Assembly: GCA_015234045.1 (NCBI GenBank)
Contig: JADFWU010000015.1
Location: 5,589 to 69,588, forward strand
Source: Magnetococcales bacterium
Lineage (GTDB): Bacteria > Pseudomonadota > Magnetococcia > Magnetococcales > JADFWU01
Length of the DNA: 64,000 bases
Direction of reading: 5' to 3'
The translations under genes and the position numbers were made by a program. Of this stretch, positions 1 to 64,000 are shown piece by piece; positions within the stretch are counted from its first letter, which is position 1; each line of letters starts with the position of its first letter. The notes under the pieces are model-generated. The model worked only from the letters and a program-made list of their open reading frames with translations, had not been told where the DNA came from and made no database searches.

Positions 1-917
1 GGCAAGTCATGGTGGAGTTAGACCAGTTAGGCTATCTCTATCAACCGCATACCTCTGCGGGACGGATTCCGACTGATCGTGGTTTCCGCGCTTTTGTAGA
101 CTCTTTGGATGTTATTCCACTCTCCGATGATGAACGCGCTCTGATTATCAAAACGCTCAATACCGGTGATGGCGATGTGGATCTGACTCTCAAAGAGATG
201 AGTCGGATACTGGCACTGATTTCTCAGCAGGCCTGTCTGGTACTAACGCCGGGTTTAGAGAATGCTGTGATTCGAAAGGTGCAATTGGTGGGGCTTGGCA
301 GTGGAAAATGTAGCCGAATTTTAATGTTGTTGGTTTCCGATTCTGGACAGCTGTTAAATCGTATTTTTAGTACAAATAACAAATATATACAGAAGGATCT
401 TGATCGTTTTGGTGGTGAGTTGAGTACCCGGTTGGCGGGCTTGACATTGCGTCAAGCGCGAAAAAAACTGGTCACTGAGCTTGCGGATGGCGTTGAGGCA
501 TACCATATAGTGTGCAAGTGGATGCTGGACTTGGTATTCCAAGTCTCAATGACCAATGATCAGCTGATCATTAACGGTCGTAGTAATCTCATCGGCGGTA
601 GTGGATTCAATCAGGCGCGGTTGAGTGAGATTCTTGAGGCGTTGGAAGAAAAACGCCATCTGGCAGATCTGTTGGAAAACTGTCTGCAAGTGGATGGTGT
701 ACAGTTGTTTATCGGCACAGAGTCCCAGGTTTGTCCCATGGATGAGTGCTCAGTGGTTGCGGCCAAGTTTGCAGGTCCTGAAGATCAACGGTTTGGCACC
801 ATGGGCGTGTTGGGACCAATGCGGCTCAATTATGCCCGGATCATTCCACTGGTTGATTATGCAGCCAAGGCACTGGGTGAGCGTTTCTCCCAGGATCTGG
901 TTTTTTCGAGAGTGTAG
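1..917 (+). CDS. hrcA: Heat-inducible transcription repressor HrcA (5' truncated)
   Basis: HrcA represses chaperone genes by binding CIRCE operators and is modulated by GroEL. The reading frame is open from base 3 to the stop at 915-917. The first residues visible (VMVELDQLGYL, then QPHTSAGRIPTDRG) are the end of the N-terminal winged-helix domain and its conserved HTSAGR(I/V)PT linker, so roughly the first 50-60 residues lie before the window. The remaining ~300 residues match the GAF-like and dimerisation part of the family. The first in-frame ATG at 9 is internal and is not the real start. grpE follows 23 bases downstream, which is a common arrangement. No CIRCE element was seen upstream of grpE, dnaK or dnaJ, so its targets here are probably elsewhere (for example groESL). 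Confidence 0.93.
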   Translation, partial: QVMVELDQLGYLYQPHTSAGRIPTDRGFRAFVDSLDVIPLSDDERALIIKTLNTGDGDVDLTLKEMSRILALISQQACLVLTPGLENAVIRKVQLVGLGSGKCSRILMLLVSDSGQLLNRIFSTNNKYIQKDLDRFGGELSTRLAGLTLRQARKKLVTELADGVEAYHIVCKWMLDLVFQVSMTNDQLIINGRSNLIGGSGFNQARLSEILEALEEKRHLADLLENCLQVDGVQLFIGTESQVCPMDECSVVAAKFAGPEDQRFGTMGVLGPMRLNYARIIPLVDYAAKALGERFSQDLVFSRV

Positions 918-940
918 GCTGACAGGAAAGAGTGAAATTT

Positions 941-1582
941 ATGAGTCAGGGCAAGGATTCCGAGCAGGAGAGCAATGATTCCGAGGATATTAGCCCGGAA
1001 GACATTGCCAAAGCTTTTGAACAGGTAGACGCAGGTAACCAAGATGAGGACGATCAGACCGATCAGCAAGAGCATGCTGGTTCCGCTGAAGATCAAGAGG
1101 ATCTTCAGGAGCAGTTGGCGCTTGCAGAAGGTAAAGTGGAAGCCTTGAAAAACGAGTTTTTACGTGCTCGGGCTGACATGGATAATCTGCGTAAAAGAAC
1201 CGCACGTGAAAAAGAACAGGCACGAAAATTCGCTGTGGAAGGCTTTGCCAAGGATCTGTTGAGCGTGGCCGACAACATGGAACGCGCTTTGGCAGCGATG
1301 CCTGATCAGGAAGAAAAAGACACCGATAGCGGCGCACTTGAGGCGCTTCGAGATGGTGTGGTGATGGTGCAAAACGAGTTGAACAGCGTATTCACCAAAC
1401 ATGGTGTCACCCGTGTTGAAGCGATGGATCAACCGTTTGATCCTAATCTGCATCAGGCCATGATGCAGATAGAAAATGACGAAGTAGATCCCGATACCGT
1501 GGTTCAGGAGATGCAGGCGGGTTACATGCTCAACGAGCGGTTGCTGCGGCCTGCAATGGTGGGTATTTCCAAGCGGTCATAA
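941..1582 (+). CDS. grpE: Nucleotide exchange factor GrpE
   Basis: GrpE releases ADP from DnaK in the DnaK-DnaJ-GrpE chaperone cycle in the cytoplasm. The 213-residue protein has the expected layout: an acidic disordered N-terminus (residues 1-45), a long coiled-coil dimerisation helix (about 50-110, including RADMDNLRKRTAREKEQA), and a C-terminal beta-wing domain containing FDPNLHQAMMQ and ending in RPAMVGISK. The ATG at 941 is preferred over an in-frame GTG at 932 because the AGGAAAG ribosome-binding site at 924-930 is correctly spaced only for 941. It lies between hrcA and dnaK. The 224 bases to dnaK contain only a weak GC-rich inverted repeat (about 1600-1620) and no T-run, so readthrough into dnaK is possible. 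Confidence 0.95.
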   Translation: MSQGKDSEQESNDSEDISPEDIAKAFEQVDAGNQDEDDQTDQQEHAGSAEDQEDLQEQLALAEGKVEALKNEFLRARADMDNLRKRTAREKEQARKFAVEGFAKDLLSVADNMERALAAMPDQEEKDTDSGALEALRDGVVMVQNELNSVFTKHGVTRVEAMDQPFDPNLHQAMMQIENDEVDPDTVVQEMQAGYMLNERLLRPAMVGISKRS

Positions 1583-1806
1583 AATAGAGAAAATGGGTGC
1601 CCCCTGCTTGACAGAAGGGGATACCGTTTCCATATGTAAGCTTAGTCCGTTATCAAATCTATGTATCAAATAAGATTTATGCGGATGAATACAGAACTAT
1701 TTTGAATGCAATGTCTCTGTAAAAATTGTGAGGCGTGTTTTCAAAGTCATAGGGTGAGGGAAGATTTCCCCATCCATGCAATGAGAAAGAGAGAGGACTT
1801 CCGGTT

Positions 1807-3774
1807 ATGGGCAAGGTGATCGGCATTGATTTGGGTACTACTAACTCCTGTGTCGCAGTAATGGACGGCGGAGAACCCAAAGTTATCGAAAATAGTGAAG
1901 GTACGCGTACCACGCCATCCATGGTCGCTTTTGCCAATAATGGTGAACGGCTGGTTGGACAGTCAGCCAAACGGCAGGCTGTGACCAATCCTAAAAATAC
2001 TCTTTTTGCCATCAAGCGGTTGATCGGTCGTCGTTATGATGATCCCATGACCCAAAGAGACCGCGAATTGGTACCATTCAATATCGTCAAGGCTGATAAT
2101 GGTGATGCCTGGGTTGAGATTGATGGTAAGAAAATGAGTCCTTCTGAAGTGGCTGCCATGGTCCTTCAGAAAATGAAACAGACTGCTGAAGATCATCTTG
2201 GTGAGTCCGTTACCGAAGCGGTTATTACCGTACCTGCTTATTTCAATGACGCTCAGCGTCAGGCGACCAAAGATGCTGGTCGGATCGCTGGTCTGGAAGT
2301 CAAGCGGGTTATCAACGAACCAACGGCCGCGGCATTGGCTTATGGTCTGGATAAGAAAGATGGTCAGACTATCGTTGTATACGATCTAGGTGGCGGTACG
2401 TTCGACGTGTCGATCCTGGAGATTGGTGACGGCGTTTTCGAAGTGAAAGCCACCAATGGTGATACGTTCCTGGGTGGTGAAGATTTCGATAAAACCATCA
2501 TTGACTATTTGGTTGATGAGTTCACCAAAGAGTCAGGCGTTGATCTCAGTAAAGACAGCATGGCTTTGCAACGGCTGAAAGAAGCCGGTGAAAAAGCGAA
2601 GATTGAGCTGTCCAGCTCTACCCAGACTGATATCAATCTGCCCTTTATCACCGCTGATGCCACTGGGCCTAAGCATCTCAATATCAATCTGACCCGCGCT
2701 AAACTGGAGACGTTGGTTGAAGGGTTGATTAAACGGACGCTGACACCCTGCCGGACCGCCATGCACGATGCTGGTGTTTCTTCCAGTGAAGTGGATGAGG
2801 TGATCCTGGTTGGCGGCATGACCCGTATGCCTAAGGTTCAGGAGATTGTGTCCGAGTTCTTCGGTAAAACACCGCATAGGGGCGTTAATCCTGATGAAGT
2901 TGTGGCCATTGGTGCTGCGGTTCAGGGTGGTGTGCTCAAGGGTGATGTGAAGGACGTTCTGCTTCTGGATGTCACACCGCTTTCATTGGGTATTGAGACC
3001 CTTGGTGGTGTGTTTACCAAGCTGATCGACAAAAACACCACCATCCCAACCAAAAAGTCACAGGTGTTCTCTACGGCCACTGACAATCAGCCTGCGGTAA
3101 CCATTCGGGTTGCTCAGGGTGAACGTGAACTGTTCAATGACAATAAAATGCTCGGTCAGTTTGACTTGGTTGGTATTGCACCGGCACCGCGTGGTATGCC
3201 TCAGATTGAGGTGACCTTTGATATTGATGCTGATGGTCTTGTGCATGTGTCCGCAAAAGATAAAGGCACGGGCAAGGAGCACTCTATCCGTATCCAAGCC
3301 TCCGGTGGTCTCACCGATGATGAGATTGACCGCATGGTTCAGGAAGCGGAATCAAACGCTGATTCTGATACTGCCAAGCGGAAGTTGATTGATGCGCGTA
3401 ACGGTGCCGATTCGCTCATCTATACCACTGAGAAGTCCGTTAAAGAGCATGAAGACAAACTGGACGATGAACTGAAAAGCAGTATCGCGGCTGCGATCAG
3501 TGAGTTGAAAGGTTTGGTTGGTGGTGAAGATTCGGATGCCATTGAAGCCAAAACACAGGAATTGATGGAAATTTCCATGAAAATGGGTGAAGCCATCTAC
3601 AAAGCAGATCCTGAAGCCGCCGCCGCCGCTGCTGCTGCCGCTGGTATGGATCCCACTGGTGGTGCTGCTGGACCCGGAGGTCCTGGTGCCGCACCTGGTG
3701 ACGATGCTGCTGGTAAGGCTGATGAAGATGTCGTTGAAGCTGAATATGAAGAAGTCAAAGACGACAAAAAGTAA
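1807..3774 (+). CDS. dnaK: Chaperone protein DnaK (Hsp70)
   Basis: ATP-dependent Hsp70 chaperone. At 655 residues it has the usual full length. The ATPase domain shows the phosphate-1 motif [13 protein letters not shown] at the N-terminus, [11 protein letters not shown], the phosphate-2 motif [12 protein letters not shown] and the adenosine motif [10 protein letters not shown]. The substrate-binding beta domain includes [11 protein letters not shown] and the linker DVLLLDVT. The C-terminal lid is followed by an Ala/Gly/Pro-rich disordered tail (about residues 605-640) ending in the acidic EEVKDDKK that interacts with co-chaperones. A strong GAGAGAGGA ribosome-binding site (1787-1797) precedes the ATG. 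It lies between grpE and dnaJ, forming a classic heat-shock cluster. I could not identify a convincing sigma-32 promoter or CIRCE element by eye. Confidence 0.98.
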
Positions 3775-3996
3775 GAGAAATCATATCAAAAGGGCGGATG
3801 AGTGCTTTCGTCCTTTAGGTATGATCGTGTAGATTTCCAGGATTTCAAAGCCTGTTTACCAGTTCTTGGTTGTAATGAACGGGTAGACGGGCTTTGACTT
3901 CTTATACCGTGTATTGCCATGCTGCCTGTTGCGTGGAATCGGAAGAGTGAATTGATTTTGCTCTTGATCAGATGTAACTGAGGATATCCCTGACCC

Positions 3997-5142
3997 ATGC
4001 CCAATGACTACTACGAAACCCTTGGTGTCCAGCGGAATGCTTCGGAAACGGACCTGAAAAAGGCCTACCGCAAGTTGGCCATGCAGTATCATCCAGACCG
4101 TAATCCCGACAATAAACAGTCCGAAGCCAAGTTTAAGGAAGTGAATGAGGCTTACGAGACTCTGAAAGATCCCAAAAAACGGGCGATCTATGATCAGTAT
4201 GGTCACGCAGGCCTGAATCAACAGGGCGGAGGCGGCGGTGGAGGCTTTCCTGGTGGCGGTGCCGCAGGCGGTGGATTTAATGATATTTTTGATGAATTTT
4301 TCGGTGATATCTTTGGTGGCGGTGGACGCGGTGGTGCCCGTGGACGCGGACCAGGTGGCGCACAACGGGGCGAAGATTTTCGCTACGATCTCAGTGTAAC
4401 ACTCGAAGATGTCATGCATGGCGGTGAGAAACGGATCCGTATTCCCTCCATTATCAGTTGTACCAGCTGTGGTGGTTCAGGTGCCAAGAAAGGCACAAGC
4501 CCTGAGGTGTGTACCACCTGTGGTGGTGCGGGTCAGGTACGTACTCAGCAAGGTTTTTTCTCAATTTCTCGGGCTTGTCCTGCCTGTGGAGGGCAAGGGC
4601 GTGTGGTCCGAGATCCTTGTACAGCGTGTCAGGGACAAGGGCGGACACGCTCTGAAAAGAATCTGACTGTTAAAATCCCTGCCGGTGTTGAGACAGGAAC
4701 CCGCATTCGGCTCAATAATGAAGGTGGTGCCGGTATTCAGGGTGGTCCTCCTGGTGATCTCTATCTGGTTGTGGAAGTAAAGGATCACGCCATCTTTGCC
4801 CGTGAAGGGGCTGATCTGATCTGTCAGGTGCCCATCACATTTATGCTGGCCGCGTTGGGCGGCAAACTGGAAGTACCTACGTTGACCGGTCGTGCACGAA
4901 TCAGCCTGCCAGCTGGCACACAAAATGGACGGCGGATGGTGCTTAAGGGTAAGGGCTTGCCTTATCTGAATCGTCCGGGTGTGTATGGTAATTTGGTGGT
5001 AGAGATTCGTGTGGAAACGCCAGTTAATCTCAATCGTGAACAGAAAGATCTATTAGAGCAATTTGCTCGTATTTCCGATCAGGACAGCCAGCCGGAGTCT
5101 TCAGGTTTTTTTGATCGGGTCAAAGACTTTTTGGGTGGTTGA
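3997..5142 (+). CDS. dnaJ: Chaperone protein DnaJ (Hsp40)
   Basis: DnaJ stimulates DnaK ATP hydrolysis and delivers unfolded clients. The 381-residue protein has all type-I features in order: the J domain (residues 3-70) with the HPD tripeptide in YHPDRNPDN, a Gly/Phe-rich segment (about 75-125), four zinc-binding CxxCxGxG repeats ([32 protein letters not shown]), and the C-terminal substrate-binding beta domains. The 222 bases after dnaK contain a hairpin with AAAGGGCG/CGTCCTTT arms (about 3789-3816) but no T-run, so dnaK and dnaJ may be partly co-transcribed. dapB follows after 25 bases and is probably in the same transcript. Confidence 0.98.
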
Positions 5143-5167
5143 GTTCTGTTCTCGCTTAGGAGCTAAG

Positions 5168-5974
5168 ATGACTGTAGAAGTAGGTATTGTTGGTGCAGCA
5201 GGACGTATGGGTCAAATGCTTATTCAGGCCGTTGAACAGCGCGAAGATGCGCGGGTTTCAGCCGCTGCGGAGCATCCCAAGTCCGAGGCGGTTGGTCGTG
5301 ATGCAGGGAGTGTTGCTGGATTGAATCCTTTGGGGGTGAAAATCGCCAATGATGCGGCATCGGTATTTAAGAATTCTCAGGTCGTGATTGATTTTACGCT
5401 TCCCGAAGCCACGGTTTATAATCTGCAACAGGCTGTCGAAACTGGCACCGCGTTGGTGATTGGAACAACCGGTTTTGATGCGGCTGGCAAGGCGCGTATT
5501 GAAGAGGCTGCACGCAAGGTGCCTATCGTGTTTGCGCCCAATTTTAGTGTGGGTGTAAATTTGATGTTCAAGGTAGCAGCTGAAGTGGCTCAGGTGCTCG
5601 AAGAGAATTTTGATATCGAAATTATCGAAGCCCATCACCGAAATAAAGTAGATGCGCCGTCAGGAACCGCCATTGGCTTGGGGGATGCTATTGCCGAAGC
5701 TATTGGGCGCTCACTGCCTGAGGTTGCGATCTATGGTCGTGAAGGGCACACCGGTGCGCGGGATCGTCAAACCATCGGTTTTTCTACCATTCGGGGTGGT
5801 GATATCGTGGGCGACCATACTGCACTGTTTGCTGGAGAAGGTGAACGGATTGAGATTACTCACCGGGCTTCCAGCAGAATGACCTTTGCTTCTGGAGCGG
5901 TTCGTGCGGCACTCTGGGTGTTGGGTAAAGAACCAAAACTGTACGATATGCGAGATATTTTGAACTTCAGATAA
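5168..5974 (+). CDS. dapB: 4-hydroxy-tetrahydrodipicolinate reductase DapB
   Basis: Catalyses NAD(P)H-dependent reduction of 4-hydroxy-tetrahydrodipicolinate in the diaminopimelate/lysine pathway, supplying peptidoglycan precursors. The 268-residue protein carries the N-terminal dinucleotide-binding motif GIVGAAGRMGQ, the GTTGFD loop, APNFSVGVNLMFK, and the signature EAHHRNKVDAPSGTA with the catalytic His/Lys pair. The reading frame extends upstream to 5063, but the ATG at 5168 is chosen because TAGGAG (5157-5162) sits 5 bases before it and the family begins directly with the Rossmann strand. It closely follows dnaJ, an association seen in several proteobacteria. Confidence 0.96.
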   Translation: MTVEVGIVGAAGRMGQMLIQAVEQREDARVSAAAEHPKSEAVGRDAGSVAGLNPLGVKIANDAASVFKNSQVVIDFTLPEATVYNLQQAVETGTALVIGTTGFDAAGKARIEEAARKVPIVFAPNFSVGVNLMFKVAAEVAQVLEENFDIEIIEAHHRNKVDAPSGTAIGLGDAIAEAIGRSLPEVAIYGREGHTGARDRQTIGFSTIRGGDIVGDHTALFAGEGERIEITHRASSRMTFASGAVRAALWVLGKEPKLYDMRDILNFR

Positions 5975-6116
5975 TCGGAAAAGATGCCTTTTCCCTTGCT
6001 CCTTTTGGCGTACAGCGGTACAAATTTTACTGGGTGTAGCAATACGCACTCTCGTGCCATGACCAGTATCATGGAAGCGACACATCCTGTAACACGATCT
6101 ATGAGGAAACAACATC

Positions 6117-6437
6117 GTGGAATCCATCGAAATCGCCACACTGAAAACCGGTCAGACTTTCACTTTGGAATTTGGCAATAAAGAAGCCATCATGACCAAG
6201 TTGGACGAACCAAAGAAATTTAACGTGGAAGATTGGTTCGAAGAAGAAGGTGAAGTCTATCTCATTGAAGATGTTATTGAGGAAGATGAGCCGCTGCACT
6301 ATAGCTTGGAGCCCTTAACTGGTGATCCAAAAGCGCTCATAGAGAAAGATAAGGCCATCTTTGGAGCTAAAAAGAAAGTATGGGATTTCTTGGGCAGGAC
6401 TGTTGATGGCATTGAGATGGAAGAGGAAGAGGGCTGA
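6117..6437 (+). CDS. Small acidic hypothetical protein
   Basis: A 106-residue protein that I do not recognise. It starts with GTG at 6117, preceded by GAGGAA at 6103-6108. Its stop overlaps the start of pyrF by one base (TGATG), which suggests translational coupling. The sequence is rich in Glu and Asp (EDWFEEEGEVYLIEDVIEED in the middle, EMEEEEG at the end), with no signal peptide, membrane segment, cysteines or known nucleotide-binding motif. An internal MTKLDEPKKF segment is the only basic patch. A cytosolic role is likely. The conserved-looking operon position between dapB and pyrF and the good coupling to pyrF argue that it is a real gene. No function can be assigned. Confidence 0.7.
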   Translation: MESIEIATLKTGQTFTLEFGNKEAIMTKLDEPKKFNVEDWFEEEGEVYLIEDVIEEDEPLHYSLEPLTGDPKALIEKDKAIFGAKKKVWDFLGRTVDGIEMEEEEG

Positions 6438-7162
6438 TGGTGTCCGCTTCAACTGATGGTATGGGCATTGCGCTTGAAGATCGTTTGATCTTCGCGTTGG
6501 ATGTACCAACGGTTGCGGAGGCTAAAGCACTTGTCGAGAAGCTTGATGACTCGGTTAATGTGTTTAAAATTGGCTTGGAGCTGTTTTGCTCGGGTGGCTA
6601 CTTTGAATTGAGCGAATGGCTTCTGTCGCGTGATAAGAAGATTTTTGCTGATTTAAAGTTATATGATATTCCTGCCACAGTTGGACGTGCTGTAGCGCGT
6701 CTGAGTGGTCAGGGTTATACGTTTCTAACAGTTCATGGTGATAATGCCGTCATGGAAGCGGCTGCGGCTAACAAAGGCCCAGATATGAAAATTCTGGCTG
6801 TGACTGTGCTTACCAGTGCCAATGATGCCTATTTGTTGGAAAAAGGCTATCAGAGTAGTGTTGAAGCATTGGTCTTGAAGCGGGCGGCAAAAGCGTTGGA
6901 GATTGGTTGTGATGGTGTGATCTCTTCAGCAGTGGAAGCACCTCGGTTGAAAAGCCAGTTTGGTGATCAATTGCTGGTGGTGACACCTGGCATTCGACCG
7001 GTTGGAACTGCTTCTCAGGATCAGAAGCGCGTTGTAACGGTTGAGCAGGCGTTTAAAAACGGATCCGATTATATCGTCATTGGCCGACCTGTTCGAGATG
7101 CAGTCGATCCGGCACAGGCAGCGCGTGAGATACAAAATCAGATTCAAGCTGTGTTTGTATAG
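6437..7162 (+). CDS. pyrF: Orotidine 5'-phosphate decarboxylase PyrF
   Basis: Final step of de novo UMP synthesis, decarboxylation of OMP. The 241-residue protein has the TIM-barrel landmarks of the family: LIFALDVPT near the N-terminus, KIGLELF, the catalytic ADLKLYDIPATV (Asp-Lys-x-x-Asp), TVHGDNA, VTPGIRPVG and the phosphate-binding IGRPVRDA near the C-terminus. The ATG overlaps the stop of the preceding small acidic gene. Around 10 extra residues precede the first conserved strand, and a second ATG at residue 9 (DGMGIALED) is an alternative start. The stop codon TAG at 7160-7162 lies inside the left terminal repeat of a MITE-like element, so the last one or two codons may have been supplied by insertion of that element. 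Confidence 0.96.
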   Translation: MVSASTDGMGIALEDRLIFALDVPTVAEAKALVEKLDDSVNVFKIGLELFCSGGYFELSEWLLSRDKKIFADLKLYDIPATVGRAVARLSGQGYTFLTVHGDNAVMEAAAANKGPDMKILAVTVLTSANDAYLLEKGYQSSVEALVLKRAAKALEIGCDGVISSAVEAPRLKSQFGDQLLVVTPGIRPVGTASQDQKRVVTVEQAFKNGSDYIVIGRPVRDAVDPAQAAREIQNQIQAVFV

Positions 7163-7319
7163 TGGATTACGTCTAAAATTTGAACAGTCAGCCGTTCCAG
7201 CCCTGGTGATGTTTTTGCTCTGATGACCTGCTTCGCATATCACAAAGCGGCGCAAAAACATCACCAGGGCTTTCACTCAGGTTGTGACTCATTGTAAAAT
7301 TTTGGCTCGAAATGACTAT
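7158..7319. mobile_element. MITE-like repeat element, copy 1
   Basis: About 162 bp of non-coding DNA repeated at 13662-13822 and 26199-26359. It begins TATAGTGG, has imperfect terminal inverted repeats of about 22 bp (left TATAGTGG..CGTCTAAAATTTG, right end the inverse complement CAAATTTTGG..CGAAATGACTA), and holds a perfect 20-bp central stem (7199-7218 with 7252-7271, AGCCCTGGTGATGTTTTTGC and its complement) around a 33-base loop. There is no coding capacity. The TA-type ends resemble the non-autonomous partners of IS630/Tc1-mariner transposases, but no matching transposase is in the window. It sits between pyrF and a terminator. Confidence 0.75.
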
Positions 7320-7351
7320 CTGAATTTTACAGTGATCACTATAAAATTCAG
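7320..7351. repeat. 32-bp near-perfect palindrome
   Basis: CTGAATTTTA and its exact complement TAAAATTCAG flank a core containing the perfect palindrome AGTGATCACT. Only one base pair of the 32-bp dyad is mismatched. It lies immediately after the MITE-like element and before a bidirectional terminator. It could be a cruciform, part of a longer terminator structure, or the footprint of element excision. Confidence 0.6.
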
Positions 7352-7353
7352 AT

Positions 7354-7393
7354 AAAAAAAGCACTCTCATTTAAAAGAGAGTGCTTTTTTTTT
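7354..7393. terminator. Bidirectional rho-independent terminator between pyrF and a convergent gene
   Basis: GCACTCTC (7361-7368) pairs with GAGAGTGC (7377-7384). The stem is flanked by seven A residues on the left and a run of T on the right, so it can terminate both pyrF on + and the cytidylate-kinase-like gene on -. The arms superficially resemble CIRCE half-sites, but spacing and T-runs mark it as a terminator. Confidence 0.88.
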
Positions 7394-7412
7394 GCGAAAC
7401 GCTTGTTGAAAT

Positions 7413-8081
7413 TTAAATATCAGCTGCTTTGATGGCAGCGGCAATTACTTCAACCGCTTGTTCCGGTGTGTATAGATCGGAGTTAATCACCAGATCATAG
7501 TAGGTTTTGCGTGTGCTGTAGCGTTTAAAGATTCGGCGTACATAGCGCACACGGTCTTCATTGGTATTGATGATTAATTCTTTAGCACGCGACTTTTTAA
7601 TGCCAAGACGACGTGTAACACGCTCTACACAGCGGTCAAGAGAACCATCAATGCGAACGCGCAGTGCTTTACGTGCAGGCAGGAGAAGATGAGCACCACG
7701 ACCAACGATAACGCCACCGCCAGATTTGCTGATTGTGAGAATCACTTTAATCATGGCTCGATAAAAATCATCTTTGGAGCCATGGCGAACAAACAGACTA
7801 TGCACCAATTCGTCAATGACACCAGTGACTTGTTCGTCCAACTGCTCCATGAGATAAGGATCAGTTTGCGCCTCTTTTGCTGCTTCTCGGAGAAGGGCAC
7901 GATCATAAAAGCGAATATTAAGTTTTTCAGACAGCAGTTTGGCAATTTGGGTTCCGTTAGCACCAAAACCACGGGAAATGGTAATTAAAGGGCCATCGGT
8001 TGGACCTTCATCGCCTTGAGTGTCCTCATAGATTTGGGCACCGATGATGGATTGAATGATTTTATGTGGATCGTCAGCCAT
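7413..8081 (-). CDS. Cytidylate kinase-like family protein
   Basis: A 222-residue P-loop kinase-like protein. From about residue 34 it shows LITISRGFGANGTQIAKLL, a variant P-loop typical of the cytidylate kinase-like family (Pfam Cytidylate_kin2), then FYDRALLREAA, VGRGAHLLL and the LID-like RRLGIKKSRAKELI / RRIFKRY region with several arginines, and finally YYDLVINSD. Family members are thought to phosphorylate nucleotides or small molecules, and the exact substrate is not predictable. The reading frame extends upstream to 8174, but the ATG at 8081 is preceded by AGGAGAGAGA, whereas the longer form has no ribosome-binding site. It is convergent with pyrF and divergent in theme from the downstream polyphosphate genes. 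Confidence 0.8.
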   Translation of the reverse strand: MADDPHKIIQSIIGAQIYEDTQGDEGPTDGPLITISRGFGANGTQIAKLLSEKLNIRFYDRALLREAAKEAQTDPYLMEQLDEQVTGVIDELVHSLFVRHGSKDDFYRAMIKVILTISKSGGGVIVGRGAHLLLPARKALRVRIDGSLDRCVERVTRRLGIKKSRAKELIINTNEDRVRYVRRIFKRYSTRKTYYDLVINSDLYTPEQAVEVIAAAIKAADI

Positions 8082-8191
8082 ATTATCTCTCTCCTGGATG
8101 CAATCATTCACCGCGAACACACTGCTGGTGTATATAATTTTATCGGGTGTATTGTCTACTAAACAATATTCCAACCCAGTTCACAAGGCAA

Positions 8192-8222
8192 AATGAGGTT
8201 GCCGAAACTCGACAACCTCATT
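8192..8222 (-). terminator. Probable terminator of ppk2
   Basis: A perfect 10-bp stem (AATGAGGTTG with CAACCTCATT) around an 11-base loop, 50 bases after the stop of the PPK2 gene on the - strand and followed on that strand by a short TTTT run. It also separates PPK2 from the next - strand gene. Confidence 0.65.
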
Positions 8223-8271
8223 GTGCGTGATCAACGTTCCCTGTTGAAAGTTCCTTGTTGCCAAGGAAGAA

Positions 8272-9141
8272 CTATTTTGTCCAGTTCATTTCTTCAGGAA
8301 CAGTTCTTACAATCTGGCTATCGTACTTCAGCAAGCTTTCATCCTTGTCAGGATAGTCAACTTGGCTCAAGAAGTAGCGGATGCAGTTGATACGGGCGCG
8401 TTTTTTGTCATCGGACTTGATGATGGTCCAAGGAGCCCAAGGTGTATCTGTGTACCAGAACATGTCATCTTTGGCTTCGGTGTATACGTCCCAAACACCC
8501 TGAGAATCTTTATCAACTGGGCTGAGTTTCCACTGTTTGAGTGGGTTGGTCAGGCGGCGGTTGAAGCGGAACAGCTGCTCTTCTTTGCTGACCGAGAACC
8601 AGAATTTGAAGACGATGATGCCGGAGTTAACCAAGGAACGCTCGTACTCAGGTACGAAACGGAGGAACTCACGAGTTTGATCTTTTTCGCAGAAGCCCAT
8701 CACGCGCTCAACAACAGCACGGTTGTACCAGGAGCGATCAAAGAACACCCATTGGCCAGCATGAGGCAGATGCTTGACATAGCGTTGGAAGTACCATTGG
8801 GTACGTTCAATGTCAGTGGGCTTGTCAAGAGCAACGACATTAACGGAGCGTGGGTTCAAGAACTCGATGAAGCGCTTGAGTGTGCCGCCTTTACCGCCAG
8901 CGTCACGACCTTCATAGATGCACATGACGCGCAGGTCATTCTCACGAATCCAGTTCTGAGCTTTCAGAAGTTCGATCCGAAGAGGATGCATGGTCTCCTC
9001 GTAGGGAATCCGCTTCAACTTTTTCGTTGTTGCGCGGGGAGCCTGATTGGCACGTGCGTGACCGGCACCCAGCTCAATGGCTTCCAAATCTTTCATGGGG
9101 TTATGGTTCAGCGTATAGGGGAGACCGTTATCTTGTCCCAT
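8272..9141 (-). CDS. ppk2: Polyphosphate kinase 2 family protein (PPK2)
   Basis: PPK2 enzymes transfer phosphate between inorganic polyphosphate and nucleotides, usually using polyphosphate to phosphorylate GDP/ADP. The 289-residue protein has the family P-loop EGRDAGGKGG (residues 77-86), the Walker B region DRSWYNRAVVERV (about 135-147), and the lid/C-terminal signature NRRLTNPLKQWKLSP. Its single PPK2 domain and length fit the one-domain class I/III type. An AGGAGG ribosome-binding site lies 6 bases before the ATG. It is divergent from two CHAD-domain genes, and CHAD proteins bind polyphosphate, so the locus looks like a polyphosphate module. No ppk1 or ppx is in the window. Confidence 0.93.
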   Translation of the reverse strand: MGQDNGLPYTLNHNPMKDLEAIELGAGHARANQAPRATTKKLKRIPYEETMHPLRIELLKAQNWIRENDLRVMCIYEGRDAGGKGGTLKRFIEFLNPRSVNVVALDKPTDIERTQWYFQRYVKHLPHAGQWVFFDRSWYNRAVVERVMGFCEKDQTREFLRFVPEYERSLVNSGIIVFKFWFSVSKEEQLFRFNRRLTNPLKQWKLSPVDKDSQGVWDVYTEAKDDMFWYTDTPWAPWTIIKSDDKKRARINCIRYFLSQVDYPDKDESLLKYDSQIVRTVPEEMNWTK

Positions 9142-9658
9142 TGATTCCTCCTAGCTTTCTATTATCTGCCAAAAGTTCGGCAAGTATGGTTCAGTATTTT
9201 GCCATCATATTGAATTTATGGCATATAGTGAACAAGTAAATGCTCTTCTATGTATTGATTAATGACGTAACCGATAAAAGATTAAGCGCAACGGATTGGC
9301 ACGATCCCGTTGTCAAACACCTAGTCCTGGCAGGAACCTAGATAAGGAAACGCCTGAATATTGAGGGAAATCGGTGATTGAGCTTCGTCACATCACGCTA
9401 CACAGGGTAAAAACAGTGCAAATATAGTGGGATCACCTCGCCCTGTCCACCGTTTATGGTGTTTTTTTCACGTTTATGTAAAAAAATATCGGAAAGAGGG
9501 CGATACAATGGTGAATTGTCCTCTCTGCATTTTGATGATAACTGGACTGTGAAATCCTGGACAAAGGGGCATGTCAAACTGTATAGTGCGCGTTAATTAC
9601 ACACAGTAGTAACTGTACGTTACCCGCTAATCCCACAATATTTGAGAGGGGAAGCCGC
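9142..9658. other. 517-bp divergent intergenic region between ppk2 and CHAD genes
   Basis: No gene is visible. It must contain divergent control regions for ppk2 and the first CHAD gene. Features seen are a small TCCTGGCAGGA palindrome (about 9326-9336), a weak CACC/GGTG hairpin with a T-run (about 9449-9468), and a plausible sigma-70-type promoter listed separately. No Pho box was recognised. Confidence 0.6.
9558..9587 (+). promoter_or_regulatory. Candidate sigma-70 promoter for the first CHAD gene
   Basis: TGGACA (9558-9563) and TATAGT (9582-9587) are separated by 18 bases. Each hexamer matches 5 of 6 consensus positions. Transcription would begin about 65 bases before the CHAD start codon. 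This is a by-eye match only. Confidence 0.4.
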
Positions 9659-10570
9659 ATGTCGCAATCACCGGTTCTCGCAGAACATTCAGTGGATGAT
9701 GCGTTTCAGGCTATTCTGAAAGCCAACTATGCCTATATGGAAACATGGTTGGATAACGCCTATCACCGTGAGACAATTCGAGGTGTCCATCAGACCCGTG
9801 TTTCTTTCCGTCGCATGCGTTCTGCTTTGTCCGTATTTCGTAAAGCCATCCCTCGGGAAGCGGTACAAAAAATGGGCGACGAAATGAAGTGGTTTGCCAG
9901 TGAGTTAGGTCCGGCCCGTGACTCCGATGTGTTCATTGATGAAGGTCTGGGTGATAAGAATATCAAAGGTAAAATCGGTCCTGCTGCCGGTGAAGCGAAG
10001 ATGTTGGCTTTGACTGAAGCCAAAAATGCAGAAGCCTATATCAAGGTCCGTGCCGCCATTGATGATCCGCGTTTTGCACAGTTTCGCAAAGACTTTACCG
10101 AGTGGGTTGATAGTAAAGGCTGGCGTAATGACATGTCGCCCAAGATGGTCAAAAGACTCGATAAAAATATTACGGGTTTTGCTGTCAAGGTGATGACCAA
10201 ACGGTTTAATAAAATTCTTGCTGCTGGTGATGATCTGGGTGTGCTGCCTGATTATGAACTGCATGAGTTACGCATTCAGTGTAAGAAGTTGCGCTACTCC
10301 ATTGAGTTTTTCTCAGGTCTGTTTGATGCGGATGAAATGGCCGAATTTACTGCACGTTTCAAAGCGGTTCAACGCCAGTTGGGTATCATCAACGATGTTG
10401 CTGTAATGCCCGGTCTGCTTGAGTGGGTACTTGGTGACTCTGATGATGCAGAAGTAAAAGAGTTTGCAGATGGTGTTGCAAAACTGCGTTGGGAACAGCA
10501 GGGTGTTGCTAAATCCAAATTGCCTGGTTTGTGGACGGATCTTGGTGCAACGAAAATTCCCTGGGCCTGA
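9659..10570 (+). CDS. CHAD domain protein 1
   Basis: A 303-residue all-helical protein with a CHAD (conserved histidine alpha-helical) domain covering nearly its whole length. The diagnostic motifs are RGVHQTRVSFRRMRSAL near residue 41 (His plus repeated Arg), ELGPARDSDVFIDE, and LHELRIQCKKLRYSIEFF near residue 200. CHAD domains present two basic pockets that bind inorganic polyphosphate and often target proteins to polyphosphate granules. A GAGAGGGGAAG ribosome-binding site precedes the ATG. It has no signal peptide or transmembrane helix, so it is cytosolic. It lies next to ppk2 and upstream of a second CHAD paralogue, supporting a polyphosphate granule role. CHAD proteins are often fused to CYTH, which is absent here. 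Confidence 0.9.
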   Translation: MSQSPVLAEHSVDDAFQAILKANYAYMETWLDNAYHRETIRGVHQTRVSFRRMRSALSVFRKAIPREAVQKMGDEMKWFASELGPARDSDVFIDEGLGDKNIKGKIGPAAGEAKMLALTEAKNAEAYIKVRAAIDDPRFAQFRKDFTEWVDSKGWRNDMSPKMVKRLDKNITGFAVKVMTKRFNKILAAGDDLGVLPDYELHELRIQCKKLRYSIEFFSGLFDADEMAEFTARFKAVQRQLGIINDVAVMPGLLEWVLGDSDDAEVKEFADGVAKLRWEQQGVAKSKLPGLWTDLGATKIPWA

Positions 10571-10633
10571 TTTCGCCTATGTAATACACTGATGATTATG
10601 ATGGAAGTATCTCATGATCACTCGATAAAATCG

Positions 10634-10679
10634 GAAAAAGGGGGAAGAGCGGCTGGTTCGTTCATCCTCCTTTTTTTTT
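10634..10679 (+). terminator. Rho-independent terminator after CHAD gene 1
   Basis: GAAAAAGGGGGA (10634-10645) pairs with TCCTCCTTTTT (10665-10675) with one G-T pair and is followed by a run of T to 10679. It lies 64 bases after the first CHAD stop, so the two CHAD genes are probably transcribed separately or with attenuated readthrough. Confidence 0.75.
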
Positions 10680-10760
10680 CCTGAGTCGTTCGGAAAAACG
10701 GTTTGTGTTTTTCAGTTCGGCTTATCTTTCAGATTCCTGTTGGTACGGAGTATTGCCACC

Positions 10761-11684
10761 ATGTCTCTCCCAAAAAAAACACCAGCACCGGTGACACTAA
10801 GACAATCTGCTGACGAAGCATTTGCAACCATCTTGTTGCATAATTTTCAGTACTTAAAACAGTATGAACCGGTAGCATATAAGGGCGAGAGTATACGTGG
10901 TGTGCATCAGGTTCGTGTATCGTATCGTCGGATGCGTTCAGCGGTAAAAAACTTTCGCCGCGCCTTGCCGCGTGAGTTGACCGACCCAATGGCCGGTGAA
11001 ATGAAATGGTTTTCCCGCGAGCTTGGACCGGCTCGGGATCTTGACGTTTTCCTGGATGAAGTGCTCGAACCCCTTTCAGGCAAGTTGGAGCCATCAGCAG
11101 GTGAAGCCAAGTTGAAGGAGCTCATCCAGAAAGAGCGTGAGAGCGCGTATAACCGTGTTCGCAGTGCCATAGGCAGCAAGCGGTATCGTCGTTTTTGTCA
11201 TGATTTTGAGATCTGGGTTAAAGAGAGTGGTTGGCGAAAGCGGGCGAGTGGAAAACAGAAAAAAGTGATGGATACACCCATCAAGAAATACGCGGCCAAA
11301 GAGTTGGAGCGGCGGTTTGTTCGCTTTGTAGCGTTTGGCAAAAAGCGCCAGGAAATGGATGATGATCAGTTGCACCGCTTGCGCATCCAGGGCAAAGAGA
11401 TTCGCTATGCGTGTGAGTTTTTCACTCCAATTTTTGGTGCACAGAGCATTCAGTCATTTGTAAATAAGATGAAGGGTGTTCAAAGCATTTTAGGTACAGT
11501 TCATGATATGGCGGTAATGCCTGAAATGTTGGACCGAATTGCCGAAAAGGCTCAGGATGACGATGTGACGGCTTATATTAAAGCCATTGTCGAGAGTCGG
11601 ACCTCCGCGCGGGATGAGTTGATGGCGCAGCTGGAACGAGATTGGCGCTCTTTGGCAGGTGCTAGAAGGCCTTGGAAGCGGTAG
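10761..11684 (+). CDS. CHAD domain protein 2
   Basis: A 307-residue paralogue of the preceding CHAD protein. It shares RGVHQVRVSYRRMRSAV near the N-terminus, EMKWFSRELGPARDLDVFLDE, and LHRLRIQGKEIRYACEFFTP in the second half, giving the same two basic helical bundles expected to bind polyphosphate. The ATG at 10761, with ACGGAG 10 bases upstream, is preferred over a TTG at 10740. The two copies are recognisably homologous along their full length but well diverged, indicating an old tandem duplication and perhaps different binding partners. It is more basic than copy 1, especially in the middle (RKRASGKQKK). Confidence 0.9.
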   Translation: MSLPKKTPAPVTLRQSADEAFATILLHNFQYLKQYEPVAYKGESIRGVHQVRVSYRRMRSAVKNFRRALPRELTDPMAGEMKWFSRELGPARDLDVFLDEVLEPLSGKLEPSAGEAKLKELIQKERESAYNRVRSAIGSKRYRRFCHDFEIWVKESGWRKRASGKQKKVMDTPIKKYAAKELERRFVRFVAFGKKRQEMDDDQLHRLRIQGKEIRYACEFFTPIFGAQSIQSFVNKMKGVQSILGTVHDMAVMPEMLDRIAEKAQDDDVTAYIKAIVESRTSARDELMAQLERDWRSLAGARRPWKR

Positions 11685-11698
11685 AAAAGTTGAAAAGA

Positions 11699-11733
11699 TC
11701 CACAGGAAAGGAGCGTTTCTCTTTTCCTGTGGA
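11699..11733. terminator. Strong hairpin after CHAD gene 2
   Basis: A perfect 11-bp stem, TCCACAGGAAA with TTTCCTGTGGA, begins 15 bases after the CHAD 2 stop. No long T-run follows, so it may be a weak terminator or a 3' end-stabilising structure. Confidence 0.6.
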
Positions 11734-12079
11734 ACGCTTACTCAGTAACCATGCTGTCACACCAGACAGATTTATCTTGATCCCCATCATAAGAAACTGT
11801 TGACCCCACTTCCTTCTCCAATAGACCAAAACTGAGAGATAAAGACTTTATCAAAGCGATAAAAGCCTTTATCCTTCACAGCCCTTCAACTTTCCATTCA
11901 TGCTGTTGATACCCTCTAACATAGTGTATTGGTCTACTGTTTATTCAAGCCCTTGTAATTGACGGGTAAAGCATGTTGTTGACTGGGGATTGGTTCATCC
12001 AACTATATGGAGTTGTTCAATAGATCATGATTGTTCTATCTGATTGTTTTACAAATAATATTAACTTGGCTAAGGTGAT
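11734..12079. other. Gene-free region before the SulP transporter
   Basis: No coding region, repeat copy or convincing promoter was recognised. The last 120 bases are AT-rich and presumably carry the sulP promoter. Confidence 0.5.
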
Positions 12080-13633
12080 ATGATTAATCTGTGTTCAAAA
12101 GGTCAAGTTTGCCATTATAAAAATGAGATCCTGTCTGGTTTGACTGTGGCTCTGGCGTTGGTGCCAGAAGCCATTGCGTTTGCCATTGTGGCGCAGTTGG
12201 AGCCGTTGGTTGGTCTTTATGCTGCGTTAATTGTTGTGTTTATTACCTCAATAATAGGTGGTCGTCCTGGTATGATCTCCGGCGCAACTGGTGCGCTGGC
12301 TGTTATTATGATGGGGTTGGTGGTGATTCACGGGGTTGAGTATCTGTTTGCTGCTGTGGTTTTGATGGGGCTTATTCAGATATTGTTTGGCATTTTACGG
12401 CTGGGGAAGTTTGTCCGGCTGGTGCCACACTCAGTGATGCTGGGCTTTGTGAATGGTTTGGCCATTGTAATCTTGTTGGCTCAACTGACTCAGTTTAAGG
12501 TTGCTGATCCAGTCGATGGCACTTTGTCCTGGATGAGTGGTACACCGTTATGGACAATTATGGGACTGATTGCCCTGACCATGGCCATCATCCATTTTTT
12601 GCCGAAATTGACCAAAGCCATTCCAGCCTCTTTGGCCGGTATTCTGGTTGTCTCAACCATCACCATCGTCTTTGAACTACCAGTGAGAACGGTAGGGGAT
12701 ATCGCTTCAATTGCTGGTGGTTTTCCTGATTTTCATATTCCCATGGTGCCGTTTTCAAACATGACAGAGATTATGGACACGCTGTTCATAATCTTTCCCT
12801 ATGCGGCAGCCTTTGCAGCGATTGGCTTGACCGAGTCGCTGTTGACCATGACTGTCATTGATGAGATGACTGAAACCCGTGGCCGAGGCAATAAAGAGTG
12901 TGTGGGGCAGGGCGTTGCAAATATTGCCTGTGGATTTTTCGGAGCCATGGGCGGGTGTGCGATGATCGGTCAATCCATGATCAATGTGAATTCTGGAGGG
13001 CGTTGTCGGGTGTCTGGAATTGCAGCGGGGTTGTTTTTACTGAGTTTTATCATGTTTACTTCGGCGCTGATTTCTAAGATTCCCATGGCGGCGTTGGTGG
13101 GTGTGATGTTTATGGTGGTGATTGGTACTTTTGAGTGGTCCAGCTTCCGTATTATTGGAAAAATTCCCAAATCCGATGCCTTTATTCTTATTGCGGTCTC
13201 CGCTGTCACCGTTATTACCGATAATCTGGCAATAGCGGTTCTTATTGGTGTTATCATTTCCGCATTGGTATTTGCTTGGGATCATGCAAAAAATATTGGT
13301 GTAGAAATTACCCGAGATAATGAAGATTCCAAGGTGTATGAACTGCGTGGACCGCTGTTTTTTGGATCAACCCACGCCTTTCAAGCCTTGTTTGATCCAA
13401 TCAATGATCCCGATGATGTGGTGGTGGAGTTTCAACAGTCGCGTGTTTTTGATCACAGTGGCATCGAAGCTATTGATACCCTGGCAGAGCGTTATCTTAG
13501 TATGGATAAACGTCTGCATATCAGATATCTCAGCCCGGAGTGTGTCAAGTTATTAACAAAAGCGGGTGATCTGTGTGAAGTGAACCTTATTAAAGATCCT
13601 GTTTACCATGTGGCCGATGATTCTTTGGCATAG
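12080..13633 (+). CDS. SulP family anion transporter with STAS domain
   Basis: Inner-membrane SLC26/SulP transporter, typically for bicarbonate or sulfate. The 517-residue protein has a hydrophobic membrane core of many helices (residues about 12-400). It begins with the family motif LSGLTVALALVPEAIAFA and also contains GGRPGMISGATGA and ESLLTMTVIDEMT (the repeat-2 signature). A C-terminal cytoplasmic STAS domain (about 412-510) contains QSRVFDHSGIEAID. AAGGTG lies just before the ATG. It stands alone, flanked by a gene-poor stretch and MITE copy 2. The substrate cannot be decided from sequence. Bicarbonate is common for short bacterial SulPs of this type, and no sulfate-assimilation or carbonic anhydrase gene is adjacent. 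Confidence 0.9.
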   Translation: MINLCSKGQVCHYKNEILSGLTVALALVPEAIAFAIVAQLEPLVGLYAALIVVFITSIIGGRPGMISGATGALAVIMMGLVVIHGVEYLFAAVVLMGLIQILFGILRLGKFVRLVPHSVMLGFVNGLAIVILLAQLTQFKVADPVDGTLSWMSGTPLWTIMGLIALTMAIIHFLPKLTKAIPASLAGILVVSTITIVFELPVRTVGDIASIAGGFPDFHIPMVPFSNMTEIMDTLFIIFPYAAAFAAIGLTESLLTMTVIDEMTETRGRGNKECVGQGVANIACGFFGAMGGCAMIGQSMINVNSGGRCRVSGIAAGLFLLSFIMFTSALISKIPMAALVGVMFMVVIGTFEWSSFRIIGKIPKSDAFILIAVSAVTVITDNLAIAVLIGVIISALVFAWDHAKNIGVEITRDNEDSKVYELRGPLFFGSTHAFQALFDPINDPDDVVVEFQQSRVFDHSGIEAIDTLAERYLSMDKRLHIRYLSPECVKLLTKAGDLCEVNLIKDPVYHVADDSLA

Positions 13634-13661
13634 AGCGTGTTCAGGAACGCAATTTTTCTAG

Positions 13662-13822
13662 TATCGTGGTTTCGTCTAAAATTTGAACAGTCAGCCGTTC
13701 CATCCCTGGTGATATTTTTTTACTCTGATGATCTGCTTCGCATATCAAAAGCGGCGCAAAAACATCACCAGGGCTTCCACTCAGGTCGAGATTTGTTGTT
13801 AAACTTTGGATGAAAATGACTA
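13662..13822. mobile_element. MITE-like repeat element, copy 2
   Basis: About 161 bp homologous to the elements at 7158 and 26199. It starts TATCGTGGTTTCGTC, carries the shared segment AATTTGAACAGTCAGCCGTT, has the central inverted repeat with CCCTGGTGAT and ATCACCAGGG arms, and ends GAAAATGACTA. The central stem has some mismatches (ATATTTTTTTAC against GCAAAAACAT) and the right end is the most diverged of the three. It sits between the convergent sulP and mscS-like genes. Confidence 0.72.
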
Positions 13823-13862
13823 AAGCGTCTCTCTGAGTTTCTAAACAGGTTGTTGGAGTGAT

Positions 13863-15518
13863 CTATTCTTTCTCTGGAAAATGAACCGACATTTGTGTGA
13901 ACGGAATTTCCCAGCCATGTTCAGTACAGGCATCTACAGACCAGCGCTGTAAAGCGCGTCGTAACCGGTTATAAAGCGGTGCCTGATTGCCAGTGAAATC
14001 TGCGATAACCACAAGATCCAATGAAGATGCACCAGCGCTTTGGAATTCTACACGTAGATTCAGCAGATATTTTCCATAGCCATCATTTTGAATGCGGTGC
14101 TCAACCGTTTCTTTCAGGGTTTTAAGAATATCGGTAGTGGCGTTAGCCTGAAGATCGTAGCTAATGCCAATGGTCTCTTTAAGGCGGAAATTGACCGAGA
14201 TGTTTTCCGGTGACAGGCTAAGAAAGTCAGCCATCGGATAGGTTTTATGTGCGCCACCACGTTGGACCAACCGCACCATGTCGTGGGTAATGGATATCAC
14301 TTTACCTCGGGTGGTGTCGGAAAGAATAACCCAATCGCCCTTTCTACAGGGAAACCAAGTGATATCTTCGGTCAGTGGCATGGAGATTTTACCCAGCAAA
14401 GCTTCTAATGGCAGGCGCAGTTTTAACCCGGCATCCGGGTTTTCCAGGGTTGAGAAGAGATTGATTTGTCGGATCTGCCAGGGCAGGCCGGCATACTCCA
14501 TTCGTTCGCCTTCTCTGACTGAGCCAATGTTGAGCATGAGTCGGGATTGCTGTAATAGCCCGGGCAAGGTGCGGCGGATGGTCCAGGCCATGCCGAGTAG
14601 GATAAGCACACCGAGGCTGAATAAAACCCAATCTTCGGCAAAGTAGAACACGGTCATTGGACCGGCAATCAATAGGAAAATTGTGACAATCCGGTAGAGC
14701 AAACTAAAGAGCCGGATTGAAAAAGGGCGATGCACCTTGTTATAGCCGGGTATGATTTTCTTCAGAACGCTGTAGAATCCTTTGCTGATGAAAAAAATCA
14801 GTAGAAATACCAATAAACCACCTGCCAGATAACGACCACGTTTGCGAAAAAAGTCCTTGATGCCGCTTTTGGACATTTCGGTAAAGGACTCTTCTTCCTG
14901 TTCCATTTTATCCAATTGGAACTGAGTGATTTTGAGCCCATTGTTTATCCGTTCAATCCGTAAACGCCAACGCTCTTTGATCTCTGTTAAACTGGAGCGT
15001 ACTGAAGGCTCTTTAGATGTGGAGAGCAGTGTTTCAATATGTTGAGCCGCTTTTTTTGCTTCAGGAAGCGCTTGTTGCAGGTTTAGGATTTTTTCTTTCA
15101 GTCTCGACTTGTCTCGCATGCGCGCGGTCATCATCTTCATTTCTGTGATGATCGGCTCAACCAGTGCAACAACTTCCTCTTGAATATCAAACTGCTTTTC
15201 ATTTTCATCCGCGCCATCCGGGCTTTCAATATTGGTGGCGATCTGAAGAAAATTATTTTTTGTATCAAGTAATTGTTGTTCTAACTTGTCCAGTTCCTCT
15301 TGCAGCTCTTTTTTCTCTAAAGAGGTTGTGGTTGTCTTGATTTTCTGTTGAGTCTTGCTGATTTCGTTTTCCAAATCCCGCTGCATTTTGAGTACGGAAT
15401 TCAGGGCTTCCAGTGCTTGCACAGAATTTGAAACGCGGGAAGATTTGATTTCTGAGTAGGCAATGATGGGATGTATAAATAAAGCGCAGAGCAGGAAAAA
15501 AAACAGAGGGCGAAGCAT
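13863..15518 (-). CDS. MscS-like mechanosensitive channel family protein
   Basis: A 551-residue exported membrane protein. Residues 1-22 form a signal peptide. Residues about 30-225 are helical and strongly coiled-coil-like (MQRDLENEISKTQQKIK and similar), a periplasmic region seen in large MscS relatives. About four hydrophobic helices follow between residues 230 and 330. The C-terminal part resembles the MscS beta domain, with CRKGDWVILSDTTRGKVISI and VRLVQRGGAHKTYPMADFL, followed by an alpha/beta domain ending in FTQMSVHFPEKE. ATG 15518 is chosen over GTG 15530 because GTGGAG gives a well-spaced ribosome-binding site. Its beta domain is divergent, and I am less sure of gating than of family. 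It is expressed alone or leads no operon; etfA starts 28 bases away upstream on the same strand and may be co-transcribed. Confidence 0.7.
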   Translation of the reverse strand: MLRPLFFFLLCALFIHPIIAYSEIKSSRVSNSVQALEALNSVLKMQRDLENEISKTQQKIKTTTTSLEKKELQEELDKLEQQLLDTKNNFLQIATNIESPDGADENEKQFDIQEEVVALVEPIITEMKMMTARMRDKSRLKEKILNLQQALPEAKKAAQHIETLLSTSKEPSVRSSLTEIKERWRLRIERINNGLKITQFQLDKMEQEEESFTEMSKSGIKDFFRKRGRYLAGGLLVFLLIFFISKGFYSVLKKIIPGYNKVHRPFSIRLFSLLYRIVTIFLLIAGPMTVFYFAEDWVLFSLGVLILLGMAWTIRRTLPGLLQQSRLMLNIGSVREGERMEYAGLPWQIRQINLFSTLENPDAGLKLRLPLEALLGKISMPLTEDITWFPCRKGDWVILSDTTRGKVISITHDMVRLVQRGGAHKTYPMADFLSLSPENISVNFRLKETIGISYDLQANATTDILKTLKETVEHRIQNDGYGKYLLNLRVEFQSAGASSLDLVVIADFTGNQAPLYNRLRRALQRWSVDACTEHGWEIPFTQMSVHFPEKE

Positions 15519-15545
15519 AGTGAACTCCACAGAGAGTGAATGTTA

Positions 15546-16475
15546 TCAGACCCTGATCCACTCAGGAATAATCTGTTCCATCATGCCGGAAAGGGTATAG
15601 TCGGCGATGGAACAGATCGGCGCTTTGGGGTCTTTATTGATGGCAACGATGGTACCCGCATCTTTAATTCCCGCCAGATGCTGAATGGCTCCAGAGATGC
15701 CCACAGCAATGTAAAGACGCGGTGCAATGATGCGACCAGTTTGACCAATCTGCCAAGTATTGGGTGCAAAACCAGCATCCACTGCCGAACGTGTTGCGCC
15801 CAAAGCAGCACCGAGTTTATCCGCTAATTCACCAAGTTGTTGCCAGCCCTGTTCCGTGTTTACGCCTGCACCACCTGCTACCACAATTTCAGCGCTGCCC
15901 AAGTCTGGGCGGTCGGTGTTGGGTTGGGTCAGTGCGATATGGTTGGAGTGGCGTGGCCATTTTTTTGGTTTTGAAATGGTGTGACGCTCTGCGGGTTGCT
16001 CACCCATCAATGCTGGAGAAAATGCTGTTGGGCGAATCGTCAACAGTGTTGGTGTGTGTTGATGTTGGATGGTTTGGTACACATTGCCTGCAAACAGCGG
16101 ACGAACAAACCGCTCTGAATCGAGAATTTGGACAACATCAGAGAGCATATCCACACCCAGCTTGGCAGCAAGACGCGGAAGTAGATCTTTTCCAAAGGTG
16201 GTGGCTGGTGCCAAAATATGACGGTAGCGTTGTTTCAGGGAAAGAATGATGCTAACCAGTTGTTCAGCCCCTGTTTTTTCCAGTTGTTCGTCTTGTAAAA
16301 ACAGTACCGAGTCTACACCGTTGATCAGTTCACAACGGCTTGCCATTTCATTGATTTCCGAGCCAGCCAACAACAGCGTAACGGGTCCCAATTGTTTGGC
16401 TGCGGTGATGGTTGTACACAGAGCATGATCGGGTTGATTCGGTGCGGTTGGATCAGTGATTACCAGTACACTCAT
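15546..16475 (-). CDS. etfA: Electron transfer flavoprotein subunit alpha
   Basis: EtfA binds FAD and, with EtfB, passes electrons from flavin dehydrogenases to the quinone pool through ETF-QO. The 309-residue protein has the C-terminal FAD-binding signature: AVDAGFAPNTWQIGQTGR, then RLYIAVGISGAIQHLAGI, then AINKDPKAPIC. The N-terminal domain is the usual Rossmann-like fold beginning VLVITD. The conserved GQTGK is GQTGR here, a conservative change. Its start overlaps the end of etfB by 4 bases (ATGA), so the two are translationally coupled. No acyl-CoA dehydrogenase or ETF-QO gene is in the window. Confidence 0.94.
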   Translation of the reverse strand: MSVLVITDPTAPNQPDHALCTTITAAKQLGPVTLLLAGSEINEMASRCELINGVDSVLFLQDEQLEKTGAEQLVSIILSLKQRYRHILAPATTFGKDLLPRLAAKLGVDMLSDVVQILDSERFVRPLFAGNVYQTIQHQHTPTLLTIRPTAFSPALMGEQPAERHTISKPKKWPRHSNHIALTQPNTDRPDLGSAEIVVAGGAGVNTEQGWQQLGELADKLGAALGATRSAVDAGFAPNTWQIGQTGRIIAPRLYIAVGISGAIQHLAGIKDAGTIVAINKDPKAPICSIADYTLSGMMEQIIPEWIRV

Positions 16476-17236
16476 GACAAAATACCGGCGTGAGACAAAG
16501 CATTAAGCAGTGTGGATAGGTTCTCTACATGTTGGCCTTTTGGCCGCAGTGGTGGATGTGCGTTCTCTAATACAGTCATACATGATTCAGGCAATGGATT
16601 GATGAAATCTGACAGCGGTAGCGTTTCCAAAGGTTTGCGCCGGGCTTTCATGATTTTTGGCAGGCTGGCATAACGCGGCGTGTTGAGCCTAAGATCGGTT
16701 GTGATCACTGCTGGAAGAGAAAGGCTACAGGTTTCCAAACCGTAATCCAGTTCACGTTGTGTCACAACTGTACCGTTATCCTGACTCTCTAAGCGAGAAA
16801 CAAAGGTGGATTGTGGCCAGTCCAGAAGACCAGCCAACATTTGACCGGTTTGGTTATTGTCCTGATCCACCGACTGTTTGCCCATAAAGACCAAATCAAA
16901 GGACGCTTTACAGACTAAAGCCGCCACTGTTTGAGCAATCAGGCGTGGTGTGAGGAGGATTTGATCTGAATCAGGATGGATATGGAGGGCGCGGTCTGCA
17001 TCAAGAGCCAAAGCGGTACGTAGGCAGTCGATTATGTTATTTCCACCGATGCTGACTACGGTTACCTCATCGGCCTTACCTGCTTCTTTCAGTTGAACGG
17101 CTGCCTCCAAGGCGATCTCATCAAACGGATTGATCACGCCTTGGGCATGGCTTGTTTCAATAGCCAGTGGTGTGCCGGACAGACGAACAGGCACCGCTGG
17201 ATCAGGTACCTGACGGATAGCAACAAGAACCTTCAT
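16472..17236 (-). CDS. etfB: Electron transfer flavoprotein subunit beta
   Basis: Partner of EtfA in the FAD/AMP-containing ETF heterodimer. The 254-residue protein starts MKVLVAIRQVPDP, includes NPFDEIALEAAVQLKE, the AMP-site signature GKQSVDQDNNQTGQM, and the EtfB family signature around RELDYGLETCSLSLPAVITT through LNTPRYASLPKIMKARRKPL. That last arrangement is typical of the respiratory (non-bifurcating) group. It is the first gene of the etfB-etfA pair and lies 14 bases after the end of the dsbA-like gene, so dsbA, etfB and etfA may form one transcript. Confidence 0.95.
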   Translation of the reverse strand: MKVLVAIRQVPDPAVPVRLSGTPLAIETSHAQGVINPFDEIALEAAVQLKEAGKADEVTVVSIGGNNIIDCLRTALALDADRALHIHPDSDQILLTPRLIAQTVAALVCKASFDLVFMGKQSVDQDNNQTGQMLAGLLDWPQSTFVSRLESQDNGTVVTQRELDYGLETCSLSLPAVITTDLRLNTPRYASLPKIMKARRKPLETLPLSDFINPLPESCMTVLENAHPPLRPKGQHVENLSTLLNALSHAGILS

Positions 17237-17250
17237 GAGTAATTGATGAT

Positions 17251-17940
17251 CTATTTGACCGCAAGTGCTTCAATAGCACGCAGCAGTCCGTTCCACTTAG
17301 TATCATCCGAGGCCAACTCTTCTGGAGTGGCCAAACTTTTTCCAGAGGAAGGTGGAACGCGGTATTTGCCGTTCACCACCAACATGGGAGTGCCACTAAC
17401 GCCATAAGACTCTTTTAAAGTACGTGCCTGGGCCAGTTTGGCAATTACGCCAAATGATTTCATGTTCTGTTTGAACAGATCAGGGTCCAGCCCTACGGCT
17501 TCAACGACAAAGATCAATTCTCCAAAATTGTCGATATCAATACCATCCACGAAACGTGCTTTGAAGATGGCATCCTTCATTTCGATGCCTTTGCCCATGA
17601 ATTCGGCGGTGTAGTAGGCGCGGGCCGGAATGTCGGATTGATTGCCCCAGAAAATCGGCAAGGCTTTTACTGTAAATCGACTGCTATTCTGTTTTGCCCA
17701 ACGGTCAAAATGGGGATGCAGGTAGTAGCAGTGCGGACAGTGGAAGTTGAACACCTCTACAATTTCAGGTTTGTCACCTGAAGGCGGTATAGGTGGAGAG
17801 ATGAGGTGATAATCTTCACCTTCCATAAGGTCGGCACTGTTGAAATCAGTTGCGCTGACTTCAGAGACAGTCAGGACGAAACTGAGCAATAGTGTAATCA
17901 GAACGGACTGGATCAGTGTAGCAAATGAAACAGGTTTCAT
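17251..17940 (-). CDS. dsbA: DsbA-like periplasmic thiol:disulfide oxidoreductase
   Basis: Catalyses disulfide formation in exported proteins. The 229-residue precursor has a signal peptide (residues 1-30, ending VSA), a thioredoxin fold with the redox centre CPHC (Cys68 and Cys71) in FNFHCPHCYY, an inserted helical domain, and the cis-proline loop SGTPMLVV. Length and motif match DsbA rather than DsbC/G. The OsmC-like gene ends 10 bases before its start codon and etfB begins shortly after, indicating a four-gene - strand run osmC-dsbA-etfB-etfA. No DsbB partner is visible in the window. Confidence 0.92.
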   Translation of the reverse strand: MKPVSFATLIQSVLITLLLSFVLTVSEVSATDFNSADLMEGEDYHLISPPIPPSGDKPEIVEVFNFHCPHCYYLHPHFDRWAKQNSSRFTVKALPIFWGNQSDIPARAYYTAEFMGKGIEMKDAIFKARFVDGIDIDNFGELIFVVEAVGLDPDLFKQNMKSFGVIAKLAQARTLKESYGVSGTPMLVVNGKYRVPPSSGKSLATPEELASDDTKWNGLLRAIEALAVK

Positions 17941-17950
17941 GGCGATTCAC

Positions 17951-18376
17951 TCAGGCTTCGATGATTTCATAGCTGGTATGGATTTGAGCGGTTTTGCCCA
18001 ACATGATTGATGCAGAGCAGTATTTCTCTTCAGAAAGGCTGATCGCACGTTGTACTGCTTTTTCCGGGATTTTGGTTCCGGTGATTTTAAAATGGACTGT
18101 GATATCGGTATACACTTTTGGTTCGGTATCAGCCCGTTTTCCGGAAACGGAGACATCACAGTCTTTCACATCGTGACGCCCTTTGCGCAGAATATTCAGC
18201 ACATCAATAGAGGTGCAACCGCCCATCCCGATCAATAACAGCTCCATGGGTCTGACACCCATATTGCGACCGCCCATTTCTGGTGCGGCATCCATGACCA
18301 CCGTGTGCCCGGAACCGGACTCTCCGAGCATTTGAATCCCTTCAATCAATTTGATACGCGCCTTGGTCTCGGCCAT
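17951..18376 (-). CDS. OsmC/YhfA family peroxidase-like protein
   Basis: OsmC-like proteins are small dimeric thiol peroxidases or related proteins that use two cysteines against organic hydroperoxides. The 141-residue protein has both expected cysteine sites: GMGGCTSIDVLNIL near residue 54 and EEKYCSASIML near residue 120, plus the family SVSGKRADTEPKVYT segment. The arrangement is closer to the YhfA/SufE-associated subgroup than to Ohr. It is the first gene of the run leading to dsbA and etfBA. The adjacent upstream region on the - strand includes a GGAGACGAT ribosome-binding site. Confidence 0.88.
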   Translation of the reverse strand: MAETKARIKLIEGIQMLGESGSGHTVVMDAAPEMGGRNMGVRPMELLLIGMGGCTSIDVLNILRKGRHDVKDCDVSVSGKRADTEPKVYTDITVHFKITGTKIPEKAVQRAISLSEEKYCSASIMLGKTAQIHTSYEIIEA

Positions 18377-18473
18377 CTAAATCGTCTCCTGCAAATACGG
18401 TAAGCAGTGCCTGAACGCTTCATACAATAGTATACTCTAAAAAAGGTAGAAGTGTCCCCCAAACTTGTTTCCT

Positions 18474-18502
18474 AGGGGCAATCTAATTTTTCCGTGGTCC
18501 TT
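18474..18502. repeat. Fragment of degenerate repeat family (AATTTTTCC-type)
   Basis: The segment around ATCTAATTTTTCCGTGGTCC matches the last third of the related sequences at 28462-28530 and 38832-38900. Only this end is recognisable here. It lies between the divergent osmC-like and DHH genes. Confidence 0.4.
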
Positions 18503-18565
18503 AGGGTATGTTAATATCGATCATTTTTCCGACCCTAGTGGCGTGTTTTTTTCAGGAATCACACA

Positions 18566-19738
18566 ATGGATGAACAATTGATAGAAAATGATGAAGCAAT
18601 GCCGGAAAATAGTCGCGTAGCTGCTGATGACTCAGATAATTGTGGTGCGTGTGGTAATGAAAAAACGGTTGAGCTTTGTACGGTACTGAAAAAGCATCGT
18701 GGTGAACGTCATGCAGTGTTGCTTCAGGACTATCCTGATCCTGATGCCATCTCATGTGGAGAGGCGTACCGGCGGATTGTAGAAAAATTTGGTATTGAGG
18801 TTGATTTGCTCTACGCCGGACGTGTCAGTCATCAGGAAAATATTGCGCTTATTAATTTGCTCAACATCAGTCTGACCTGTTGGGATTCTGAATTTGTTCC
18901 GCAAGATCAGTATCAAGGTGTGGTCTTCGTGGATAATCAGGGAACCACCTGCCGCCTGACAGATCGTTTCCTTGCAGCTGGCATTCCGGTTGTGGCCATG
19001 ATGGATCACCATGCATGGCAGGAAAATTTGGATCAATTAAAACCCGAGTTTGTAGATGTACGCTTTGTCGGTGCGTGTGCCACATTATTTGCTACCTACT
19101 TGGAACAGGGTATCATGCCTCTGGAGAATAGTAATTCCGATCATCGGAATCTGGCTACCGCTTTGATGCATGGTATCGTTTCGGATACTGGTGCAATGAT
19201 TCAAGCGCAATCATTGGATTTGAATGCTGCCGCCTATCTACAGCCTTTCTTCGATACTGAAATGCTTCTGGAAATTCTGCATCAGAAACGCAGCCATAAG
19301 ACCATGGAAGTGATCCGTATCGCTTTGGCGGATCGGGTAACACGGGCGGGTGTCTGTCTTGCGGGTGTTGGTTTTCTGCGTACTGCGGATCGAGATGCGG
19401 TGCCACAGGCTGCGGAGTTTCTGCTCAGTGAAGAGAATGTCCATACGGTAATCGTTTATGCCATCGTTACGAAGAAAAACGGTGAAGAGATGTTAAGTGG
19501 TTCTCTACGTACCTCCAAACATACCCTGGCACCGGATACCTTCTTAAAAGATGTCCTTGGTCACGATAGAGAGGGTAAATATTATGGTGGCGGTAAGGAT
19601 GCAGCAGGCGGTTTTGAAATTCCATTGGGATTTTTGTCTGGTACAGATGGAAAAGTGCTCTCAAATATGAAGTGGGATGCGTATAGCCGGAAGTTGCGTA
19701 AGCGCTTTTTTGAAAAAATCGGTGTTGAGGATGTTTGA
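18566..19738 (+). CDS. DHH family phosphoesterase (NrnA-like)
   Basis: DHH/DHHA1 proteins hydrolyse short oligonucleotides, pAp or cyclic dinucleotides using Mn2+. The 390-residue protein has a short Cys-containing N-terminal extension (CGACG near residue 27), the first metal motif QDYPDPDAISC, VVFVDNQG, the name-giving DHH in MMDHHAW, SDTGAM, and a C-terminal DHHA1 domain with GGGKDAAGGFEIP. The usual GGGH is GGGK here. No CBS or GGDEF domains are present. Its stop overlaps the start of lipA (TGATG), indicating coupling. The substrate is not certain; nanoRNA degradation or pAp hydrolysis fits the architecture best. Confidence 0.85.
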   Translation: MDEQLIENDEAMPENSRVAADDSDNCGACGNEKTVELCTVLKKHRGERHAVLLQDYPDPDAISCGEAYRRIVEKFGIEVDLLYAGRVSHQENIALINLLNISLTCWDSEFVPQDQYQGVVFVDNQGTTCRLTDRFLAAGIPVVAMMDHHAWQENLDQLKPEFVDVRFVGACATLFATYLEQGIMPLENSNSDHRNLATALMHGIVSDTGAMIQAQSLDLNAAAYLQPFFDTEMLLEILHQKRSHKTMEVIRIALADRVTRAGVCLAGVGFLRTADRDAVPQAAEFLLSEENVHTVIVYAIVTKKNGEEMLSGSLRTSKHTLAPDTFLKDVLGHDREGKYYGGGKDAAGGFEIPLGFLSGTDGKVLSNMKWDAYSRKLRKRFFEKIGVEDV

Positions 19739-20613
19739 TGGCGGATAATGCTCCGTTTATTCGAAAGCCACGCTGGTTGACGGTGAAGGCACCAACGTCA
19801 CCAGAATACCTTAAATTACGCGCCATGATGCAGCGTGAGAAGCTTCAGACTGTTTGTCAGTCCGCATCCTGTCCTAATATCGGTGGATGCTGGCATGATG
19901 GTCATGCCGCTTTCATGATTCTCGGGAATATTTGTACCCGAAATTGTACTTTCTGTGATGTGCCTACTGGTCGTCCCGCGCCGGTGGATTTCGAAGAGCC
20001 TCAACGTCTGGCTAAAGTGGTTCAAAGAATGGGGCTGCGCCATGTGGTGATCACCTCCGTTGATCGGGATGATCTGGAGGATGGTGGAGCGGCTCAATTT
20101 GTTGCTTGTCTGGATATTTTACATGGTCAGCAGGCGGGATATACCATTGAAGTGTTGACCCCGGATTTTCGGGATAAAAGCGGTGCACTTGAGAAAGTGC
20201 TTTTCGCAAAGCCAACAATTTTCAACCATAATATAGAGACCGTTCAGCGTCTATTTACATCGGTTAGACCTGCGGCAGATTATCGTTATTCTCTAGATGT
20301 ATTGAAAAAAGCTGCCGATTATAATGGGGCTTCAATACAGATTAAGTCGGGATTTATGGTTGGCCTGGGTGAGCATTGGGCGGAGGTGGTCCAGTTGTTG
20401 GATGACTTGCGTGATTCTGGTGTTACGCTACTGACTGTCGGTCAATATTTACGCCCCAGCCTGAAACATCATCCTGTTGAATCCTACTGGCCACCTGAAC
20501 GTTTTGATCATCTGAAAGAGATCGCGCTACAAAAAGGGTTTGTCAAGGTGATGAGTAATCCTTTGGCACGTTCTTCAATTCGCGAGGATGATAGAGCTGT
20601 TAAATTTGGTTAG
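19738..20613 (+). CDS. lipA: Lipoyl synthase LipA
   Basis: Radical SAM enzyme that inserts two sulfurs into octanoyl groups on lipoyl domains. The 291-residue protein has both Fe-S cluster motifs: the auxiliary CX4CX5C (Cys40, Cys45, Cys51 in CQSASCPNIGGC) and the radical SAM CX3CX2C (Cys66, Cys70, Cys73 in CTRNCTFC), plus ITSVDRDDLEDGGA and the C-terminal RSSI that ligates the auxiliary cluster. The ATG at 19738 overlaps the DHH stop, and a TTG three bases upstream is the only alternative. lipB lies 1.7 kb downstream after a flavin oxidase, which is a split lip locus. Confidence 0.97.
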   Translation: MADNAPFIRKPRWLTVKAPTSPEYLKLRAMMQREKLQTVCQSASCPNIGGCWHDGHAAFMILGNICTRNCTFCDVPTGRPAPVDFEEPQRLAKVVQRMGLRHVVITSVDRDDLEDGGAAQFVACLDILHGQQAGYTIEVLTPDFRDKSGALEKVLFAKPTIFNHNIETVQRLFTSVRPAADYRYSLDVLKKAADYNGASIQIKSGFMVGLGEHWAEVVQLLDDLRDSGVTLLTVGQYLRPSLKHHPVESYWPPERFDHLKEIALQKGFVKVMSNPLARSSIREDDRAVKFG

Positions 20614-20700
20614 TATGTTGATTTTTAAGTGTATAGAGACAGGAAAGTTGGTTGTTGATCTAAGAATTATGTTAAATCATTATTTCATTAGGTCTTTCTA

Positions 20701-20717
20701 TGGCTCATAATGAGCCA
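20701..20717. repeat. Short perfect hairpin in the lipA-oxidase gap
   Basis: TGGCTCA and TGAGCCA flank a 3-base loop. There is no T-run, so it may be an operator-like dyad or an mRNA hairpin. The rest of the 235-base gap shows no gene. Confidence 0.4.
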
Positions 20718-20848
20718 CCAGTATGAGAACTGCTTGATAAATCATGTAGATTATGGTACGTTGTCAAGGTGTGCTGTGGTTGCGAAGGAAATAGAGGGGC
20801 GCACGATACCCTGATCATAATGTAGGAATCGCATAGCGGATTCGGCTT

Positions 20849-22357
20849 ATGAAGAGACGGCAAGTGGTTAAAGCGATGCTTTCCGGGGCCCTGTTGGCAG
20901 GGCTTCCAATACCGCTGACTACTGCGCGTGCCGCTCTGTCTAACCCGAGACAACCTCTCCGCGCCAAAAGGCATCAACGCGATGTCGCTATTATCGGTGC
21001 TGGTATCGCTGGCTTGAGTGCCGGATACTTTCTGCGTGACCTTGATGTGGTACTCCTGGAAGCTGAACAATCAGTGGGTGGACGCTCACTGACCGGGCAA
21101 ATGGGCGACCGCACCTTCTCCAAAGGCGCACAATACATTACCTCTCTCAACGGTGCCTTAGGCCAAATCATCACTGATTTGGGTCTTGACCCTGTCGAAA
21201 TACCGGGTCAGGTGGATGCGATTTATCGTAAAGGCAAGGTGTTTATCGGTGAGGATGAGATCCTCCAGATGTTCAGTGATCGTGGTGACCTGGCCGCTCT
21301 TGATCACTTTCTGGATACCCTGTCAGAAATTTCCAGACATTATGGCAATGTGCCAGATCATCGCCAAGATAGCCTTGTGGGTCGCTTGGACCGCCAAACG
21401 GCTCGAGAATGGTTGAATGCACTGCGTTTGCCGCCTGTTTATCCCAGAGTTCTTAACAATCTGGCCCGTCGGGCCTCTGGTGCCAACCTGGATGAGCTTT
21501 CCGCCCTTGGATTGATGCCTATCCTGTTTGCGCTGTTCAAACAGACGCTGGCTGATATGAACACCGATGATCAGGCCAGAGTTGAGAGTGGAAACTATAC
21601 GTTTGATGGTGGGTTGAACCAGGTCAATATCAATCTGGCTAATATGTTGGGTGATCGCATTCGGTTTAATTCGGCGGTTATTCAGCTTGAAAAACTTTCT
21701 GATGGTTTGGGATATCGAATTCTCTATGCCGATGGCAGTGGAGAAGGGCGTTGGGTAGAAGCCAAGACGGTCATTTTTACCTCGCCTGCACCGATGATCA
21801 TGCGTATTGCTGCTCAGCTGTTTCCTTCTGAAGTGCTCAATCTGCTGGATCAGGTGCGCTATGCGCCTGCAATCACTGTTGGTTTATATGGATCTTCGCC
21901 GATTTATTCGCCAGCATTTGATCTTTCTTTGTCAGATCGTACGTTCATTACTGATATTTATGATGCGTGTCGGCTCTCTCGTTTGGACAATCCAGATGTG
22001 CGTACTGGTGCGGTTTCCAGCGTGATTATCCCAGCCGAACGGTTTCGGGACAGCTATTTTATGCATCTGTCCGATCGGGCAATTCTCAGTCGGGTTCATA
22101 AAGAGTTGGAAGTGGTTCTGCCTGGATCTTCAGATCGTATATTGGACTGGAGTGTGCAGCGTTTTTCACACGCCTTTCCCGTGACGACATTGGGTGCTTT
22201 TCGGCGTTTATCCGCTTTGCATGGATTTATGGAGAGTGGCAGTCCGCTGCAACTTGCTGGTGATTACACAATCTATCCTTCCTTTGATCTGGCGGCTGAG
22301 TCAGGATATTTGGCGGCTATGCGTTTGCGTCGTCTGCTTGGTCATACTACTGCATGA
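20849..22357 (+). CDS. Tat-exported FAD-dependent amine oxidase-like protein
   Basis: A 502-residue flavoprotein. The N-terminus MKRRQVVKAM with a following hydrophobic stretch and ARA is a twin-arginine signal (about residues 1-29), so the folded FAD protein is probably exported. The dinucleotide-binding motif GAGIAGLSAGYFL (about 50) is followed by VVLLEAEQSVGGRSLTGQM, typical of monoamine-oxidase/phytoene-desaturase-like enzymes, and the C-terminal FAD contact is AGDYTIYPSFDLAAESGY. The substrate cannot be predicted. Its stop overlaps lipB by 4 bases, and the lipA-to-lipB interval consists of this gene alone, an unusual neighbour for lipoylation genes. Confidence 0.85.
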   Translation: MKRRQVVKAMLSGALLAGLPIPLTTARAALSNPRQPLRAKRHQRDVAIIGAGIAGLSAGYFLRDLDVVLLEAEQSVGGRSLTGQMGDRTFSKGAQYITSLNGALGQIITDLGLDPVEIPGQVDAIYRKGKVFIGEDEILQMFSDRGDLAALDHFLDTLSEISRHYGNVPDHRQDSLVGRLDRQTAREWLNALRLPPVYPRVLNNLARRASGANLDELSALGLMPILFALFKQTLADMNTDDQARVESGNYTFDGGLNQVNINLANMLGDRIRFNSAVIQLEKLSDGLGYRILYADGSGEGRWVEAKTVIFTSPAPMIMRIAAQLFPSEVLNLLDQVRYAPAITVGLYGSSPIYSPAFDLSLSDRTFITDIYDACRLSRLDNPDVRTGAVSSVIIPAERFRDSYFMHLSDRAILSRVHKELEVVLPGSSDRILDWSVQRFSHAFPVTTLGAFRRLSALHGFMESGSPLQLAGDYTIYPSFDLAAESGYLAAMRLRRLLGHTTA

Positions 22358-23049
22358 CCGCACTGGCTGAAGCTGTTCCAGTCATTCCTCCGGCTGTTTG
22401 TCCTCCGACCGTCTGGCAGGTTCAACATCTTCAGGAACAGTCGTATCAACAGACCCTCACACTACAAAAAAATCTGGCCAGTGCCATTGCCGATGGACGA
22501 CAGAGCAATATTTTGCTTTTGACGGAACATGCGCCTATCTATACCCTTGGACCCAGAACCCGACCTGAACATGCACGGGTTGTGGACCCAGCCTATGAGA
22601 CTGTTCCACAATTGGTAACTGATCGAGGCGGTGAGATCACCTATCATGGACCAGGTCAGTTGATCGCCTATGTGATTCGGGATTTGCGTCCAGCGATTCA
22701 TGCTGTTCGTGCCCATGTAGACGCTCTTGAAAGTGTCATTATCAATGTGCTTGCTGAACTGACTATTCAGGCAGCGCGTGATAAACGTTATCCTGGTGTC
22801 TGGGTGGCAGGTAGTAAGGTGGCTGCGCTTGGTGTTCGTGTGCGGCGAGGCGTTGCCTATCATGGTATTGCGCTCAATAATCGACCTGATTTAGGCGCAT
22901 TCAACGCCATTGTTCCTTGTGGTATTGAGGGAGGGGCCGTTACCTCGTTACAAAAATTGGGAGTGGATATCACCATGGATGCATTGGCGGATCTTTTTAT
23001 CCAACACTTTCAACCTGTTTTTAATGTAAAATGGGAATCCGCATCATGA
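22354..23049 (+). CDS. lipB: Octanoyltransferase LipB
   Basis: Transfers octanoate from acyl carrier protein to lipoyl domains, providing the LipA substrate. The 231-residue protein carries TDRGGEITYHGPGQL (about 89-103), the catalytic Lys155 in AGSKVAALGVRV, HGIALN, and the catalytic Cys189 in VPCGIEGG. It overlaps the preceding oxidase (ATGA) and the following Nudix gene (ATGA), so it is embedded in a tightly coupled chain. An N-terminal Pro/Ala-rich extension of about 18 residues precedes the conserved fold. Confidence 0.96.
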   Translation: MTALAEAVPVIPPAVCPPTVWQVQHLQEQSYQQTLTLQKNLASAIADGRQSNILLLTEHAPIYTLGPRTRPEHARVVDPAYETVPQLVTDRGGEITYHGPGQLIAYVIRDLRPAIHAVRAHVDALESVIINVLAELTIQAARDKRYPGVWVAGSKVAALGVRVRRGVAYHGIALNNRPDLGAFNAIVPCGIEGGAVTSLQKLGVDITMDALADLFIQHFQPVFNVKWESAS

Positions 23050-23489
23050 CAAAACATGCTACACCCGCTTTGACTGCTGATATCATTATTGAATTGCTTG
23101 ATGATGAAGATCGTCCTATCATATTGATTGAACGACTTAATCCACCATATGGTTGGGCTATTCCCGGTGGATTCGCTGATGTGGGTGAGCGTATTGAGGC
23201 CACAGCCGTGCGTGAGGCCAAAGAAGAGGTCTGTTTGGACGTGACCTTAAAGGCGTTATTGGGCCTTTACAGTGATCCAAAGCGGGATCAACGTGGCCAC
23301 ACCGTGACAGCGGTGTATGTAGCCGAAGCACATGGTATGCCCTGTCCCGCTGATGATGCAAAAAACTTGATTATCATTCATCCTGATAAAATTGATATGC
23401 CTTTGGCATTTGATCACGCTCAGGTGTTGGCAGATTATAGAAACTATAGAAATAATGGAGCGGTAACACCGTTACGCTTTGAACCATGA
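23046..23489 (+). CDS. Nudix hydrolase
   Basis: Nudix enzymes hydrolyse nucleoside diphosphate-linked compounds. The 147-residue protein has a complete Nudix box at about 42-64 (GFADVGE followed by REAKEEV), with strand-forming flanks ADIIIELL and WAIPGG before it and GHTVTAVYVAEA after it. This arrangement resembles ADP-ribose or dNTP pyrophosphatase-type members. The ATG at 23046 overlaps the lipB stop; another in-frame ATG at 23031 would enlarge the overlap and is less likely. Its own stop overlaps the downstream protease start (ATGA). The substrate is unknown. Confidence 0.9.
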   Translation: MTKHATPALTADIIIELLDDEDRPIILIERLNPPYGWAIPGGFADVGERIEATAVREAKEEVCLDVTLKALLGLYSDPKRDQRGHTVTAVYVAEAHGMPCPADDAKNLIIIHPDKIDMPLAFDHAQVLADYRNYRNNGAVTPLRFEP

Positions 23490-24844
23490 AACGATCTTTT
23501 TCCTTCCTTGTACTTTTCCTGGTCTCTTTTTGCTTTTCAGGTATGGTTGAAGCGACTTTACCGCCTTCGGTCAATGGCAAGCCCTTGCCTTCTCTGGCTG
23601 ATATGCTGGAAAAGGTCACGCCGGCTGTGGTGAATATTGCATCCAGTACCGTCATTCATGCGCCGGATCATCCTCTGTTGCGAGACCCGTTTTTTAAATT
23701 TTTCCTCGAAAGACGCAAGAAGAAAAAAAAGAATGAGCAGCACCGAAGCTTGGGCTCTGGTGTGGTGGTGGATGCCAAGTTGGGCTATATTCTGACTAAT
23801 CAACATGTGATTGATAAAGCAGATAAAATATCTGTAACATTGCAGGATGGTCGAACTGTTCTTGCCCGTTTGGTTGGTGTTGATCCTGAGACCGATGTGG
23901 CAGTCATCCAGGTTAAAGTCCGTGGTCTGACTGCGTTGCCGATTGGCGATTCTGAGGCGTTGCGCGTTGGTGATTTTGTTGTTGCGGTGGGTAATCCGTT
24001 TGGTTTGGGGCAGACAGTGACATCAGGCATTGTGTCCGCTTTGGGCCGTAAAGGGTTGGGCATCAAAGGGTATGAGGATTTTATCCAAACCGATGCATCC
24101 ATCAATCCAGGTAATTCAGGCGGTGCTTTGGTCAATCTGGCTGGCGAGTTGATCGGAATCAATACTGCGATTTTGGCACCTAATGGCGGAAATGTTGGGA
24201 TCGGGTTTGCAATTCCAGTGTCTATGGCGCAGCAGATCATGGCGCAGTTGATCGACTATGGTGAAGTGCAGCGCGGTCTTTTAGGTGTGCAAACCCAGGA
24301 TTTAACAGCAGATCTTGCCCGCGCTTTTGGAGTGCCGGATCAGAGTGGTGCGGTTGTAACACGGGTTGTTCCTGGTTCTGCGGCTGATCAAGCTGGGTTA
24401 ACCACTGGTGATGTGATTGTTTCAGCTAATGGCCATTCTATTGGTGATGCATCCGATTTGCGGAATGTCATTGGTCTTCTGCGGGTTGGTGAGCAGATCC
24501 AGCTTGACTATATTCGTGATGGACGTAAAAAGCGCGTAACTGCCACGATTCTTCAGCCAACATGGCATAAGCTGGATGGAACAAGTGTTGATCAGCGGAT
24601 GGAAGGGGCGATGTTTGGTGTGCCCAAGGCGGGCAGTCGTATTGCGGGTGTTGGGGTGTTGGATGTTGGACCGAACAGTCCGGCCTGGAAGATCGGCTTG
24701 CGGCCTGGAGATTGGATTACGGCGGTGAATCGTCATCCGATTGCCAATTTAAATGATCTGAAACGCAATCTACGCCGTAGAACGCGTAAGCTATTGATAC
24801 AGATTTTGCGCGATGAAGAAGAGTTTCTGATCATTGTGCGTTGA
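23486..24844 (+). CDS. DegP/HtrA-family periplasmic serine protease with two PDZ domains
   Basis: Envelope quality-control protease. The 452-residue precursor has a signal peptide (residues 1-24), an N-terminal linker with a very basic RRKKKKK stretch (about 78-84), and a trypsin-like domain with the catalytic triad His107 (TNQHVID), Asp137 (ETDVAVI) and Ser211 (NPGNSGGALV). PDZ1 (about 262-350) begins RGLLGVQTQDL and PDZ2 (about 380-450) is shorter. It is last in a chain of ATGA-coupled genes after the Nudix gene. A hairpin-rich repeat follows directly after the stop and may serve as terminator. The basic insertion in the regulatory loop region is unusual. Confidence 0.93.
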   Translation: MKRSFSFLVLFLVSFCFSGMVEATLPPSVNGKPLPSLADMLEKVTPAVVNIASSTVIHAPDHPLLRDPFFKFFLERRKKKKKNEQHRSLGSGVVVDAKLGYILTNQHVIDKADKISVTLQDGRTVLARLVGVDPETDVAVIQVKVRGLTALPIGDSEALRVGDFVVAVGNPFGLGQTVTSGIVSALGRKGLGIKGYEDFIQTDASINPGNSGGALVNLAGELIGINTAILAPNGGNVGIGFAIPVSMAQQIMAQLIDYGEVQRGLLGVQTQDLTADLARAFGVPDQSGAVVTRVVPGSAADQAGLTTGDVIVSANGHSIGDASDLRNVIGLLRVGEQIQLDYIRDGRKKRVTATILQPTWHKLDGTSVDQRMEGAMFGVPKAGSRIAGVGVLDVGPNSPAWKIGLRPGDWITAVNRHPIANLNDLKRNLRRRTRKLLIQILRDEEEFLIIVR

Positions 24845-24853
24845 TACTATTAT

Positions 24854-25045
24854 GCGTTACGCAGTTGCTGGCCTGTCTGTGTTTTGCGTCGCTTCGCGGC
24901 TATGCCTTCGGCATGCCAGTCCTTTGGGCTGGGACGGCTGTTACGCAGCCTATTAATTGTGTGGCCCTTTGCGCTGGGGACCTTCGGTCCCCAGGCCCTT
25001 GTAGAAGTTGGCCCTTCGGGCCTCTGATGCAGTCAACTGCGTAAC
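24854..25045. repeat. Inverted-repeat element with serial TTC/TTT-loop hairpins (family 2, copy 1)
   Basis: A ~192-bp non-coding insert with inverted ends: GCGTTACGCAGTTG on the left (24854-24867) and CAACTGCGTAAC on the right (25034-25045). Inside are at least five compact hairpins whose loops are TTC or TTT: 24890-24898 (CGC/GCG), 24902-24914 (ATGCC/GGCAT), 24918-24930 (AGTCC/GGGCT), 24974-24994 (CTGGGGACC/GGTCCCCAG) and 25010-25022 (GGCCC/GGGCC). It lies between degP and the TRAP binding protein. The ends match the copies at 31718 and 33311, but the interior differs. Confidence 0.65.
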
Positions 25046-25079
25046 TCCCAACTATAAGAAAGAACATTGGAGAAGCGAG

Positions 25080-26183
25080 ATGTCGAATCCCGATAAAAAT
25101 GTATCCCGTCGAGCAGTGGTCAAAGGGGTTTTGGGGGGTGCAGCACTGGTGGCAGCACCAAAGGTGGCGGATGCCTTTCCCAGTCTTGGTAAGACGATTA
25201 AATGGAAAATGGTTACAACGTGGCCGAAGAATTTTCCTGGTTTGGGCGCAGGCGCAAACTATTTAGCTAAACTCATCAATGAGATGAGTGGTGGTCGAAT
25301 TAAGGTTAAAGTGTATGGTGCCAAAGAGTTGGTTGGCGCTTTTGAGGTGTTTGATGCGGTTTCTCGCGGCACAGCACAGATGGGGCATGGTGCGGCCTAT
25401 TACTGGAAAGGCAAGCATCCGGCCACGCAGTTTTTTGCAGCGGTGCCTTTTGGTCTCACAGCACAGGAGATGAATGGCTGGCTTTATCATGGCGGAGGTA
25501 TGGCGCTGTGGAAAGAGTTGTATGATCGCTTTGATTTGATTCCAACGGCTATTGGCAATACTGGTGTGCAGATGGGCGGATGGTTTAACCGTAAAATTGA
25601 TGCGGTTACTGACCTGAAGGGCCTTAAGATGCGTATCCCTGGTCTGGGTGGTGAGGTGTTGAATCGGGCGGGTGGTACACCTGTGAGTTTGCCGGGTGGT
25701 GAAATTTTTCCGGCTTTGCAGTCTGGTTCCATTGATGCGACTGAGTGGGTTGGTCCTTATAATGATCTCGCCTTTGGTCTCTATAAGGCGGCAAAATTCT
25801 ACTACTATCCCGGTTGGCATGAGCCTGGAACCACATTGGAAGGCATTATCAATAAGACCGCATTTAATGCATTGCCCAAGGATCTTCAATCCATTGTTAT
25901 CGCAGCGTGTAGGGTTGCTAATCAGGATATGCTGTCAGACTTTACTGCACGAAACAATACTGCCTTGGATACATTAGTCAATCATCATGGTGTTAAATTG
26001 CTGCGTTTTCCTGATGATGTTCTCAAGCGCATCAAGATGCTTTCTAACGAAGTGGTTGCGGAGATTGCAGGTCAAGATCCATTTTCCAAACGTGTTTATG
26101 ACTCTTTTTCAACATTCCGAAAGCAAGCGATTTCCTGGCACGCTGTTTCAGAGCAGGCCTATATGGATGCGCGAACGTTGTAA
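25080..26183 (+). CDS. TRAP transporter solute-binding protein (DctP family), Tat signal
   Basis: Periplasmic extracytoplasmic receptor for a TRAP transporter. The 367-residue precursor starts with a twin-arginine signal (SRRAVVKGVLGG, cleaved near AFP at about residue 35), then KWKMVTTWPKNFPGLG, the conserved arginine/ligand region KGLKMRIPGLGGEVL, and EWVGPYNDLAFGLYKAAK. This pattern is typical of the TakP-like (2-oxo acid or other monocarboxylate) subgroup. ATG 25080 is chosen over the in-frame upstream codon at 25008, which lies in a repeat element; GGAGAAGCGAG precedes 25080. No DctQ or DctM membrane subunit is nearby, so it is an orphan binding protein. Confidence 0.92.
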   Translation: MSNPDKNVSRRAVVKGVLGGAALVAAPKVADAFPSLGKTIKWKMVTTWPKNFPGLGAGANYLAKLINEMSGGRIKVKVYGAKELVGAFEVFDAVSRGTAQMGHGAAYYWKGKHPATQFFAAVPFGLTAQEMNGWLYHGGGMALWKELYDRFDLIPTAIGNTGVQMGGWFNRKIDAVTDLKGLKMRIPGLGGEVLNRAGGTPVSLPGGEIFPALQSGSIDATEWVGPYNDLAFGLYKAAKFYYYPGWHEPGTTLEGIINKTAFNALPKDLQSIVIAACRVANQDMLSDFTARNNTALDTLVNHHGVKLLRFPDDVLKRIKMLSNEVVAEIAGQDPFSKRVYDSFSTFRKQAISWHAVSEQAYMDARTL

Positions 26184-26198
26184 TTCTTTCCGAGATCC

Positions 26199-26359
26199 TA
26201 TAGTGGTTTCGTCTGAAATTTGAACAGTCAGCCGTTTCAGTCCTGGTGATATTTTTGCTCTGATGATCTGCTTCGCTTATGCAAAACGGCGCAAAAACAT
26301 CACCAGGGCTTCCACTCAGGTTGTGGTTCATTGTCTAATTTCGGATCGAAATCACTATA
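26199..26359. mobile_element. MITE-like repeat element, copy 3 (best-preserved ends)
   Basis: About 161 bp with the clearest terminal inverted repeats: TATAGTGGTTTCGTCTGAAA on the left and, read inward from the right, TATAGTGATTTCGATCCGAA. The interior is homologous to copies 1 and 2, including AATTTGAACAGTCAGCCGTT and the CCTGGTGATATTTTTGC / GCAAAAACATCACCAGG stem. It lies 15 bases after the TRAP gene stop, directly before a terminator. Confidence 0.78.
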
Positions 26360-26398
26360 AAACAGGTCCAGGATAAATCTGCTTGGACCTGTTTTATT
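26359..26398 (+). terminator. Rho-independent terminator downstream of the TRAP binding protein
   Basis: A perfect 12-bp stem, AAAACAGGTCCA (26359-26370) with TGGACCTGTTTT (26384-26395). The T-rich right arm acts as the T-run. Confidence 0.85.
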
Positions 26399-26634
26399 GG
26401 TAATTTTTACATTTTAATAAAACAATAAGCTTTTAATGTGTTTTTATATAATTTAAATCGTTATAAATCCACATCCTGTCGATTCCAACCTAAAGGTTGT
26501 TTTGTTGTCAATAGAACAATATATTATGTTCTAATGCGTGAAGGGTAGAGTGATGTTTTCTTGGAAGTCGATCAAGTCAAGTACGGAATATGCATTGAGG
26601 ATTTGAGCATAATTCAGAGCGTTTTTTTTTGAAT
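26399..26634. other. AT-rich gene-free stretch (part of 26184-26634)
   Basis: This is markedly AT-richer than its surroundings, with several A/T runs and no reading frame of note. With the MITE and terminator before it, it forms the left border of the accessory patch at 26.6-29.2 kb. Confidence 0.5.
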
Positions 26635-26844
26635 TCAAGCTATCTGGTTATGGGTGGGTCGGTTGTTGGCCATTTGGCGTAGCGTGTTAGAGACACCATC
26701 CAATAACAGGCCGGCACCATTCAATTCATGTTCACTCAAATAGGAGGGGTCTGCCCGAACAATAGCGCTTACAGCAGCGGTGATATCAGCTAGGTCTTCA
26801 ATTAAAGCTTTTTGAGTATCGGTGTGAGTGAAGTCAAAGCGCAT
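26635..26844 (-). CDS. Small hypothetical protein (69 aa)
   Basis: I do not recognise this protein. It has a good ribosome-binding site (AAGGAGACC, 8 bases before the ATG), which supports it as a real gene. The sequence is predicted to be helical and mildly acidic (LIEDLADITAAVSAIVRADP, then LLLDGVSNTLRQMANN) with no cysteine, signal peptide or DNA-binding motif. It is located in the AT-rich accessory patch next to phage-type regulators, so a phage or plasmid-derived accessory function is possible. Confidence 0.55.
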   Translation of the reverse strand: MRFDFTHTDTQKALIEDLADITAAVSAIVRADPSYLSEHELNGAGLLLDGVSNTLRQMANNRPTHNQIA

Positions 26845-27056
26845 TTGGTGGTCTCCTTGTCAGGTGATGGTATATAAAACCGTAACAGGTAGTTGCTGGA
26901 TACGGTTGTGGCCTTATTCCACCAATACTTCTCGATGCCAATCCGAATCAAAATCAGTGAAACAGTGCCTACCACTTATATTCGGACGTAATTATATAAG
27001 CATTAGAGATTTTTTTGTGTAATTTGATCTATGTAATTAGTTGTATGCTATAAATT

Positions 27057-27272
27057 TCATTTATTTTCATAAGTATTCCCAAAAAGGATTTCGTGGGCAT
27101 CAAGGTGGGCCATTTCTATCATCACTTTGAAATCATTGATAAATACCTTCTCACGGGAGAGCGAGGCGGAAACAGCTTGACGCTTTTTTCCTATCCTCTC
27201 TGCCACCATTTCTTGTGTTATTCCGGCTTCGCGCATGCCTGATTTTAGGCGGTCAACCCATCCTGCATTCAT
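27057..27272 (-). CDS. XRE-family helix-turn-helix regulator (phage repressor-like)
   Basis: A 71-residue protein with a single HTH covering ITQEMVAERIGKKRQAVSAS (about residues 18-37). The reading frame extends to 27353, but ATG 27272 is preceded by GGAGG at ideal spacing while the longer version has no site. It is divergent from a second small DNA-binding gene at 27398, with a 125-base gap holding a perfect dyad. This is the layout of a repressor/Cro switch of a prophage or integrative element. It could alternatively be an antitoxin-type regulator. Confidence 0.75.
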   Translation of the reverse strand: MNAGWVDRLKSGMREAGITQEMVAERIGKKRQAVSASLSREKVFINDFKVMIEMAHLDAHEILFGNTYENK

Positions 27273-27349
27273 TATTACCTCCATTATGTACAGTATGTTG
27301 TTAACAAAACGTAACATGGAGTTGCTTTTTATGCAATAGGAAGAATAAT

Positions 27350-27364
27350 GCAACTGACAGTTGC
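27350..27364. promoter_or_regulatory. Candidate operator between the divergent regulators
   Basis: GCAACT-GAC-AGTTGC is a perfect 6-bp dyad with a 3-base spacer, placed 33 bases before the Cro-like start. TATAAT at 27369-27374 lies next to it. Position and symmetry fit a repressor binding site. A 13-base sequence ATGGAGTTGCTTT also occurs at 27316 and again before the gene at 27780. Confidence 0.45.
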
Positions 27365-27397
27365 TATTTATAATATCTTGAGGTATACAGTGAGGCT

Positions 27398-27631
27398 ATG
27401 AGTGATTTAAAAACATATTTGAAAGCGTTTCCATACGGTGCACGGGAAATGGAGAAAAAACGGCTTGCACATGCAGCGGGTGTCGCGTGGCGCACCGTGG
27501 AATCTTGGGCCGCAGGTAGGCGGGCTTGTCCGCCAGATAGAGCGCAAAAAATTGAGAGAGAGACAGATGGTCAGGTATCGGCTATTGCGTTGGTTTTTGG
27601 CAAAATTGAGTGCGATCTATCTGAGAGATAA
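27398..27631 (+). CDS. Cro/YdaS-like DNA-binding protein
   Basis: A 77-residue protein with an HTH of the Cro/YdaS antitoxin type: KKRLAHAAGVAWRTVESWAA followed by GRRACPPDRAQKIERET, the pattern of small phage regulators that bind as dimers. It starts 125 bases from, and divergent to, the XRE gene. The ribosome-binding site (TGAGG) is close to the ATG and therefore weak. It probably forms the second half of a lysogeny-type switch. Confidence 0.7.
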   Translation: MSDLKTYLKAFPYGAREMEKKRLAHAAGVAWRTVESWAAGRRACPPDRAQKIERETDGQVSAIALVFGKIECDLSER

Positions 27632-27779
27632 AGAAGCATGACTTCAAAATACTAAACGTTCATTAATGCGCCAAAATGAACCGATTCAACAATAAAAATA
27701 GTTGTCAATAATATATTTTTAGTTTTTTCAACTTTATACAATATAAAATATACAAACCAATATCCTATGGAGTTGCTTT

Positions 27780-28424
27780 ATGAAAACACTTCGCAGTATT
27801 GTTAATTCTCTTCCTGGTGAGACAATCACCACACAATATGCGCCTGTTTGTCGAGTTTGGATAAATGAGCCAGATCAAGGACATAAACACTCTGACGGTC
27901 GTTATAAAATCAGTCAGATTTTTGAAGCCAATCATTCAGGGGTTAGAGAAATACAAGCGCTTTGTAATCGGGTTGTCGAGCGTATTCAACCCTCTTTGGT
28001 CGAGGAAATGACAGATAAGGGCTATCACCTCAATATGGGTGCGATAATATGGCCGTGGCGTTATTTTGATATGGAAGAAAAAGCCGCACATTTACGAGGT
28101 CGGGTATTGGTGACTTCCAGAAGCCGCTTCAAACCAACAATTATTGATTCCTATGGCGTAAAGCGGAATACAGCTGTACCAATTCGAAAAAATGATCGTG
28201 TGGCGATCACCGCAGAGGCCAAGGGGATTGTGGTTCCGCATTGGAATGGTCAATTCCATCCAGGTGTTACGTTGCGTTTAAACCTGGTTCATTTGACTTC
28301 AAAGGCGATATATCGGGTTGCGCGACCCTCTCGAGTCATACCGTTTCGGCAGCGTCATTCAGATGTGAAAAATCAGGATAGGGGCGACGAAATAAACAGA
28401 GTGTTCCCTTCACCAGTCTATTGA
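27780..28424 (+). CDS. Possible phage-type single-stranded DNA-binding protein
   Basis: A 214-residue protein with no clear assignment. The order of motifs resembles the DUF2815/T7 gp2.5-like ssDNA-binding group: an opening strand region, DGRYKISQIFEANHSG followed by a helix (VREIQALCNRVVERI), a loop WPWRYFDMEEKAAHLRGR, a strand with VTSRSRFKPTIID, and late KGIVVPHWNGQFHPGVTLRL then LNLVHLT. The C-terminus is basic rather than acidic, which differs from gp2.5. Location after the Cro-like gene in the AT-rich patch supports a phage or integrative-element origin. The upstream ATGGAGTTGCTTT sequence is shared with the XRE-Cro gap. Confidence 0.45.
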   Translation: MKTLRSIVNSLPGETITTQYAPVCRVWINEPDQGHKHSDGRYKISQIFEANHSGVREIQALCNRVVERIQPSLVEEMTDKGYHLNMGAIIWPWRYFDMEEKAAHLRGRVLVTSRSRFKPTIIDSYGVKRNTAVPIRKNDRVAITAEAKGIVVPHWNGQFHPGVTLRLNLVHLTSKAIYRVARPSRVIPFRQRHSDVKNQDRGDEINRVFPSPVY

Positions 28425-28441
28425 TCCCTAAAGCTGGGTTG

Positions 28442-28470
28442 CAGAAAGGGGGTATAGGGCTCCCTTTCTG
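28442..28470. terminator. Hairpin after the ssDNA-binding-like gene
   Basis: A perfect 9-bp stem, CAGAAAGGG with CCCTTTCTG, begins 17 bases after the stop. No T-run follows. Its right arm overlaps the start of a degenerate repeat. Confidence 0.5.
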
Positions 28471-28530
28471 TGCTGTGCGGACCAATTCATATCCTGCGCA
28501 ACGGGAATAATTAATTTTTCCACGGCCCTT
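28462..28530. repeat. Degenerate ~69-bp repeat, copy A
   Basis: It aligns over its length with 38832-38900: CCCTTTCTGTGC, GACCAAT/ATATCCTGCG, then GGGA-AATTAATTTTTCC and CGGCCCTT. Its last bases reach the stop codon of the sulfotransferase-like gene. A fragment of the same type is at 18474-18502. Confidence 0.5.
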
Positions 28531-29173
28531 AATTTATATCATAGCCAAATTCCAGCGCTCTTTTTTCGACATTTTCCGCCAGCGTTTTGTCTGCTTCTTT
28601 CAGCTTATCCCAAGTCAGCTGAGTATATCCTTTTCTGCCAACGCGGGAGTCACGGGCCTCTTTTTGTAAGACTGGAAGATTTTGCACGGGCAATCCCAAT
28701 TTCGATAACAATTCAGGAAAAATCTCCTGAAAATCCTCTATCCGATAGCGCCAATCCGCCCTCTGTTCGATACGTTTAGTCCAGCCCAGCCAGGTACGCA
28801 TACAACGCCGAATTCGATGATTACGCTTCTTGTGGCCAAACAGTGTGAAAAGGGCGTTTCCTTTCGGATCTGAATCTGTGTCAATCCCCAGCTTTTGTTC
28901 CATATAGCATAGAGAACTTTCAGAAAATGTTTGTGCAGAAGTGAGTACTTTGAGTGGATTTCGAACTTGATGAATCACTGTGTCGTAGGAAATATCAGGA
29001 ATGATCTGTTCGCGGTTTTTGCCAATAACGACAAAGGTGCCTGGAACAATGTGCTTCCAGGATGTGACACCATCTTTACCTTCGGTTTCATGGGGCGCAT
29101 CCACACCGAGTGCCTGAAGAATTCGTGAGGTATAATGGGTGCCGCTGCGTCCGTAACCAGTTATTAGAAACAT
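28529..29173 (-). CDS. Sulfotransferase-like P-loop protein
   Basis: A 214-residue protein with the PAPS-binding 5' loop of sulfotransferases (LITGYGRSGTHYTSRIL at the N-terminus) and the 3' phosphosulfate region HQVRNPLKVLTSAQTF (about residue 69). The rest lacks obvious domains. Family members sulfate carbohydrates, lipids or proteins. There is no signal peptide, so action is cytosolic. The ribosome-binding site before ATG 29173 is weak. It is convergent with the phage-like gene and at the border of the AT-rich patch, next to the large envelope gene cluster. Such genes are often horizontally acquired with surface-polysaccharide loci. Confidence 0.7.
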   Translation of the reverse strand: MFLITGYGRSGTHYTSRILQALGVDAPHETEGKDGVTSWKHIVPGTFVVIGKNREQIIPDISYDTVIHQVRNPLKVLTSAQTFSESSLCYMEQKLGIDTDSDPKGNALFTLFGHKKRNHRIRRCMRTWLGWTKRIEQRADWRYRIEDFQEIFPELLSKLGLPVQNLPVLQKEARDSRVGRKGYTQLTWDKLKEADKTLAENVEKRALEFGYDIN

Positions 29174-29492
29174 AATGATAGAATTCCAAGTAAATTTACT
29201 GCACGAACAGTTAGTTAGATAATGCCTTTCCCAAGCTGTACTAACAGATAATGCATTCTAACATAGTGTGGCGTGTATCAAGAAGTGTGCTGTAGTTGTG
29301 TACGTTAATGATAATTATTTGCAGTACTGTCTGTTCATGTGCTCGATAAATGATAAACTGAATTATAAAAAACAGACACATTTTCCAAAAAATAGGGTAA
29401 CATTGCCCATTTATCAGTTTTGGGTAGTGTATTTGAAATCGTTTTCTACGTGTTGTATTTATTGTGGAAAATGTGACAGGGAGTCCGTTGTG
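29174..29492. other. Gene-free, AT-rich region before the envelope cluster
   Basis: The first cluster gene could formally be read back to 29268, but that extension (Cys-rich, no ribosome-binding site) lacks coding character. The region presumably holds the promoter for the following genes. A weak TTGAAA-17-TATTTA pair near 29431-29459 was noted without confidence. Confidence 0.5.
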
Positions 29493-30638
29493 ATGAATGT
29501 TCTGTATCGAACAATAAAACGTTTTGTTTTCATGGTGCTGATTGTGTTTTTTGCATCAACTGTGACGGTGCATGCTCAAAGTGTGGTTGCTGTGGGCGAA
29601 GGTGCAACAAAACAGGCGGCCATCAATGATGCGATTCGTGCCGCCGTAGAAAAAGCGTTGGGTGCCTACGTTCAAGCAGACTCAAAAGTGAGTAACGGCA
29701 ATCTGGAATATGACCGCATTATCTCTTCAAGCAGTGGATACGTGCGCGATTATACCGTCCTCAAAGAGGGACATGATCCCATTGAGGAAGCCTACAAGGT
29801 TAAACTCCAAGCTGAAGTTGATGATGTTAAATTGAAAAGCGCTCTGGATGCGTTTCTCAACGATACGCGATTCCAAAAGACTTTCCAAAAGACCAGCTTT
29901 GATTCCCGCAAGGTGGTGGTTTTGTACAAGCGCCGCAGTACTGAAGATCTGGAGTATGACTCCAAGGGTGTTCAGACGGTTATGGATTTAATACAAGATA
30001 AATTGGTTGGTTACGGTTTCCGGGTGTTTCTTCAGGACCAGTTAAGCCGAATCAAGGATCTGGCTTCAGATGGAATGATCAATGAAAATGATGCGATACG
30101 GGTCGCGCAACAAGAAGATGGTGATGCTGTGGTTTTGGTCAGCATTGATGCCGGCAAACGCAGAACATCGGATGGTTATTATCTGATTCACTCTACATTG
30201 GGTATGAAGGCCTTTGATGTGACCACTGGTGAGTTGTTTGCCAATGTTCAGGATCGTGGCAAAACAGTCAGTCGTGGTGGTGAATACGGCATCTCTGATG
30301 GCGTGTCCCGTGTGGCGATTAAAATTGGTAGTGCTGCGGCTGAAAATCTGGTCAAAAAGATAGTTGAGCGTTTCTCGGGTGCCCGTTCGAAATTCATTAC
30401 GCTGATTGTCCGGGATGTTGCATTGGATGTGCAGGATCGAATTGAAGACTTGATTATGGATCTCGGTTGGGAATACCGCATTGGTCGGCAAGCTGGCAGC
30501 TATCTGGAGTTAGAGGTGTTCAGTGAGTCTGATCCAACATCCATCAGAAGTGAGTTTCGCCGTCAAGCGAGGCGGGCAGGGATAGCGCTTCAATCTGTTG
30601 GTATGAAGGGCAGTCGGATTATTTTCTCCAGTCCATAA
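29493..30638 (+). CDS. FlgT-like secreted protein (envelope cluster, paralogue A)
   Basis: A 381-residue exported protein. A signal peptide covers residues 1-28 (ending VHA). Residues about 30-115 match the FlgT N-terminal domain pattern: VAVGEGATKQAAINDAIRAA, then VEKALGAYVQADSKVSNG and YDRIISSSSGYVRDY. Residues about 135-290 look like the middle CsgG/TolB-N-type alpha/beta domain (RKVVVLYKRR, DAVVLVSIDA, ALGMKAFDVTTGE-like strand). A final small alpha/beta domain runs from about 300 to 381. FlgT in Vibrio forms the H-ring of the sheathed, Na+-driven flagellum. No other flagellar genes are here, so I infer only an outer-membrane-proximal periplasmic assembly role. ATG 29493 is chosen for the signal peptide. 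Confidence 0.72.
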   Translation: MNVLYRTIKRFVFMVLIVFFASTVTVHAQSVVAVGEGATKQAAINDAIRAAVEKALGAYVQADSKVSNGNLEYDRIISSSSGYVRDYTVLKEGHDPIEEAYKVKLQAEVDDVKLKSALDAFLNDTRFQKTFQKTSFDSRKVVVLYKRRSTEDLEYDSKGVQTVMDLIQDKLVGYGFRVFLQDQLSRIKDLASDGMINENDAIRVAQQEDGDAVVLVSIDAGKRRTSDGYYLIHSTLGMKAFDVTTGELFANVQDRGKTVSRGGEYGISDGVSRVAIKIGSAAAENLVKKIVERFSGARSKFITLIVRDVALDVQDRIEDLIMDLGWEYRIGRQAGSYLELEVFSESDPTSIRSEFRRQARRAGIALQSVGMKGSRIIFSSP

Positions 30639-30698
30639 ATTGGCTGTTTATTCTCAGCACGTGAATGTGGTATTGCACGGGTATCTAAGGGGTTTCGT

Positions 30699-31709
30699 AT
30701 GACCAGTTGGAAATGCATTGAGAAGAAATTGCGGACACCTGCACTGATTATTGCGGTTGGATTTTTGCTGTCTGCCTGTGCCACAGGTGGTTCAACAGTT
30801 GCTCCGAAAGGTGTGGCAGTAAAAGTGTTGCGGCCTGTCACCATGGTCCAGGGGAATACCTGCAATGCGGTGAATCTAATCTGGATTGATCAGGAACGGG
30901 TGATTTCATCAGAAGGAATCTTTCTGAGTGGGGTTGAACGGTCTCAACTGGCTGAGAAAGCGCGTTCTGTTGTCAATGAGACTGGGTTCCTTCAATCCAC
31001 CAGCCTGCCACCAGAGTCGGATTCTGTGCGTTACCACACCATGCTGATCAAACTGATCAATATGGATATTGATCAAGCTCAAACCGCTGCACATGCCACA
31101 AAGACCGGGCGCATTGAATTATCCATCGCCCTGAAGGAAGGGGGCGAGTTGTCTGGCTTTACCGAATGCTATTCAACCGATTTCTCCAAAGAAATCGTTC
31201 GGCGTGTACCAAAATACAAACACAGTCAGTTGCCCAGTGACTTCGATATGAAAAAAATGCTCATCGCTCGAGCTATTCGAAGTGTGTTACGCAAGTTTAC
31301 ACCTGCGCGGGTATCTACTTTTCGCCCTGTCTATGGTGGTCTTGGAGAGGCTGCCAAGGTTTCTGATTTATTGAATGGTGGAAATTGTAAACTTGCTTTT
31401 AAGGTTGCGCTTACTGCTTTGAAGGACAATGAAACAGATCAATCCATGCTCTTCAACGCCGGGGTGGCGGCTGAATGTTTGGCGGGAAAGAGTAGAAAAC
31501 AACTCGAAAAAATTAAAGCGCTAAAGAAATCACTGGAATTTTACGAAAAGGTCTTGATGGCTTCTCCATCCGATAAAGAGGCAAATCGAGCAGCGAAAGA
31601 GGTGGCGCAGACTCTGGAATTGTATGGTGATGCCGCAAGTAATCAGAGTGACTCTCGTATTAAACTTCAAAAACTGGAGCAGGAGTACTCAACACCATCT
31701 GGTTTCTGA
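30699..31709 (+). CDS. Lipoprotein with C-terminal helical repeat region (envelope cluster)
   Basis: A 336-residue lipoprotein. A lipobox LLSAC places the lipidated residue at Cys27, and Ala at +2 predicts outer-membrane sorting. The middle (about 60-200) is an alpha/beta region I do not recognise (VKVLRPVTMVQGNTCNAVNL, then DSVRYHTMLIKLINMDIDQA), and residues about 225-330 look like TPR-type helices (CKLAFKVALTALKDNETDQS, AECLAGKSRK, SLEFYEKVLMASPSDKEA). It follows paralogue A after 60 bases with an AAGGGG ribosome-binding site. A family 2 repeat with a 14-bp hairpin follows the stop. Confidence 0.7.
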   Translation: MTSWKCIEKKLRTPALIIAVGFLLSACATGGSTVAPKGVAVKVLRPVTMVQGNTCNAVNLIWIDQERVISSEGIFLSGVERSQLAEKARSVVNETGFLQSTSLPPESDSVRYHTMLIKLINMDIDQAQTAAHATKTGRIELSIALKEGGELSGFTECYSTDFSKEIVRRVPKYKHSQLPSDFDMKKMLIARAIRSVLRKFTPARVSTFRPVYGGLGEAAKVSDLLNGGNCKLAFKVALTALKDNETDQSMLFNAGVAAECLAGKSRKQLEKIKALKKSLEFYEKVLMASPSDKEANRAAKEVAQTLELYGDAASNQSDSRIKLQKLEQEYSTPSGF

Positions 31710-31717
31710 TATCTTAG

Positions 31718-31816
31718 GCGTTACGCAATTGCCGGTTGAAACAGACAGTAAAGTGTCTACCCATCATTCCCGCTTCCTCGGGAATGATGGGTGCAAAATG
31801 CATTCAACTGCGTAAC
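31718..31816. repeat. Inverted-repeat element family 2, copy 2
   Basis: About 99 bp with ends GCGTTACGCAATTG (left) and CAACTGCGTAAC (right) and a perfect 14-bp internal stem at 31759-31792 (ACCCATCATTCCCG with CGGGAATGATGGGT). It is homologous, in opposite orientation, to 33311-33373 on the other side of the next gene. The hairpin may also end transcription from the upstream genes. Confidence 0.7.
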
Positions 31817-31914
31817 TTTCATATCTATCGAAAATGAGTAATAAACGCGGCATGCCGACACATTTTACAGGTGCCGCTTTGTTTGAAAAATATTTTGTTT
31901 AGGAGATCAGTATA

Positions 31915-33291
31915 GTGAAAAAAATCAAATATTTAGCAATGGCTGGTGCCTGTGCTTTGATATTGAGTGGTTGTGGTGGTGCTGCGATGCAGATGGCTGG
32001 TGGTCTGGCCAGTGGCATGATGGGTGGTGGCGCACAGAGCAACTCTCTCAAAGGTGTGGAGATGGATTTCACCTTTGTGGATCAGGTAACCTCCATGCTA
32101 AGGGTCAACGAATTAATGTTGACTCGAATGGAAATATCCAGTGATGCCGAGTGGCCACTGGCGGTGATGCGTCCAGAGGGAGAGGGCGCTGATATCGCAG
32201 CATATGATAGTTGGTTGGAACAGAAGCTGAAAGAAGATTTCAGCTACTTTGAATATTACGGTGAGCTTTCAGGTATGGAGATGCTTGGGGCCATTGGTTC
32301 TATGGGACAGATGTTTAATACCGCTAAAGATCGAATTCTGACTGAAGCGATTAAATCTGTCGGTATGGATCTTGAGCATCAACGTCAGGTGTTGGACTAT
32401 CGTCCTGATGGCTGTGTCAGCCCAGCTTATGGTGGTGCTCAGAGTGCGAGTGAATCTGTCTGTGCTGCGGTGGAAAAAGAGAATAACCGGACAAAACTGT
32501 GTGGTTTTTTCAACGCGCCTTTGGAAGATCAGCTATTTGAATTTTTGTCCGGTGATCATTCAGCGGCAGACTGGTTGGATACACCGGTGGATGATCTCTG
32601 TTTGAGGCCGGTTACCGCATTGTCTGGTTCAATTCATAAGAATGTTAATGCCGCCTTTATCAGTCTGCTTCCTGAGCATCTCTCAGAGGAGATTCAAGCT
32701 GTTGAGTCCAATATCACTGAGATGACTGAACAGAAATCAGATTTGGAAGCGCAGATCAAACAGGCAGAAGCCAGCGAAGAGAATAGCATCAGTGCAGATG
32801 AAATTACCGCTCTGAAACAACAGGTCACAGATCTGGAAGAGCAAATTAAAGCAGGACAAGCCACCTATGCCAAGCTGTTTGAAGAGGCTATGGGTGCTGT
32901 TGAAGGAACGGACGCTAATGTCGTTTTGGCCCGTCAGGTCCGTCGGGTGATTGGTGCGGTTGATGGCAACCTGTCAATTGCTTCTACGGGTGCTGTCGCA
33001 GTAATGGCCAAAATGGTCATTGATATGAAGGATCTTGCTAGAGCAGGTCTCGATCCCTTGGGTACGGCGGCTGTTATGGCAGGTGAAGCGGCCGGTAAGA
33101 ATGAAGCGCTTACTGCTGAGGAATTACAACAGAAAATGCAGGAGCGTGTTGAACGTTTGATCAAACGTTCAATCTCCTTCTTGCCCAATGCGTTGGGTAT
33201 TCTGAATAGGATTATGGTGCAACGGGATCTTGTTTCAAGTAAAGTGGAATACCTTGATAAGTTGATCAAGATTGGCGAAAAGCAGGGATAA
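31915..33291 (+). CDS. Coiled-coil lipoprotein of unknown family (envelope cluster)
   Basis: A 458-residue lipoprotein starting at GTG 31915 with AGGAGA 8 bases upstream. Lipobox LSGC gives Cys20. A Gly/Met-rich linker follows (MQMAGGLASGMMGGG). The N-terminal half contains several Cys (YRPDGCVSP, SVCAAVEK, TKLCGFF, DDLCLRP) that could form disulfides. Residues about 260-320 form a coiled coil (QAVESNITEMTEQKSDLEAQ, ALKQQVTDLEEQIK). The C-terminal helical region is Ala-rich. No known family was recognised. It is flanked on both sides by inverted copies of the family 2 repeat, so it could be a separate insertion unit within the cluster. Confidence 0.7.
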   Translation: MKKIKYLAMAGACALILSGCGGAAMQMAGGLASGMMGGGAQSNSLKGVEMDFTFVDQVTSMLRVNELMLTRMEISSDAEWPLAVMRPEGEGADIAAYDSWLEQKLKEDFSYFEYYGELSGMEMLGAIGSMGQMFNTAKDRILTEAIKSVGMDLEHQRQVLDYRPDGCVSPAYGGAQSASESVCAAVEKENNRTKLCGFFNAPLEDQLFEFLSGDHSAADWLDTPVDDLCLRPVTALSGSIHKNVNAAFISLLPEHLSEEIQAVESNITEMTEQKSDLEAQIKQAEASEENSISADEITALKQQVTDLEEQIKAGQATYAKLFEEAMGAVEGTDANVVLARQVRRVIGAVDGNLSIASTGAVAVMAKMVIDMKDLARAGLDPLGTAAVMAGEAAGKNEALTAEELQQKMQERVERLIKRSISFLPNALGILNRIMVQRDLVSSKVEYLDKLIKIGEKQG

Positions 33292-33310
33292 TAGCTTCGG
33301 CTTGATGTAG

Positions 33311-33373
33311 GCATTACGCAGTTGAATGACGGGTACACGCTTTGATATCTGTTTCAAACGGCAATTGCGTAAC
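33311..33373. repeat. Inverted-repeat element family 2, copy 3 (short form)
   Basis: About 63 bp with ends GCATTACGCAGTTGAATG (left) and GGCAATTGCGTAAC (right). Read as reverse complement it matches copy 2 along GGGT..ACAC.CTTT..CTGTTTCAA, but it lacks the arm that forms the copy 2 hairpin. It lies between two lipoprotein genes. Confidence 0.68.
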
Positions 33374-33401
33374 TCCTATGATGATTGATATCGGAGAGTG
33401 A

Positions 33402-34637
33402 ATGATGGATAGACGGTTTAAGTCTGCAAAAACCTGGTTAAGCAGTATAACAGCCGTGCTGGTCATGGGGTTGTTTCTGAGTGGCTGTCAAGAGAAGCCT
33501 AAAGCAGCTGTTTCCGAAATGGATAATCCCTGGCATCACTATGCTCAGGGTATGGAAGCACTGGATGAAGGCCGTGTGGATCGCGCCTCTGCCAAGTTCA
33601 GTCGAGCCATAGCACTTTCCGAGGATTTTTCACCAGCCCTGGCTGGCCAAAGTCTGATCATGGCCCTTAAGGCCGCTGATCAGGAAGATGCTGGTCACCG
33701 CCGTGTTGATTGGGAAAAAGCGGAAGATCTGCTTGATGCGGCCAGAAGTGCAGCGGATACCGATGCCGATACTTTTATCTACCAAACCACTGCAATTCGT
33801 GTTCTGACGGCAGCCCAACCTGATCGTTGGATTGACAAAGCCCGTATTCACCATGTCAGTGCGCTGGAAGTGGATGATCTAAAAGATACTGATTTGCCTT
33901 ACTATCAGTACAAAGCCGCTGCCGATTACTTCATGGCCGAGGCGTGGTTTAAAGCGGACTTCCGTAAAGCACCTCAGTTGTTGACCAAAGTACTGGGAGC
34001 GCGCGGAGATGGTAAATGGCAAGGGCCAGCCGACAAATTGTATCAACGGGTTCAGAAAATCATCCGGGCTTCTGCTGGCCATATGGTGAGCGGTAAAGCG
34101 TTGCAGATTGCCATCAAAGATTCAGTCACACGTGGGGATGCGGCTGCTCTGTTGGTTGATGAGTTGAAACTCGATAAACTTCTGGCCGGTCGGATTCGGG
34201 TTGCTTCAGTTGAGGCTAATCGTAAAGCTGAATACACACCGGCTGATGTGTTGAATCATCCGTTCCGTGATGAAATCAGCACCATGATGAAGTGGCGTGT
34301 TCGTGGACTTGAGCCTAACTATGATGAGTCCACACGTGCTTGGCTGTTTAAACCACAGGACTCCGTTCCTCGGAAAGATCTGGCTTTGGCCTTAGAGGAT
34401 GTGCTGATTGGTCTAACAAAGGATCAGGGCATTGCAACAGCTCATATCGGAGCAGAACGTTCGCCCTATCCTGATGTTTCTCCTAATCTGCCTTGGTTTA
34501 ATGCGTGTATGACCTCGGTCACACGGGGATTGATGCAGTTGGGATTGTCCGGTGAGTTTCGTCCTGATGAGCCGGTCAGTGGTGCTGATCTTCTATTGGC
34601 TGTTTTTAAACTGCGCAGCGTAATGAACATTCACTGA
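33402..34637 (+). CDS. Lipoprotein with TPR-like and SLH-like motifs (envelope cluster)
   Basis: A 411-residue lipoprotein. Lipobox FLSGC gives Cys29, with Gln at +2 (outer membrane). Residues about 42-200 contain TPR-like helices (YAQGMEALDEGRVDRASAKF, FSRAIALSEDFSPALAG, YKAAADYFMAEAWFKAD). Near the C-terminus two S-layer-homology-type motifs are visible: one from HPFRDEISTMMKWRVRGLEP to SVPRKDLALALEDVL, and another from SPYPDVSPNLPWFNACMTSV to FRPDEPVSGADLLLAVF. SLH motifs bind cell-wall or surface polymers, and their combination with an outer-membrane lipoprotein in a Gram-negative is uncommon. ATG 33405 is an equally possible start. Confidence 0.68.
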   Translation: MMDRRFKSAKTWLSSITAVLVMGLFLSGCQEKPKAAVSEMDNPWHHYAQGMEALDEGRVDRASAKFSRAIALSEDFSPALAGQSLIMALKAADQEDAGHRRVDWEKAEDLLDAARSAADTDADTFIYQTTAIRVLTAAQPDRWIDKARIHHVSALEVDDLKDTDLPYYQYKAAADYFMAEAWFKADFRKAPQLLTKVLGARGDGKWQGPADKLYQRVQKIIRASAGHMVSGKALQIAIKDSVTRGDAAALLVDELKLDKLLAGRIRVASVEANRKAEYTPADVLNHPFRDEISTMMKWRVRGLEPNYDESTRAWLFKPQDSVPRKDLALALEDVLIGLTKDQGIATAHIGAERSPYPDVSPNLPWFNACMTSVTRGLMQLGLSGEFRPDEPVSGADLLLAVFKLRSVMNIH

Positions 34638-34737
34638 GATTGGGGCTGAGTGATGCATCGGTTTTGTATCTATTGATGGCGTGCTCAAAGATAGATGGAT
34701 TGCAAGCATACTTTGAAAAAATGGAACTGAGGGGGAT

Positions 34738-36741
34738 ATGGTGAAGCCAGACCAAATGAATCATAAAAAAGGCATGTGGTTGAGTGGATTGCTCATGCTG
34801 ATGGCCTTGGTGTTTGCTGCCTGTGCGCCTGTGGAAGAGTTTGCCAAACGTGCGGATCAGATGGAAGCGCGTGGCCAATATTCATCAGCAGTCCGGGAGT
34901 TGCAAAAAGGGTTGAAAGAAGCGCCTGGCAATCCGCTACTCACCAAGTCCATGCAGCGTATTAAAACCAACTGGGCTAATCACACATTGGGTGAAGCGCG
35001 TTCTGCTTCCCGAGATATGGACCAATCCCTTGCTCGGCGTCTTAAAGCAGGTCTGACACTCGCCAAACAGGCAAAAAATATTGCTGATACAGCGGCAATC
35101 TCCTCTTTCATCACCAAGATGGAAGCGGAGCTAAAATCAATCAGCGATCGACAGAGAAAGTGTATTGAAGCGGGCAATGAAGCGCTGAAAAATGAGAGCG
35201 TCATTGATGCCGCACGTACTACGTTGCGCCGCTGTATTGAGGAGGATCCAGACAATAGTGAGGTGCAGGACCTTTCTGCAAAGGTTAACCGCCGTTGGGG
35301 TGACAAGGTCTATATGGAGGCCGATGAAGCCCTGAAAAAAGGTCAGGAAGAGCTGGCTTTGATGCTGATTGATCGTCTATTGAAAGTGGATGCCAAATAT
35401 CCTGGTGCTGTTTTGCTCCGCAAACAGGCAGATGGTGCCGCAACTGCCCGGCGTCGCCTTGTTAAGGTGCGTTCTTTCATGGAAGAAGGGGCTTCACTGC
35501 GTGCTCTGGAGGCCTATCGTAGCATTGATCCCAACAATGTCCGGGTCAATGAAAGTTTGGCGGTGGAGATGGATAGCATCGTTGAACAGTTGGGTAATAC
35601 GCTTCTGCGTCAAGCACGTGATTTGATGGCGACGCGCCGTTTGGGTAAAGCCATGTTGCGTTTAGAAGGAGCTGTGGATGTTTTGCCCAGTGTGCGGTTT
35701 ACACCAGAGGCTGAGTCAATCATTCGGAAACTGGAAAATCGTGCATTGTCGTTTCAAGATGAAGGGCTACTGGGTAATGCCTATTATGCTTTTCTGAAGT
35801 TGAAAAAAATTGCTCAGTGGGGTGGACGCAATCGGGATGTGATGGATGAACTTCATCATCAACTGCGTGAACGCAACATCGTGACTATCAGTTTGGTTGA
35901 TTTCGGTACGCCATCCAATGAACCAGATGCAGGCACCTATTTCACTTCTCAGCTGACCAATATGCTTTTTGAGCGTCGTGAATCTGATCTGAAAATCGTT
36001 GAACGTGAGCGGATCAAGGATGTCATCAAGGAACTTCAGCTGGACACCAGTGGTATGACCAGTATGGAGAGTGCCAAGAAGATTGGTCATATCCAAGGTA
36101 TTGACTACTTCATCTTTGGCAATGTGGTGGAGTATCAGGTAGAAACCGTTGATCAACCAACACAGCGAACCGTAAAAGTGGAAGTGGGACGCAGAAAAAT
36201 TCCCAACCCTGCATTCCAGACCTTTATTCTGATGAATCCCAATACCTGGCAGGAGATGATGCGTCAGGGTGTGGCACCTCAAAAGACCATTGAAGAGGCG
36301 CAGCATCAGCTCATTCAGTTCCAGGAGGGCACGATTGCCAAGCGTACTACCGGCAATCTCTATATGCGTATCATTGAGGTCGAACGGGGTGATATTTTTA
36401 CCACTCGTGCGTTTAAGAAAAAGCACGAAGAGTCGGACCACTATTCCGATGGGGTTGGATTGGCGAATATCCAGGCTGATCCCAAGGAAATTGCCAGTGA
36501 TAAAGCGATGCTGGGTAAAATTTCCAAAGAGATTCTGGATGAAGCATCCTCCTTTGTGCTCGACCTGTTTGCCGACCGCGAAACGTCCAAATCAACCACA
36601 GCGGCTAATCTGGTAAAGCAGGGTGATATGCTTTCTGCGGTTGAGAAGTGGGTGGATGCATGGATGATTGCTGAAACAAAGAAAAAAGAGGTTAAACCAT
36701 TTGTTCAGGGTGCAACTGACGCAGTCCTGGAAGCGTGGTAG
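34738..36741 (+). CDS. TPR-CsgG-like lipoprotein (envelope cluster)
   Basis: A 667-residue lipoprotein. Lipobox VFAAC gives Cys29 with Ala at +2. Residues about 35-370 are tandem helical repeats (AEARGQYSSAVRELQKGL-like units), each carrying a LARRLKAGLTLA or DAARTTLRRCIEED type helix. Residues about 380-610 resemble a CsgG-family domain: TISLVDFGTPSN, YFTSQLTNMLFERRESDLKI, VERERIKDVIKELQLDTSGM, IGHIQGIDYFIFGNVVEYQV. A last helical repeat follows (LVKQGDMLSAVEKWVDAW). CsgG forms an outer-membrane secretion pore in curli systems; related domains occur in envelope assembly lipoproteins. The long helical N-terminus is atypical for a pore, so a scaffold role is equally likely. The next gene starts 4 bases after its stop. 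Confidence 0.74.
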   Translation: MVKPDQMNHKKGMWLSGLLMLMALVFAACAPVEEFAKRADQMEARGQYSSAVRELQKGLKEAPGNPLLTKSMQRIKTNWANHTLGEARSASRDMDQSLARRLKAGLTLAKQAKNIADTAAISSFITKMEAELKSISDRQRKCIEAGNEALKNESVIDAARTTLRRCIEEDPDNSEVQDLSAKVNRRWGDKVYMEADEALKKGQEELALMLIDRLLKVDAKYPGAVLLRKQADGAATARRRLVKVRSFMEEGASLRALEAYRSIDPNNVRVNESLAVEMDSIVEQLGNTLLRQARDLMATRRLGKAMLRLEGAVDVLPSVRFTPEAESIIRKLENRALSFQDEGLLGNAYYAFLKLKKIAQWGGRNRDVMDELHHQLRERNIVTISLVDFGTPSNEPDAGTYFTSQLTNMLFERRESDLKIVERERIKDVIKELQLDTSGMTSMESAKKIGHIQGIDYFIFGNVVEYQVETVDQPTQRTVKVEVGRRKIPNPAFQTFILMNPNTWQEMMRQGVAPQKTIEEAQHQLIQFQEGTIAKRTTGNLYMRIIEVERGDIFTTRAFKKKHEESDHYSDGVGLANIQADPKEIASDKAMLGKISKEILDEASSFVLDLFADRETSKSTTAANLVKQGDMLSAVEKWVDAWMIAETKKKEVKPFVQGATDAVLEAW

Positions 36742-36745
36742 CGTT

Positions 36746-37870
36746 ATGCGACAACTTATTGCTCTGTTTTTCTGTTTGTCGCTGATAGGTATCGTGGCAC
36801 CTGACACTGGAATGGCTCAGGAGCTTGTTGTCACTGGTATGGCTGATCTTGAAGAGTTTCGGGATCGTGGTCGTGCGCGGGATGAAGCGCTGAAGGATGC
36901 ATTGGTCAAAGCAGTTGAACAGGGACTTGGGGTTCAGATTCAGGCCGAATCCCAGGTTTCAAATGGTATGCTTGGTCGGGATGATGTGTTGTCTCGCACT
37001 GGTGGTTTTGTCAAATCACATCAAATCATTCGGGAGTGGGTTGATTCAGATCTGTTTTATGTCAAAGTTAAGGTTCTCTTACAAAAAGGGAGTGTTGCTG
37101 ACGACAAACAGGGAAAAGGGATGGTTAAACAGTGCCAGCACCGTCCACGGATGGTATTGATAGTTGACGGGGCGGAGCGTGCTCAGACGCGAGAGATGGA
37201 AGGTGTGTTTTTTCGCGCTTTGAAGAAACAGGGCTTTCCGAGTGTCGATCCGGAAGTTGTGCGCTCATCTCTGGCCCGTCAAGCTGCTGCGATGGATGTG
37301 GCAGGTTATGAAAAAGCAGGGCGTTCAGTGGCGCTTCAGTATGGTGGTGAAGTATTGGTGAAGGTTGCTGTTGAAAGTCAACAGCAGGGTGGTGGAAGCT
37401 ACGGTGATATGAAACTGCCGGGCACTGTACGTTCAATCATTACTGCTCGTGCCGTTCGTGTTGATTCTGGTGAAGTGATCGCCAGTGCGGATGATGCCAT
37501 CTCAGGTGGCGCGCGGCGTATGAGTAGCTCAGCACGACGTATGGCAAATAAGATTGCCCAGAAGTTGGGCAATTCCATCTGGAAAAGTTGGCAGTCTCAG
37601 TGTTATGACAAAGATGTCCTGACCTTGATATTGACTGGCAAAGATGTGTGTGCCAAATCTCTACAGTTTGGTCAGTATATCAAAGATAAGATGCGCGGCG
37701 TAAAAGCCATGCATATCAGAGCTTGTTTAGGCGCAAGTGCCACGGTCGAATTAGAGTATCAAGGCAAGCCGCAGGCATTTATAACAAAGCTGAAATCCAT
37801 GCGCGGTTTACCGAATCGTTATTCTCTGGTCGGCTTTACTGCCAATCAGGTATCATTGGAATTGAAGTAA
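36746..37870 (+). CDS. FlgT-like secreted protein (envelope cluster, paralogue B)
   Basis: A 374-residue exported protein with a signal peptide (residues 1-24, ending GMA). It is a relative of the protein at 29493: a FlgT-N-like domain at about 26-115 (GRARDEALKDALVKAVEQGL, then GVQIQAESQVSNGML and RTGGFVKSHQII), a middle alpha/beta domain (about 130-285, RMVLIVDGAERAQTREMEG), and a C-terminal small domain starting DVLTLILTGKDVC that parallels the end of paralogue A. ATG 36746 is chosen because it starts directly at a signal peptide, 4 bases after the previous stop. It is probably translated with the CsgG-like lipoprotein and likely acts with it in the periplasm. Confidence 0.72.
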   Translation: MRQLIALFFCLSLIGIVAPDTGMAQELVVTGMADLEEFRDRGRARDEALKDALVKAVEQGLGVQIQAESQVSNGMLGRDDVLSRTGGFVKSHQIIREWVDSDLFYVKVKVLLQKGSVADDKQGKGMVKQCQHRPRMVLIVDGAERAQTREMEGVFFRALKKQGFPSVDPEVVRSSLARQAAAMDVAGYEKAGRSVALQYGGEVLVKVAVESQQQGGGSYGDMKLPGTVRSIITARAVRVDSGEVIASADDAISGGARRMSSSARRMANKIAQKLGNSIWKSWQSQCYDKDVLTLILTGKDVCAKSLQFGQYIKDKMRGVKAMHIRACLGASATVELEYQGKPQAFITKLKSMRGLPNRYSLVGFTANQVSLELK

Positions 37871-37925
37871 GGCGAATTCGGGATTTATAAATAACCGCCA
37901 AGTGACACAAACAAAGGGTGGATTG

Positions 37926-38801
37926 ATGAAACAACGGATTAGTTCGAAATGGGCAACAGTGGGCACCATGATGGTTGCTCTGTTTGGTTGGTTTGCCTTG
38001 GCTGGAGGGCTACAGGCAAACACGGATGGTGAAGGGTTTGAGACCATCTCCGATCAGTTTGATATCTTCAATAAAGGCTATATCCAAGTAGTCGGATATT
38101 CTGAAGCTGGTCAGAGCCGATTTCGTGCGGTACGTGCTGCAACGGTTGTGGCACAACGTGATATTTTGGAAATATTCAAAGGCGTTGCCGTTGATGGTGA
38201 GACCACCGTCAATGATGGTATGCTCGAAAGTGATGTCATTCGGACTCGAGTGAGTGGATTTTTGCGCGGTGCTCAGAAATGTGGTGTTCGTTACGATGCC
38301 CGTGAGCGCTATGCGGAAGTGTGTTTGCGTCTCTACATGCACGGTGAAAAAGGGGCATACAAAGCCATTCTTCCTACACTTCAGGAACAGGGAATGGTGC
38401 AACAAGGTATGAGTGGTGGTATCCAAAACGTGAACAGTGCGCCAGCTGTTTCCAGTGAGCCTGAGTTTGATGGCTTGGTTATAGAAATGGCTGGAAAGAA
38501 CTTCAAGCCTGCCATTGTTAATCGGATTCTTGCGGACAATGGTAACGTGATTTTTGATCCGTCCAAAATCGTCAATGCCATTCTGATAGAGCGTGGCTGT
38601 GGTGGGTTTACCAATAAAGTGGACAAAGCTAAAGGTCTGCTCGCCTCCTGGGGTGTTAAAAAGCCTTTGATTGTCAAAGCGCATGACACCAATAAGGGCA
38701 CAGATGTGATTGTGACTTCGAGCCATGCTGCTTCTATTACTGCATCGGACCAGGTCAGCAGTTATCTGTCACAAGCCAAAGTAGTGTTCGTGGTTAACTG
38801 A
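37926..38801 (+). CDS. LPP20/FlgT-N-like secreted protein (envelope cluster, paralogue C)
   Basis: A 291-residue exported protein with a signal peptide (about residues 1-31, ending LQA). Residues about 50-140 have the shared domain: FRAVRAATVVAQRDILEIFK, GVAVDGETTVNDGML, ESDVIRTRVSGFLRGAQKCG and a strand YAEVCLRLYM. This resembles the LPP20 lipoprotein family of Helicobacter, but there is no lipobox. The C-terminal half (from FDGLVIEMAGKNFKPAIVN) is shared with the protein at 44753 and not otherwise recognised. ATG 37926 follows AAAGGGTGG. It follows paralogue B by 55 bases and ends the first transcription block before a repeat and a terminator. Confidence 0.7.
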   Translation: MKQRISSKWATVGTMMVALFGWFALAGGLQANTDGEGFETISDQFDIFNKGYIQVVGYSEAGQSRFRAVRAATVVAQRDILEIFKGVAVDGETTVNDGMLESDVIRTRVSGFLRGAQKCGVRYDARERYAEVCLRLYMHGEKGAYKAILPTLQEQGMVQQGMSGGIQNVNSAPAVSSEPEFDGLVIEMAGKNFKPAIVNRILADNGNVIFDPSKIVNAILIERGCGGFTNKVDKAKGLLASWGVKKPLIVKAHDTNKGTDVIVTSSHAASITASDQVSSYLSQAKVVFVVN

Positions 38802-38831
38802 TTGACCTGAGTTACGTGCAATAAGCACGTG

Positions 38832-38900
38832 CCCTTTTCTGTGCCTTGCTGAGAGACCAATATTCTGCGTGACTGGGACAATCAATTTTTTCGAGGTCCT
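38832..38900. repeat. Degenerate ~69-bp repeat, copy B
   Basis: Homologous to 28462-28530, sharing CCCTTT(T)CTGTGC, GACCAAT, ATTCTGCGTGACTGGGA and CAATTTTTTCGAGGTCCT. Just before it, GTTACGTGCAATA (38811) and TATTCTGCGTGAC (38861) are imperfect inverted repeats resembling the family 2 ends, so families 2 and 3 may be related. Confidence 0.5.
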
Positions 38901-38930
38901 GAAAAGGCGCTCTATTATGGTGGATCTGTA

Positions 38931-40706
38931 ATGATCAGAAGGCAGTCAAATATAGGGATACCCGGCTATTGTCCGGGTATCCTTTTTTGGCATTGTGTCA
39001 CTGTTTATCGGTGTACAGCCTTAATTTTTTTTATTTCTGCATTTATTGCTGCATCACTGCTTGCTCCATCACTGGCTCAGGCGGACTCTGATGTAACTGA
39101 CTCTTATGCGTTCCAATCCCTTGAAAGACCAGTAAGTGCTTTACGGCGGCGTGAACCGCTTATTTCTCAGTTTATCAATATCAAGAGTGAAAAGTTATTG
39201 ATGCGTGGCAAAGTGGTTATCCGCTCGCTGCGTCCTTTGTATGTTGAAGTGGTACTGAGTCAAACAAGTGGTCAACCCTGGGATATTTTGCAAAAAATAT
39301 CGTCTTGGGTAACTTTGCCTACCAAGGACTTATTGTGGCTTCAATCAATTCCTGAAATTACAGCGCGAAATGTTCATCTGGTGTTTTCCAATGTACATGG
39401 GCGTTTTTATATGGAGTGGCTCTCTGCGCAGCGGATTGATATATCTCAAGGGTGGTTGGATCAGGTCCGTGCCAGGGTTTTGGATGGATTGGGGCGCTGG
39501 AGTCTTCAGTGGCAGAAAGGTTGGTTGTCGTCTCTACCAGTGGGTGAAGGATTCTGGAAAGGGGTGCGTGATCTCTCCAGTGAGTGGGTTACACTTTCGG
39601 GTGAGGGGGGTGATCAACTTCAGATTCAAGCGCAAAAATTGGATATGGCCGGCATGACAGTGAATGGACTGATGGGACGGCTTCAGCGATTGGACCATAT
39701 TAACCGTCAGCGGCATTGGCAACTCTATTCCAGCACTGTTGATTTTATTCTGGATAAGTTGCATTCCCATTTGAGAAGTACGCCTGCAATTTGGCAGTAT
39801 ATGCAAGTTCATTTGGCTCAACAGGGTGTTGATGATCAGATGATTTTTTCAGGTCAGGCCAGGGTGGATAAAGTGCGCCTCTCCTGTCAGATGTCCGACC
39901 AGGATCAACCGTTGTGGTCTACGCTTTCCTTGAATGGTCATGCGGCGTTGACGCATGTGAACCTGAAGTCAACGCCGGATGGTGTGCGATTACTTGAAAT
40001 ACCGGCTCTGACCTTTGATCTTACTCGGCAACAGGATGGACAGTGGCAGCTTGCTAATTCTCAAGGCGTTTTTGAGCATCAGGGTGGTCGTTTAAAGGTC
40101 AAGTCCTTGGATCTTACATGGCCGAAGATCTCCTCGGTAAGTCGCGGACAAGTTGAAGCGGTAGCTTGGCCTGTTGGTCAATGGCGGCTAAATGGCAGTT
40201 TGGGGGGAGATCGTGCCAGCGGAATTGATTTTGAAGGTCGATTCACTCTTAATAGTCTGCCCGGTCAACTCAGATTAACCGGTCGGGTAACGGCGCAGGA
40301 GGGTATCGCGGAAGATGCTGCTCTGGTGCGGCTCTATCAATTGGACTTGCCACTCTGGAGTGTGCAGCAGCAAAATGTTCATACCATGCTGCATCTATCC
40401 AGAGATATCAATACGCCGGTACAAATGGAGATTGATCAGCTTCAGGTAGAAGGTCAAACCGTATTGAACCAAATCCTAATGCGTGTAATCAACAAGGATA
40501 CTTCTTCTCTGCCTGAGAGCAGTCTCATTGCCTTTTGGCAGGGGGGGGATAAGTGCGGTCAAGCTTGGCAAGGTGGCGCACGTTTTTCGTCGGATATGGC
40601 ATCCTGGTGGATGATTGATGATAAGGATGAGGGTATGCACAACGGATTGTCACAGTTGGTGTCTGGTTGTTCACAACAGGTCATACTGGGAGAGTCTATC
40701 CAGTGA
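38931..40706 (+). CDS. Beta-rich exported protein of unknown family (AsmA/DUF748-like flavour)
   Basis: A protein of up to 591 residues that I do not recognise with certainty. A signal-like segment (ALIFFISAFIAASLLAPSLA) ends near residue 50. The rest is a long series of alternating beta-strand patterns with repeated SLN/GRL-type edges (EEVVLSQTSGQP-like strand, LSLNGHAALTHVNLKST, LKVKSLDLTWP, LRLTGRVTAQEG, VQMEIDQLQVEGQTVL), reminiscent of AsmA/DUF748 envelope proteins. The start is uncertain. ATG 38931 is the only ATG/GTG/TTG start in frame before residue 90, yet a strong terminator lies over codons 9-20, so a non-standard start such as ATT near 39027 could be used. Its stop overlaps the SpoIID gene (GTGA). 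Confidence 0.6.
   Translation: MIRRQSNIGIPGYCPGILFWHCVTVYRCTALIFFISAFIAASLLAPSLAQADSDVTDSYAFQSLERPVSALRRREPLISQFINIKSEKLLMRGKVVIRSLRPLYVEVVLSQTSGQPWDILQKISSWVTLPTKDLLWLQSIPEITARNVHLVFSNVHGRFYMEWLSAQRIDISQGWLDQVRARVLDGLGRWSLQWQKGWLSSLPVGEGFWKGVRDLSSEWVTLSGEGGDQLQIQAQKLDMAGMTVNGLMGRLQRLDHINRQRHWQLYSSTVDFILDKLHSHLRSTPAIWQYMQVHLAQQGVDDQMIFSGQARVDKVRLSCQMSDQDQPLWSTLSLNGHAALTHVNLKSTPDGVRLLEIPALTFDLTRQQDGQWQLANSQGVFEHQGGRLKVKSLDLTWPKISSVSRGQVEAVAWPVGQWRLNGSLGGDRASGIDFEGRFTLNSLPGQLRLTGRVTAQEGIAEDAALVRLYQLDLPLWSVQQQNVHTMLHLSRDINTPVQMEIDQLQVEGQTVLNQILMRVINKDTSSLPESSLIAFWQGGDKCGQAWQGGARFSSDMASWWMIDDKDEGMHNGLSQLVSGCSQQVILGESIQ
38956..38988 (+). terminator. Textbook rho-independent terminator overlapping the next reading frame
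   Basis: GGATACCCGG (38956-38965), a 7-base loop, CCGGGTATCC (38973-38982), then six T (38983-38988). It should terminate transcription coming from the genes that end at 38801. It also spans codons 9-20 of the following reading frame, which raises doubt about that gene's start or suggests attenuation. Confidence 0.88.
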
Positions 40707-42724
40707 GAGTCAGAAGGAGTAGGCCGCTTTATTCTCTCTCTGTTGTGATCTCTATGCTGATGATCATGGTGACCCCGCTTGCTTCGTTTGGTCAGACAGT
40801 ATCACTGGTCAAGCATAATCTTAAGAGTGATGCTGTTTATTTTGAGGATGTCGGACAGTATCTCGAAGCGCTTGTCGCTTATGATCATATGTACCGATTC
40901 AATGAAGTGCCTGAAAAAAAAGTCCGAGCGTTGATGGAACGTGCCCGAATATTGGCTGTTTATCTGGATGCTCCTGAGGCCTCGCGCAAGGTGTATCAGA
41001 AGATTCGCCGGGAATTTCCTTCTCGCGCTGGTCAAGCTTGGTACGCTGAAGGACGGTTATTGGTCGAAATGGAGCGCTGGAATGACGCGCAGACACTGTT
41101 GAGTGAATATCGCAAGCAGTTGCCAAATGATCTCTATGCGTTTCATGCTCAATATTTAATGACTGTTGCTGAACAACGGCGAAGCAAAGCCAATAATACA
41201 CCGGTAACTGGCGTTGTATCGAACAACGCACCATCCTCAGAACAGAAGCCGGAAAAACAGTCTGTAGATGCATCTAAAAAAAAGACCACTGACGAACCGA
41301 TTTCTCAACAAACCAAGACCCCGATAGAAAACAGCAAAGAGGCAGTCAAACAGCAAGAGACCATTACGGAAAAAGCTGTAATTATCCCACCGGATATCGA
41401 TTCGGTGTCGGACGGTGATGCTCTTGTAGAAAGCGGTTTACCGGATATTGATTCAGTACCGGATGATGTGCCATTACCCATTCCGTTGCCCAAAAGGCGT
41501 TTACCACATGTTCAGCCAAACAGTGATGTGATTGTTCCATCCGTTCCTACGGATGCAGCCGCCAAAGAAGGTGCTGGTGGTCCAGCAGTGAAGGACCAGA
41601 AAGCTTTTTACTATCAAATGTCCGAGGTTGAAGAGCCTACTGTACGCATACTCCTGCTTCGAAAATCACCACTGCTTCAGTTAGTAGCAAAAGGGCTGCA
41701 ATTTTATCAAAATGGTGAATTAGTTTGGCAAGGCACCCAGGCGGTTGTCAAAGTCATTCATGGTCGGCTGGTTTTGACTGGAGGTTGGCAGTATCCCAAT
41801 GAACCAGCGCCAGCTTGGGCAGGCCCTATTCAGGTAAAAGCTGAGGAACCGATCCGTGTGGTCAGTGGTTCCGGTAATAGAAAAAGTGTGCGTGGTACAG
41901 TGTGGTTGGCGGTCCGTGATGAGCGGATACGAGTGATCAATCATGTGGGTATCGAATCCTATCTACGCGGTGTCATGCCGGTATCCTCTCAAGGCAGCTG
42001 GCCTGCTGAGGCATTGAAAGCACAAGCCATAGCGGCTCGGACATTTGCTTACTTTCAAATTCGTCACCGTATCCACCTGGAATATGATATGGTGGATCAG
42101 CATGGAGAACAGGGATATGGCGGTGTCGGACGTGAAGTTGCGCCCGCTGATGCGGCTGTAGCGGAAACACGCGGGCGTATTCTTGTGTTGACTCAAGGTG
42201 TGGGTGCTGGCATGCCCATCTACGCGAAATCGACCACCAATAATGGTGGTCGCAGTGCAGACTCTGGTGACCTATTCACCTTTTCGTTGCCCTATCTGGT
42301 TTTTCAGAACGATCCCTGGAGCGAAAAAGGTAAAATGGTTTCATGGCAACGCAGATATGCCCTGGCGGATGTCGGACAATATCTGGTCAATAGAGGTGTT
42401 GTCGGAGCTGAAGAATTGGTTGGATTCAGAAGTGATCGTGTCAGCCGTTCAGGGAGAATGTTGACTGCCACTGCCGTGATGAAAGGTAGAAAAACAACCG
42501 TGCCGACTCAGTTTTTCCTGATGGGAGATTTGAAATTACCCAGCATGTTGACCACTGTGCAAGATAAGGGTGAATATGTTGTGTTCCAAGGTTATGGTTT
42601 TGGTCATGGGCTTGGTTACTCGAAGTGGGGCGGTGTTGTGATGGCCAAGGTACTTAAAAGCGTTTTTGGTCGTATCCTGGCATTTTATTATCCTGGCACA
42701 TCGTTGGCTCAAGCATGGCACTAG
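40703..42724 (+). CDS. SpoIID/LytB-domain peptidoglycan-modifying protein with TPR-like N-terminus
   Basis: A 673-residue exported protein starting at GTG 40703, overlapping the previous stop. A signal peptide ends near SFG. Residues about 30-150 are TPR-like helices (YLEALVAYDHMYRFNEVPEK, ARILAVYLDAPEASRKVYQK). Residues about 155-300 are a low-complexity Pro/Lys/Ser linker with a repeated PDIDSV motif. The C-terminal SpoIID domain (about 390-665) has VGIESYLRGVMPVSSQGSWP, EALKAQAIAARTFAYFQIRH, STTNNGGRSADSGD and GYGFGHGLGYSKWGGVVMAK. SpoIID cleaves peptidoglycan as a lytic transglycosylase acting on denuded glycans in sporulators. In this Gram-negative setting it may open the cell wall for the neighbouring envelope proteins. 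Confidence 0.85.
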   Translation: MRVRRSRPLYSLSVVISMLMIMVTPLASFGQTVSLVKHNLKSDAVYFEDVGQYLEALVAYDHMYRFNEVPEKKVRALMERARILAVYLDAPEASRKVYQKIRREFPSRAGQAWYAEGRLLVEMERWNDAQTLLSEYRKQLPNDLYAFHAQYLMTVAEQRRSKANNTPVTGVVSNNAPSSEQKPEKQSVDASKKKTTDEPISQQTKTPIENSKEAVKQQETITEKAVIIPPDIDSVSDGDALVESGLPDIDSVPDDVPLPIPLPKRRLPHVQPNSDVIVPSVPTDAAAKEGAGGPAVKDQKAFYYQMSEVEEPTVRILLLRKSPLLQLVAKGLQFYQNGELVWQGTQAVVKVIHGRLVLTGGWQYPNEPAPAWAGPIQVKAEEPIRVVSGSGNRKSVRGTVWLAVRDERIRVINHVGIESYLRGVMPVSSQGSWPAEALKAQAIAARTFAYFQIRHRIHLEYDMVDQHGEQGYGGVGREVAPADAAVAETRGRILVLTQGVGAGMPIYAKSTTNNGGRSADSGDLFTFSLPYLVFQNDPWSEKGKMVSWQRRYALADVGQYLVNRGVVGAEELVGFRSDRVSRSGRMLTATAVMKGRKTTVPTQFFLMGDLKLPSMLTTVQDKGEYVVFQGYGFGHGLGYSKWGGVVMAKVLKSVFGRILAFYYPGTSLAQAWH

Positions 42725-42809
42725 CCGTGAGTTACTGATTGATTTTGTTTTATATGTTTACTCGACCGTTTCCACAGGGGAGCAGACGGTTATTAGGGAG
42801 GAATTGCCC

Positions 42810-44711
42810 ATGAAGAAGTCTATTTTTTTTAGAAAGCCACAGATTTGGCTATTGGGTGGTCTGGTTGTGACAGCCCTTTTAACCGGCTGTGTTGCAGCGA
42901 CCAAGACCGCCGTCGTCGGTGGTCCGGCTTTTACCACCAATATTGGTGAGACCGAATCGTCTGTAGATCGGGCGGGTCTACCCGCAACAGTAGCCTTTCT
43001 GCCCTTTGTCAATGGTACCGATGCTGATCGGGCTTTTGAGATTGTACGTCGTACGATGTCCAGTCATTTTTCAGGCAAGAACTATCGGATGATGCATATT
43101 CGGGAAGTGGATCGCCGTCTGAGAGCTGCCAAGTTGACAGATCCTGCTGAAATTGCCAAGAGACCAGCACATGAAATTGCCGGTATTCTGGGTGTCGATG
43201 GTTTGATGTATGGCACAATCACCCATTATGACAAGCTGTTTTTGCTCACCTATGCACAAGTGGCTGTGGGTGTGGAAATGCGTTTGGTAAATCTGAAAGG
43301 TAAAGAAATCTGGAATGGCAATCAGGTAAGCCGGAAGCATGAGGGCGGTGTGGCTACCACACCGGTGGGCTTGATTCTCAATGCTGCTTTTGCGGCTTGG
43401 CACATCAAGGATGATGCCAATCTGTTCCGTGCGGCTGATGAGTTGGGCCGTGAACTGATGGGTACTATTCCAGAACCAAAAGCGATTGCCGGTGCTAAGC
43501 GTCCGCGTATCATGCAGGTTGTTCATGATGGAATGGGCAAAATCCTCAAGTTTGGTGATTCTCTTTCTATAGCAGTTGAGGCTGAGCCGGGTCTTAAAGC
43601 TGCTTATGCTCGTGTGGATGGTCTGGGTTTGGTTGATCTGGTAGAAACGGAAAAGGGCTTCTACACAGCTAAAGTAGATATCAAGCCCAAGGATAATGTA
43701 AAGGCAGCCGCTGTTGTGGCTGTGGTTGAAAATGAAGAAGGCACTATGGTTGAACGTGTTTCACCGCTTGGCGTGGTGAATGTAGACAATATTCCACCAG
43801 AGCCAGTGACCGAGTTGAAAGTAGAAGGTAGAGATGATGGCTTGGTAGTCAGCTGGACATCGTCAAAATCGGAAGATCTCAAAGAGTATAAGATCGGTAT
43901 CTCCGATGTGCCTCAAGGACCATTTGCTGAGTTGGCTAAAATCGGTGAAAGTCGCTATACCCATAAATCACCCAATTTCAAAGTTGTTCATGTTGAAGTG
44001 ATTCCCGTAGATCAGGCAGGTAATGTGGGACAAGCGGTTACTGTCGCTGGTCGTGCTGTACCTGATCCACGATTTGATACGGCTGCGTTGTTGCCGCGTA
44101 TCGTGCCTGCTCGTATTACCGCTACTTCAGTTATGACTCGGGAAAACAGTCCCTATACCATCAATGCGCCTGTTGAATTGGCCAATACTGGTGTATTGCT
44201 GATCGAGCCAGGTGTTGCCATCCATTTGGAGCGTAAAACCGGTATCACAGTGCAAGGTGAGTTGCAGATATTTGGTACGCAGACCACACCGGTTACTGTG
44301 GCTGGTGTGAATAACGGCTCATATACCACCTTTTTGCGTCTGGACAGTACATTGCCGGTATCTATTCGTGGTTTGAGAAGTTCCGGTGGTGATCTGCCTA
44401 TTGTCATTACCGCTGGTGCGCCGATGATTCTGGACAGTCAGCTACTCAACAACACATACAGTGCGTTGGAAATCGGTGGCAGTAGTCGTCCGGTGATCCG
44501 TGGTTGCGAGATTCGTGGTAGCAACGCGGCTGGTGTAGTTGTGAAAGAGCAGGCTCAGCCGCAGTTTACCGGTAATAACTTTGCTGAAAATAGCCCGTTT
44601 CATATCCAAAGCAGTTCACCCTATAAGCTGAATGCCCGTGACAACAGTTGGACACCAAAAGCAACCAACATCACTGTGCTTGGCAATGTGGACTTCAAAC
44701 AATCCAAGTAA
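42810..44711 (+). CDS. Lipoprotein fusing a GNA1162-like domain, FN3 and a beta-helix (envelope cluster)
   Basis: A 633-residue lipoprotein. ATG 42810 follows AGGGAGG, and the upstream extension to 42666 lies in the previous gene. Lipobox LLTGC gives Cys27. Residues about 45-220 resemble GNA1162/DUF799 lipoproteins (TVAFLPFVNGTDADRAFEIV, HEIAGILGVDGLMYGTITHY, GKEIWNGNQVSRKHEGG). An FN3-like domain (about 325-415) has PPEPVTELKVEG and DGLVVSWTSSKSEDLKEYKI. Residues about 440-630 look like a right-handed beta-helix (GVLLIEPGVAIHLERKTGIT, QLLNNTYSALEIGGSSRPVI, RGCEIRGSNAAGVVV). GNA1162 commonly occurs with CsgG-like partners, and here one lies 6 kb upstream. The fusion with a beta-helix is unusual and may bind glycan at the surface. 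Confidence 0.78.
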   Translation: MKKSIFFRKPQIWLLGGLVVTALLTGCVAATKTAVVGGPAFTTNIGETESSVDRAGLPATVAFLPFVNGTDADRAFEIVRRTMSSHFSGKNYRMMHIREVDRRLRAAKLTDPAEIAKRPAHEIAGILGVDGLMYGTITHYDKLFLLTYAQVAVGVEMRLVNLKGKEIWNGNQVSRKHEGGVATTPVGLILNAAFAAWHIKDDANLFRAADELGRELMGTIPEPKAIAGAKRPRIMQVVHDGMGKILKFGDSLSIAVEAEPGLKAAYARVDGLGLVDLVETEKGFYTAKVDIKPKDNVKAAAVVAVVENEEGTMVERVSPLGVVNVDNIPPEPVTELKVEGRDDGLVVSWTSSKSEDLKEYKIGISDVPQGPFAELAKIGESRYTHKSPNFKVVHVEVIPVDQAGNVGQAVTVAGRAVPDPRFDTAALLPRIVPARITATSVMTRENSPYTINAPVELANTGVLLIEPGVAIHLERKTGITVQGELQIFGTQTTPVTVAGVNNGSYTTFLRLDSTLPVSIRGLRSSGGDLPIVITAGAPMILDSQLLNNTYSALEIGGSSRPVIRGCEIRGSNAAGVVVKEQAQPQFTGNNFAENSPFHIQSSSPYKLNARDNSWTPKATNITVLGNVDFKQSK

Positions 44712-44752
44712 ACAGGCGTGCTTTTCACGGTTAAGTTTAGAGGGAGACGGTC

Positions 44753-45772
44753 ATGAGTGACCATACGGGATTAATAAAGAAAATTCTATCTGTCAGCACT
44801 CTGGTACTGATGACGGCTCTGCCGGTAACCGGTTGGAGTCAGGGACCGGGCGAAGTGGTGGAGTGGAGTGGTTCAGCGGGTGCAGTAAACTGGACACGTG
44901 GCCGTGTGATGGCTGAAGGTAACGGCATGGGCAAGCGCAAAGGCCCGTCTCGGCTTGTGGCTGCTCAGGCGTGTCGTGCTGCGGTTGTGGATGCACAGCG
45001 TAATTTGTTGGAGACGGTCAAAGGTGTTCGTGTCGAGGGTGAAACTGTTGTCGAAAATATGATGCTCACCAGCGATGTGATTAAGTCATCAGTCAGCGGT
45101 GTGGTGCGTGGTGCGGTGGTTAAAAATCGGGAAGTGTTCCCTGATGAAGGGGCCTGTACCGTGACCATGGAAATGCCGATGGAAGGCTCTTTTGCTTCTG
45201 GAATTTTTCAGAACATGCCCGATTCGCCTCAAGCCAATATGCGACCTGGAATATCGGACTGGAAACAGTGGGTAAGCTATGGACTGGATTGGTTGATTCG
45301 CCCAGCCCATGCCGCATCATCGGTTGGTGCGCCGTGGCAGAGCCAGATGAATCAGCTTATGGAGCGCTTGGAACGGTTGGAAAAAGTTGTACAAGCCCAG
45401 GCAGCAGGTAATCAGTCCAAACAGAAACGCAGTGGCAGTCCTACCGGATTGGTGATTGATGCACGTGGGACAAACTTTATTCCCAGCTTGTCGCCTAAAG
45501 TCCGCCAATTACGTGCTGGTATTCTCTACCCGACCCCAAGAAAACGCGAACAACAGCGTCAGGGTGAACTGGTTTCTCTGTTTATGAAAGACTTGGTTCT
45601 AGCACAGAATCATCCACGAGTTGGTGATCGGCCTTTGGTACTCAAAGGACTCAAGACTTGGGGCAAGTATCGCACTGAAATTGTCTTGGGAACTGACTCC
45701 TCAAAAGAGTTGACTGCACTGATTCAAAAAAATTTCCTTGCTGAAGCCGGTGTGATTATCGTTCTGGATTGA
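44753..45772 (+). CDS. LPP20/FlgT-N-like secreted protein (envelope cluster, paralogue D)
   Basis: A 339-residue exported protein. A signal peptide ends near WSQG. The shared domain (about 60-150) has ACRAAVVDAQRNLLETVKGV, RVEGETVVENMMLTSDVIKS and VSGVVRGAVVKNREV. A linker with Pro/Trp and a short coiled coil follows (MNQLMERLERLEKVVQAQAA). The C-terminal half (TGLVIDARGTNFIPSLSPKV onward, ending EAGVIIVLD) aligns with that of paralogue C at 37926. It is the last + strand gene of the cluster and its 3' end overlaps the convergent next gene by 17 bases. Confidence 0.7.
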   Translation: MSDHTGLIKKILSVSTLVLMTALPVTGWSQGPGEVVEWSGSAGAVNWTRGRVMAEGNGMGKRKGPSRLVAAQACRAAVVDAQRNLLETVKGVRVEGETVVENMMLTSDVIKSSVSGVVRGAVVKNREVFPDEGACTVTMEMPMEGSFASGIFQNMPDSPQANMRPGISDWKQWVSYGLDWLIRPAHAASSVGAPWQSQMNQLMERLERLEKVVQAQAAGNQSKQKRSGSPTGLVIDARGTNFIPSLSPKVRQLRAGILYPTPRKREQQRQGELVSLFMKDLVLAQNHPRVGDRPLVLKGLKTWGKYRTEIVLGTDSSKELTALIQKNFLAEAGVIIVLD

Positions 45773-46511
45773 CTCTGTTCTGTTGCGCTTTGAAGTGTAA
45801 TGGTGTTGTTAAATTATAACGATCGGCCAGTTTGATTGCCCGCCTGGAATAGGTACGGGCTGTATCAGACTGGCCTTTTTTTTTGGCTTCTTTGGAGAGT
45901 GTAATATAGCGATCAACAGTGTGTTCCAGTATCTGTTTAATCCGAGTCCGTAGTTGTGGATGATCGGGTGCATAGTTGCGGACTTGTTTAAGGTAATAGA
46001 GCACATTATGTTGGCTAGGGCGGGAAAGCCGATCATTGGCCAGGGCATCTTCCGCTTTGGCGAGAAGCGTATTGACTATCGTTATCACATCCTGAGATTT
46101 GTCAATCAGTTCTCCACGCGCTTTATGTTCTGGTTCCCCTTTTTCCTGATGGCTCTGACCCGAGTAATTGGCCTGTTGATGTTCTGCTTCAATCACAGAG
46201 CGCTGAGCTTTTTTGACTTGGTTTCGGGCGTATTCAAAAACCTTTCTGGCACGGGCATAGTTGGCTTGTTCCTGATCAATGGGAACCGAAGGATCAAGTA
46301 GTGTCAGGGATTGTTTTTGTTTCAGTAACGCTGTGGCTTCGTTGAGAGTCTGTTTATGGATGGCAAGTTCTTTTTCTGCGGCGGCAAGTGCATTACGAGC
46401 CAGTTGCATGGTGAGTTGAGCGTTATCCGATGCTATGGTGACTGTTGGGATCAATAAAAGAAATCCATGAAGAAGTGCCAGCAGCATCAAGGATGGTGTG
46501 ATCAGTCTCAT
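45756..46511 (-). CDS. Helical periplasmic protein (end of envelope cluster)
   Basis: A 251-residue exported protein. ATG 46511 is used because AAGGAG precedes it and a signal peptide follows (about residues 1-28, ending IAS). The mature part is nearly all helical with heptad-like patterns (AQLTMQLARNALAAAEKELA, ARKVFEYARNQVKKAQRSVI), resembling DUF4398-type envelope proteins, then a second helical domain (PSQHNVLYYLKQVRNYAPDH, EHTVDRYITLSKEAKKKG). No catalytic motif is visible. It is convergent with paralogue D and shares its last 17 bases with it. It could be the coiled-coil partner of the cluster. Confidence 0.65.
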   Translation of the reverse strand: MRLITPSLMLLALLHGFLLLIPTVTIASDNAQLTMQLARNALAAAEKELAIHKQTLNEATALLKQKQSLTLLDPSVPIDQEQANYARARKVFEYARNQVKKAQRSVIEAEHQQANYSGQSHQEKGEPEHKARGELIDKSQDVITIVNTLLAKAEDALANDRLSRPSQHNVLYYLKQVRNYAPDHPQLRTRIKQILEHTVDRYITLSKEAKKKGQSDTARTYSRRAIKLADRYNLTTPLHFKAQQNRVNPER

Positions 46512-46648
46512 GGTTGCTCCTTTTCCGATACATGTCGGTAGAGCCTTTAAGGATAACGGATCTATAAAAATCAGGCAAATGGTCAATATGATGGATGTTT
46601 GTTTGCCTCTTTTCTTGTGTCGAATCAGTACTAAAGATATAGTGTCCC

Positions 46649-47161
46649 ATGCAAACTATTCTTCTTATTGATGAGATGCGTTACGGCATGGCAGAGCTTG
46701 CTTCCATGCGTAATCTGGTAGCAGCGTTATTTCGTTTGGAAAAAAGCCAAAGTCCGAGGGAAATTCGAGAGGTTTTGGGATATTTGATTGACTGGTTAAA
46801 GGCTCCTGAACAGCAGAGTCTTCGTCGTGCTTTTACAGTGATGCTTGGCCGGGTTTTGCTGCCTAGAAAAGTGCCAGGGCAAACAATTCCGGAGTTGAAC
46901 AATTTGCAGGAGGTAGATGCTATGTTAGCCGAAACAGTCCAAGAGTGGACACAGCAATGGAAACAAGAGGGGCGGCAAGAAGGTCGGCAAGAAGGTCGGC
47001 TTGAGGGTGAGGCTTATTTCCTTCTTCGGCTCCTTACTCGCCGTTTTGGGCCTTTGCCTGAATGGGTTTCAGAAAGGGTCAATAATGCAGATCAAAGTTT
47101 ATTGGAGTTGTGGAGTGACCGGGTACTTGATGCAGAGATATTAAAAGAGATATTTGAGTAA
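46649..47161 (+). pseudogene. C-terminal fragment of an Rpn/DUF4351-type protein
   Basis: A 170-residue reading frame resembling only the C-terminal part of Rpn-family (PD-(D/E)XK, transposase_31-like) proteins: LLIDEMRYGMAELASMRNLV, then the typical EGRQEGRQEGRLEGEAYFLL repeat and a DUF4351 end (RRFGPLPEWVSERVNNADQS). The N-terminal nuclease domain of about 100 residues is absent upstream, so this is probably a decayed remnant, although the remaining part is open and may still be expressed. A partial MITE copy lies just downstream, consistent with a region of mobile debris between the envelope cluster and lon. Confidence 0.75.
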
Positions 47162-47212
47162 AATCTGAAAATGTCTTCTATGACCTTGAGTCCGTGAGAA
47201 TCAGCTGAGGTG

Positions 47213-47256
47213 CCAAGTTGTGATTCATTGTCCAATTTTGGAACGAAATCACCATA
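47213..47256. mobile_element. Right-end remnant of the MITE-like element, copy 4
   Basis: CAAGTTGTGATTCATTGTCC followed by AATTTTGGAACGAAATCACC matches the last 44 bases of copy 3 (26316-26359). The left end and central hairpin are missing. Confidence 0.6.
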
Positions 47257-47280
47257 ATCCATTTTTATTGGGAGTGGTGC

Positions 47281-47318
47281 AAAAAAAACGGTCTGGAAAT
47301 TCCAGACCGTTTTTTTTG
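47281..47318. terminator. Bidirectional terminator between the Rpn fragment and lon
   Basis: ACGGTCTGGA (47288-47297) pairs with TCCAGACCGT (47301-47310) around a 3-base loop. The stem is flanked by A residues on one side and T residues on the other, and lies 23 bases after the lon stop on the - strand. Confidence 0.9.
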
Positions 47319-47340
47319 CACTGTGCTATTGGTTTGATAA

Positions 47341-49785
47341 TCAGGTTTCAGTGAAGACAAGTCGTGCTACATCGTCATACTTTTTGACATAGTGTACGGT
47401 AAAGCCATCACGGATATATTCAGGTACTTCATCAAAATCTTTACGGCATGCATCAGGAAGGATCAGTTCACGAATACCCACACGGCGTGCGGCAATAACT
47501 TTCTCACGAATACCGCCAACAGGGAGGACATGACCTGTTACAGTCAATTCGCCAGTCATGGCAAGAGGACGGGTAACGGCTTTGTTTTTGACCAAAGAGA
47601 GCAGTGCGGTTGTCATGGTGACACCTGCTGAAGGGCCATCTTTGGGAGTGGCACCTTCTGGCACATGAAGATGGAACAAACCGTTGAGACGCTCTTCCTT
47701 AAAGCCCAGTTTTACGCGGTTGGCTTTGAGGTAGCTATAGGCAATCTGCGCGGACTCTTTCATCACATCGCCTAACTGACCGGTCAGTTGAATGCCGGGT
47801 TTGTCGCCTCCGGTGTTGATGGCTTCAATTGCCAGAGTTGCGCCACCCATAGCCGTCCAGGCCAGACCGGTTATTACACCAATACCTTTCAGTGGTTTCT
47901 CTTTGCGGAAGTCAGGTTTTCCGAGAAAATCTTCCACATCACTTTGTGCTACTGTGATCGGTTTTTCGGCATCCTCTTCAACAATTTTAACGGCTGATTT
48001 ACGGGCGATTGTGCCGATTTTCTGTTCAAGACGGCGCACACCTGCTTCACGTGCATAACCGTCAGCAATGGTACGCAATGCCCCGGCTGTAATCCGTAGA
48101 TCTCCTTTGACCAATCCATTCTTATCCAACTGTTTAGGAATCAGATGGTTGCGGGCAATACGCAGTTTTTCTTCTGTGATATAGCCGGACAGGCGGATGA
48201 TTTCCATACGATCCATCAATGGACGCGGAATGGTATCCAACTGGTTAGCGGTACAGATGAAGAGTACTTTGGAAAGATCAAAGCGCACATCCAGATAGTG
48301 ATCAAGAAATTCATTGTTTTGTTCTGGGTCAAGCACTTCAAGCAGAGCAGAGGCGGGATCACCTTGATAACTTGCACCAATTTTATCAATTTCATCCAAC
48401 ATGATAATCGGATTGGATACCTTGGTATGGCGGATAGCTTGAACAAACTTACCGGGCATAGCACCGACATAGGTACGGCGGTGACCTTTGATTTCTGCTT
48501 CATCCCGCATGCCGCCTACTGAGAACCGATAGAACTCACGACCTACCGCACGGGCCACAGAGCGACCGATGGATGTTTTGCCTACACCGGGTGGACCCAC
48601 CAGCAGGATGATGGAGCCTCCGATTTCGCCTTTCAGCTTACCAACGGCTAGAAACTCCAAAATACGTTCTTTAACGTCTTCCAGGCCGTCATGATCCTGA
48701 TTGAGGATTTTTCTGGCGCGTTTGATATCCAATTTATCCTTAGAGTGGATTCCCCAAGGAAGAATCGTCAACCAATCTACATAGTTACGTGTAACGCCAT
48801 ACTCTGAACTACTATTTTCAAGCACGGAGAGTTTATCCAGTTCTTCCTGAATTTTTTCTTCAGCCTCTTCACTCAGAGTACGGGTTTTCAGGCGTTTCTT
48901 GAATTTTTCAACATCATGTGTGCGGTCATCCTTGGTGATACCAAGCTCTTTTTGAATCTCTTTGAGCTGTTCACGTAGGAAAAATTGACGCTGATTTTCA
49001 GAGATGCCCTGTTCAACCTGTTTGGAGATTTTATCTTGCAGGCGCACCATTTCCAGCTCTTTTTTCAGCAGAGCAAGAACTTTTTCAAGGCGATTCTGGA
49101 TACTGATCGTTTCCAGAATTTCCTGGAGTTCCTCTCGGTTGGAACTTGTCATGGAGGCGACAAAGTCCGCCAGCCGGTCTGGTTCGCTAAAATTGTGTCT
49201 CGACAGGAACATCTTTACCTGTTCCTGATAGAGTGAGTCATACTTCAGGATATCTTTCAGCGTGTTAATTACCGCCATGGTATAAGGCTTAAGAGCCTCG
49301 ATTTCCTGAGATGATTCAAGGGGTTTGTTGTCGTGAATAACACGGGCAACGATAGGCGGTGTTTTTTGGACGACCTCGCTGATTTCAAATCGGGAGATAC
49401 CTTCAGCCAATAGCTTAATCTGTTTATCGCCTTCGTTGATGGCCGCTTCCATAATGCGTGCCACAGTACCGATGCGATACAGTTTGTCAGCTTCGAACAC
49501 CTCTGCGCCATCCTCAGCATGGCTTAGGACAATACCAAACACTTTACCGGGGGCTTCAAGTGCGGTCTTGATAGTGTCGTAATAGGGAGAGCCTTCCACC
49601 TGAATTGGTGTAAGCATGCCTGGGAAGAAGGGACGACCGCCCAAGGGATAGATGACCAATTCAGTGGGCAGAACATCTTCTACGCGCACAGGCGGGCCGG
49701 ATTTGCCTTCCAAGGGATCTATCGACACCTCTTCTTCGATGATGGCATCGACAACTTCCTCATTGAGTTCTTCATTATCGGACAT
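47341..49785 (-). CDS. lon: ATP-dependent protease Lon
   Basis: Cytosolic AAA+ serine protease degrading misfolded and regulatory proteins. The 814-residue protein is complete. It has the N-terminal LAN domain (from about 38, [16 protein letters not shown]), a coiled-coil region, an AAA+ module with Walker A GPPGVGKT and Walker [12 protein letters not shown], and a C-terminal protease domain with the Ser719/Lys762 dyad ([10 protein letters not shown] and GGIREKV). An acidic ~30-residue extension ([20 protein letters not shown]) precedes the LAN domain. GAGGG gives a ribosome-binding site for ATG 49785. It is monocistronic and not next to clpX/hupB as in many proteobacteria. Heat-shock control is likely but no promoter was identified. 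Confidence 0.98.
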
Positions 49786-50017
49786 TTTGATCCCTCAAGC
49801 GTATTTAATCCATCAACAGAGTGTGCAGGGTTTTGACGCTTTGTTATGCAAAGTAGGTTCTCAATCGTCAACGGGTTGATACCGTCTATGATGACGATAT
49901 GCCTGCAACCGCGCAGATTCTATTGTATATGGTAATGAATGGTGCTCAAATCAAGCACTCAAGCATTTTTTCCTTCTTTGTAATCGCAATCACAGGGCCA
50001 ACGCATCATTAAATGAC

Positions 50018-50052
50018 AAAAAAGCCCCGACATCCAGGATGCGGGGCTTTTT
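50018..50052 (-). terminator. Terminator of the ErpA-type gene
   Basis: AAAAAGCCCCG (50019-50029) pairs with CGGGGCTTTTT (50042-50052), with A and T runs on both flanks. It ends the - strand transcript 22 bases after the stop. Confidence 0.9.
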
Positions 50053-50074
50053 GCGAATAAGTACCAAAAGGAAC

Positions 50075-50434
50075 TTATGAGTAGCTACAGCCACCACCAC
50101 CGCCTTCAGCAGGTGTGAAGGATTTACCACAGCCACAACTGCTGGCTGCATTGGGATTCTTGATGACGAATTGAGCACCGGAGAGATCTTCAACAAAATC
50201 TACTTCTGAACCATTCAAGTAGTTAATGGAGACCGGGTCAACCAGTACTTTAACGCCATCTCTTTCAACCATCACGTCTTTGGTGTCTTGATTTTCATCA
50301 AAGGTGAAACCGTACTGAAAGCCCGAACAGCCACCGCCGGAAACGAAGATCCGCAGTTTGAGATTGGGATTATTTTCTTCTTTAATCAGGCTAGAAAGCT
50401 TTTTAGCGGCATTGGAAGTCAGGGTAAGCGACAT
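50075..50434 (-). CDS. erpA: Iron-sulfur cluster insertion protein, ErpA/IscA type
   Basis: A-type carrier that delivers Fe-S clusters to apoproteins. The 119-residue protein has the three ligand cysteines Cys36 ([11 protein letters not shown]) and Cys100/Cys102 (SSCGCGKSF) and the family ending. After CGCGKSF there is an extra tail of Gly residues with a fourth cysteine at 116 ([11 protein letters not shown]), which most family members lack. Compared with other A-type proteins the FDEN and NPNA positions fit the ErpA subgroup. AGGAGCG precedes the ATG. It is separate from any isc or suf genes in the window. Confidence 0.9.
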
Positions 50435-51096
50435 GAAACGCTCCTCGTTTATGGTGTAATTTTGTAAAAACAGATTCTGATAAGCATGGATGATTGGTCA
50501 GAGCAATCAATTCTCTACCGTATTCTATAGAATAAAAAACGCCCATCCGCCAGAAATTTGTTACCAACACAATTCTAATCTAACATACTATAGTTCAGAT
50601 GTCAACTATTTTGTCGGTATCTCGTCAAGGACGAGCGCATTACCTACTTTGATGTTACAACGTTTGAAATGGTTCCCTTGTACGTGAAATTGATTATCCA
50701 TGTGCACCGTTCAAACCACCGACTTTAGCCGGATTCGGACTTTTAGTCTGCAATACGAATCCACCTGTTTTAGCGGGTGGTTGTTCAGTGTGAACCGAAA
50801 TTATACTCTATCAATCGGTAGGCTCGGAAAAGATGGTATTGCTTCGGGGGAGTTATCCAGATACCCATTTGGCGGATCTGTCGTGTTTTGTGGAGGCTAT
50901 TGGGCGGATGAGGTCGGGAAAGGTTTACAAGCAGATCGGCTATGATGGTCTGCTTGGCAAAATAACAATGCCGGTTTTGGGTTATCTACCATCAGGGATC
51001 AGGAAAAATTATTTCTGATGCCCTGAGGTATTTACCGTTTACACACTATACTGCGCGGATGGCGGATTAGCCTACCATCCTGATATTGAGATGTAA
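50435..51096. other. 662-bp region without a confident gene
   Basis: Two short + strand frames (50700-50945 and 50833-51018) overlap each other, lack clear ribosome-binding sites and show no family resemblance, so they are not annotated as genes. A CCACC/GGGTGG hairpin lies at about 50771-50790. No copy of the three repeat families was seen. It may be a decayed coding region. Confidence 0.5.
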
Positions 51097-51282
51097 TTAC
51101 TTGGAAAAATTGTTCCACTGATCCACAATCTGACGACGTTGGTGATCACGGGTGCGGTTAATGGTCCGGCGTGTCATTTTGCGGAACATATCTTCTTGGC
51201 CACTGTAGCGTTTTAGGCGTTTACCAGCACCAGAAGTTGTAAAAATTGCGCTACTTGAAGTGGTGTTTGAAATGTTAAACAT
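51097..51282 (-). CDS. Small basic hypothetical protein (61 aa)
   Basis: Not recognised. The protein has a Ser/Thr-rich N-terminus (ISNTTSSSAIFTTSGAGK) and a strongly basic C-terminal half (RKMTRRTINRTRDHQRRQIV). GAGGATT precedes the ATG. It lies 56 bases after the small membrane protein gene on the same strand, so the two may form an operon. The basic region could bind nucleic acid or acidic lipids, but nothing in the sequence proves it. Confidence 0.5.
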   Translation of the reverse strand: MFNISNTTSSSAIFTTSGAGKRLKRYSGQEDMFRKMTRRTINRTRDHQRRQIVDQWNNFSK

Positions 51283-51338
51283 GGCTAATCCTCACAGAGT
51301 TTCTATTTGAAAATGACGGCTTATATTTTCCGTCTTAA

Positions 51339-51551
51339 TTAACGGTCGTATTCTTGGCGTTCCAGAACCACATCCAGTGTGGTTAACAGAGTAAACGCGA
51401 TCAGAGTCATGATCTGGGAGTAGAGTAAAACAGTGCTGATTGAGTATCCCGAAAAACTGCCGATCAAGGCGGTGACCGGTGTAATGATGCAAAATACCAC
51501 TACGAAGGTCAGGATCTGCTCTTTTTTGTTTACTAACATTTTCCAGTTCAT
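51339..51551 (-). CDS. Small inner-membrane protein (70 aa)
   Basis: ATG 51551 is preceded by AAGGAG and chosen over an upstream in-frame start at 51578. The 70-residue protein has a short basic N-terminus (NWKMLVNKKEQ) and two predicted membrane helices (ILTFVVVFCIITPVTALI and TVLLYSQIMTLIAFTLL), ending with an acidic/basic tail RQEYDR. No family is recognised. It is divergent from the lipoprotein peptidase gene and upstream of the small basic gene. Confidence 0.65.
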   Translation of the reverse strand: MNWKMLVNKKEQILTFVVVFCIITPVTALIGSFSGYSISTVLLYSQIMTLIAFTLLTTLDVVLERQEYDR

Positions 51552-51669
51552 TGTACTTTCTCCTTCAGAGTCTTCCATGACTAATTGGGTGTGTTATTTG
51601 TTGCGTTTATCACGTCCTTGTAATTTACCTAAGCAATTATGTTGCCAATTTTTTTTAAGGCTGGGTCGT

Positions 51670-52749
51670 ATGCGTCAATTAATTTTATATTTCACTGTTT
51701 TTATTGTTATTTTTCTGAGTGGTTGTGTGCCGATATCTTACTATATCCAGGCGATCAACGGTCAATTGGATGTGTGGAATCGTCGTCAGCCTGTTGACGA
51801 TTGGCTTTCTAACACAGCCATTGATGCGACGTTGAAAAGCCGTCTTCAACGGGCTAACAGTTTGAGAAACTACGCGATTACAGAGTTGGGACTGCCGGAT
51901 CATGGTTCGTTTCGTCAATATGCCGACCTACAACGTGCTCATGCAGTGTGGGCGGTAGTGGCGACACCGGAATTTTCTTTACAGCCGGTTTCATGGTGTT
52001 TTCCGGTGGTGGGGTGTCTTTCATATCGGGGCTATTTTGTCGAGCGGGATGCAGAAGTGTTTGCTGATACACTGCGAGAAACGGGGCAGGATGTTCAAAT
52101 TAATGGCGTGCCGGCTTATTCCACTTTGGGATGGTTTGCCGACCCGTTGCTCAATACTTTTATCCATTGGCCACAGGGGCACCTTGCTGGACTGATTTTT
52201 CATGAGATGGCACATGAAAAGCTCTATATTGCCGATGATACGACCTTTAATGAATCCTTTGCTGAATCGGTAGCGCAAATTGGGGTCAGAAAATGGTTCA
52301 CTGAAAACGGGCTGGTAGACCAAATGGATCGTTATGAATCCTATTTGGAGCAGAAACGCACTTTTCTTCAGCTTGTGGCAGAAACGCGCCATACACTGGA
52401 ACAGCTTTATGCCTCTGAAAAGAGCGAGATAGAAAAACGAACGGAAAAAAAACGGGTGATAGAGGCCATGCGCCAATCCTATATCATCTACAAAGGGGGT
52501 AACACAGAGCCGATGGCTTATGATGGTTGGTTCGAGTCGGAAATCAATAACGCCAAACTGGCCACTGTTTCCACCTATTCAAAATGGGTTCCGGCATTTC
52601 TGGCGCTATACAGAGAACAAGGTAATGATTTGGATCGGTACTACACTGAGATTCAGCGTGTATCAGAATTGCCCATCGCTCAGAGAGAGGCGGTTCTTGC
52701 GTGTATTGGTAATACGGAAGAGTCCTGCAACAAGGAGAGTCCCAAGTGA
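51670..52749 (+). CDS. HExxH putative aminopeptidase lipoprotein (DUF2265-like)
   Basis: A 359-residue lipoprotein. ATG 51670 begins a lipobox sequence ending FLSGC (Cys19), while the reading frame upstream to 51433 lacks signal features. The zinc-protease motif is HEMAHEKLYIADDTTFNESF (HExxH at about 178-182, with the downstream Glu at about 193-195). This order is typical of the putative aminopeptidases of Pfam Aminopep (formerly DUF2265). Cys108 and Cys115 (SWCFPVVGCLS) could form a disulfide. Its stop overlaps the next gene (GTGA), indicating translational coupling to a hydrolase. Confidence 0.8.
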   Translation: MRQLILYFTVFIVIFLSGCVPISYYIQAINGQLDVWNRRQPVDDWLSNTAIDATLKSRLQRANSLRNYAITELGLPDHGSFRQYADLQRAHAVWAVVATPEFSLQPVSWCFPVVGCLSYRGYFVERDAEVFADTLRETGQDVQINGVPAYSTLGWFADPLLNTFIHWPQGHLAGLIFHEMAHEKLYIADDTTFNESFAESVAQIGVRKWFTENGLVDQMDRYESYLEQKRTFLQLVAETRHTLEQLYASEKSEIEKRTEKKRVIEAMRQSYIIYKGGNTEPMAYDGWFESEINNAKLATVSTYSKWVPAFLALYREQGNDLDRYYTEIQRVSELPIAQREAVLACIGNTEESCNKESPK

Positions 52750-53429
52750 AACACGATGGTGTTCACGGTATACCAACGCAGGGAACCGTTGTCTTGATTC
52801 ACGGTTTATGGATGCGCGGATGGGAGATGCGGTTGTTGGGGCGGCGGATTAAACAGAGTGGTTTTAAAGTGTGCTATTTCAGCTATCCATCCATACGCCG
52901 CTCGGTGAGTGATAATGCACAACAGCTGAGTAACTTTCTACGCGCTCTGCCCGCGTGGCAACAGGCTCCACAGGATGTGCATTTGGTGTGTCATAGTCTG
53001 GGTGGATTGGTCAGTCTGACGATGCTACATCGTGATCCAACGCTTCGGCTTGGGCGTGTGGTTGCCATTGGTTCACCGTTTTATGGCAGTTGGATTGCCA
53101 AGAAACTGTCACGTGGACCGTTGAAAATATTTTTTGGGAAAAGCATGCACAATGGGCTGGGCGGTGGTGGACCGGATAGCGTGCCAGAGCAGAGAGAGAT
53201 CGCAGTGATTGCCGGTTCAATTGGTTCTAAATTCACGCCACTGTATTGGCTTCGCAGTCTATTTTATAAGGGATTGCCAAAACCAAACGATGGTACGGTC
53301 ACTGTTGCAGAAACGCAGTTGATCGGCACAAGTTGGCACAGGACAATCGCGTTAAACCATATGGCCTTGCTTTTTCCGAGGACGATAGCAGAATGGATCG
53401 TGGAATGGCTGATCCAGCAACGGCAATAA
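52746..53429 (+). CDS. Alpha/beta hydrolase, lipase/PGAP1-like
   Basis: A 227-residue hydrolase. The oxyanion motif LIHGLWMRG is followed by the nucleophile elbow CHSLGG (GxSxG-type with C before H), an Asp region in NDGTVTV and the catalytic His in NHMALLF. This resembles PGAP1/short lipase-type cytosolic hydrolases, such as those acting on phosphatidylglycerol or acyl chains. The GTG start overlaps the preceding peptidase stop, and no signal peptide is present. A lid loop of Gly residues (GLGGGGPDSV) lies around residue 140. The physiological substrate is unknown. Confidence 0.82.
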   Translation: MKHDGVHGIPTQGTVVLIHGLWMRGWEMRLLGRRIKQSGFKVCYFSYPSIRRSVSDNAQQLSNFLRALPAWQQAPQDVHLVCHSLGGLVSLTMLHRDPTLRLGRVVAIGSPFYGSWIAKKLSRGPLKIFFGKSMHNGLGGGGPDSVPEQREIAVIAGSIGSKFTPLYWLRSLFYKGLPKPNDGTVTVAETQLIGTSWHRTIALNHMALLFPRTIAEWIVEWLIQQRQ

Positions 53430-53453
53430 CATCAACTGGTAGAACATCAAGAC

Positions 53454-54083
53454 TCAATCATGATCCGAGTTAAAAATAATGCGGGGCAGTGGACCACTCT
53501 TTAACTGATCTACACGAACTTGAACGATACTGGCCATGGGAAGCATCAAGCGAGAAAGATGGTGCAGAGGCGTGCAGGTGATGGACGCAATGATGATACG
53601 TAACACACCACTATGGGCGATAAGTAATAGGTGTTCGGTATCATGCATGGCGAGGGTATCATCCCAGGCTGCCAGGACACGTTCCTGAAGTTGTGAAAGA
53701 TGTTCACCTTCGGGTGGCGGGTTGTTGAGCGGATCTTCCCAGAAGCTACGCAGAAGATGTTCATCTTCTGAGGTGAGAATATCTTCGGCAGTGCGTCCTT
53801 CCCAGCGCCCAAAGTTTAACTCTTGGAGGCGATCATCAATGGTCAGGGGAATGGTCAGCTTATCAGAGAGTTCACGGGCGAAATCCGAGCAACGGCAAAG
53901 CGGTGATGTAACAATACGAGTCCAGGCTCTTTTCCTGAGGACGGCACAGCGCATCTGATCCCAGCCAAGGGTGCTAAGAGGATCATTGACAGATCCGCGA
54001 TATCGAGTGCCACCTTCAGGTTCTCCATGTCGAAGCAAGTCAACCAGGGTTGGTGGACCGACAGCACTGGAACGTATTTTCAT
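53454..54083 (-). CDS. cobC: Histidine phosphatase family, alpha-ribazole phosphatase CobC-like
   Basis: A 209-residue histidine phosphatase (phosphoglycerate-mutase fold). The catalytic motif is LLRHGEPEG (His near residue 19), with the partner arginine in TSPLCRCSDFAREL, a Glu in LQELNFGRWEGRTAEDI and the second catalytic His in LLIAHSGVLRII. These features and the adjacent cobT point to alpha-ribazole-5'-phosphate phosphatase, which dephosphorylates the lower-ligand nucleotide during cobalamin nucleotide-loop assembly. The start overlaps the cobT stop by 4 bases (ATGA). Confidence 0.85.
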   Translation of the reverse strand: MKIRSSAVGPPTLVDLLRHGEPEGGTRYRGSVNDPLSTLGWDQMRCAVLRKRAWTRIVTSPLCRCSDFARELSDKLTIPLTIDDRLQELNFGRWEGRTAEDILTSEDEHLLRSFWEDPLNNPPPEGEHLSQLQERVLAAWDDTLAMHDTEHLLLIAHSGVLRIIIASITCTPLHHLSRLMLPMASIVQVRVDQLKSGPLPRIIFNSDHD

Positions 54084-55132
54084 CGACGCGCAACTCCTGT
54101 TTGTTCAAGGGTACAGCTTTTATCCAACAGTGTGCAGGCCATTTCCAACATGGGATAGGCAACCATAGCGCCAACACCTTGACCGGTATGCATGCCCAGA
54201 TCCACAAGCGGTGTTGCTTCGATGGCATTGAGGATAGAACGTTGTCCAGGCTCGGCAGCATGGTGGGCAAAAATGAGCCAATTTTTAGTGGGTGGGCGTA
54301 GCGTGACAGCCACCAAGGCAGCTACTGTAGCGGTGAAGCCATCCACAAGGGCGGCAATGCCTTCCTGAGCGCAGGCGATATACATGCCGGCCAGGGCAGC
54401 GATTTCAAAGCCACCCAGATATTGCAGCGTATCCAGAGGTGTTCTTAAGAAAGTGATATGAAATTCAACGCATCCTTGGATAATTTGCGCTTTACGCACC
54501 ATACCGTTTTCATCGACACCGGAGCCTGGGCCGGAAACCAGTTCAGGACTCAATCCCAACAGTGCAGAGGCGATAGCACCGGCAGCAGTGGTATTCCCTA
54601 CGCCCAGTTCACCACCTATGATGACTTTTGTACCTTGTTCGGCTGCACGCAGAACAGCATCCCGACCAGCGATCATGGCCTGAGACATTTGGGAAATGCT
54701 CATGGCAGGGTGAGTCAGCAGATGGGCTGTACCACCGGCAACACGTGCATCAACCAAATTGTCGTGGGCTTCGATAGGATGGGCCAGTCCGACATTGACC
54801 AATTCAAACGGAATGTTTCGACTATTGGCCAAAGCGGAGATAGGGGCAGTGCCATTGAGGACTTGTTGAGAAAAAATAGCGGTAGCGCTTTGATCAAAAG
54901 CGGAGACATGATCTTCAGCGGTTACACCATGATCTCCGGCGAATACCACAACACGGGCTGGATTGGCCGTGGGGGAGAGCGTGTCTTGCTGTGCGGCCAG
55001 TTGGATAACAAGATCTTCCAGAATGCCAAAACCACCGAGCGGTTTAGCCAGGGACGCGAGTTTTTTTCGCGCTTCACGGGCTGATCCACTGGACGTAGAG
55101 CGAATGGCCTTTCGAATCCAGGAATGGGGCAC
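54080..55132 (-). CDS. cobT: Nicotinate-nucleotide--dimethylbenzimidazole phosphoribosyltransferase CobT
   Basis: Activates the lower-ligand base (dimethylbenzimidazole or similar) for cobamide assembly. The 350-residue protein has the family landmarks: VVVFAGDHGVTAEDHVSAFD, IIGGELGVGNTTAAGA, VSGPGSGVD, ALVDGFTATVAALVA, AEPGQRSIL and a C-terminal PLVDLGMHTGQGVGAM. In well-studied CobT the last motif contains a catalytic Glu (RLGEGTGA-like), here Gln (codon CAA), while the other Glu in GELGVGNTT is kept. GTG 55132 with AAGGAG upstream is favoured over TTG 55156. It is coupled to cobC. No B12 riboswitch was recognised upstream. Confidence 0.93.
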   Translation of the reverse strand: MPHSWIRKAIRSTSSGSAREARKKLASLAKPLGGFGILEDLVIQLAAQQDTLSPTANPARVVVFAGDHGVTAEDHVSAFDQSATAIFSQQVLNGTAPISALANSRNIPFELVNVGLAHPIEAHDNLVDARVAGGTAHLLTHPAMSISQMSQAMIAGRDAVLRAAEQGTKVIIGGELGVGNTTAAGAIASALLGLSPELVSGPGSGVDENGMVRKAQIIQGCVEFHITFLRTPLDTLQYLGGFEIAALAGMYIACAQEGIAALVDGFTATVAALVAVTLRPPTKNWLIFAHHAAEPGQRSILNAIEATPLVDLGMHTGQGVGAMVAYPMLEMACTLLDKSCTLEQTGVARR

Positions 55133-55466
55133 AGTTTTCTCCTTCTGGCAGACCAATTGCCCACTGGATGGGAAAAGGGTTTGACAGCTTGGACAACAGG
55201 CAATCAGTAACAGATTGCAACCTGTTGATTAACAATAGAAACAAACAAAAGTACAATTTATCAATAACAAGGTAAAACAAATCCGCAAAGGGAGCAAGGT
55301 TCAGGCTCTATTATATTGATGGATATTGGCAACATTGAAGCGCATGATTGGAAAGTAAAGAGTTGTTGTGATGATGTTGCGAAAGTGCGTGCAATCATCG
55401 TACAGTATGCAGCCTGTTTCATAGAAAGTCGTATTCATACATTCTACAAAAAGTTGGGAGTTTGTC
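55133..55466. other. 334-bp divergent region between cobT and argS
   Basis: No gene is visible. The region is AT-rich. An imperfect hairpin (AACAGGCAATC with GATTGCAACCTGTT, about 55186-55218) lies near the cobT start. Neither a cobalamin riboswitch (no B12 box) nor a T-box was found. argS has a GGAG site immediately before its ATG. Confidence 0.5.
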
Positions 55467-57176
55467 ATGCAGGAGGCCATCAACGCCTTGATCCAGTCCA
55501 CTTTGAGCCGAATGACCGATGACGGTCTGTTTCCTGCTGATGTCACTCTGTCGTTTAAAGTGGAGCGACCCCGTGAAAAAGAGCATGGCGATTTTGCCAC
55601 CAATGCTGCGTTGGTGAATGCCCGGCATGCGCGTATGAAACCCAGGGATCTTGCCGAAAAAATTCTAGCCGCTTTGCCAGAACATCAAACATTGGTGGAT
55701 CGCTGGGAAGTGGCGGGGCCGGGCTTTATCAACTTCTTTATCACCAAATCGCGTTTAAGGGGGTTGGTGACTGAGATTCAGGATGCTGGAGAGACTTACG
55801 GCAGATCCACAATTGGAGCTGGCAAGCGGGTGCAAGTGGAGTTTGTTTCTGCCAATCCAACCGGGCCGATGCATGTGGGGCATGGTCGTGGTGCGGTGTT
55901 GGGTGATGCGTTGTCATCTATTCTGACTGCGGCTGGATTTGAGGTGGAAAAAGAGTATTACATCAATGATGCGGGTGCTCAGGTTAAAGTGTTGGCGCAT
56001 TCGTTATTGATCCGGTATCGGGCGTTGTTTGGTGAAAGCGTCACCATTCCTGAAGGGTGTTATCCCGGTGACTATGTTATTGAGCTTGCCGAGGTTTTAA
56101 AGGCGCGTGATGGGGATCGTTGGCTCTCTCTTTCTGCACAAGAAATGGCCGATCCTCCAGATGAACTGGTTGAATTTTCAATCAATGCCATGATGGATAT
56201 CATCAAGGGTGATCTAAAGAGTATTCGAATAGAGTTCGATCACTTCTTCTCGGAACAGACATTGCATAAAGAGGGAGGGATTGATCAGGCTGTTCAGACA
56301 CTGGCAGATCGTGAATTGGTCTACGAAGGTGTTTTAGAGCCGCCCAAAGGCAAAAAGCTGGACGATTGGGAGCCGCGACCACAAACGCTGTTTCGTGCTT
56401 CGGAACATGGTGATCAAGTGGACCGGCCTTTAAAGAAGTCAGACGGCAGTTATACCTATTTTGCTGCGGATATTGCGTACCATTTGAACAAGGCCCAGCG
56501 TGGATTTGATCGATTGATCAATGTCTGGGGTGCGGATCATGGTGGCTATGTCAAACGGGTCCAAGTGGCTTTGGAGGCGTTGACCGGTAAGAAAGATCTG
56601 TTGGATGTCAAACTGGTTCAGATGGTCAATCTGACCCGAGGCGGCGAGCCGGTTAAGATGTCCAAGCGTTCAGGCACGTTTGTCACTTTGCGTGAAGTGA
56701 TTGATGAAGTGGGTGCTGATCCGATTCGTTTCTGGTTTTTGACCCGTTCGGCTGGGTCACAGCTGGATTTTGATCTTCAATTGGCTGTGTCCAAGTCCAA
56801 TGATAATCCGGTGTTTTATGTGCAGTATGCCCATGCGCGTATTCATTCGGTTTGGCGTCAGTTGAAGGAGCGTGGTATAGCGAAAAAATGGGGATCACTG
56901 GACTTTTTGGAATTGGATGCAGAAATGGATCTGATTCGGATGTTGTCTCAGTATCCAGAAAATGTGGAGAGTGCAGCCCTCAGTGGTGAACCGCACCGTG
57001 TGCCGTTTTACCTGCTTGAGTTGGCAGCCGCTTTTCATGCTTACTACAATGGCCATCGGATTCTGGTTGATGATGATGATGTGCGCGGTGCGCGGTTGGC
57101 GTTGATAGATGCTGTGCGCCAAGTACTCTATAATGGTCTCACCCTCCTGGGGGTTGAGCCCCGGGAAGAGATGTGA
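55467..57176 (+). CDS. argS: Arginyl-tRNA synthetase
   Basis: Class I synthetase charging tRNA-Arg. The 569-residue protein is complete. The Add-1 domain (residues 1-85) is followed by the HIGH-type signature PTGPMHVGHGRGAVLGD, the conserved KEYYINDAGAQ, an active-site region DLKSIRIEFDHFF, NVWGADHGGYVKRVQVALEA, the KMSKR-type motif VKMSKRSGTFV, and a C-terminal DALR anticodon-binding domain with NDNPVFYVQYAHARIHSV. This is a bacterial-type ArgRS. It overlaps the downstream SPOR gene by 4 bases (GTGA), a common argS-SPOR arrangement in proteobacteria. Confidence 0.97.
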   Translation: MQEAINALIQSTLSRMTDDGLFPADVTLSFKVERPREKEHGDFATNAALVNARHARMKPRDLAEKILAALPEHQTLVDRWEVAGPGFINFFITKSRLRGLVTEIQDAGETYGRSTIGAGKRVQVEFVSANPTGPMHVGHGRGAVLGDALSSILTAAGFEVEKEYYINDAGAQVKVLAHSLLIRYRALFGESVTIPEGCYPGDYVIELAEVLKARDGDRWLSLSAQEMADPPDELVEFSINAMMDIIKGDLKSIRIEFDHFFSEQTLHKEGGIDQAVQTLADRELVYEGVLEPPKGKKLDDWEPRPQTLFRASEHGDQVDRPLKKSDGSYTYFAADIAYHLNKAQRGFDRLINVWGADHGGYVKRVQVALEALTGKKDLLDVKLVQMVNLTRGGEPVKMSKRSGTFVTLREVIDEVGADPIRFWFLTRSAGSQLDFDLQLAVSKSNDNPVFYVQYAHARIHSVWRQLKERGIAKKWGSLDFLELDAEMDLIRMLSQYPENVESAALSGEPHRVPFYLLELAAAFHAYYNGHRILVDDDDVRGARLALIDAVRQVLYNGLTLLGVEPREEM

Positions 57177-57880
57177 ACCCAAGATATCCCACAAGATCAC
57201 GCTATCGGCGTCATCGGAATAGAAATGCGATTGGCTCGCCCTTGCTAGTCAAGGGTATGCTGTTTGTTTTGGCTATTGGTCTGTTTTTCACGCTATTTTC
57301 TGGTGGTCAAGAGCGTGTCGTTTCTGACGGTGTCGTACCAGAGCCGATGATGCCTGTTATAGAACCGTCTGAAATTTCTTCACCAGAGCCTCCTCAAGTG
57401 GTTGTTAATCAACAAGAGGTCCCGCCAATAACGCCCATGCTGCATCCACCGCCGCCAAAGTTGCATAAACCGGATATTGATCTGCGTTTTTATCAGGATT
57501 TAGTCAAGCGCGAGTTTGTTCTACCGCCTGAACCAACCCCGGAGGAGAGTAAAAAAGGCGTTGATTTGGCGTTATTGGCCAATATGCCAGAGATAAAACC
57601 CGCACCACCGCCGGTTTCAATCAATAATGGCTGGGGTTCACAATCCTTTGTGGTCCAACTGGCCGCCTATCCAGAGCTTCAGGAAGCAGAAGGGGTTGCA
57701 CGTATTTTACAGCGTGATGAAGCACCCTCTCATGTCATGCGGATGATTATTCGGGGCAGGGATGTCTTTCAAGTACGTCTCGGACCCTATGACACACGGG
57801 CTGAAGCCGCACAAGCGGCAATGCGTTGGAAAATGGATGACCATTCGGCATTGATCATGCCTTACGATGGGGGGCGTTAG
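57173..57880 (+). CDS. SPOR domain membrane protein
   Basis: A 235-residue protein with a basic N-terminus (RYPTRSRYRRHRNRN), one transmembrane helix (about 25-43, LLVKGMLFVLAIGLFFTLF), a Pro-rich periplasmic linker (about 55-135) and a C-terminal SPOR domain (about 155-232, SFVVQLAAYPELQEAEGVAR and VFQVRLGPYDTRAEAAQAAM). SPOR domains bind denuded glycans at the division septum. It is translationally coupled to argS by GTGA. The protein may be FtsN-like or DedD-like, but no essential-domain motif was seen. Confidence 0.87.
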   Translation: MNPRYPTRSRYRRHRNRNAIGSPLLVKGMLFVLAIGLFFTLFSGGQERVVSDGVVPEPMMPVIEPSEISSPEPPQVVVNQQEVPPITPMLHPPPPKLHKPDIDLRFYQDLVKREFVLPPEPTPEESKKGVDLALLANMPEIKPAPPPVSINNGWGSQSFVVQLAAYPELQEAEGVARILQRDEAPSHVMRMIIRGRDVFQVRLGPYDTRAEAAQAAMRWKMDDHSALIMPYDGGR

Positions 57881-57955
57881 CTGGTAAGAACGTATTGGGA
57901 GTTCTGGACGAGGGAGGCCAGCGGTTTGCCGGTGGGTTCAGTGGCAAGTTCTTTA

Positions 57956-58002
57956 AAGGGCTCTGCCCTTGCCCCGCTGGAAAGGAGCTCGCTCCTTTCC
58001 AG
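57956..58002. repeat. Two hairpins between the convergent SPOR and thrS genes
   Basis: AAGGGC-TCT-GCCCTT (57956-57970) is followed by CTGGAAAGGAGC with GCTCCTTTCCAG (57977-58002), a 12-bp stem with a 2-base loop. They probably block transcription from both sides. The style resembles the hairpins in the repeat at 24854, but no shared ends were seen. Neither has a clear T-run. Confidence 0.6.
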
Positions 58003-58018
58003 ACCTATCCATTTATTT

Positions 58019-59872
58019 CTACGCCTCTGGCATCTCAGGCATTTTCCTTGTCGTTACCTCAATGCGAAGGCGATCAATAAAGGCACTCAAATCCATAGCG
58101 CCTAAATCTTCACCAGCCCGCTGACGTACCGCAACCTTACCCGCCTCAGCCTCTTTATCCCCAACAACCAACATGTAAGGAATCTTCTGCATCTGAGCAT
58201 TGCGGATCTTCTTGCCCATGCGGTCACGACCATCATCAATCTTGACCCGCACAGTGCCAGTACCCGTAGGAATACCCGCACCAAACAAAGCATCCTGAAC
58301 CTTGTGTGCATAGTCCATATGACGGTCAGCGATTGGAATGATCACGACCTGAATCGGTGCCAACCAAACCGGAAATGCGCCACCAAAATGCTCAATCAAA
58401 AACGCAACAAAACGTTCATGAGAACCAAGAGGCGCACGATGAATAACGTAAACAGGACTATCTACATCATCTTCGTTTTTATAGGTTAGGTTAAACCGAT
58501 CTGTCGCCAGAAAATCCAACTGATTGGTTGAAATCGCATACTGATTGCCAATGGCGCTTTTAATCATAAAGTCCACTTTAGGACCATAAAACGCCGCTTC
58601 ACCCTCTTCTTCACGGTAGGGATAGCCGGACTCTTCCATGGCTTGGACAATGACATCCATAGCCGCGCGCCACTTCTCCGGTTCATCGACATATTTGTCC
58701 AGTTTGTTCATGTCCGGTTTGGCAAACAGCATATGATAATCTTTGATGTCGAATAGATCGTAATAGCGTGCATGCAGACGCATAACGCGCAAAAACTCAT
58801 CTTTGGCTTGGTCAAAACGGCAGTAGATATGTGCATCGTTCTGACAGAAACCACGTGTACGCATCAGGCCAGATAATGAACCGCTGTCTTCATAACGATA
58901 TACCACACCATATTCAGCCAGACGAACCGGTAACTCTTTGTAAGAACGTGGACGATGACCGTAGATCATGTGATGGTGTGGGCAGTTCATGGGCTTGAGG
59001 TAATAGTTATCACCATCAATATCCATCGGCGCATACATGTCATCCTTGTAGAAAGGAAGATGTCCGGAACGATAGAATAGATCTTCTTTGGTGATGTGCG
59101 GAGTAACCACACGCTCATAACCGTCTTTCGCCTCTTCAAGGCGAGCAAGATGTTCCAATTCGTCACGAATAATAACGCCGTTGGGCAGCCAAAGAGGTAG
59201 ACCACGACCTACATCGTCATTGAAGGTGAATAGAGACATCTCTTTGCCAACACGCCGATGATCGCGCAGTTTGGCTTGTTCCATCTCCCAGATGCATTTA
59301 TCCAACTCATCTTTGGTCTTAAAAGCGAGACCATAGATACGCTGTAGCTGTGGATTTTTCTCGTTGCCGCGCCAATACGCACCCGCCAACTTGATCAGTT
59401 TAAAGTGGCGAATATAGCCCGCATGATCAAGATGTGGACCGCGACAAAGATCAACAAAGTCACCGGTTTTATAGAAAGAGACCGATTCAAGATCGCCTTC
59501 AGCCAGATTGTCATCTTCCAACTCTTTGGAAATCGCTGTTGTGCCCTGGTCTTTCAAAAGGTTGAGTAATTCAACCTTATAGGGTTGATTGAGCGCTTCC
59601 ATTTGGGCGATAGCATCATCAATGCCGATTTCAGAGCGCTCAAAGGTAACCTTGTGCTTTTTCAACGACCGCATCTTCTGCTCGATTCGGTTGAGATCTT
59701 CCTCTTTAATGTTGCCAGGAACCTCAATATCGTAGAAAAAACCGTTGTCTGTAGATGGCCCAACACCAAACCGGGCTTCAGGCCATAGTTTTAGAATGGC
59801 CGCAGCCATCAAGTGAGCGGTGGAGTGACGCATCATATGGATAAAAGAGTCAGGTTGCTCTTCGTTGCACAT
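58019..59872 (-). CDS. thrS: Threonyl-tRNA synthetase lacking the TGS domain
   Basis: Class II synthetase. The 617-residue protein begins directly at the editing domain (MMRHSTAHLMAAAILKLWPEARFGVGP and GFFYDIEV), so the N-terminal TGS domain of about 60 residues found in most bacterial enzymes is missing. Editing-site motifs are HSTAHLM, DFVDLCRGPHLD and YWRGNEKN. The catalytic core has KPMNCPHHHMIYG (zinc Cys plus His), RYEDSGSLSGLMRTRGFCQN and the C-terminal anticodon-binding domain. GAGGTC precedes ATG 59872. The upstream region contains no in-frame codons for a TGS domain. It is not linked to infC-rpmI-rplT, the usual neighbours. Confidence 0.95.
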   Translation of the reverse strand: MCNEEQPDSFIHMMRHSTAHLMAAAILKLWPEARFGVGPSTDNGFFYDIEVPGNIKEEDLNRIEQKMRSLKKHKVTFERSEIGIDDAIAQMEALNQPYKVELLNLLKDQGTTAISKELEDDNLAEGDLESVSFYKTGDFVDLCRGPHLDHAGYIRHFKLIKLAGAYWRGNEKNPQLQRIYGLAFKTKDELDKCIWEMEQAKLRDHRRVGKEMSLFTFNDDVGRGLPLWLPNGVIIRDELEHLARLEEAKDGYERVVTPHITKEDLFYRSGHLPFYKDDMYAPMDIDGDNYYLKPMNCPHHHMIYGHRPRSYKELPVRLAEYGVVYRYEDSGSLSGLMRTRGFCQNDAHIYCRFDQAKDEFLRVMRLHARYYDLFDIKDYHMLFAKPDMNKLDKYVDEPEKWRAAMDVIVQAMEESGYPYREEEGEAAFYGPKVDFMIKSAIGNQYAISTNQLDFLATDRFNLTYKNEDDVDSPVYVIHRAPLGSHERFVAFLIEHFGGAFPVWLAPIQVVIIPIADRHMDYAHKVQDALFGAGIPTGTGTVRVKIDDGRDRMGKKIRNAQMQKIPYMLVVGDKEAEAGKVAVRQRAGEDLGAMDLSAFIDRLRIEVTTRKMPEMPEA

Positions 59873-60625
59873 TGTTTGCTGACCTCATTCTGCCTGGGGC
59901 ATATTCAAAAAGTGAACGCTTTTAATCCAAGAGAAACCATTCTCAACGGAAAGAGTTTGAAGATACTCGGCTCATGGTGGTTGAAGCAAGTGTTAGACTC
60001 GTTTCCCGATGCAGTCTTGATTGCCTTGTTTTTGTGCTGGTCCCGTTTTTGCAAAGTCTTTGGAAACAATCTGGCTAGAAAATAAGCAGCTTTAGAGATA
60101 CGGACTGAAAGAGTACGGGCTTAGGGTGTTGAGCATACAAACCCTTGACAGGATGTGTAAAATTGGTAGTTTCAGAAGGTTTAGAGTTTGCGTACTGAAA
60201 TGAGTTGGACTGTTTAATAAGGGCGTATTGGGTTAATAAACAACCCGTTATCAAAAACTCCACAGTGAGTTGCCCTGATTCCGCATCACTCAGACTGCCA
60301 TACGATGGTTGAAACGCCCTAAATACAACGGTTGCATACACTACAGATCGCTTTCTGAACTCTTGATGTGTGTGCCTTTCTAAGGCCGCTGAAACAGACT
60401 GCCAAGTGCGTTATTTAGATGACTTACGCCTTGGCTATGTGCGCCTTTGGGCCATATGGCTACAGTGGGTGTGTGCTGAATGCTCATGGATTGAGCAGTG
60501 TGTGGTTATTTATTAATCATATTGATTAATTTTTTAGCACGTTTTGATGGTGAAAGATTGTTTGATCTGTTTATCATTCTGCAAGCAAAAGGTAGATTCG
60601 TTTTTCCTGGAAGGGTGCTGTTGAT
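59873..60625. other. 753-bp divergent region between thrS and gltB
   Basis: No gene supported. Short frames on both strands (for example 60075-60341 on - and 59813-60085 on +) lack ribosome-binding sites and family resemblance. A leader region for thrS autoregulation could lie next to its start, but no thrS-type operator structure was recognised. The stretch at 60350-60480 looks like decayed sequence. Confidence 0.5.
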
Positions 60626-63600
60626 ATGAGCCAATACGGCCTGCCAAACGAGCAAGGGTTATATGACCCGCAATTCGAACACGATGCCTGTGGTGTCGGG
60701 TTTGTCGCAAATATTAATGGAGAGAAATCCCACGAGATTATTTCCATGGGCCTTCGGGTTCTGGAAAACTTGACCCATCGTGGTGCCGTGGGTGCAGACC
60801 CGCTCACCGGTGATGGTGCGGGAATTCTGCTCCAAATGCCTGATACGTTCATGCGAAAGGCTTGTGCAGACTGCACAGTGTCTTTGCCAGCTGCGGGCGA
60901 GTATGGCGTTGGTATGATGTTTCTGCCCAAGGATGAGTCTTTGCAAAAGGCGTGTATCCGTGTGGTGGAACAGGTGATTACTGAAGAGGGACAATTTCCG
61001 CTCGGATGGCGGGATGTGCCGGTCAGTCCTCAGGCACGTATCGGTTATACCGCTCGAGCCACCGAACCGGTCATGAAACAGGTGTTCGTCGCCAAACGCA
61101 ATCCCCCGGTAGATGCTGACGAGAATTGGTTCGAACGTCGCTTGTTTATGATTCGTCGCCGTATTGAGAATACGGTCATCGGTTATGATACTGAGGAATT
61201 GAAGGCGTTTCATATCGCCAGTTTTTCATCCAGAACCATCCTTTACAAAGGTCTGTTCCTGGCTGCTCAGTTGGGCGACTATTATGAAGATCTGACTGAT
61301 ACGGACATGGATTCAGCATTTTCCATGGTTCATCAGCGCTACTCCACCAATACGTTTCCAACATGGGATCTGGCCCAGCCATTTCGGATGATGTGCCACA
61401 ACGGGGAGATTAATACCCTGCGCGGCAATATCAACTGGATGAAGGCGCGACAAGCGGCTCTCTCTTCTGACTATTTTGGCGAAGACATCAAAAAGCTGTT
61501 TCCCATCGTGCCGGAAGGCATTTCAGACTCAGCCTCTTTTGACCGCGCTTTGGAATTTTTGGTGCTCAGTGGACGCTCTTTGCCACATGCGATGATGATG
61601 ATGATTCCTGAAGCATGGGAAAATCATCAACATATGGATAGTGAGCGCAAAGCATTCTATCAATATCACGCCGCCTTGATGGAACCCTGGGATGGTCCGT
61701 CAGCGGTCGCCTTTACTGATGGTCGCACCATTGGTGCCACACTGGACCGTAATGGTCTGCGACCTGCCCGTTATCAGATCCTGAAAAACGGACTCTGTGT
61801 ACTGGCTTCAGAAGCGGGTACTCTGACTTTTCCACCCGAAGAGGTGGAGAAAAACGGACGACTTCAGCCAGGTAAGATGTTTGTTATCGACCTGGAGCAA
61901 GGTCGGATCATCGGTGATGAGGAAGTCAAACGCGATATCATCGGTCGTCAGTCATACAGTGATTGGATTGCTAATGGTCTGAAAACACTGGATACATTGC
62001 CGGAAGGTGGGTCCGGAAAAACGGAATCCGAACCATTGCGTACCCGTCAGCGGGTGTTTGGTTATACTGAAGAAGAGCTGTCGGAAATTATCGCACCCAT
62101 GGGATTGGGCGGTCAGGAACCGATTGGTTCCATGGGTAATGATGTGCCGCCTGCGGTGCTTTCAGATCGTCCTGCACTGCTGTTTACCTACTTCAAACAG
62201 CTGTTCGCACAGGTAACCAATCCGCCGATTGATCCCATTCGTGAACGGTTGGTCATGAGCCTTAACATGTTGCTCGGACCGGCTGAAAACACGCTGAGTG
62301 AAACGCCCGAACATATCCAGCGAATTGCACTGGAACAGCCGATCCTGGTTGATGGCGAGCTGGAAAAAATCCGCGCTCTTGACTCCGAACGGTTGAAAGC
62401 GCAGACATTCCCAACGCTTTTTTCCGTTAAAGATGGTCCTGAAGGGCTTGAAACGGCATTGAAAAAGTTGATCACTGATGTCACTGACTCTGTGGTTGAC
62501 GATGGTGTGACGCTGATTGTTCTCAGTGATCGTGGTGTTGATCCCTATTTTGCGCCCATACCCTCAATGCTGGCGGTCAGTGGTGTGCATCATCACTTGA
62601 TCCGTGCCGGTTTGCGCAGTCGTGTCAGCTTGATCGTAGAATCTGGTGAGCCCCGCGAAGTGGCACACTTTGCGCTGTTGGTTGGCTACGGAGCCAATGC
62701 TGTCAATCCATACATGGTTTTTGAAAGTTTGGATGATCTTTTGGATCAGGCGTTGCTCGCCCCGGAAGCAACAGCGGCTTCAACACGTGCCAAGTTCATC
62801 AAGGCCGTGGACAAGGGCTTGCTCAAAGTCTTTTCCAAAATGGGTATTTCCACACTGCAAAGCTATTGTGGCGCGCAGATCTTCGAGGCCATCGGTCTGC
62901 AAAAGGCCATGGTAGAGAAGTATTTCACCGGTACGGTTTCGCGTATTGAAGGTTCTGACCTGATGGTTATTGCCGAGGAAGCGCTCCGACGGCATGCCAC
63001 GGCATATGGTAACAATGTTCTGCATATGGACAGTTTGGAAGTGGGTGGTGAATATAAGTTCCGCCAAAACGCCGAGCGCCATATGTGGACACCTGAGACA
63101 ATCACCTTGTTGCAACAGGCAACACGGGATAACTCTTTCGAAACGTTCCGTAAATTCAGTGCTCAGATCAATGAACAGTCCAAAGCGCGTAACACATTGC
63201 GTGGTCTGTTCAAATTGAAAGAGTCACGCAATCCGGTATCCCTGGATGATGTTGAACCCGCTTCCGAGATTGTGAAGCGGTTTGTGACCGGTGCCATGTC
63301 CTATGGATCGATTTCCAAAGAGGCCCATGAGACATTGGCTATTGCCATGAATCGTATCAACGGTATGTCCAATACCGGTGAGGGTGGCGAAGATCCAAAG
63401 CGCTTCCGTCCTTATCCCAATGGCGATAAGGCGCGGAGTGCCATCAAACAGGTGGCTTCAGGACGGTTTGGTGTGTCCAGTCACTATTTGGCCAATGCCG
63501 ATGAGATGCAGATCAAAATCGCTCAGGGTGCGAAACCCGGTGAAGGTGGTCAGCTGCCCGGTCACAAGGTCAACGATGTTATCGCAAAAACGCGGAACAC

Positions 63601-64000
63601 CACGCCGGGTGTGACTCTGATCAGTCCGCCACCGCATCATGATATCTACTCCATTGAAGATCTGGCGCAGCTGATTTTTGATCTGAAAAATGTCAATCCA
63701 TCGGCCCGGGTTTCAGTAAAATTGGTTTCGGCTGTTGGTGTTGGCACCATTGCTGCCGGTGTCTCCAAAGCCCATGCGGATATGATTTTGATTTCCGGTG
63801 GTGATGGCGGAACAGGTGCCAGTCCGCAAAGCTCAGTGAAACATGCTGGCGCACCGTGGGAGCTGGGCCTGGCTGAGACACAACAGACGTTGGTTCTCAA
63901 CGATCTACGCGGTCGGGTTCGGGTTCAGACCGATGGTCAACTCCGCACGGGACGGGATGTGATTGTTGCCGCGCTTCTGGGTGCGGAAGAGTATGGTTTT
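60626..64000 (+). CDS. gltB: Glutamate synthase large subunit GltB (3' truncated by window end)
   Basis: GltB converts 2-oxoglutarate and glutamine to two glutamates with electrons from GltD. The frame is open from ATG 60626 to the end of the window, giving 1125 of about 1500 codons. A propeptide of about 20 residues ([20 protein letters not shown]) precedes the catalytic Cys in [10 protein letters not shown]. The N-terminal glutaminase domain shows [18 protein letters not shown] and [18 protein letters not shown]. The central and FMN-binding parts include [12 protein letters not shown]-like helices, [31 protein letters not shown] and the final [20 protein letters not shown]. The Fe-S cysteines lie beyond the window. 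It begins a probable gltBD operon. Confidence 0.97.

What the first reader, a model, noticed from the sequence alone, without database searches (positions are those of the whole stretch)
29493..46511. Large envelope gene cluster with four FlgT-N/LPP20-like paralogues, CsgG-like and GNA1162-like lipoproteins, SLH motifs and a SpoIID enzyme
Twelve consecutive genes, eleven of them on +, all encode exported proteins: five outer-membrane-type lipoproteins (C27, C20, C29, C29, C27), four secreted proteins sharing one domain, a beta-rich protein, a SpoIID/LytB peptidoglycan enzyme, and a convergent helical protein. CsgG, GNA1162, FlgT-M and TolB-N folds are related and often work together in outer-membrane assemblies. 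I do not know this combination as a described system. I infer a multi-protein complex anchoring something at the surface (flagellum base, S-layer or polymer) across the peptidoglycan.
Basis: partly seen in the sequence, partly recalled or inferred. Interest (0 to 1): 0.85.

Follow-up and report, generated by a model that had tools for sequence, protein, structure and literature searches.

The report
Flagellum-independent FlgP-like envelope gene cluster
A block of eleven genes for exported proteins combines relatives of the protein that builds disk-shaped rings around some flagella with wall-binding and outer-membrane-anchored proteins; its core is kept together in several distant bacterial lineages, one of them without flagella, so it probably builds an undescribed scaffold between outer membrane and cell wall.

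Summary
In detail: eleven co-directional genes (29493-45772) encode exported proteins, five with lipoboxes, plus a convergent one. The four 'FlgT/LPP20' proteins are one domain family. A profile of g7/g11 relatives hits FlgP, the flagellar basal-disk ring protein, by sequence (1.3e-16), across the beta-hairpin insert tied in the literature to ring formation; their second domain is D2 of Treponema Tp0624 (4.4e-10). A core is conserved and physically linked: g4 (TPR+SLH, SLH in 10/10 homologues), g7, g10 (GNA1162+FN3+beta-helix), g11, usually with a peptidoglycan lytic protein (SpoIID, or a MltC-like enzyme), and in relatives FecR and CHASE2-cyclase genes. Core genes occur in 13 of 398 Pseudomonadota genomes, six families, patchily. 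Flagella are not required: one 98%-complete carrier lacks FlgI and FlhA, and most Magnetococcia lack g4. g1, g2, g3, g5, g8 and g12 are outside the conserved core. The window's SpoIID protein has serine for the catalytic glutamate. Best reading: a wall-anchored FlgP-type ring or disk under the outer membrane, not a curli pore; assembly is inferred, not shown. New variant of a known kind.

The parts
29493..30638 (+). g1: secreted protein with FlgP/FlgT-type SHS2 domain; one clear orthologue elsewhere (G018), unlinked; not in the conserved core
30699..31709 (+). g2: lipoprotein (C27), no family, no relative found
31915..33291 (+). g3: lipoprotein (C20) with coiled-coil-like stretch, no relative found
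33402..34637 (+). g4: lipoprotein (C29), TPR-like N-terminal half and SLH region; core gene
34738..36741 (+). g5: lipoprotein (C29), TPR plus partial CsgG domain; unlinked partial relative in G018
36746..37870 (+). g6: secreted FlgT_N/LipL46-like protein, FlgP-type SHS2 domain; relatives in G048, G152 loci
37926..38801 (+). g7: secreted, FlgP-type SHS2 domain + Tp0624-D2-like domain; core gene
38931..40706 (+). g8: exported beta-rich protein, no family; weak relative beside a g10-type gene in G002
40703..42724 (+). g9: exported TPR + SpoIID protein; catalytic Glu replaced by Ser428
42810..44711 (+). g10: lipoprotein (C27), GNA1162-like + FN3 + right-handed beta-helix; core gene
44753..45772 (+). 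g11: secreted paralogue of g7 (FlgP-type SHS2 + Tp0624-D2-like); core gene, always next to g10
45756..46511 (-). g12: convergent exported helical protein; no syntenic relative, probably not part of the system

Best explanation
The core (g4, g7, g10, g11, with g9 or another peptidoglycan lytic protein) encodes an envelope scaffold that works like the FlgP basal disk but is not part of the flagellum. g7 and g11 (and more distantly g1 and g6) are secreted proteins whose N-terminal SHS2 domain with beta-hairpin insert polymerises into rings or disks on the periplasmic side of the outer membrane; their Tp0624-D2-like domain projects from the ring to bind partners. g10, encoded next to g11 in every locus, is the outer-membrane lipoprotein partner that anchors the ring through its GNA1162-like domain, with FN3 and beta-helix domains as spacer or polymer-binding face. 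g4 is a lipoprotein whose TPR part binds the scaffold and whose SLH region grips the wall. The SpoIID or MltC-like protein opens or recognises peptidoglycan; in the window lineage the SpoIID copy has probably become a binding module. In other carriers, FecR and CHASE2-cyclase genes suggest a link to cyclic-nucleotide signalling. Shown: domain homologies, export signals, linkage, co-occurrence, absence of flagellar genes in one carrier, loss of the Glu. Inferred: ring assembly, anchoring, interactions, regulation.
For: A profile of 23 g7/g11 homologues hits FlgP (C. jejuni 1.3e-16; others 1.3e-11 to 1.1e-8) and Tp0624 D2 (4.4e-10). AlphaFold model of g11: strand-helix-hairpin-strand-strand; best Foldseek hit is the C. 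jejuni motor scaffold chain 9hmf_A, 1.5e-7, 29% identity over 104 columns. The insert correlates with ring formation in this family (PMC12222027). The g6/g1 profile also hits FlgP, 9.3e-10. Full-length g10 and g4: 10 and 11 of 398 genomes, 8 shared, P 5e-13 ignoring relatedness; 4 shared of 5 families each. Both lie on one contig within about 6 kb in 7 of 8; in the eighth (G027) both lie at contig ends. g10-g11 are adjacent in all eleven loci read. SLH in 10/10 g4 homologues. Full TPR-SpoIID proteins were found only in seven carrier genomes of 200 searched; a MltC-like SLT lies next to g4 in G083, G134, G217. G048, 98% complete, has g4-g7-g6-FecR-CHASE2 cyclase-SpoIID but no FlgI or FlhA.
Against: No experiment shows rings. 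g7 and g11 are larger than FlgP, lack a lipobox and carry an extra domain. The hairpin of the g11 model has low confidence (pLDDT below 50 around 97-118). Most carriers do have FlgI, so a flagellar link in some lineages is not excluded. g10 is absent from the G048 locus, and g4 from the G005 contigs (fragmented assembly). CHAT, caspase and FecR genes near the core in relatives point to a wider envelope-signalling setting that a pure scaffold does not need.
Confidence: 0.5

Rival explanations
1. A flagellar accessory: the proteins form a basal-disk or H/T-ring-like collar around the flagella, as FlgP, FlgT and FapH do, adapted in some Magnetococcia.
For: FlgP homology; the window genome has FlgI and FlhA; its flgF-flgJ locus holds no separate FlgP-like gene and no other strong FlgP-like hit was found in the genome.
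Against: G048 has core genes but neither FlgI nor FlhA; only 6 of 48 genomes of the class have g4; no flagellar gene was seen beside any copy.
Confidence: 0.2
2. A wall-remodelling or envelope-homeostasis module without rings: lipoproteins with LpoB/GNA1162-type domains steer peptidoglycan enzymes (SpoIID, MltC-like) under control of FecR and CHASE2-cyclase sensors, and the SHS2 proteins are small adaptors.
For: A lytic transglycosylase of one of two unrelated families recurs in the neighbourhood; FecR genes recur; a CHASE2-FecR operon with a peptidoglycan-binding protein controls biofilm in Burkholderia (PMC5192318).
Against: The enzyme of the window copy lacks the catalytic Glu; no lytic enzyme was seen in the L026 cluster or on the short G152 contig; it does not explain several conserved ring-type paralogues.
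Confidence: 0.2
3. A curli-like secretion apparatus with a CsgG-type pore that exports a surface polymer.
For: CsgG domain in g5 and CsgG/GNA1162-type folds.
Against: g5 covers only part of the CsgG domain and is not in the conserved core; no curlin-like substrate or CsgE/F-like partner was recognised among the annotated genes.
Confidence: 0.07

Closest known systems
FlgP basal disk of the flagellar motor (Campylobacter jejuni, Vibrio)
   Same: SHS2 domain with the ring-associated hairpin insert; significant sequence similarity (1.3e-16)
   Different: two-domain proteins without lipobox, several paralogues, outside flagellar loci, present in a genome without FlgI/FlhA
FlgT (Vibrio H ring)
   Same: SHS2-type N-terminal domain and similar length for g1/g6; structural match of g11 N-terminus (Z 6.0)
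   Different: FlgT_N below the Pfam cut-off; sequence profile reaches Vibrio FlgT only at E 0.3, over the N-terminus
Treponema pallidum Tp0624
   Same: D2 domain of g7/g11 (4.4e-10) behind an SHS2-like N-terminal domain
   Different: no C-terminal OmpA-like D3; wall contact here may be made by a separate SLH lipoprotein
GNA1162 (Neisseria) lipoproteins
   Same: lipoprotein with GNA1162-like domain (4HRV 2.4e-9)
   Different: fused to FN3 and beta-helix domains; no full CsgG gene in the conserved core
SpoIID lytic transglycosylase
   Same: SpoIID domain, TIGR02669 1e-39
   Different: catalytic Glu replaced by Ser; TPR region in front; not a sporulation context

Membership tests
FlgP basal-disk protein | SHS2 domain related in sequence to FlgP | tested here: met
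FlgP basal-disk protein | beta-hairpin insert between SHS2 helix and second strand | tested here: met
   alignment spans the insert; hairpin strands 96-101 and 104-110 in the model, at low confidence
FlgP basal-disk protein | small single-domain lipoprotein | tested here: not met
   g7 291 aa, g11 339 aa, extra domain, no lipobox
FlgP basal-disk protein | flagellar genomic context or dependence | tested here: not met
   no flagellar neighbours seen; G048 lacks FlgI and FlhA
FlgP basal-disk protein | ring formation | not testable with these tools
   needs electron microscopy
FlgT | FlgT_N domain over curated cut-off | tested here: not met
   g6 27.1 bits, g1 18.9 bits against 28.8
CsgG | complete CsgG domain including the barrel-forming part | tested here: not met
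   g5 covers profile 33-105 of 210
GNA1162-like | domain over curated cut-off | tested here: met
   45.9 bits against 25.9; 4HRV 2.4e-9 with the profile
SLH proteins | SLH domain over curated cut-off | tested here: met
   26.3 bits against 20.8; SLH matched in 10/10 homologues
SLH proteins | binding to the wall or its polymers | not testable with these tools
   needs a binding assay
SpoIID lytic transglycosylase | SpoIID domain | tested here: met
   TIGR02669 137 bits against 83.3
SpoIID lytic transglycosylase | catalytic glutamate (E101 of C. difficile) | tested here: not met
   S428 in g9, Q in L025; Glu kept in L027, L029, L089 and in the window genome's second copy
Tp0624 | D2 domain | tested here: met
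   4.4e-10 over residues 131-261
Tp0624 | C-terminal OmpA-like D3 | tested here: not met
   g7/g11 end after D2; no OmpA match

The most novel reading that the evidence does not exclude
FlgP-type ring proteins form a stand-alone, SLH-anchored outer-membrane-to-wall assembly that exists without flagella, from which, or alongside which, the flagellar basal disk arose.
Probability: 0.35. Interest if true: 0.8.

Novelty: new variant of a known kind. Interest (0 to 1): 0.6.

Why it matters
Disks and rings built by FlgP and FlgT are described as flagellar adaptations. A conserved gene block with FlgP-type domains, present in a genome without FlgI and FlhA, makes a flagellum-independent use of these ring domains, and the origin of the flagellar disk, directly testable. 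It also links the orphan D2 domain of Treponema Tp0624 to this family and gives it a gene neighbourhood.

Tried and rejected
Whole 12-gene order as one conserved unit: rejected, only a core is syntenic. g8 as a homologue of the large AsmA-looking proteins near the core in G083, G110 and G134: profile comparison gave no support, and Pfam finds no AsmA domain in those proteins. g4 structure: low confidence (mean pLDDT 52), and Foldseek gave only weak, TPR-type matches, none at E 0.001, so the SLH fold is not confirmed structurally. Horizontal transfer: the g10 tree leaves the deep branches unresolved, and the g10/g11 identity correlation (r 0.97) is confounded by relatedness. NCBIfam matches to TraC and LipL46 lie far below their cut-offs. 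PHROGs gave nothing useful. Promoter-like sites are no more frequent than in shuffles. Literature searches found no description of this combination in the open-access library. The f15, f18 and f42 genomes could not be named with the tools.

Full report
Observation. The window lies in a 3.65-Mb, 93%-complete genome (G000:C24:5589-69588). Eleven + strand genes, 29493-45772, all carry export signals; lipobox cysteines are at C27 (g2), C20 (g3), C29 (g4, g5) and C27 (g10). The twelfth gene is convergent.

The four paralogues. Iterated profile searches unite g1, g6, g7 and g11 and many relatives. With 23 g7/g11 homologues (A10) a profile search of all PDB sequences returns FlgP proteins first (9hmf_C 1.3e-16; others 1.3e-11 to 1.1e-8) and Tp0624 (5jir) at 4.4e-10. 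The alignment to C. jejuni FlgP runs through the beta-hairpin insert that PMC12222027 correlates with ring formation. The AlphaFold model of g11 (mean pLDDT 57) shows strand, helix, hairpin, two strands; its only Foldseek hit below 0.001 is 9hmf_A (1.5e-7). VIA-align lists Tp0624 (Z 7.8) and FlgT (Z 6.0), moderate values. The second domain of g7/g11 corresponds to Tp0624 D2; Tp0624 follows it with an OmpA-like domain (PMC5104382) that g7/g11 lack. The g6/g1 profile also reaches FlgP (9.3e-10).

Conservation. In Magnetococcales MAGs of family f8 the order is DUF4384 protein - g4 - g7 - g9 - g10 - g11 - FecR/TPR protein, with a CHASE2 cyclase upstream in L026; L026 lacks g9 at this place (names). 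G005 has two g9-g10-g11 stretches, one with g10 79% identical to the window's. G048 (f15) has g4 - g7 - g6 - FecR/TPR - CHASE2 cyclase - SpoIID. In f18 and f42 (G083, G152, G217, G110, G134) g10-g11 pairs and/or g4 with g7-like genes are present, FecR genes lie near them in G083, G110 and G134, and a MltC-like lytic transglycosylase lies next to g4 in G083, G134 and G217. Across 398 Pseudomonadota, full-length g10 is in 10 and g4 in 11 genomes, 8 in common; the union is 13 genomes in six families. In family f18 only 2 of 74 genomes have full-length g10. Full TPR-SpoIID proteins were found in seven of 200 genomes, all of them Magnetococcia or f15 carriers; other matches are weak and cover the TPR part only. 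g2 and g3 have no relative found; g5 and g1 have unlinked relatives in G018; g8 has a weak relative beside a g10-type gene in G002.

Flagellum link. FlgI is found in 13 of 16 genomes examined, not in G005 (71% complete), G030 (65%) or G048 (98%); FlhA is likewise not found in these three. So the core does not need a flagellum in G048. g4 is in 6 of 48 genomes of the class. The window genome's flgF-flgJ locus shows no FlgP-like gene.

SpoIID. The catalytic glutamate E101 of C. difficile SpoIID is required for activity (PMC6221140). It aligns with S428 of g9 and with Gln in L025, but Glu is kept in L027, L029 and L089 and in a second TPR-SpoIID gene of the window genome on contig C46. g9 is therefore probably inactive as a transglycosylase (inference from sequence).

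Mechanism. I put 0.5 on a flagellum-independent, peptidoglycan-anchored scaffold of FlgP-type rings below the outer membrane, with g10 as lipid anchor and g4 as wall grip. Assembly, partners and regulation are inference. A flagellar accessory (0.2) and a wall-remodelling module without rings (0.2) remain open; a curli-like pore (0.07) is unlikely.

Novelty. All domains are known. The combination, the two-domain FlgP/Tp0624-D2 proteins and the flagellum-independent conservation were not found described in the papers searched, a library that misses most subscription journals. I file it as a new variant of a known kind.

Noticed in passing
L039 (own genome contig C81): Slam-type outer-membrane protein next to a TPR gene with a weak TbpB-barrel match, two CsgG-domain proteins and a FlgT_N-like gene: a possible surface-lipoprotein cluster.
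   Followed up: partly
L109:308-2098 (own genome contig C46): Second TPR-SpoIID protein that keeps the catalytic Glu, near a two-partner secretion pair; f8 genomes also have a second TPR-SpoIID copy elsewhere.
   Followed up: partly
L110:7890-17999 (own genome contig C29) and L093 (G083): FecR/TPR protein, 1277-aa protein without Pfam family, DUF1318 lipoprotein and a PD40/TPR protein in a row; a similar-looking lipoprotein and large protein lie side by side in G083 contig C27.
   Followed up: partly
L103:3541-4032, L104:4686-5225: FlgP-like genes of 163-179 aa in f8 genomes, not near flagellar genes but before a conserved 167-aa protein and an exported protein of about 630 aa.
   Followed up: no
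L030, L031, L032, L036: GNA1162-type proteins like g10 in other Magnetococcia, three of them directly beside FHA-domain proteins: another use of this architecture.
   Followed up: partly
L083:8355-18000, L084:7601-9874: WD40-caspase, OmpA-WD40-caspase and TPR-CHAT proteins inside the G083 cluster.
   Followed up: no
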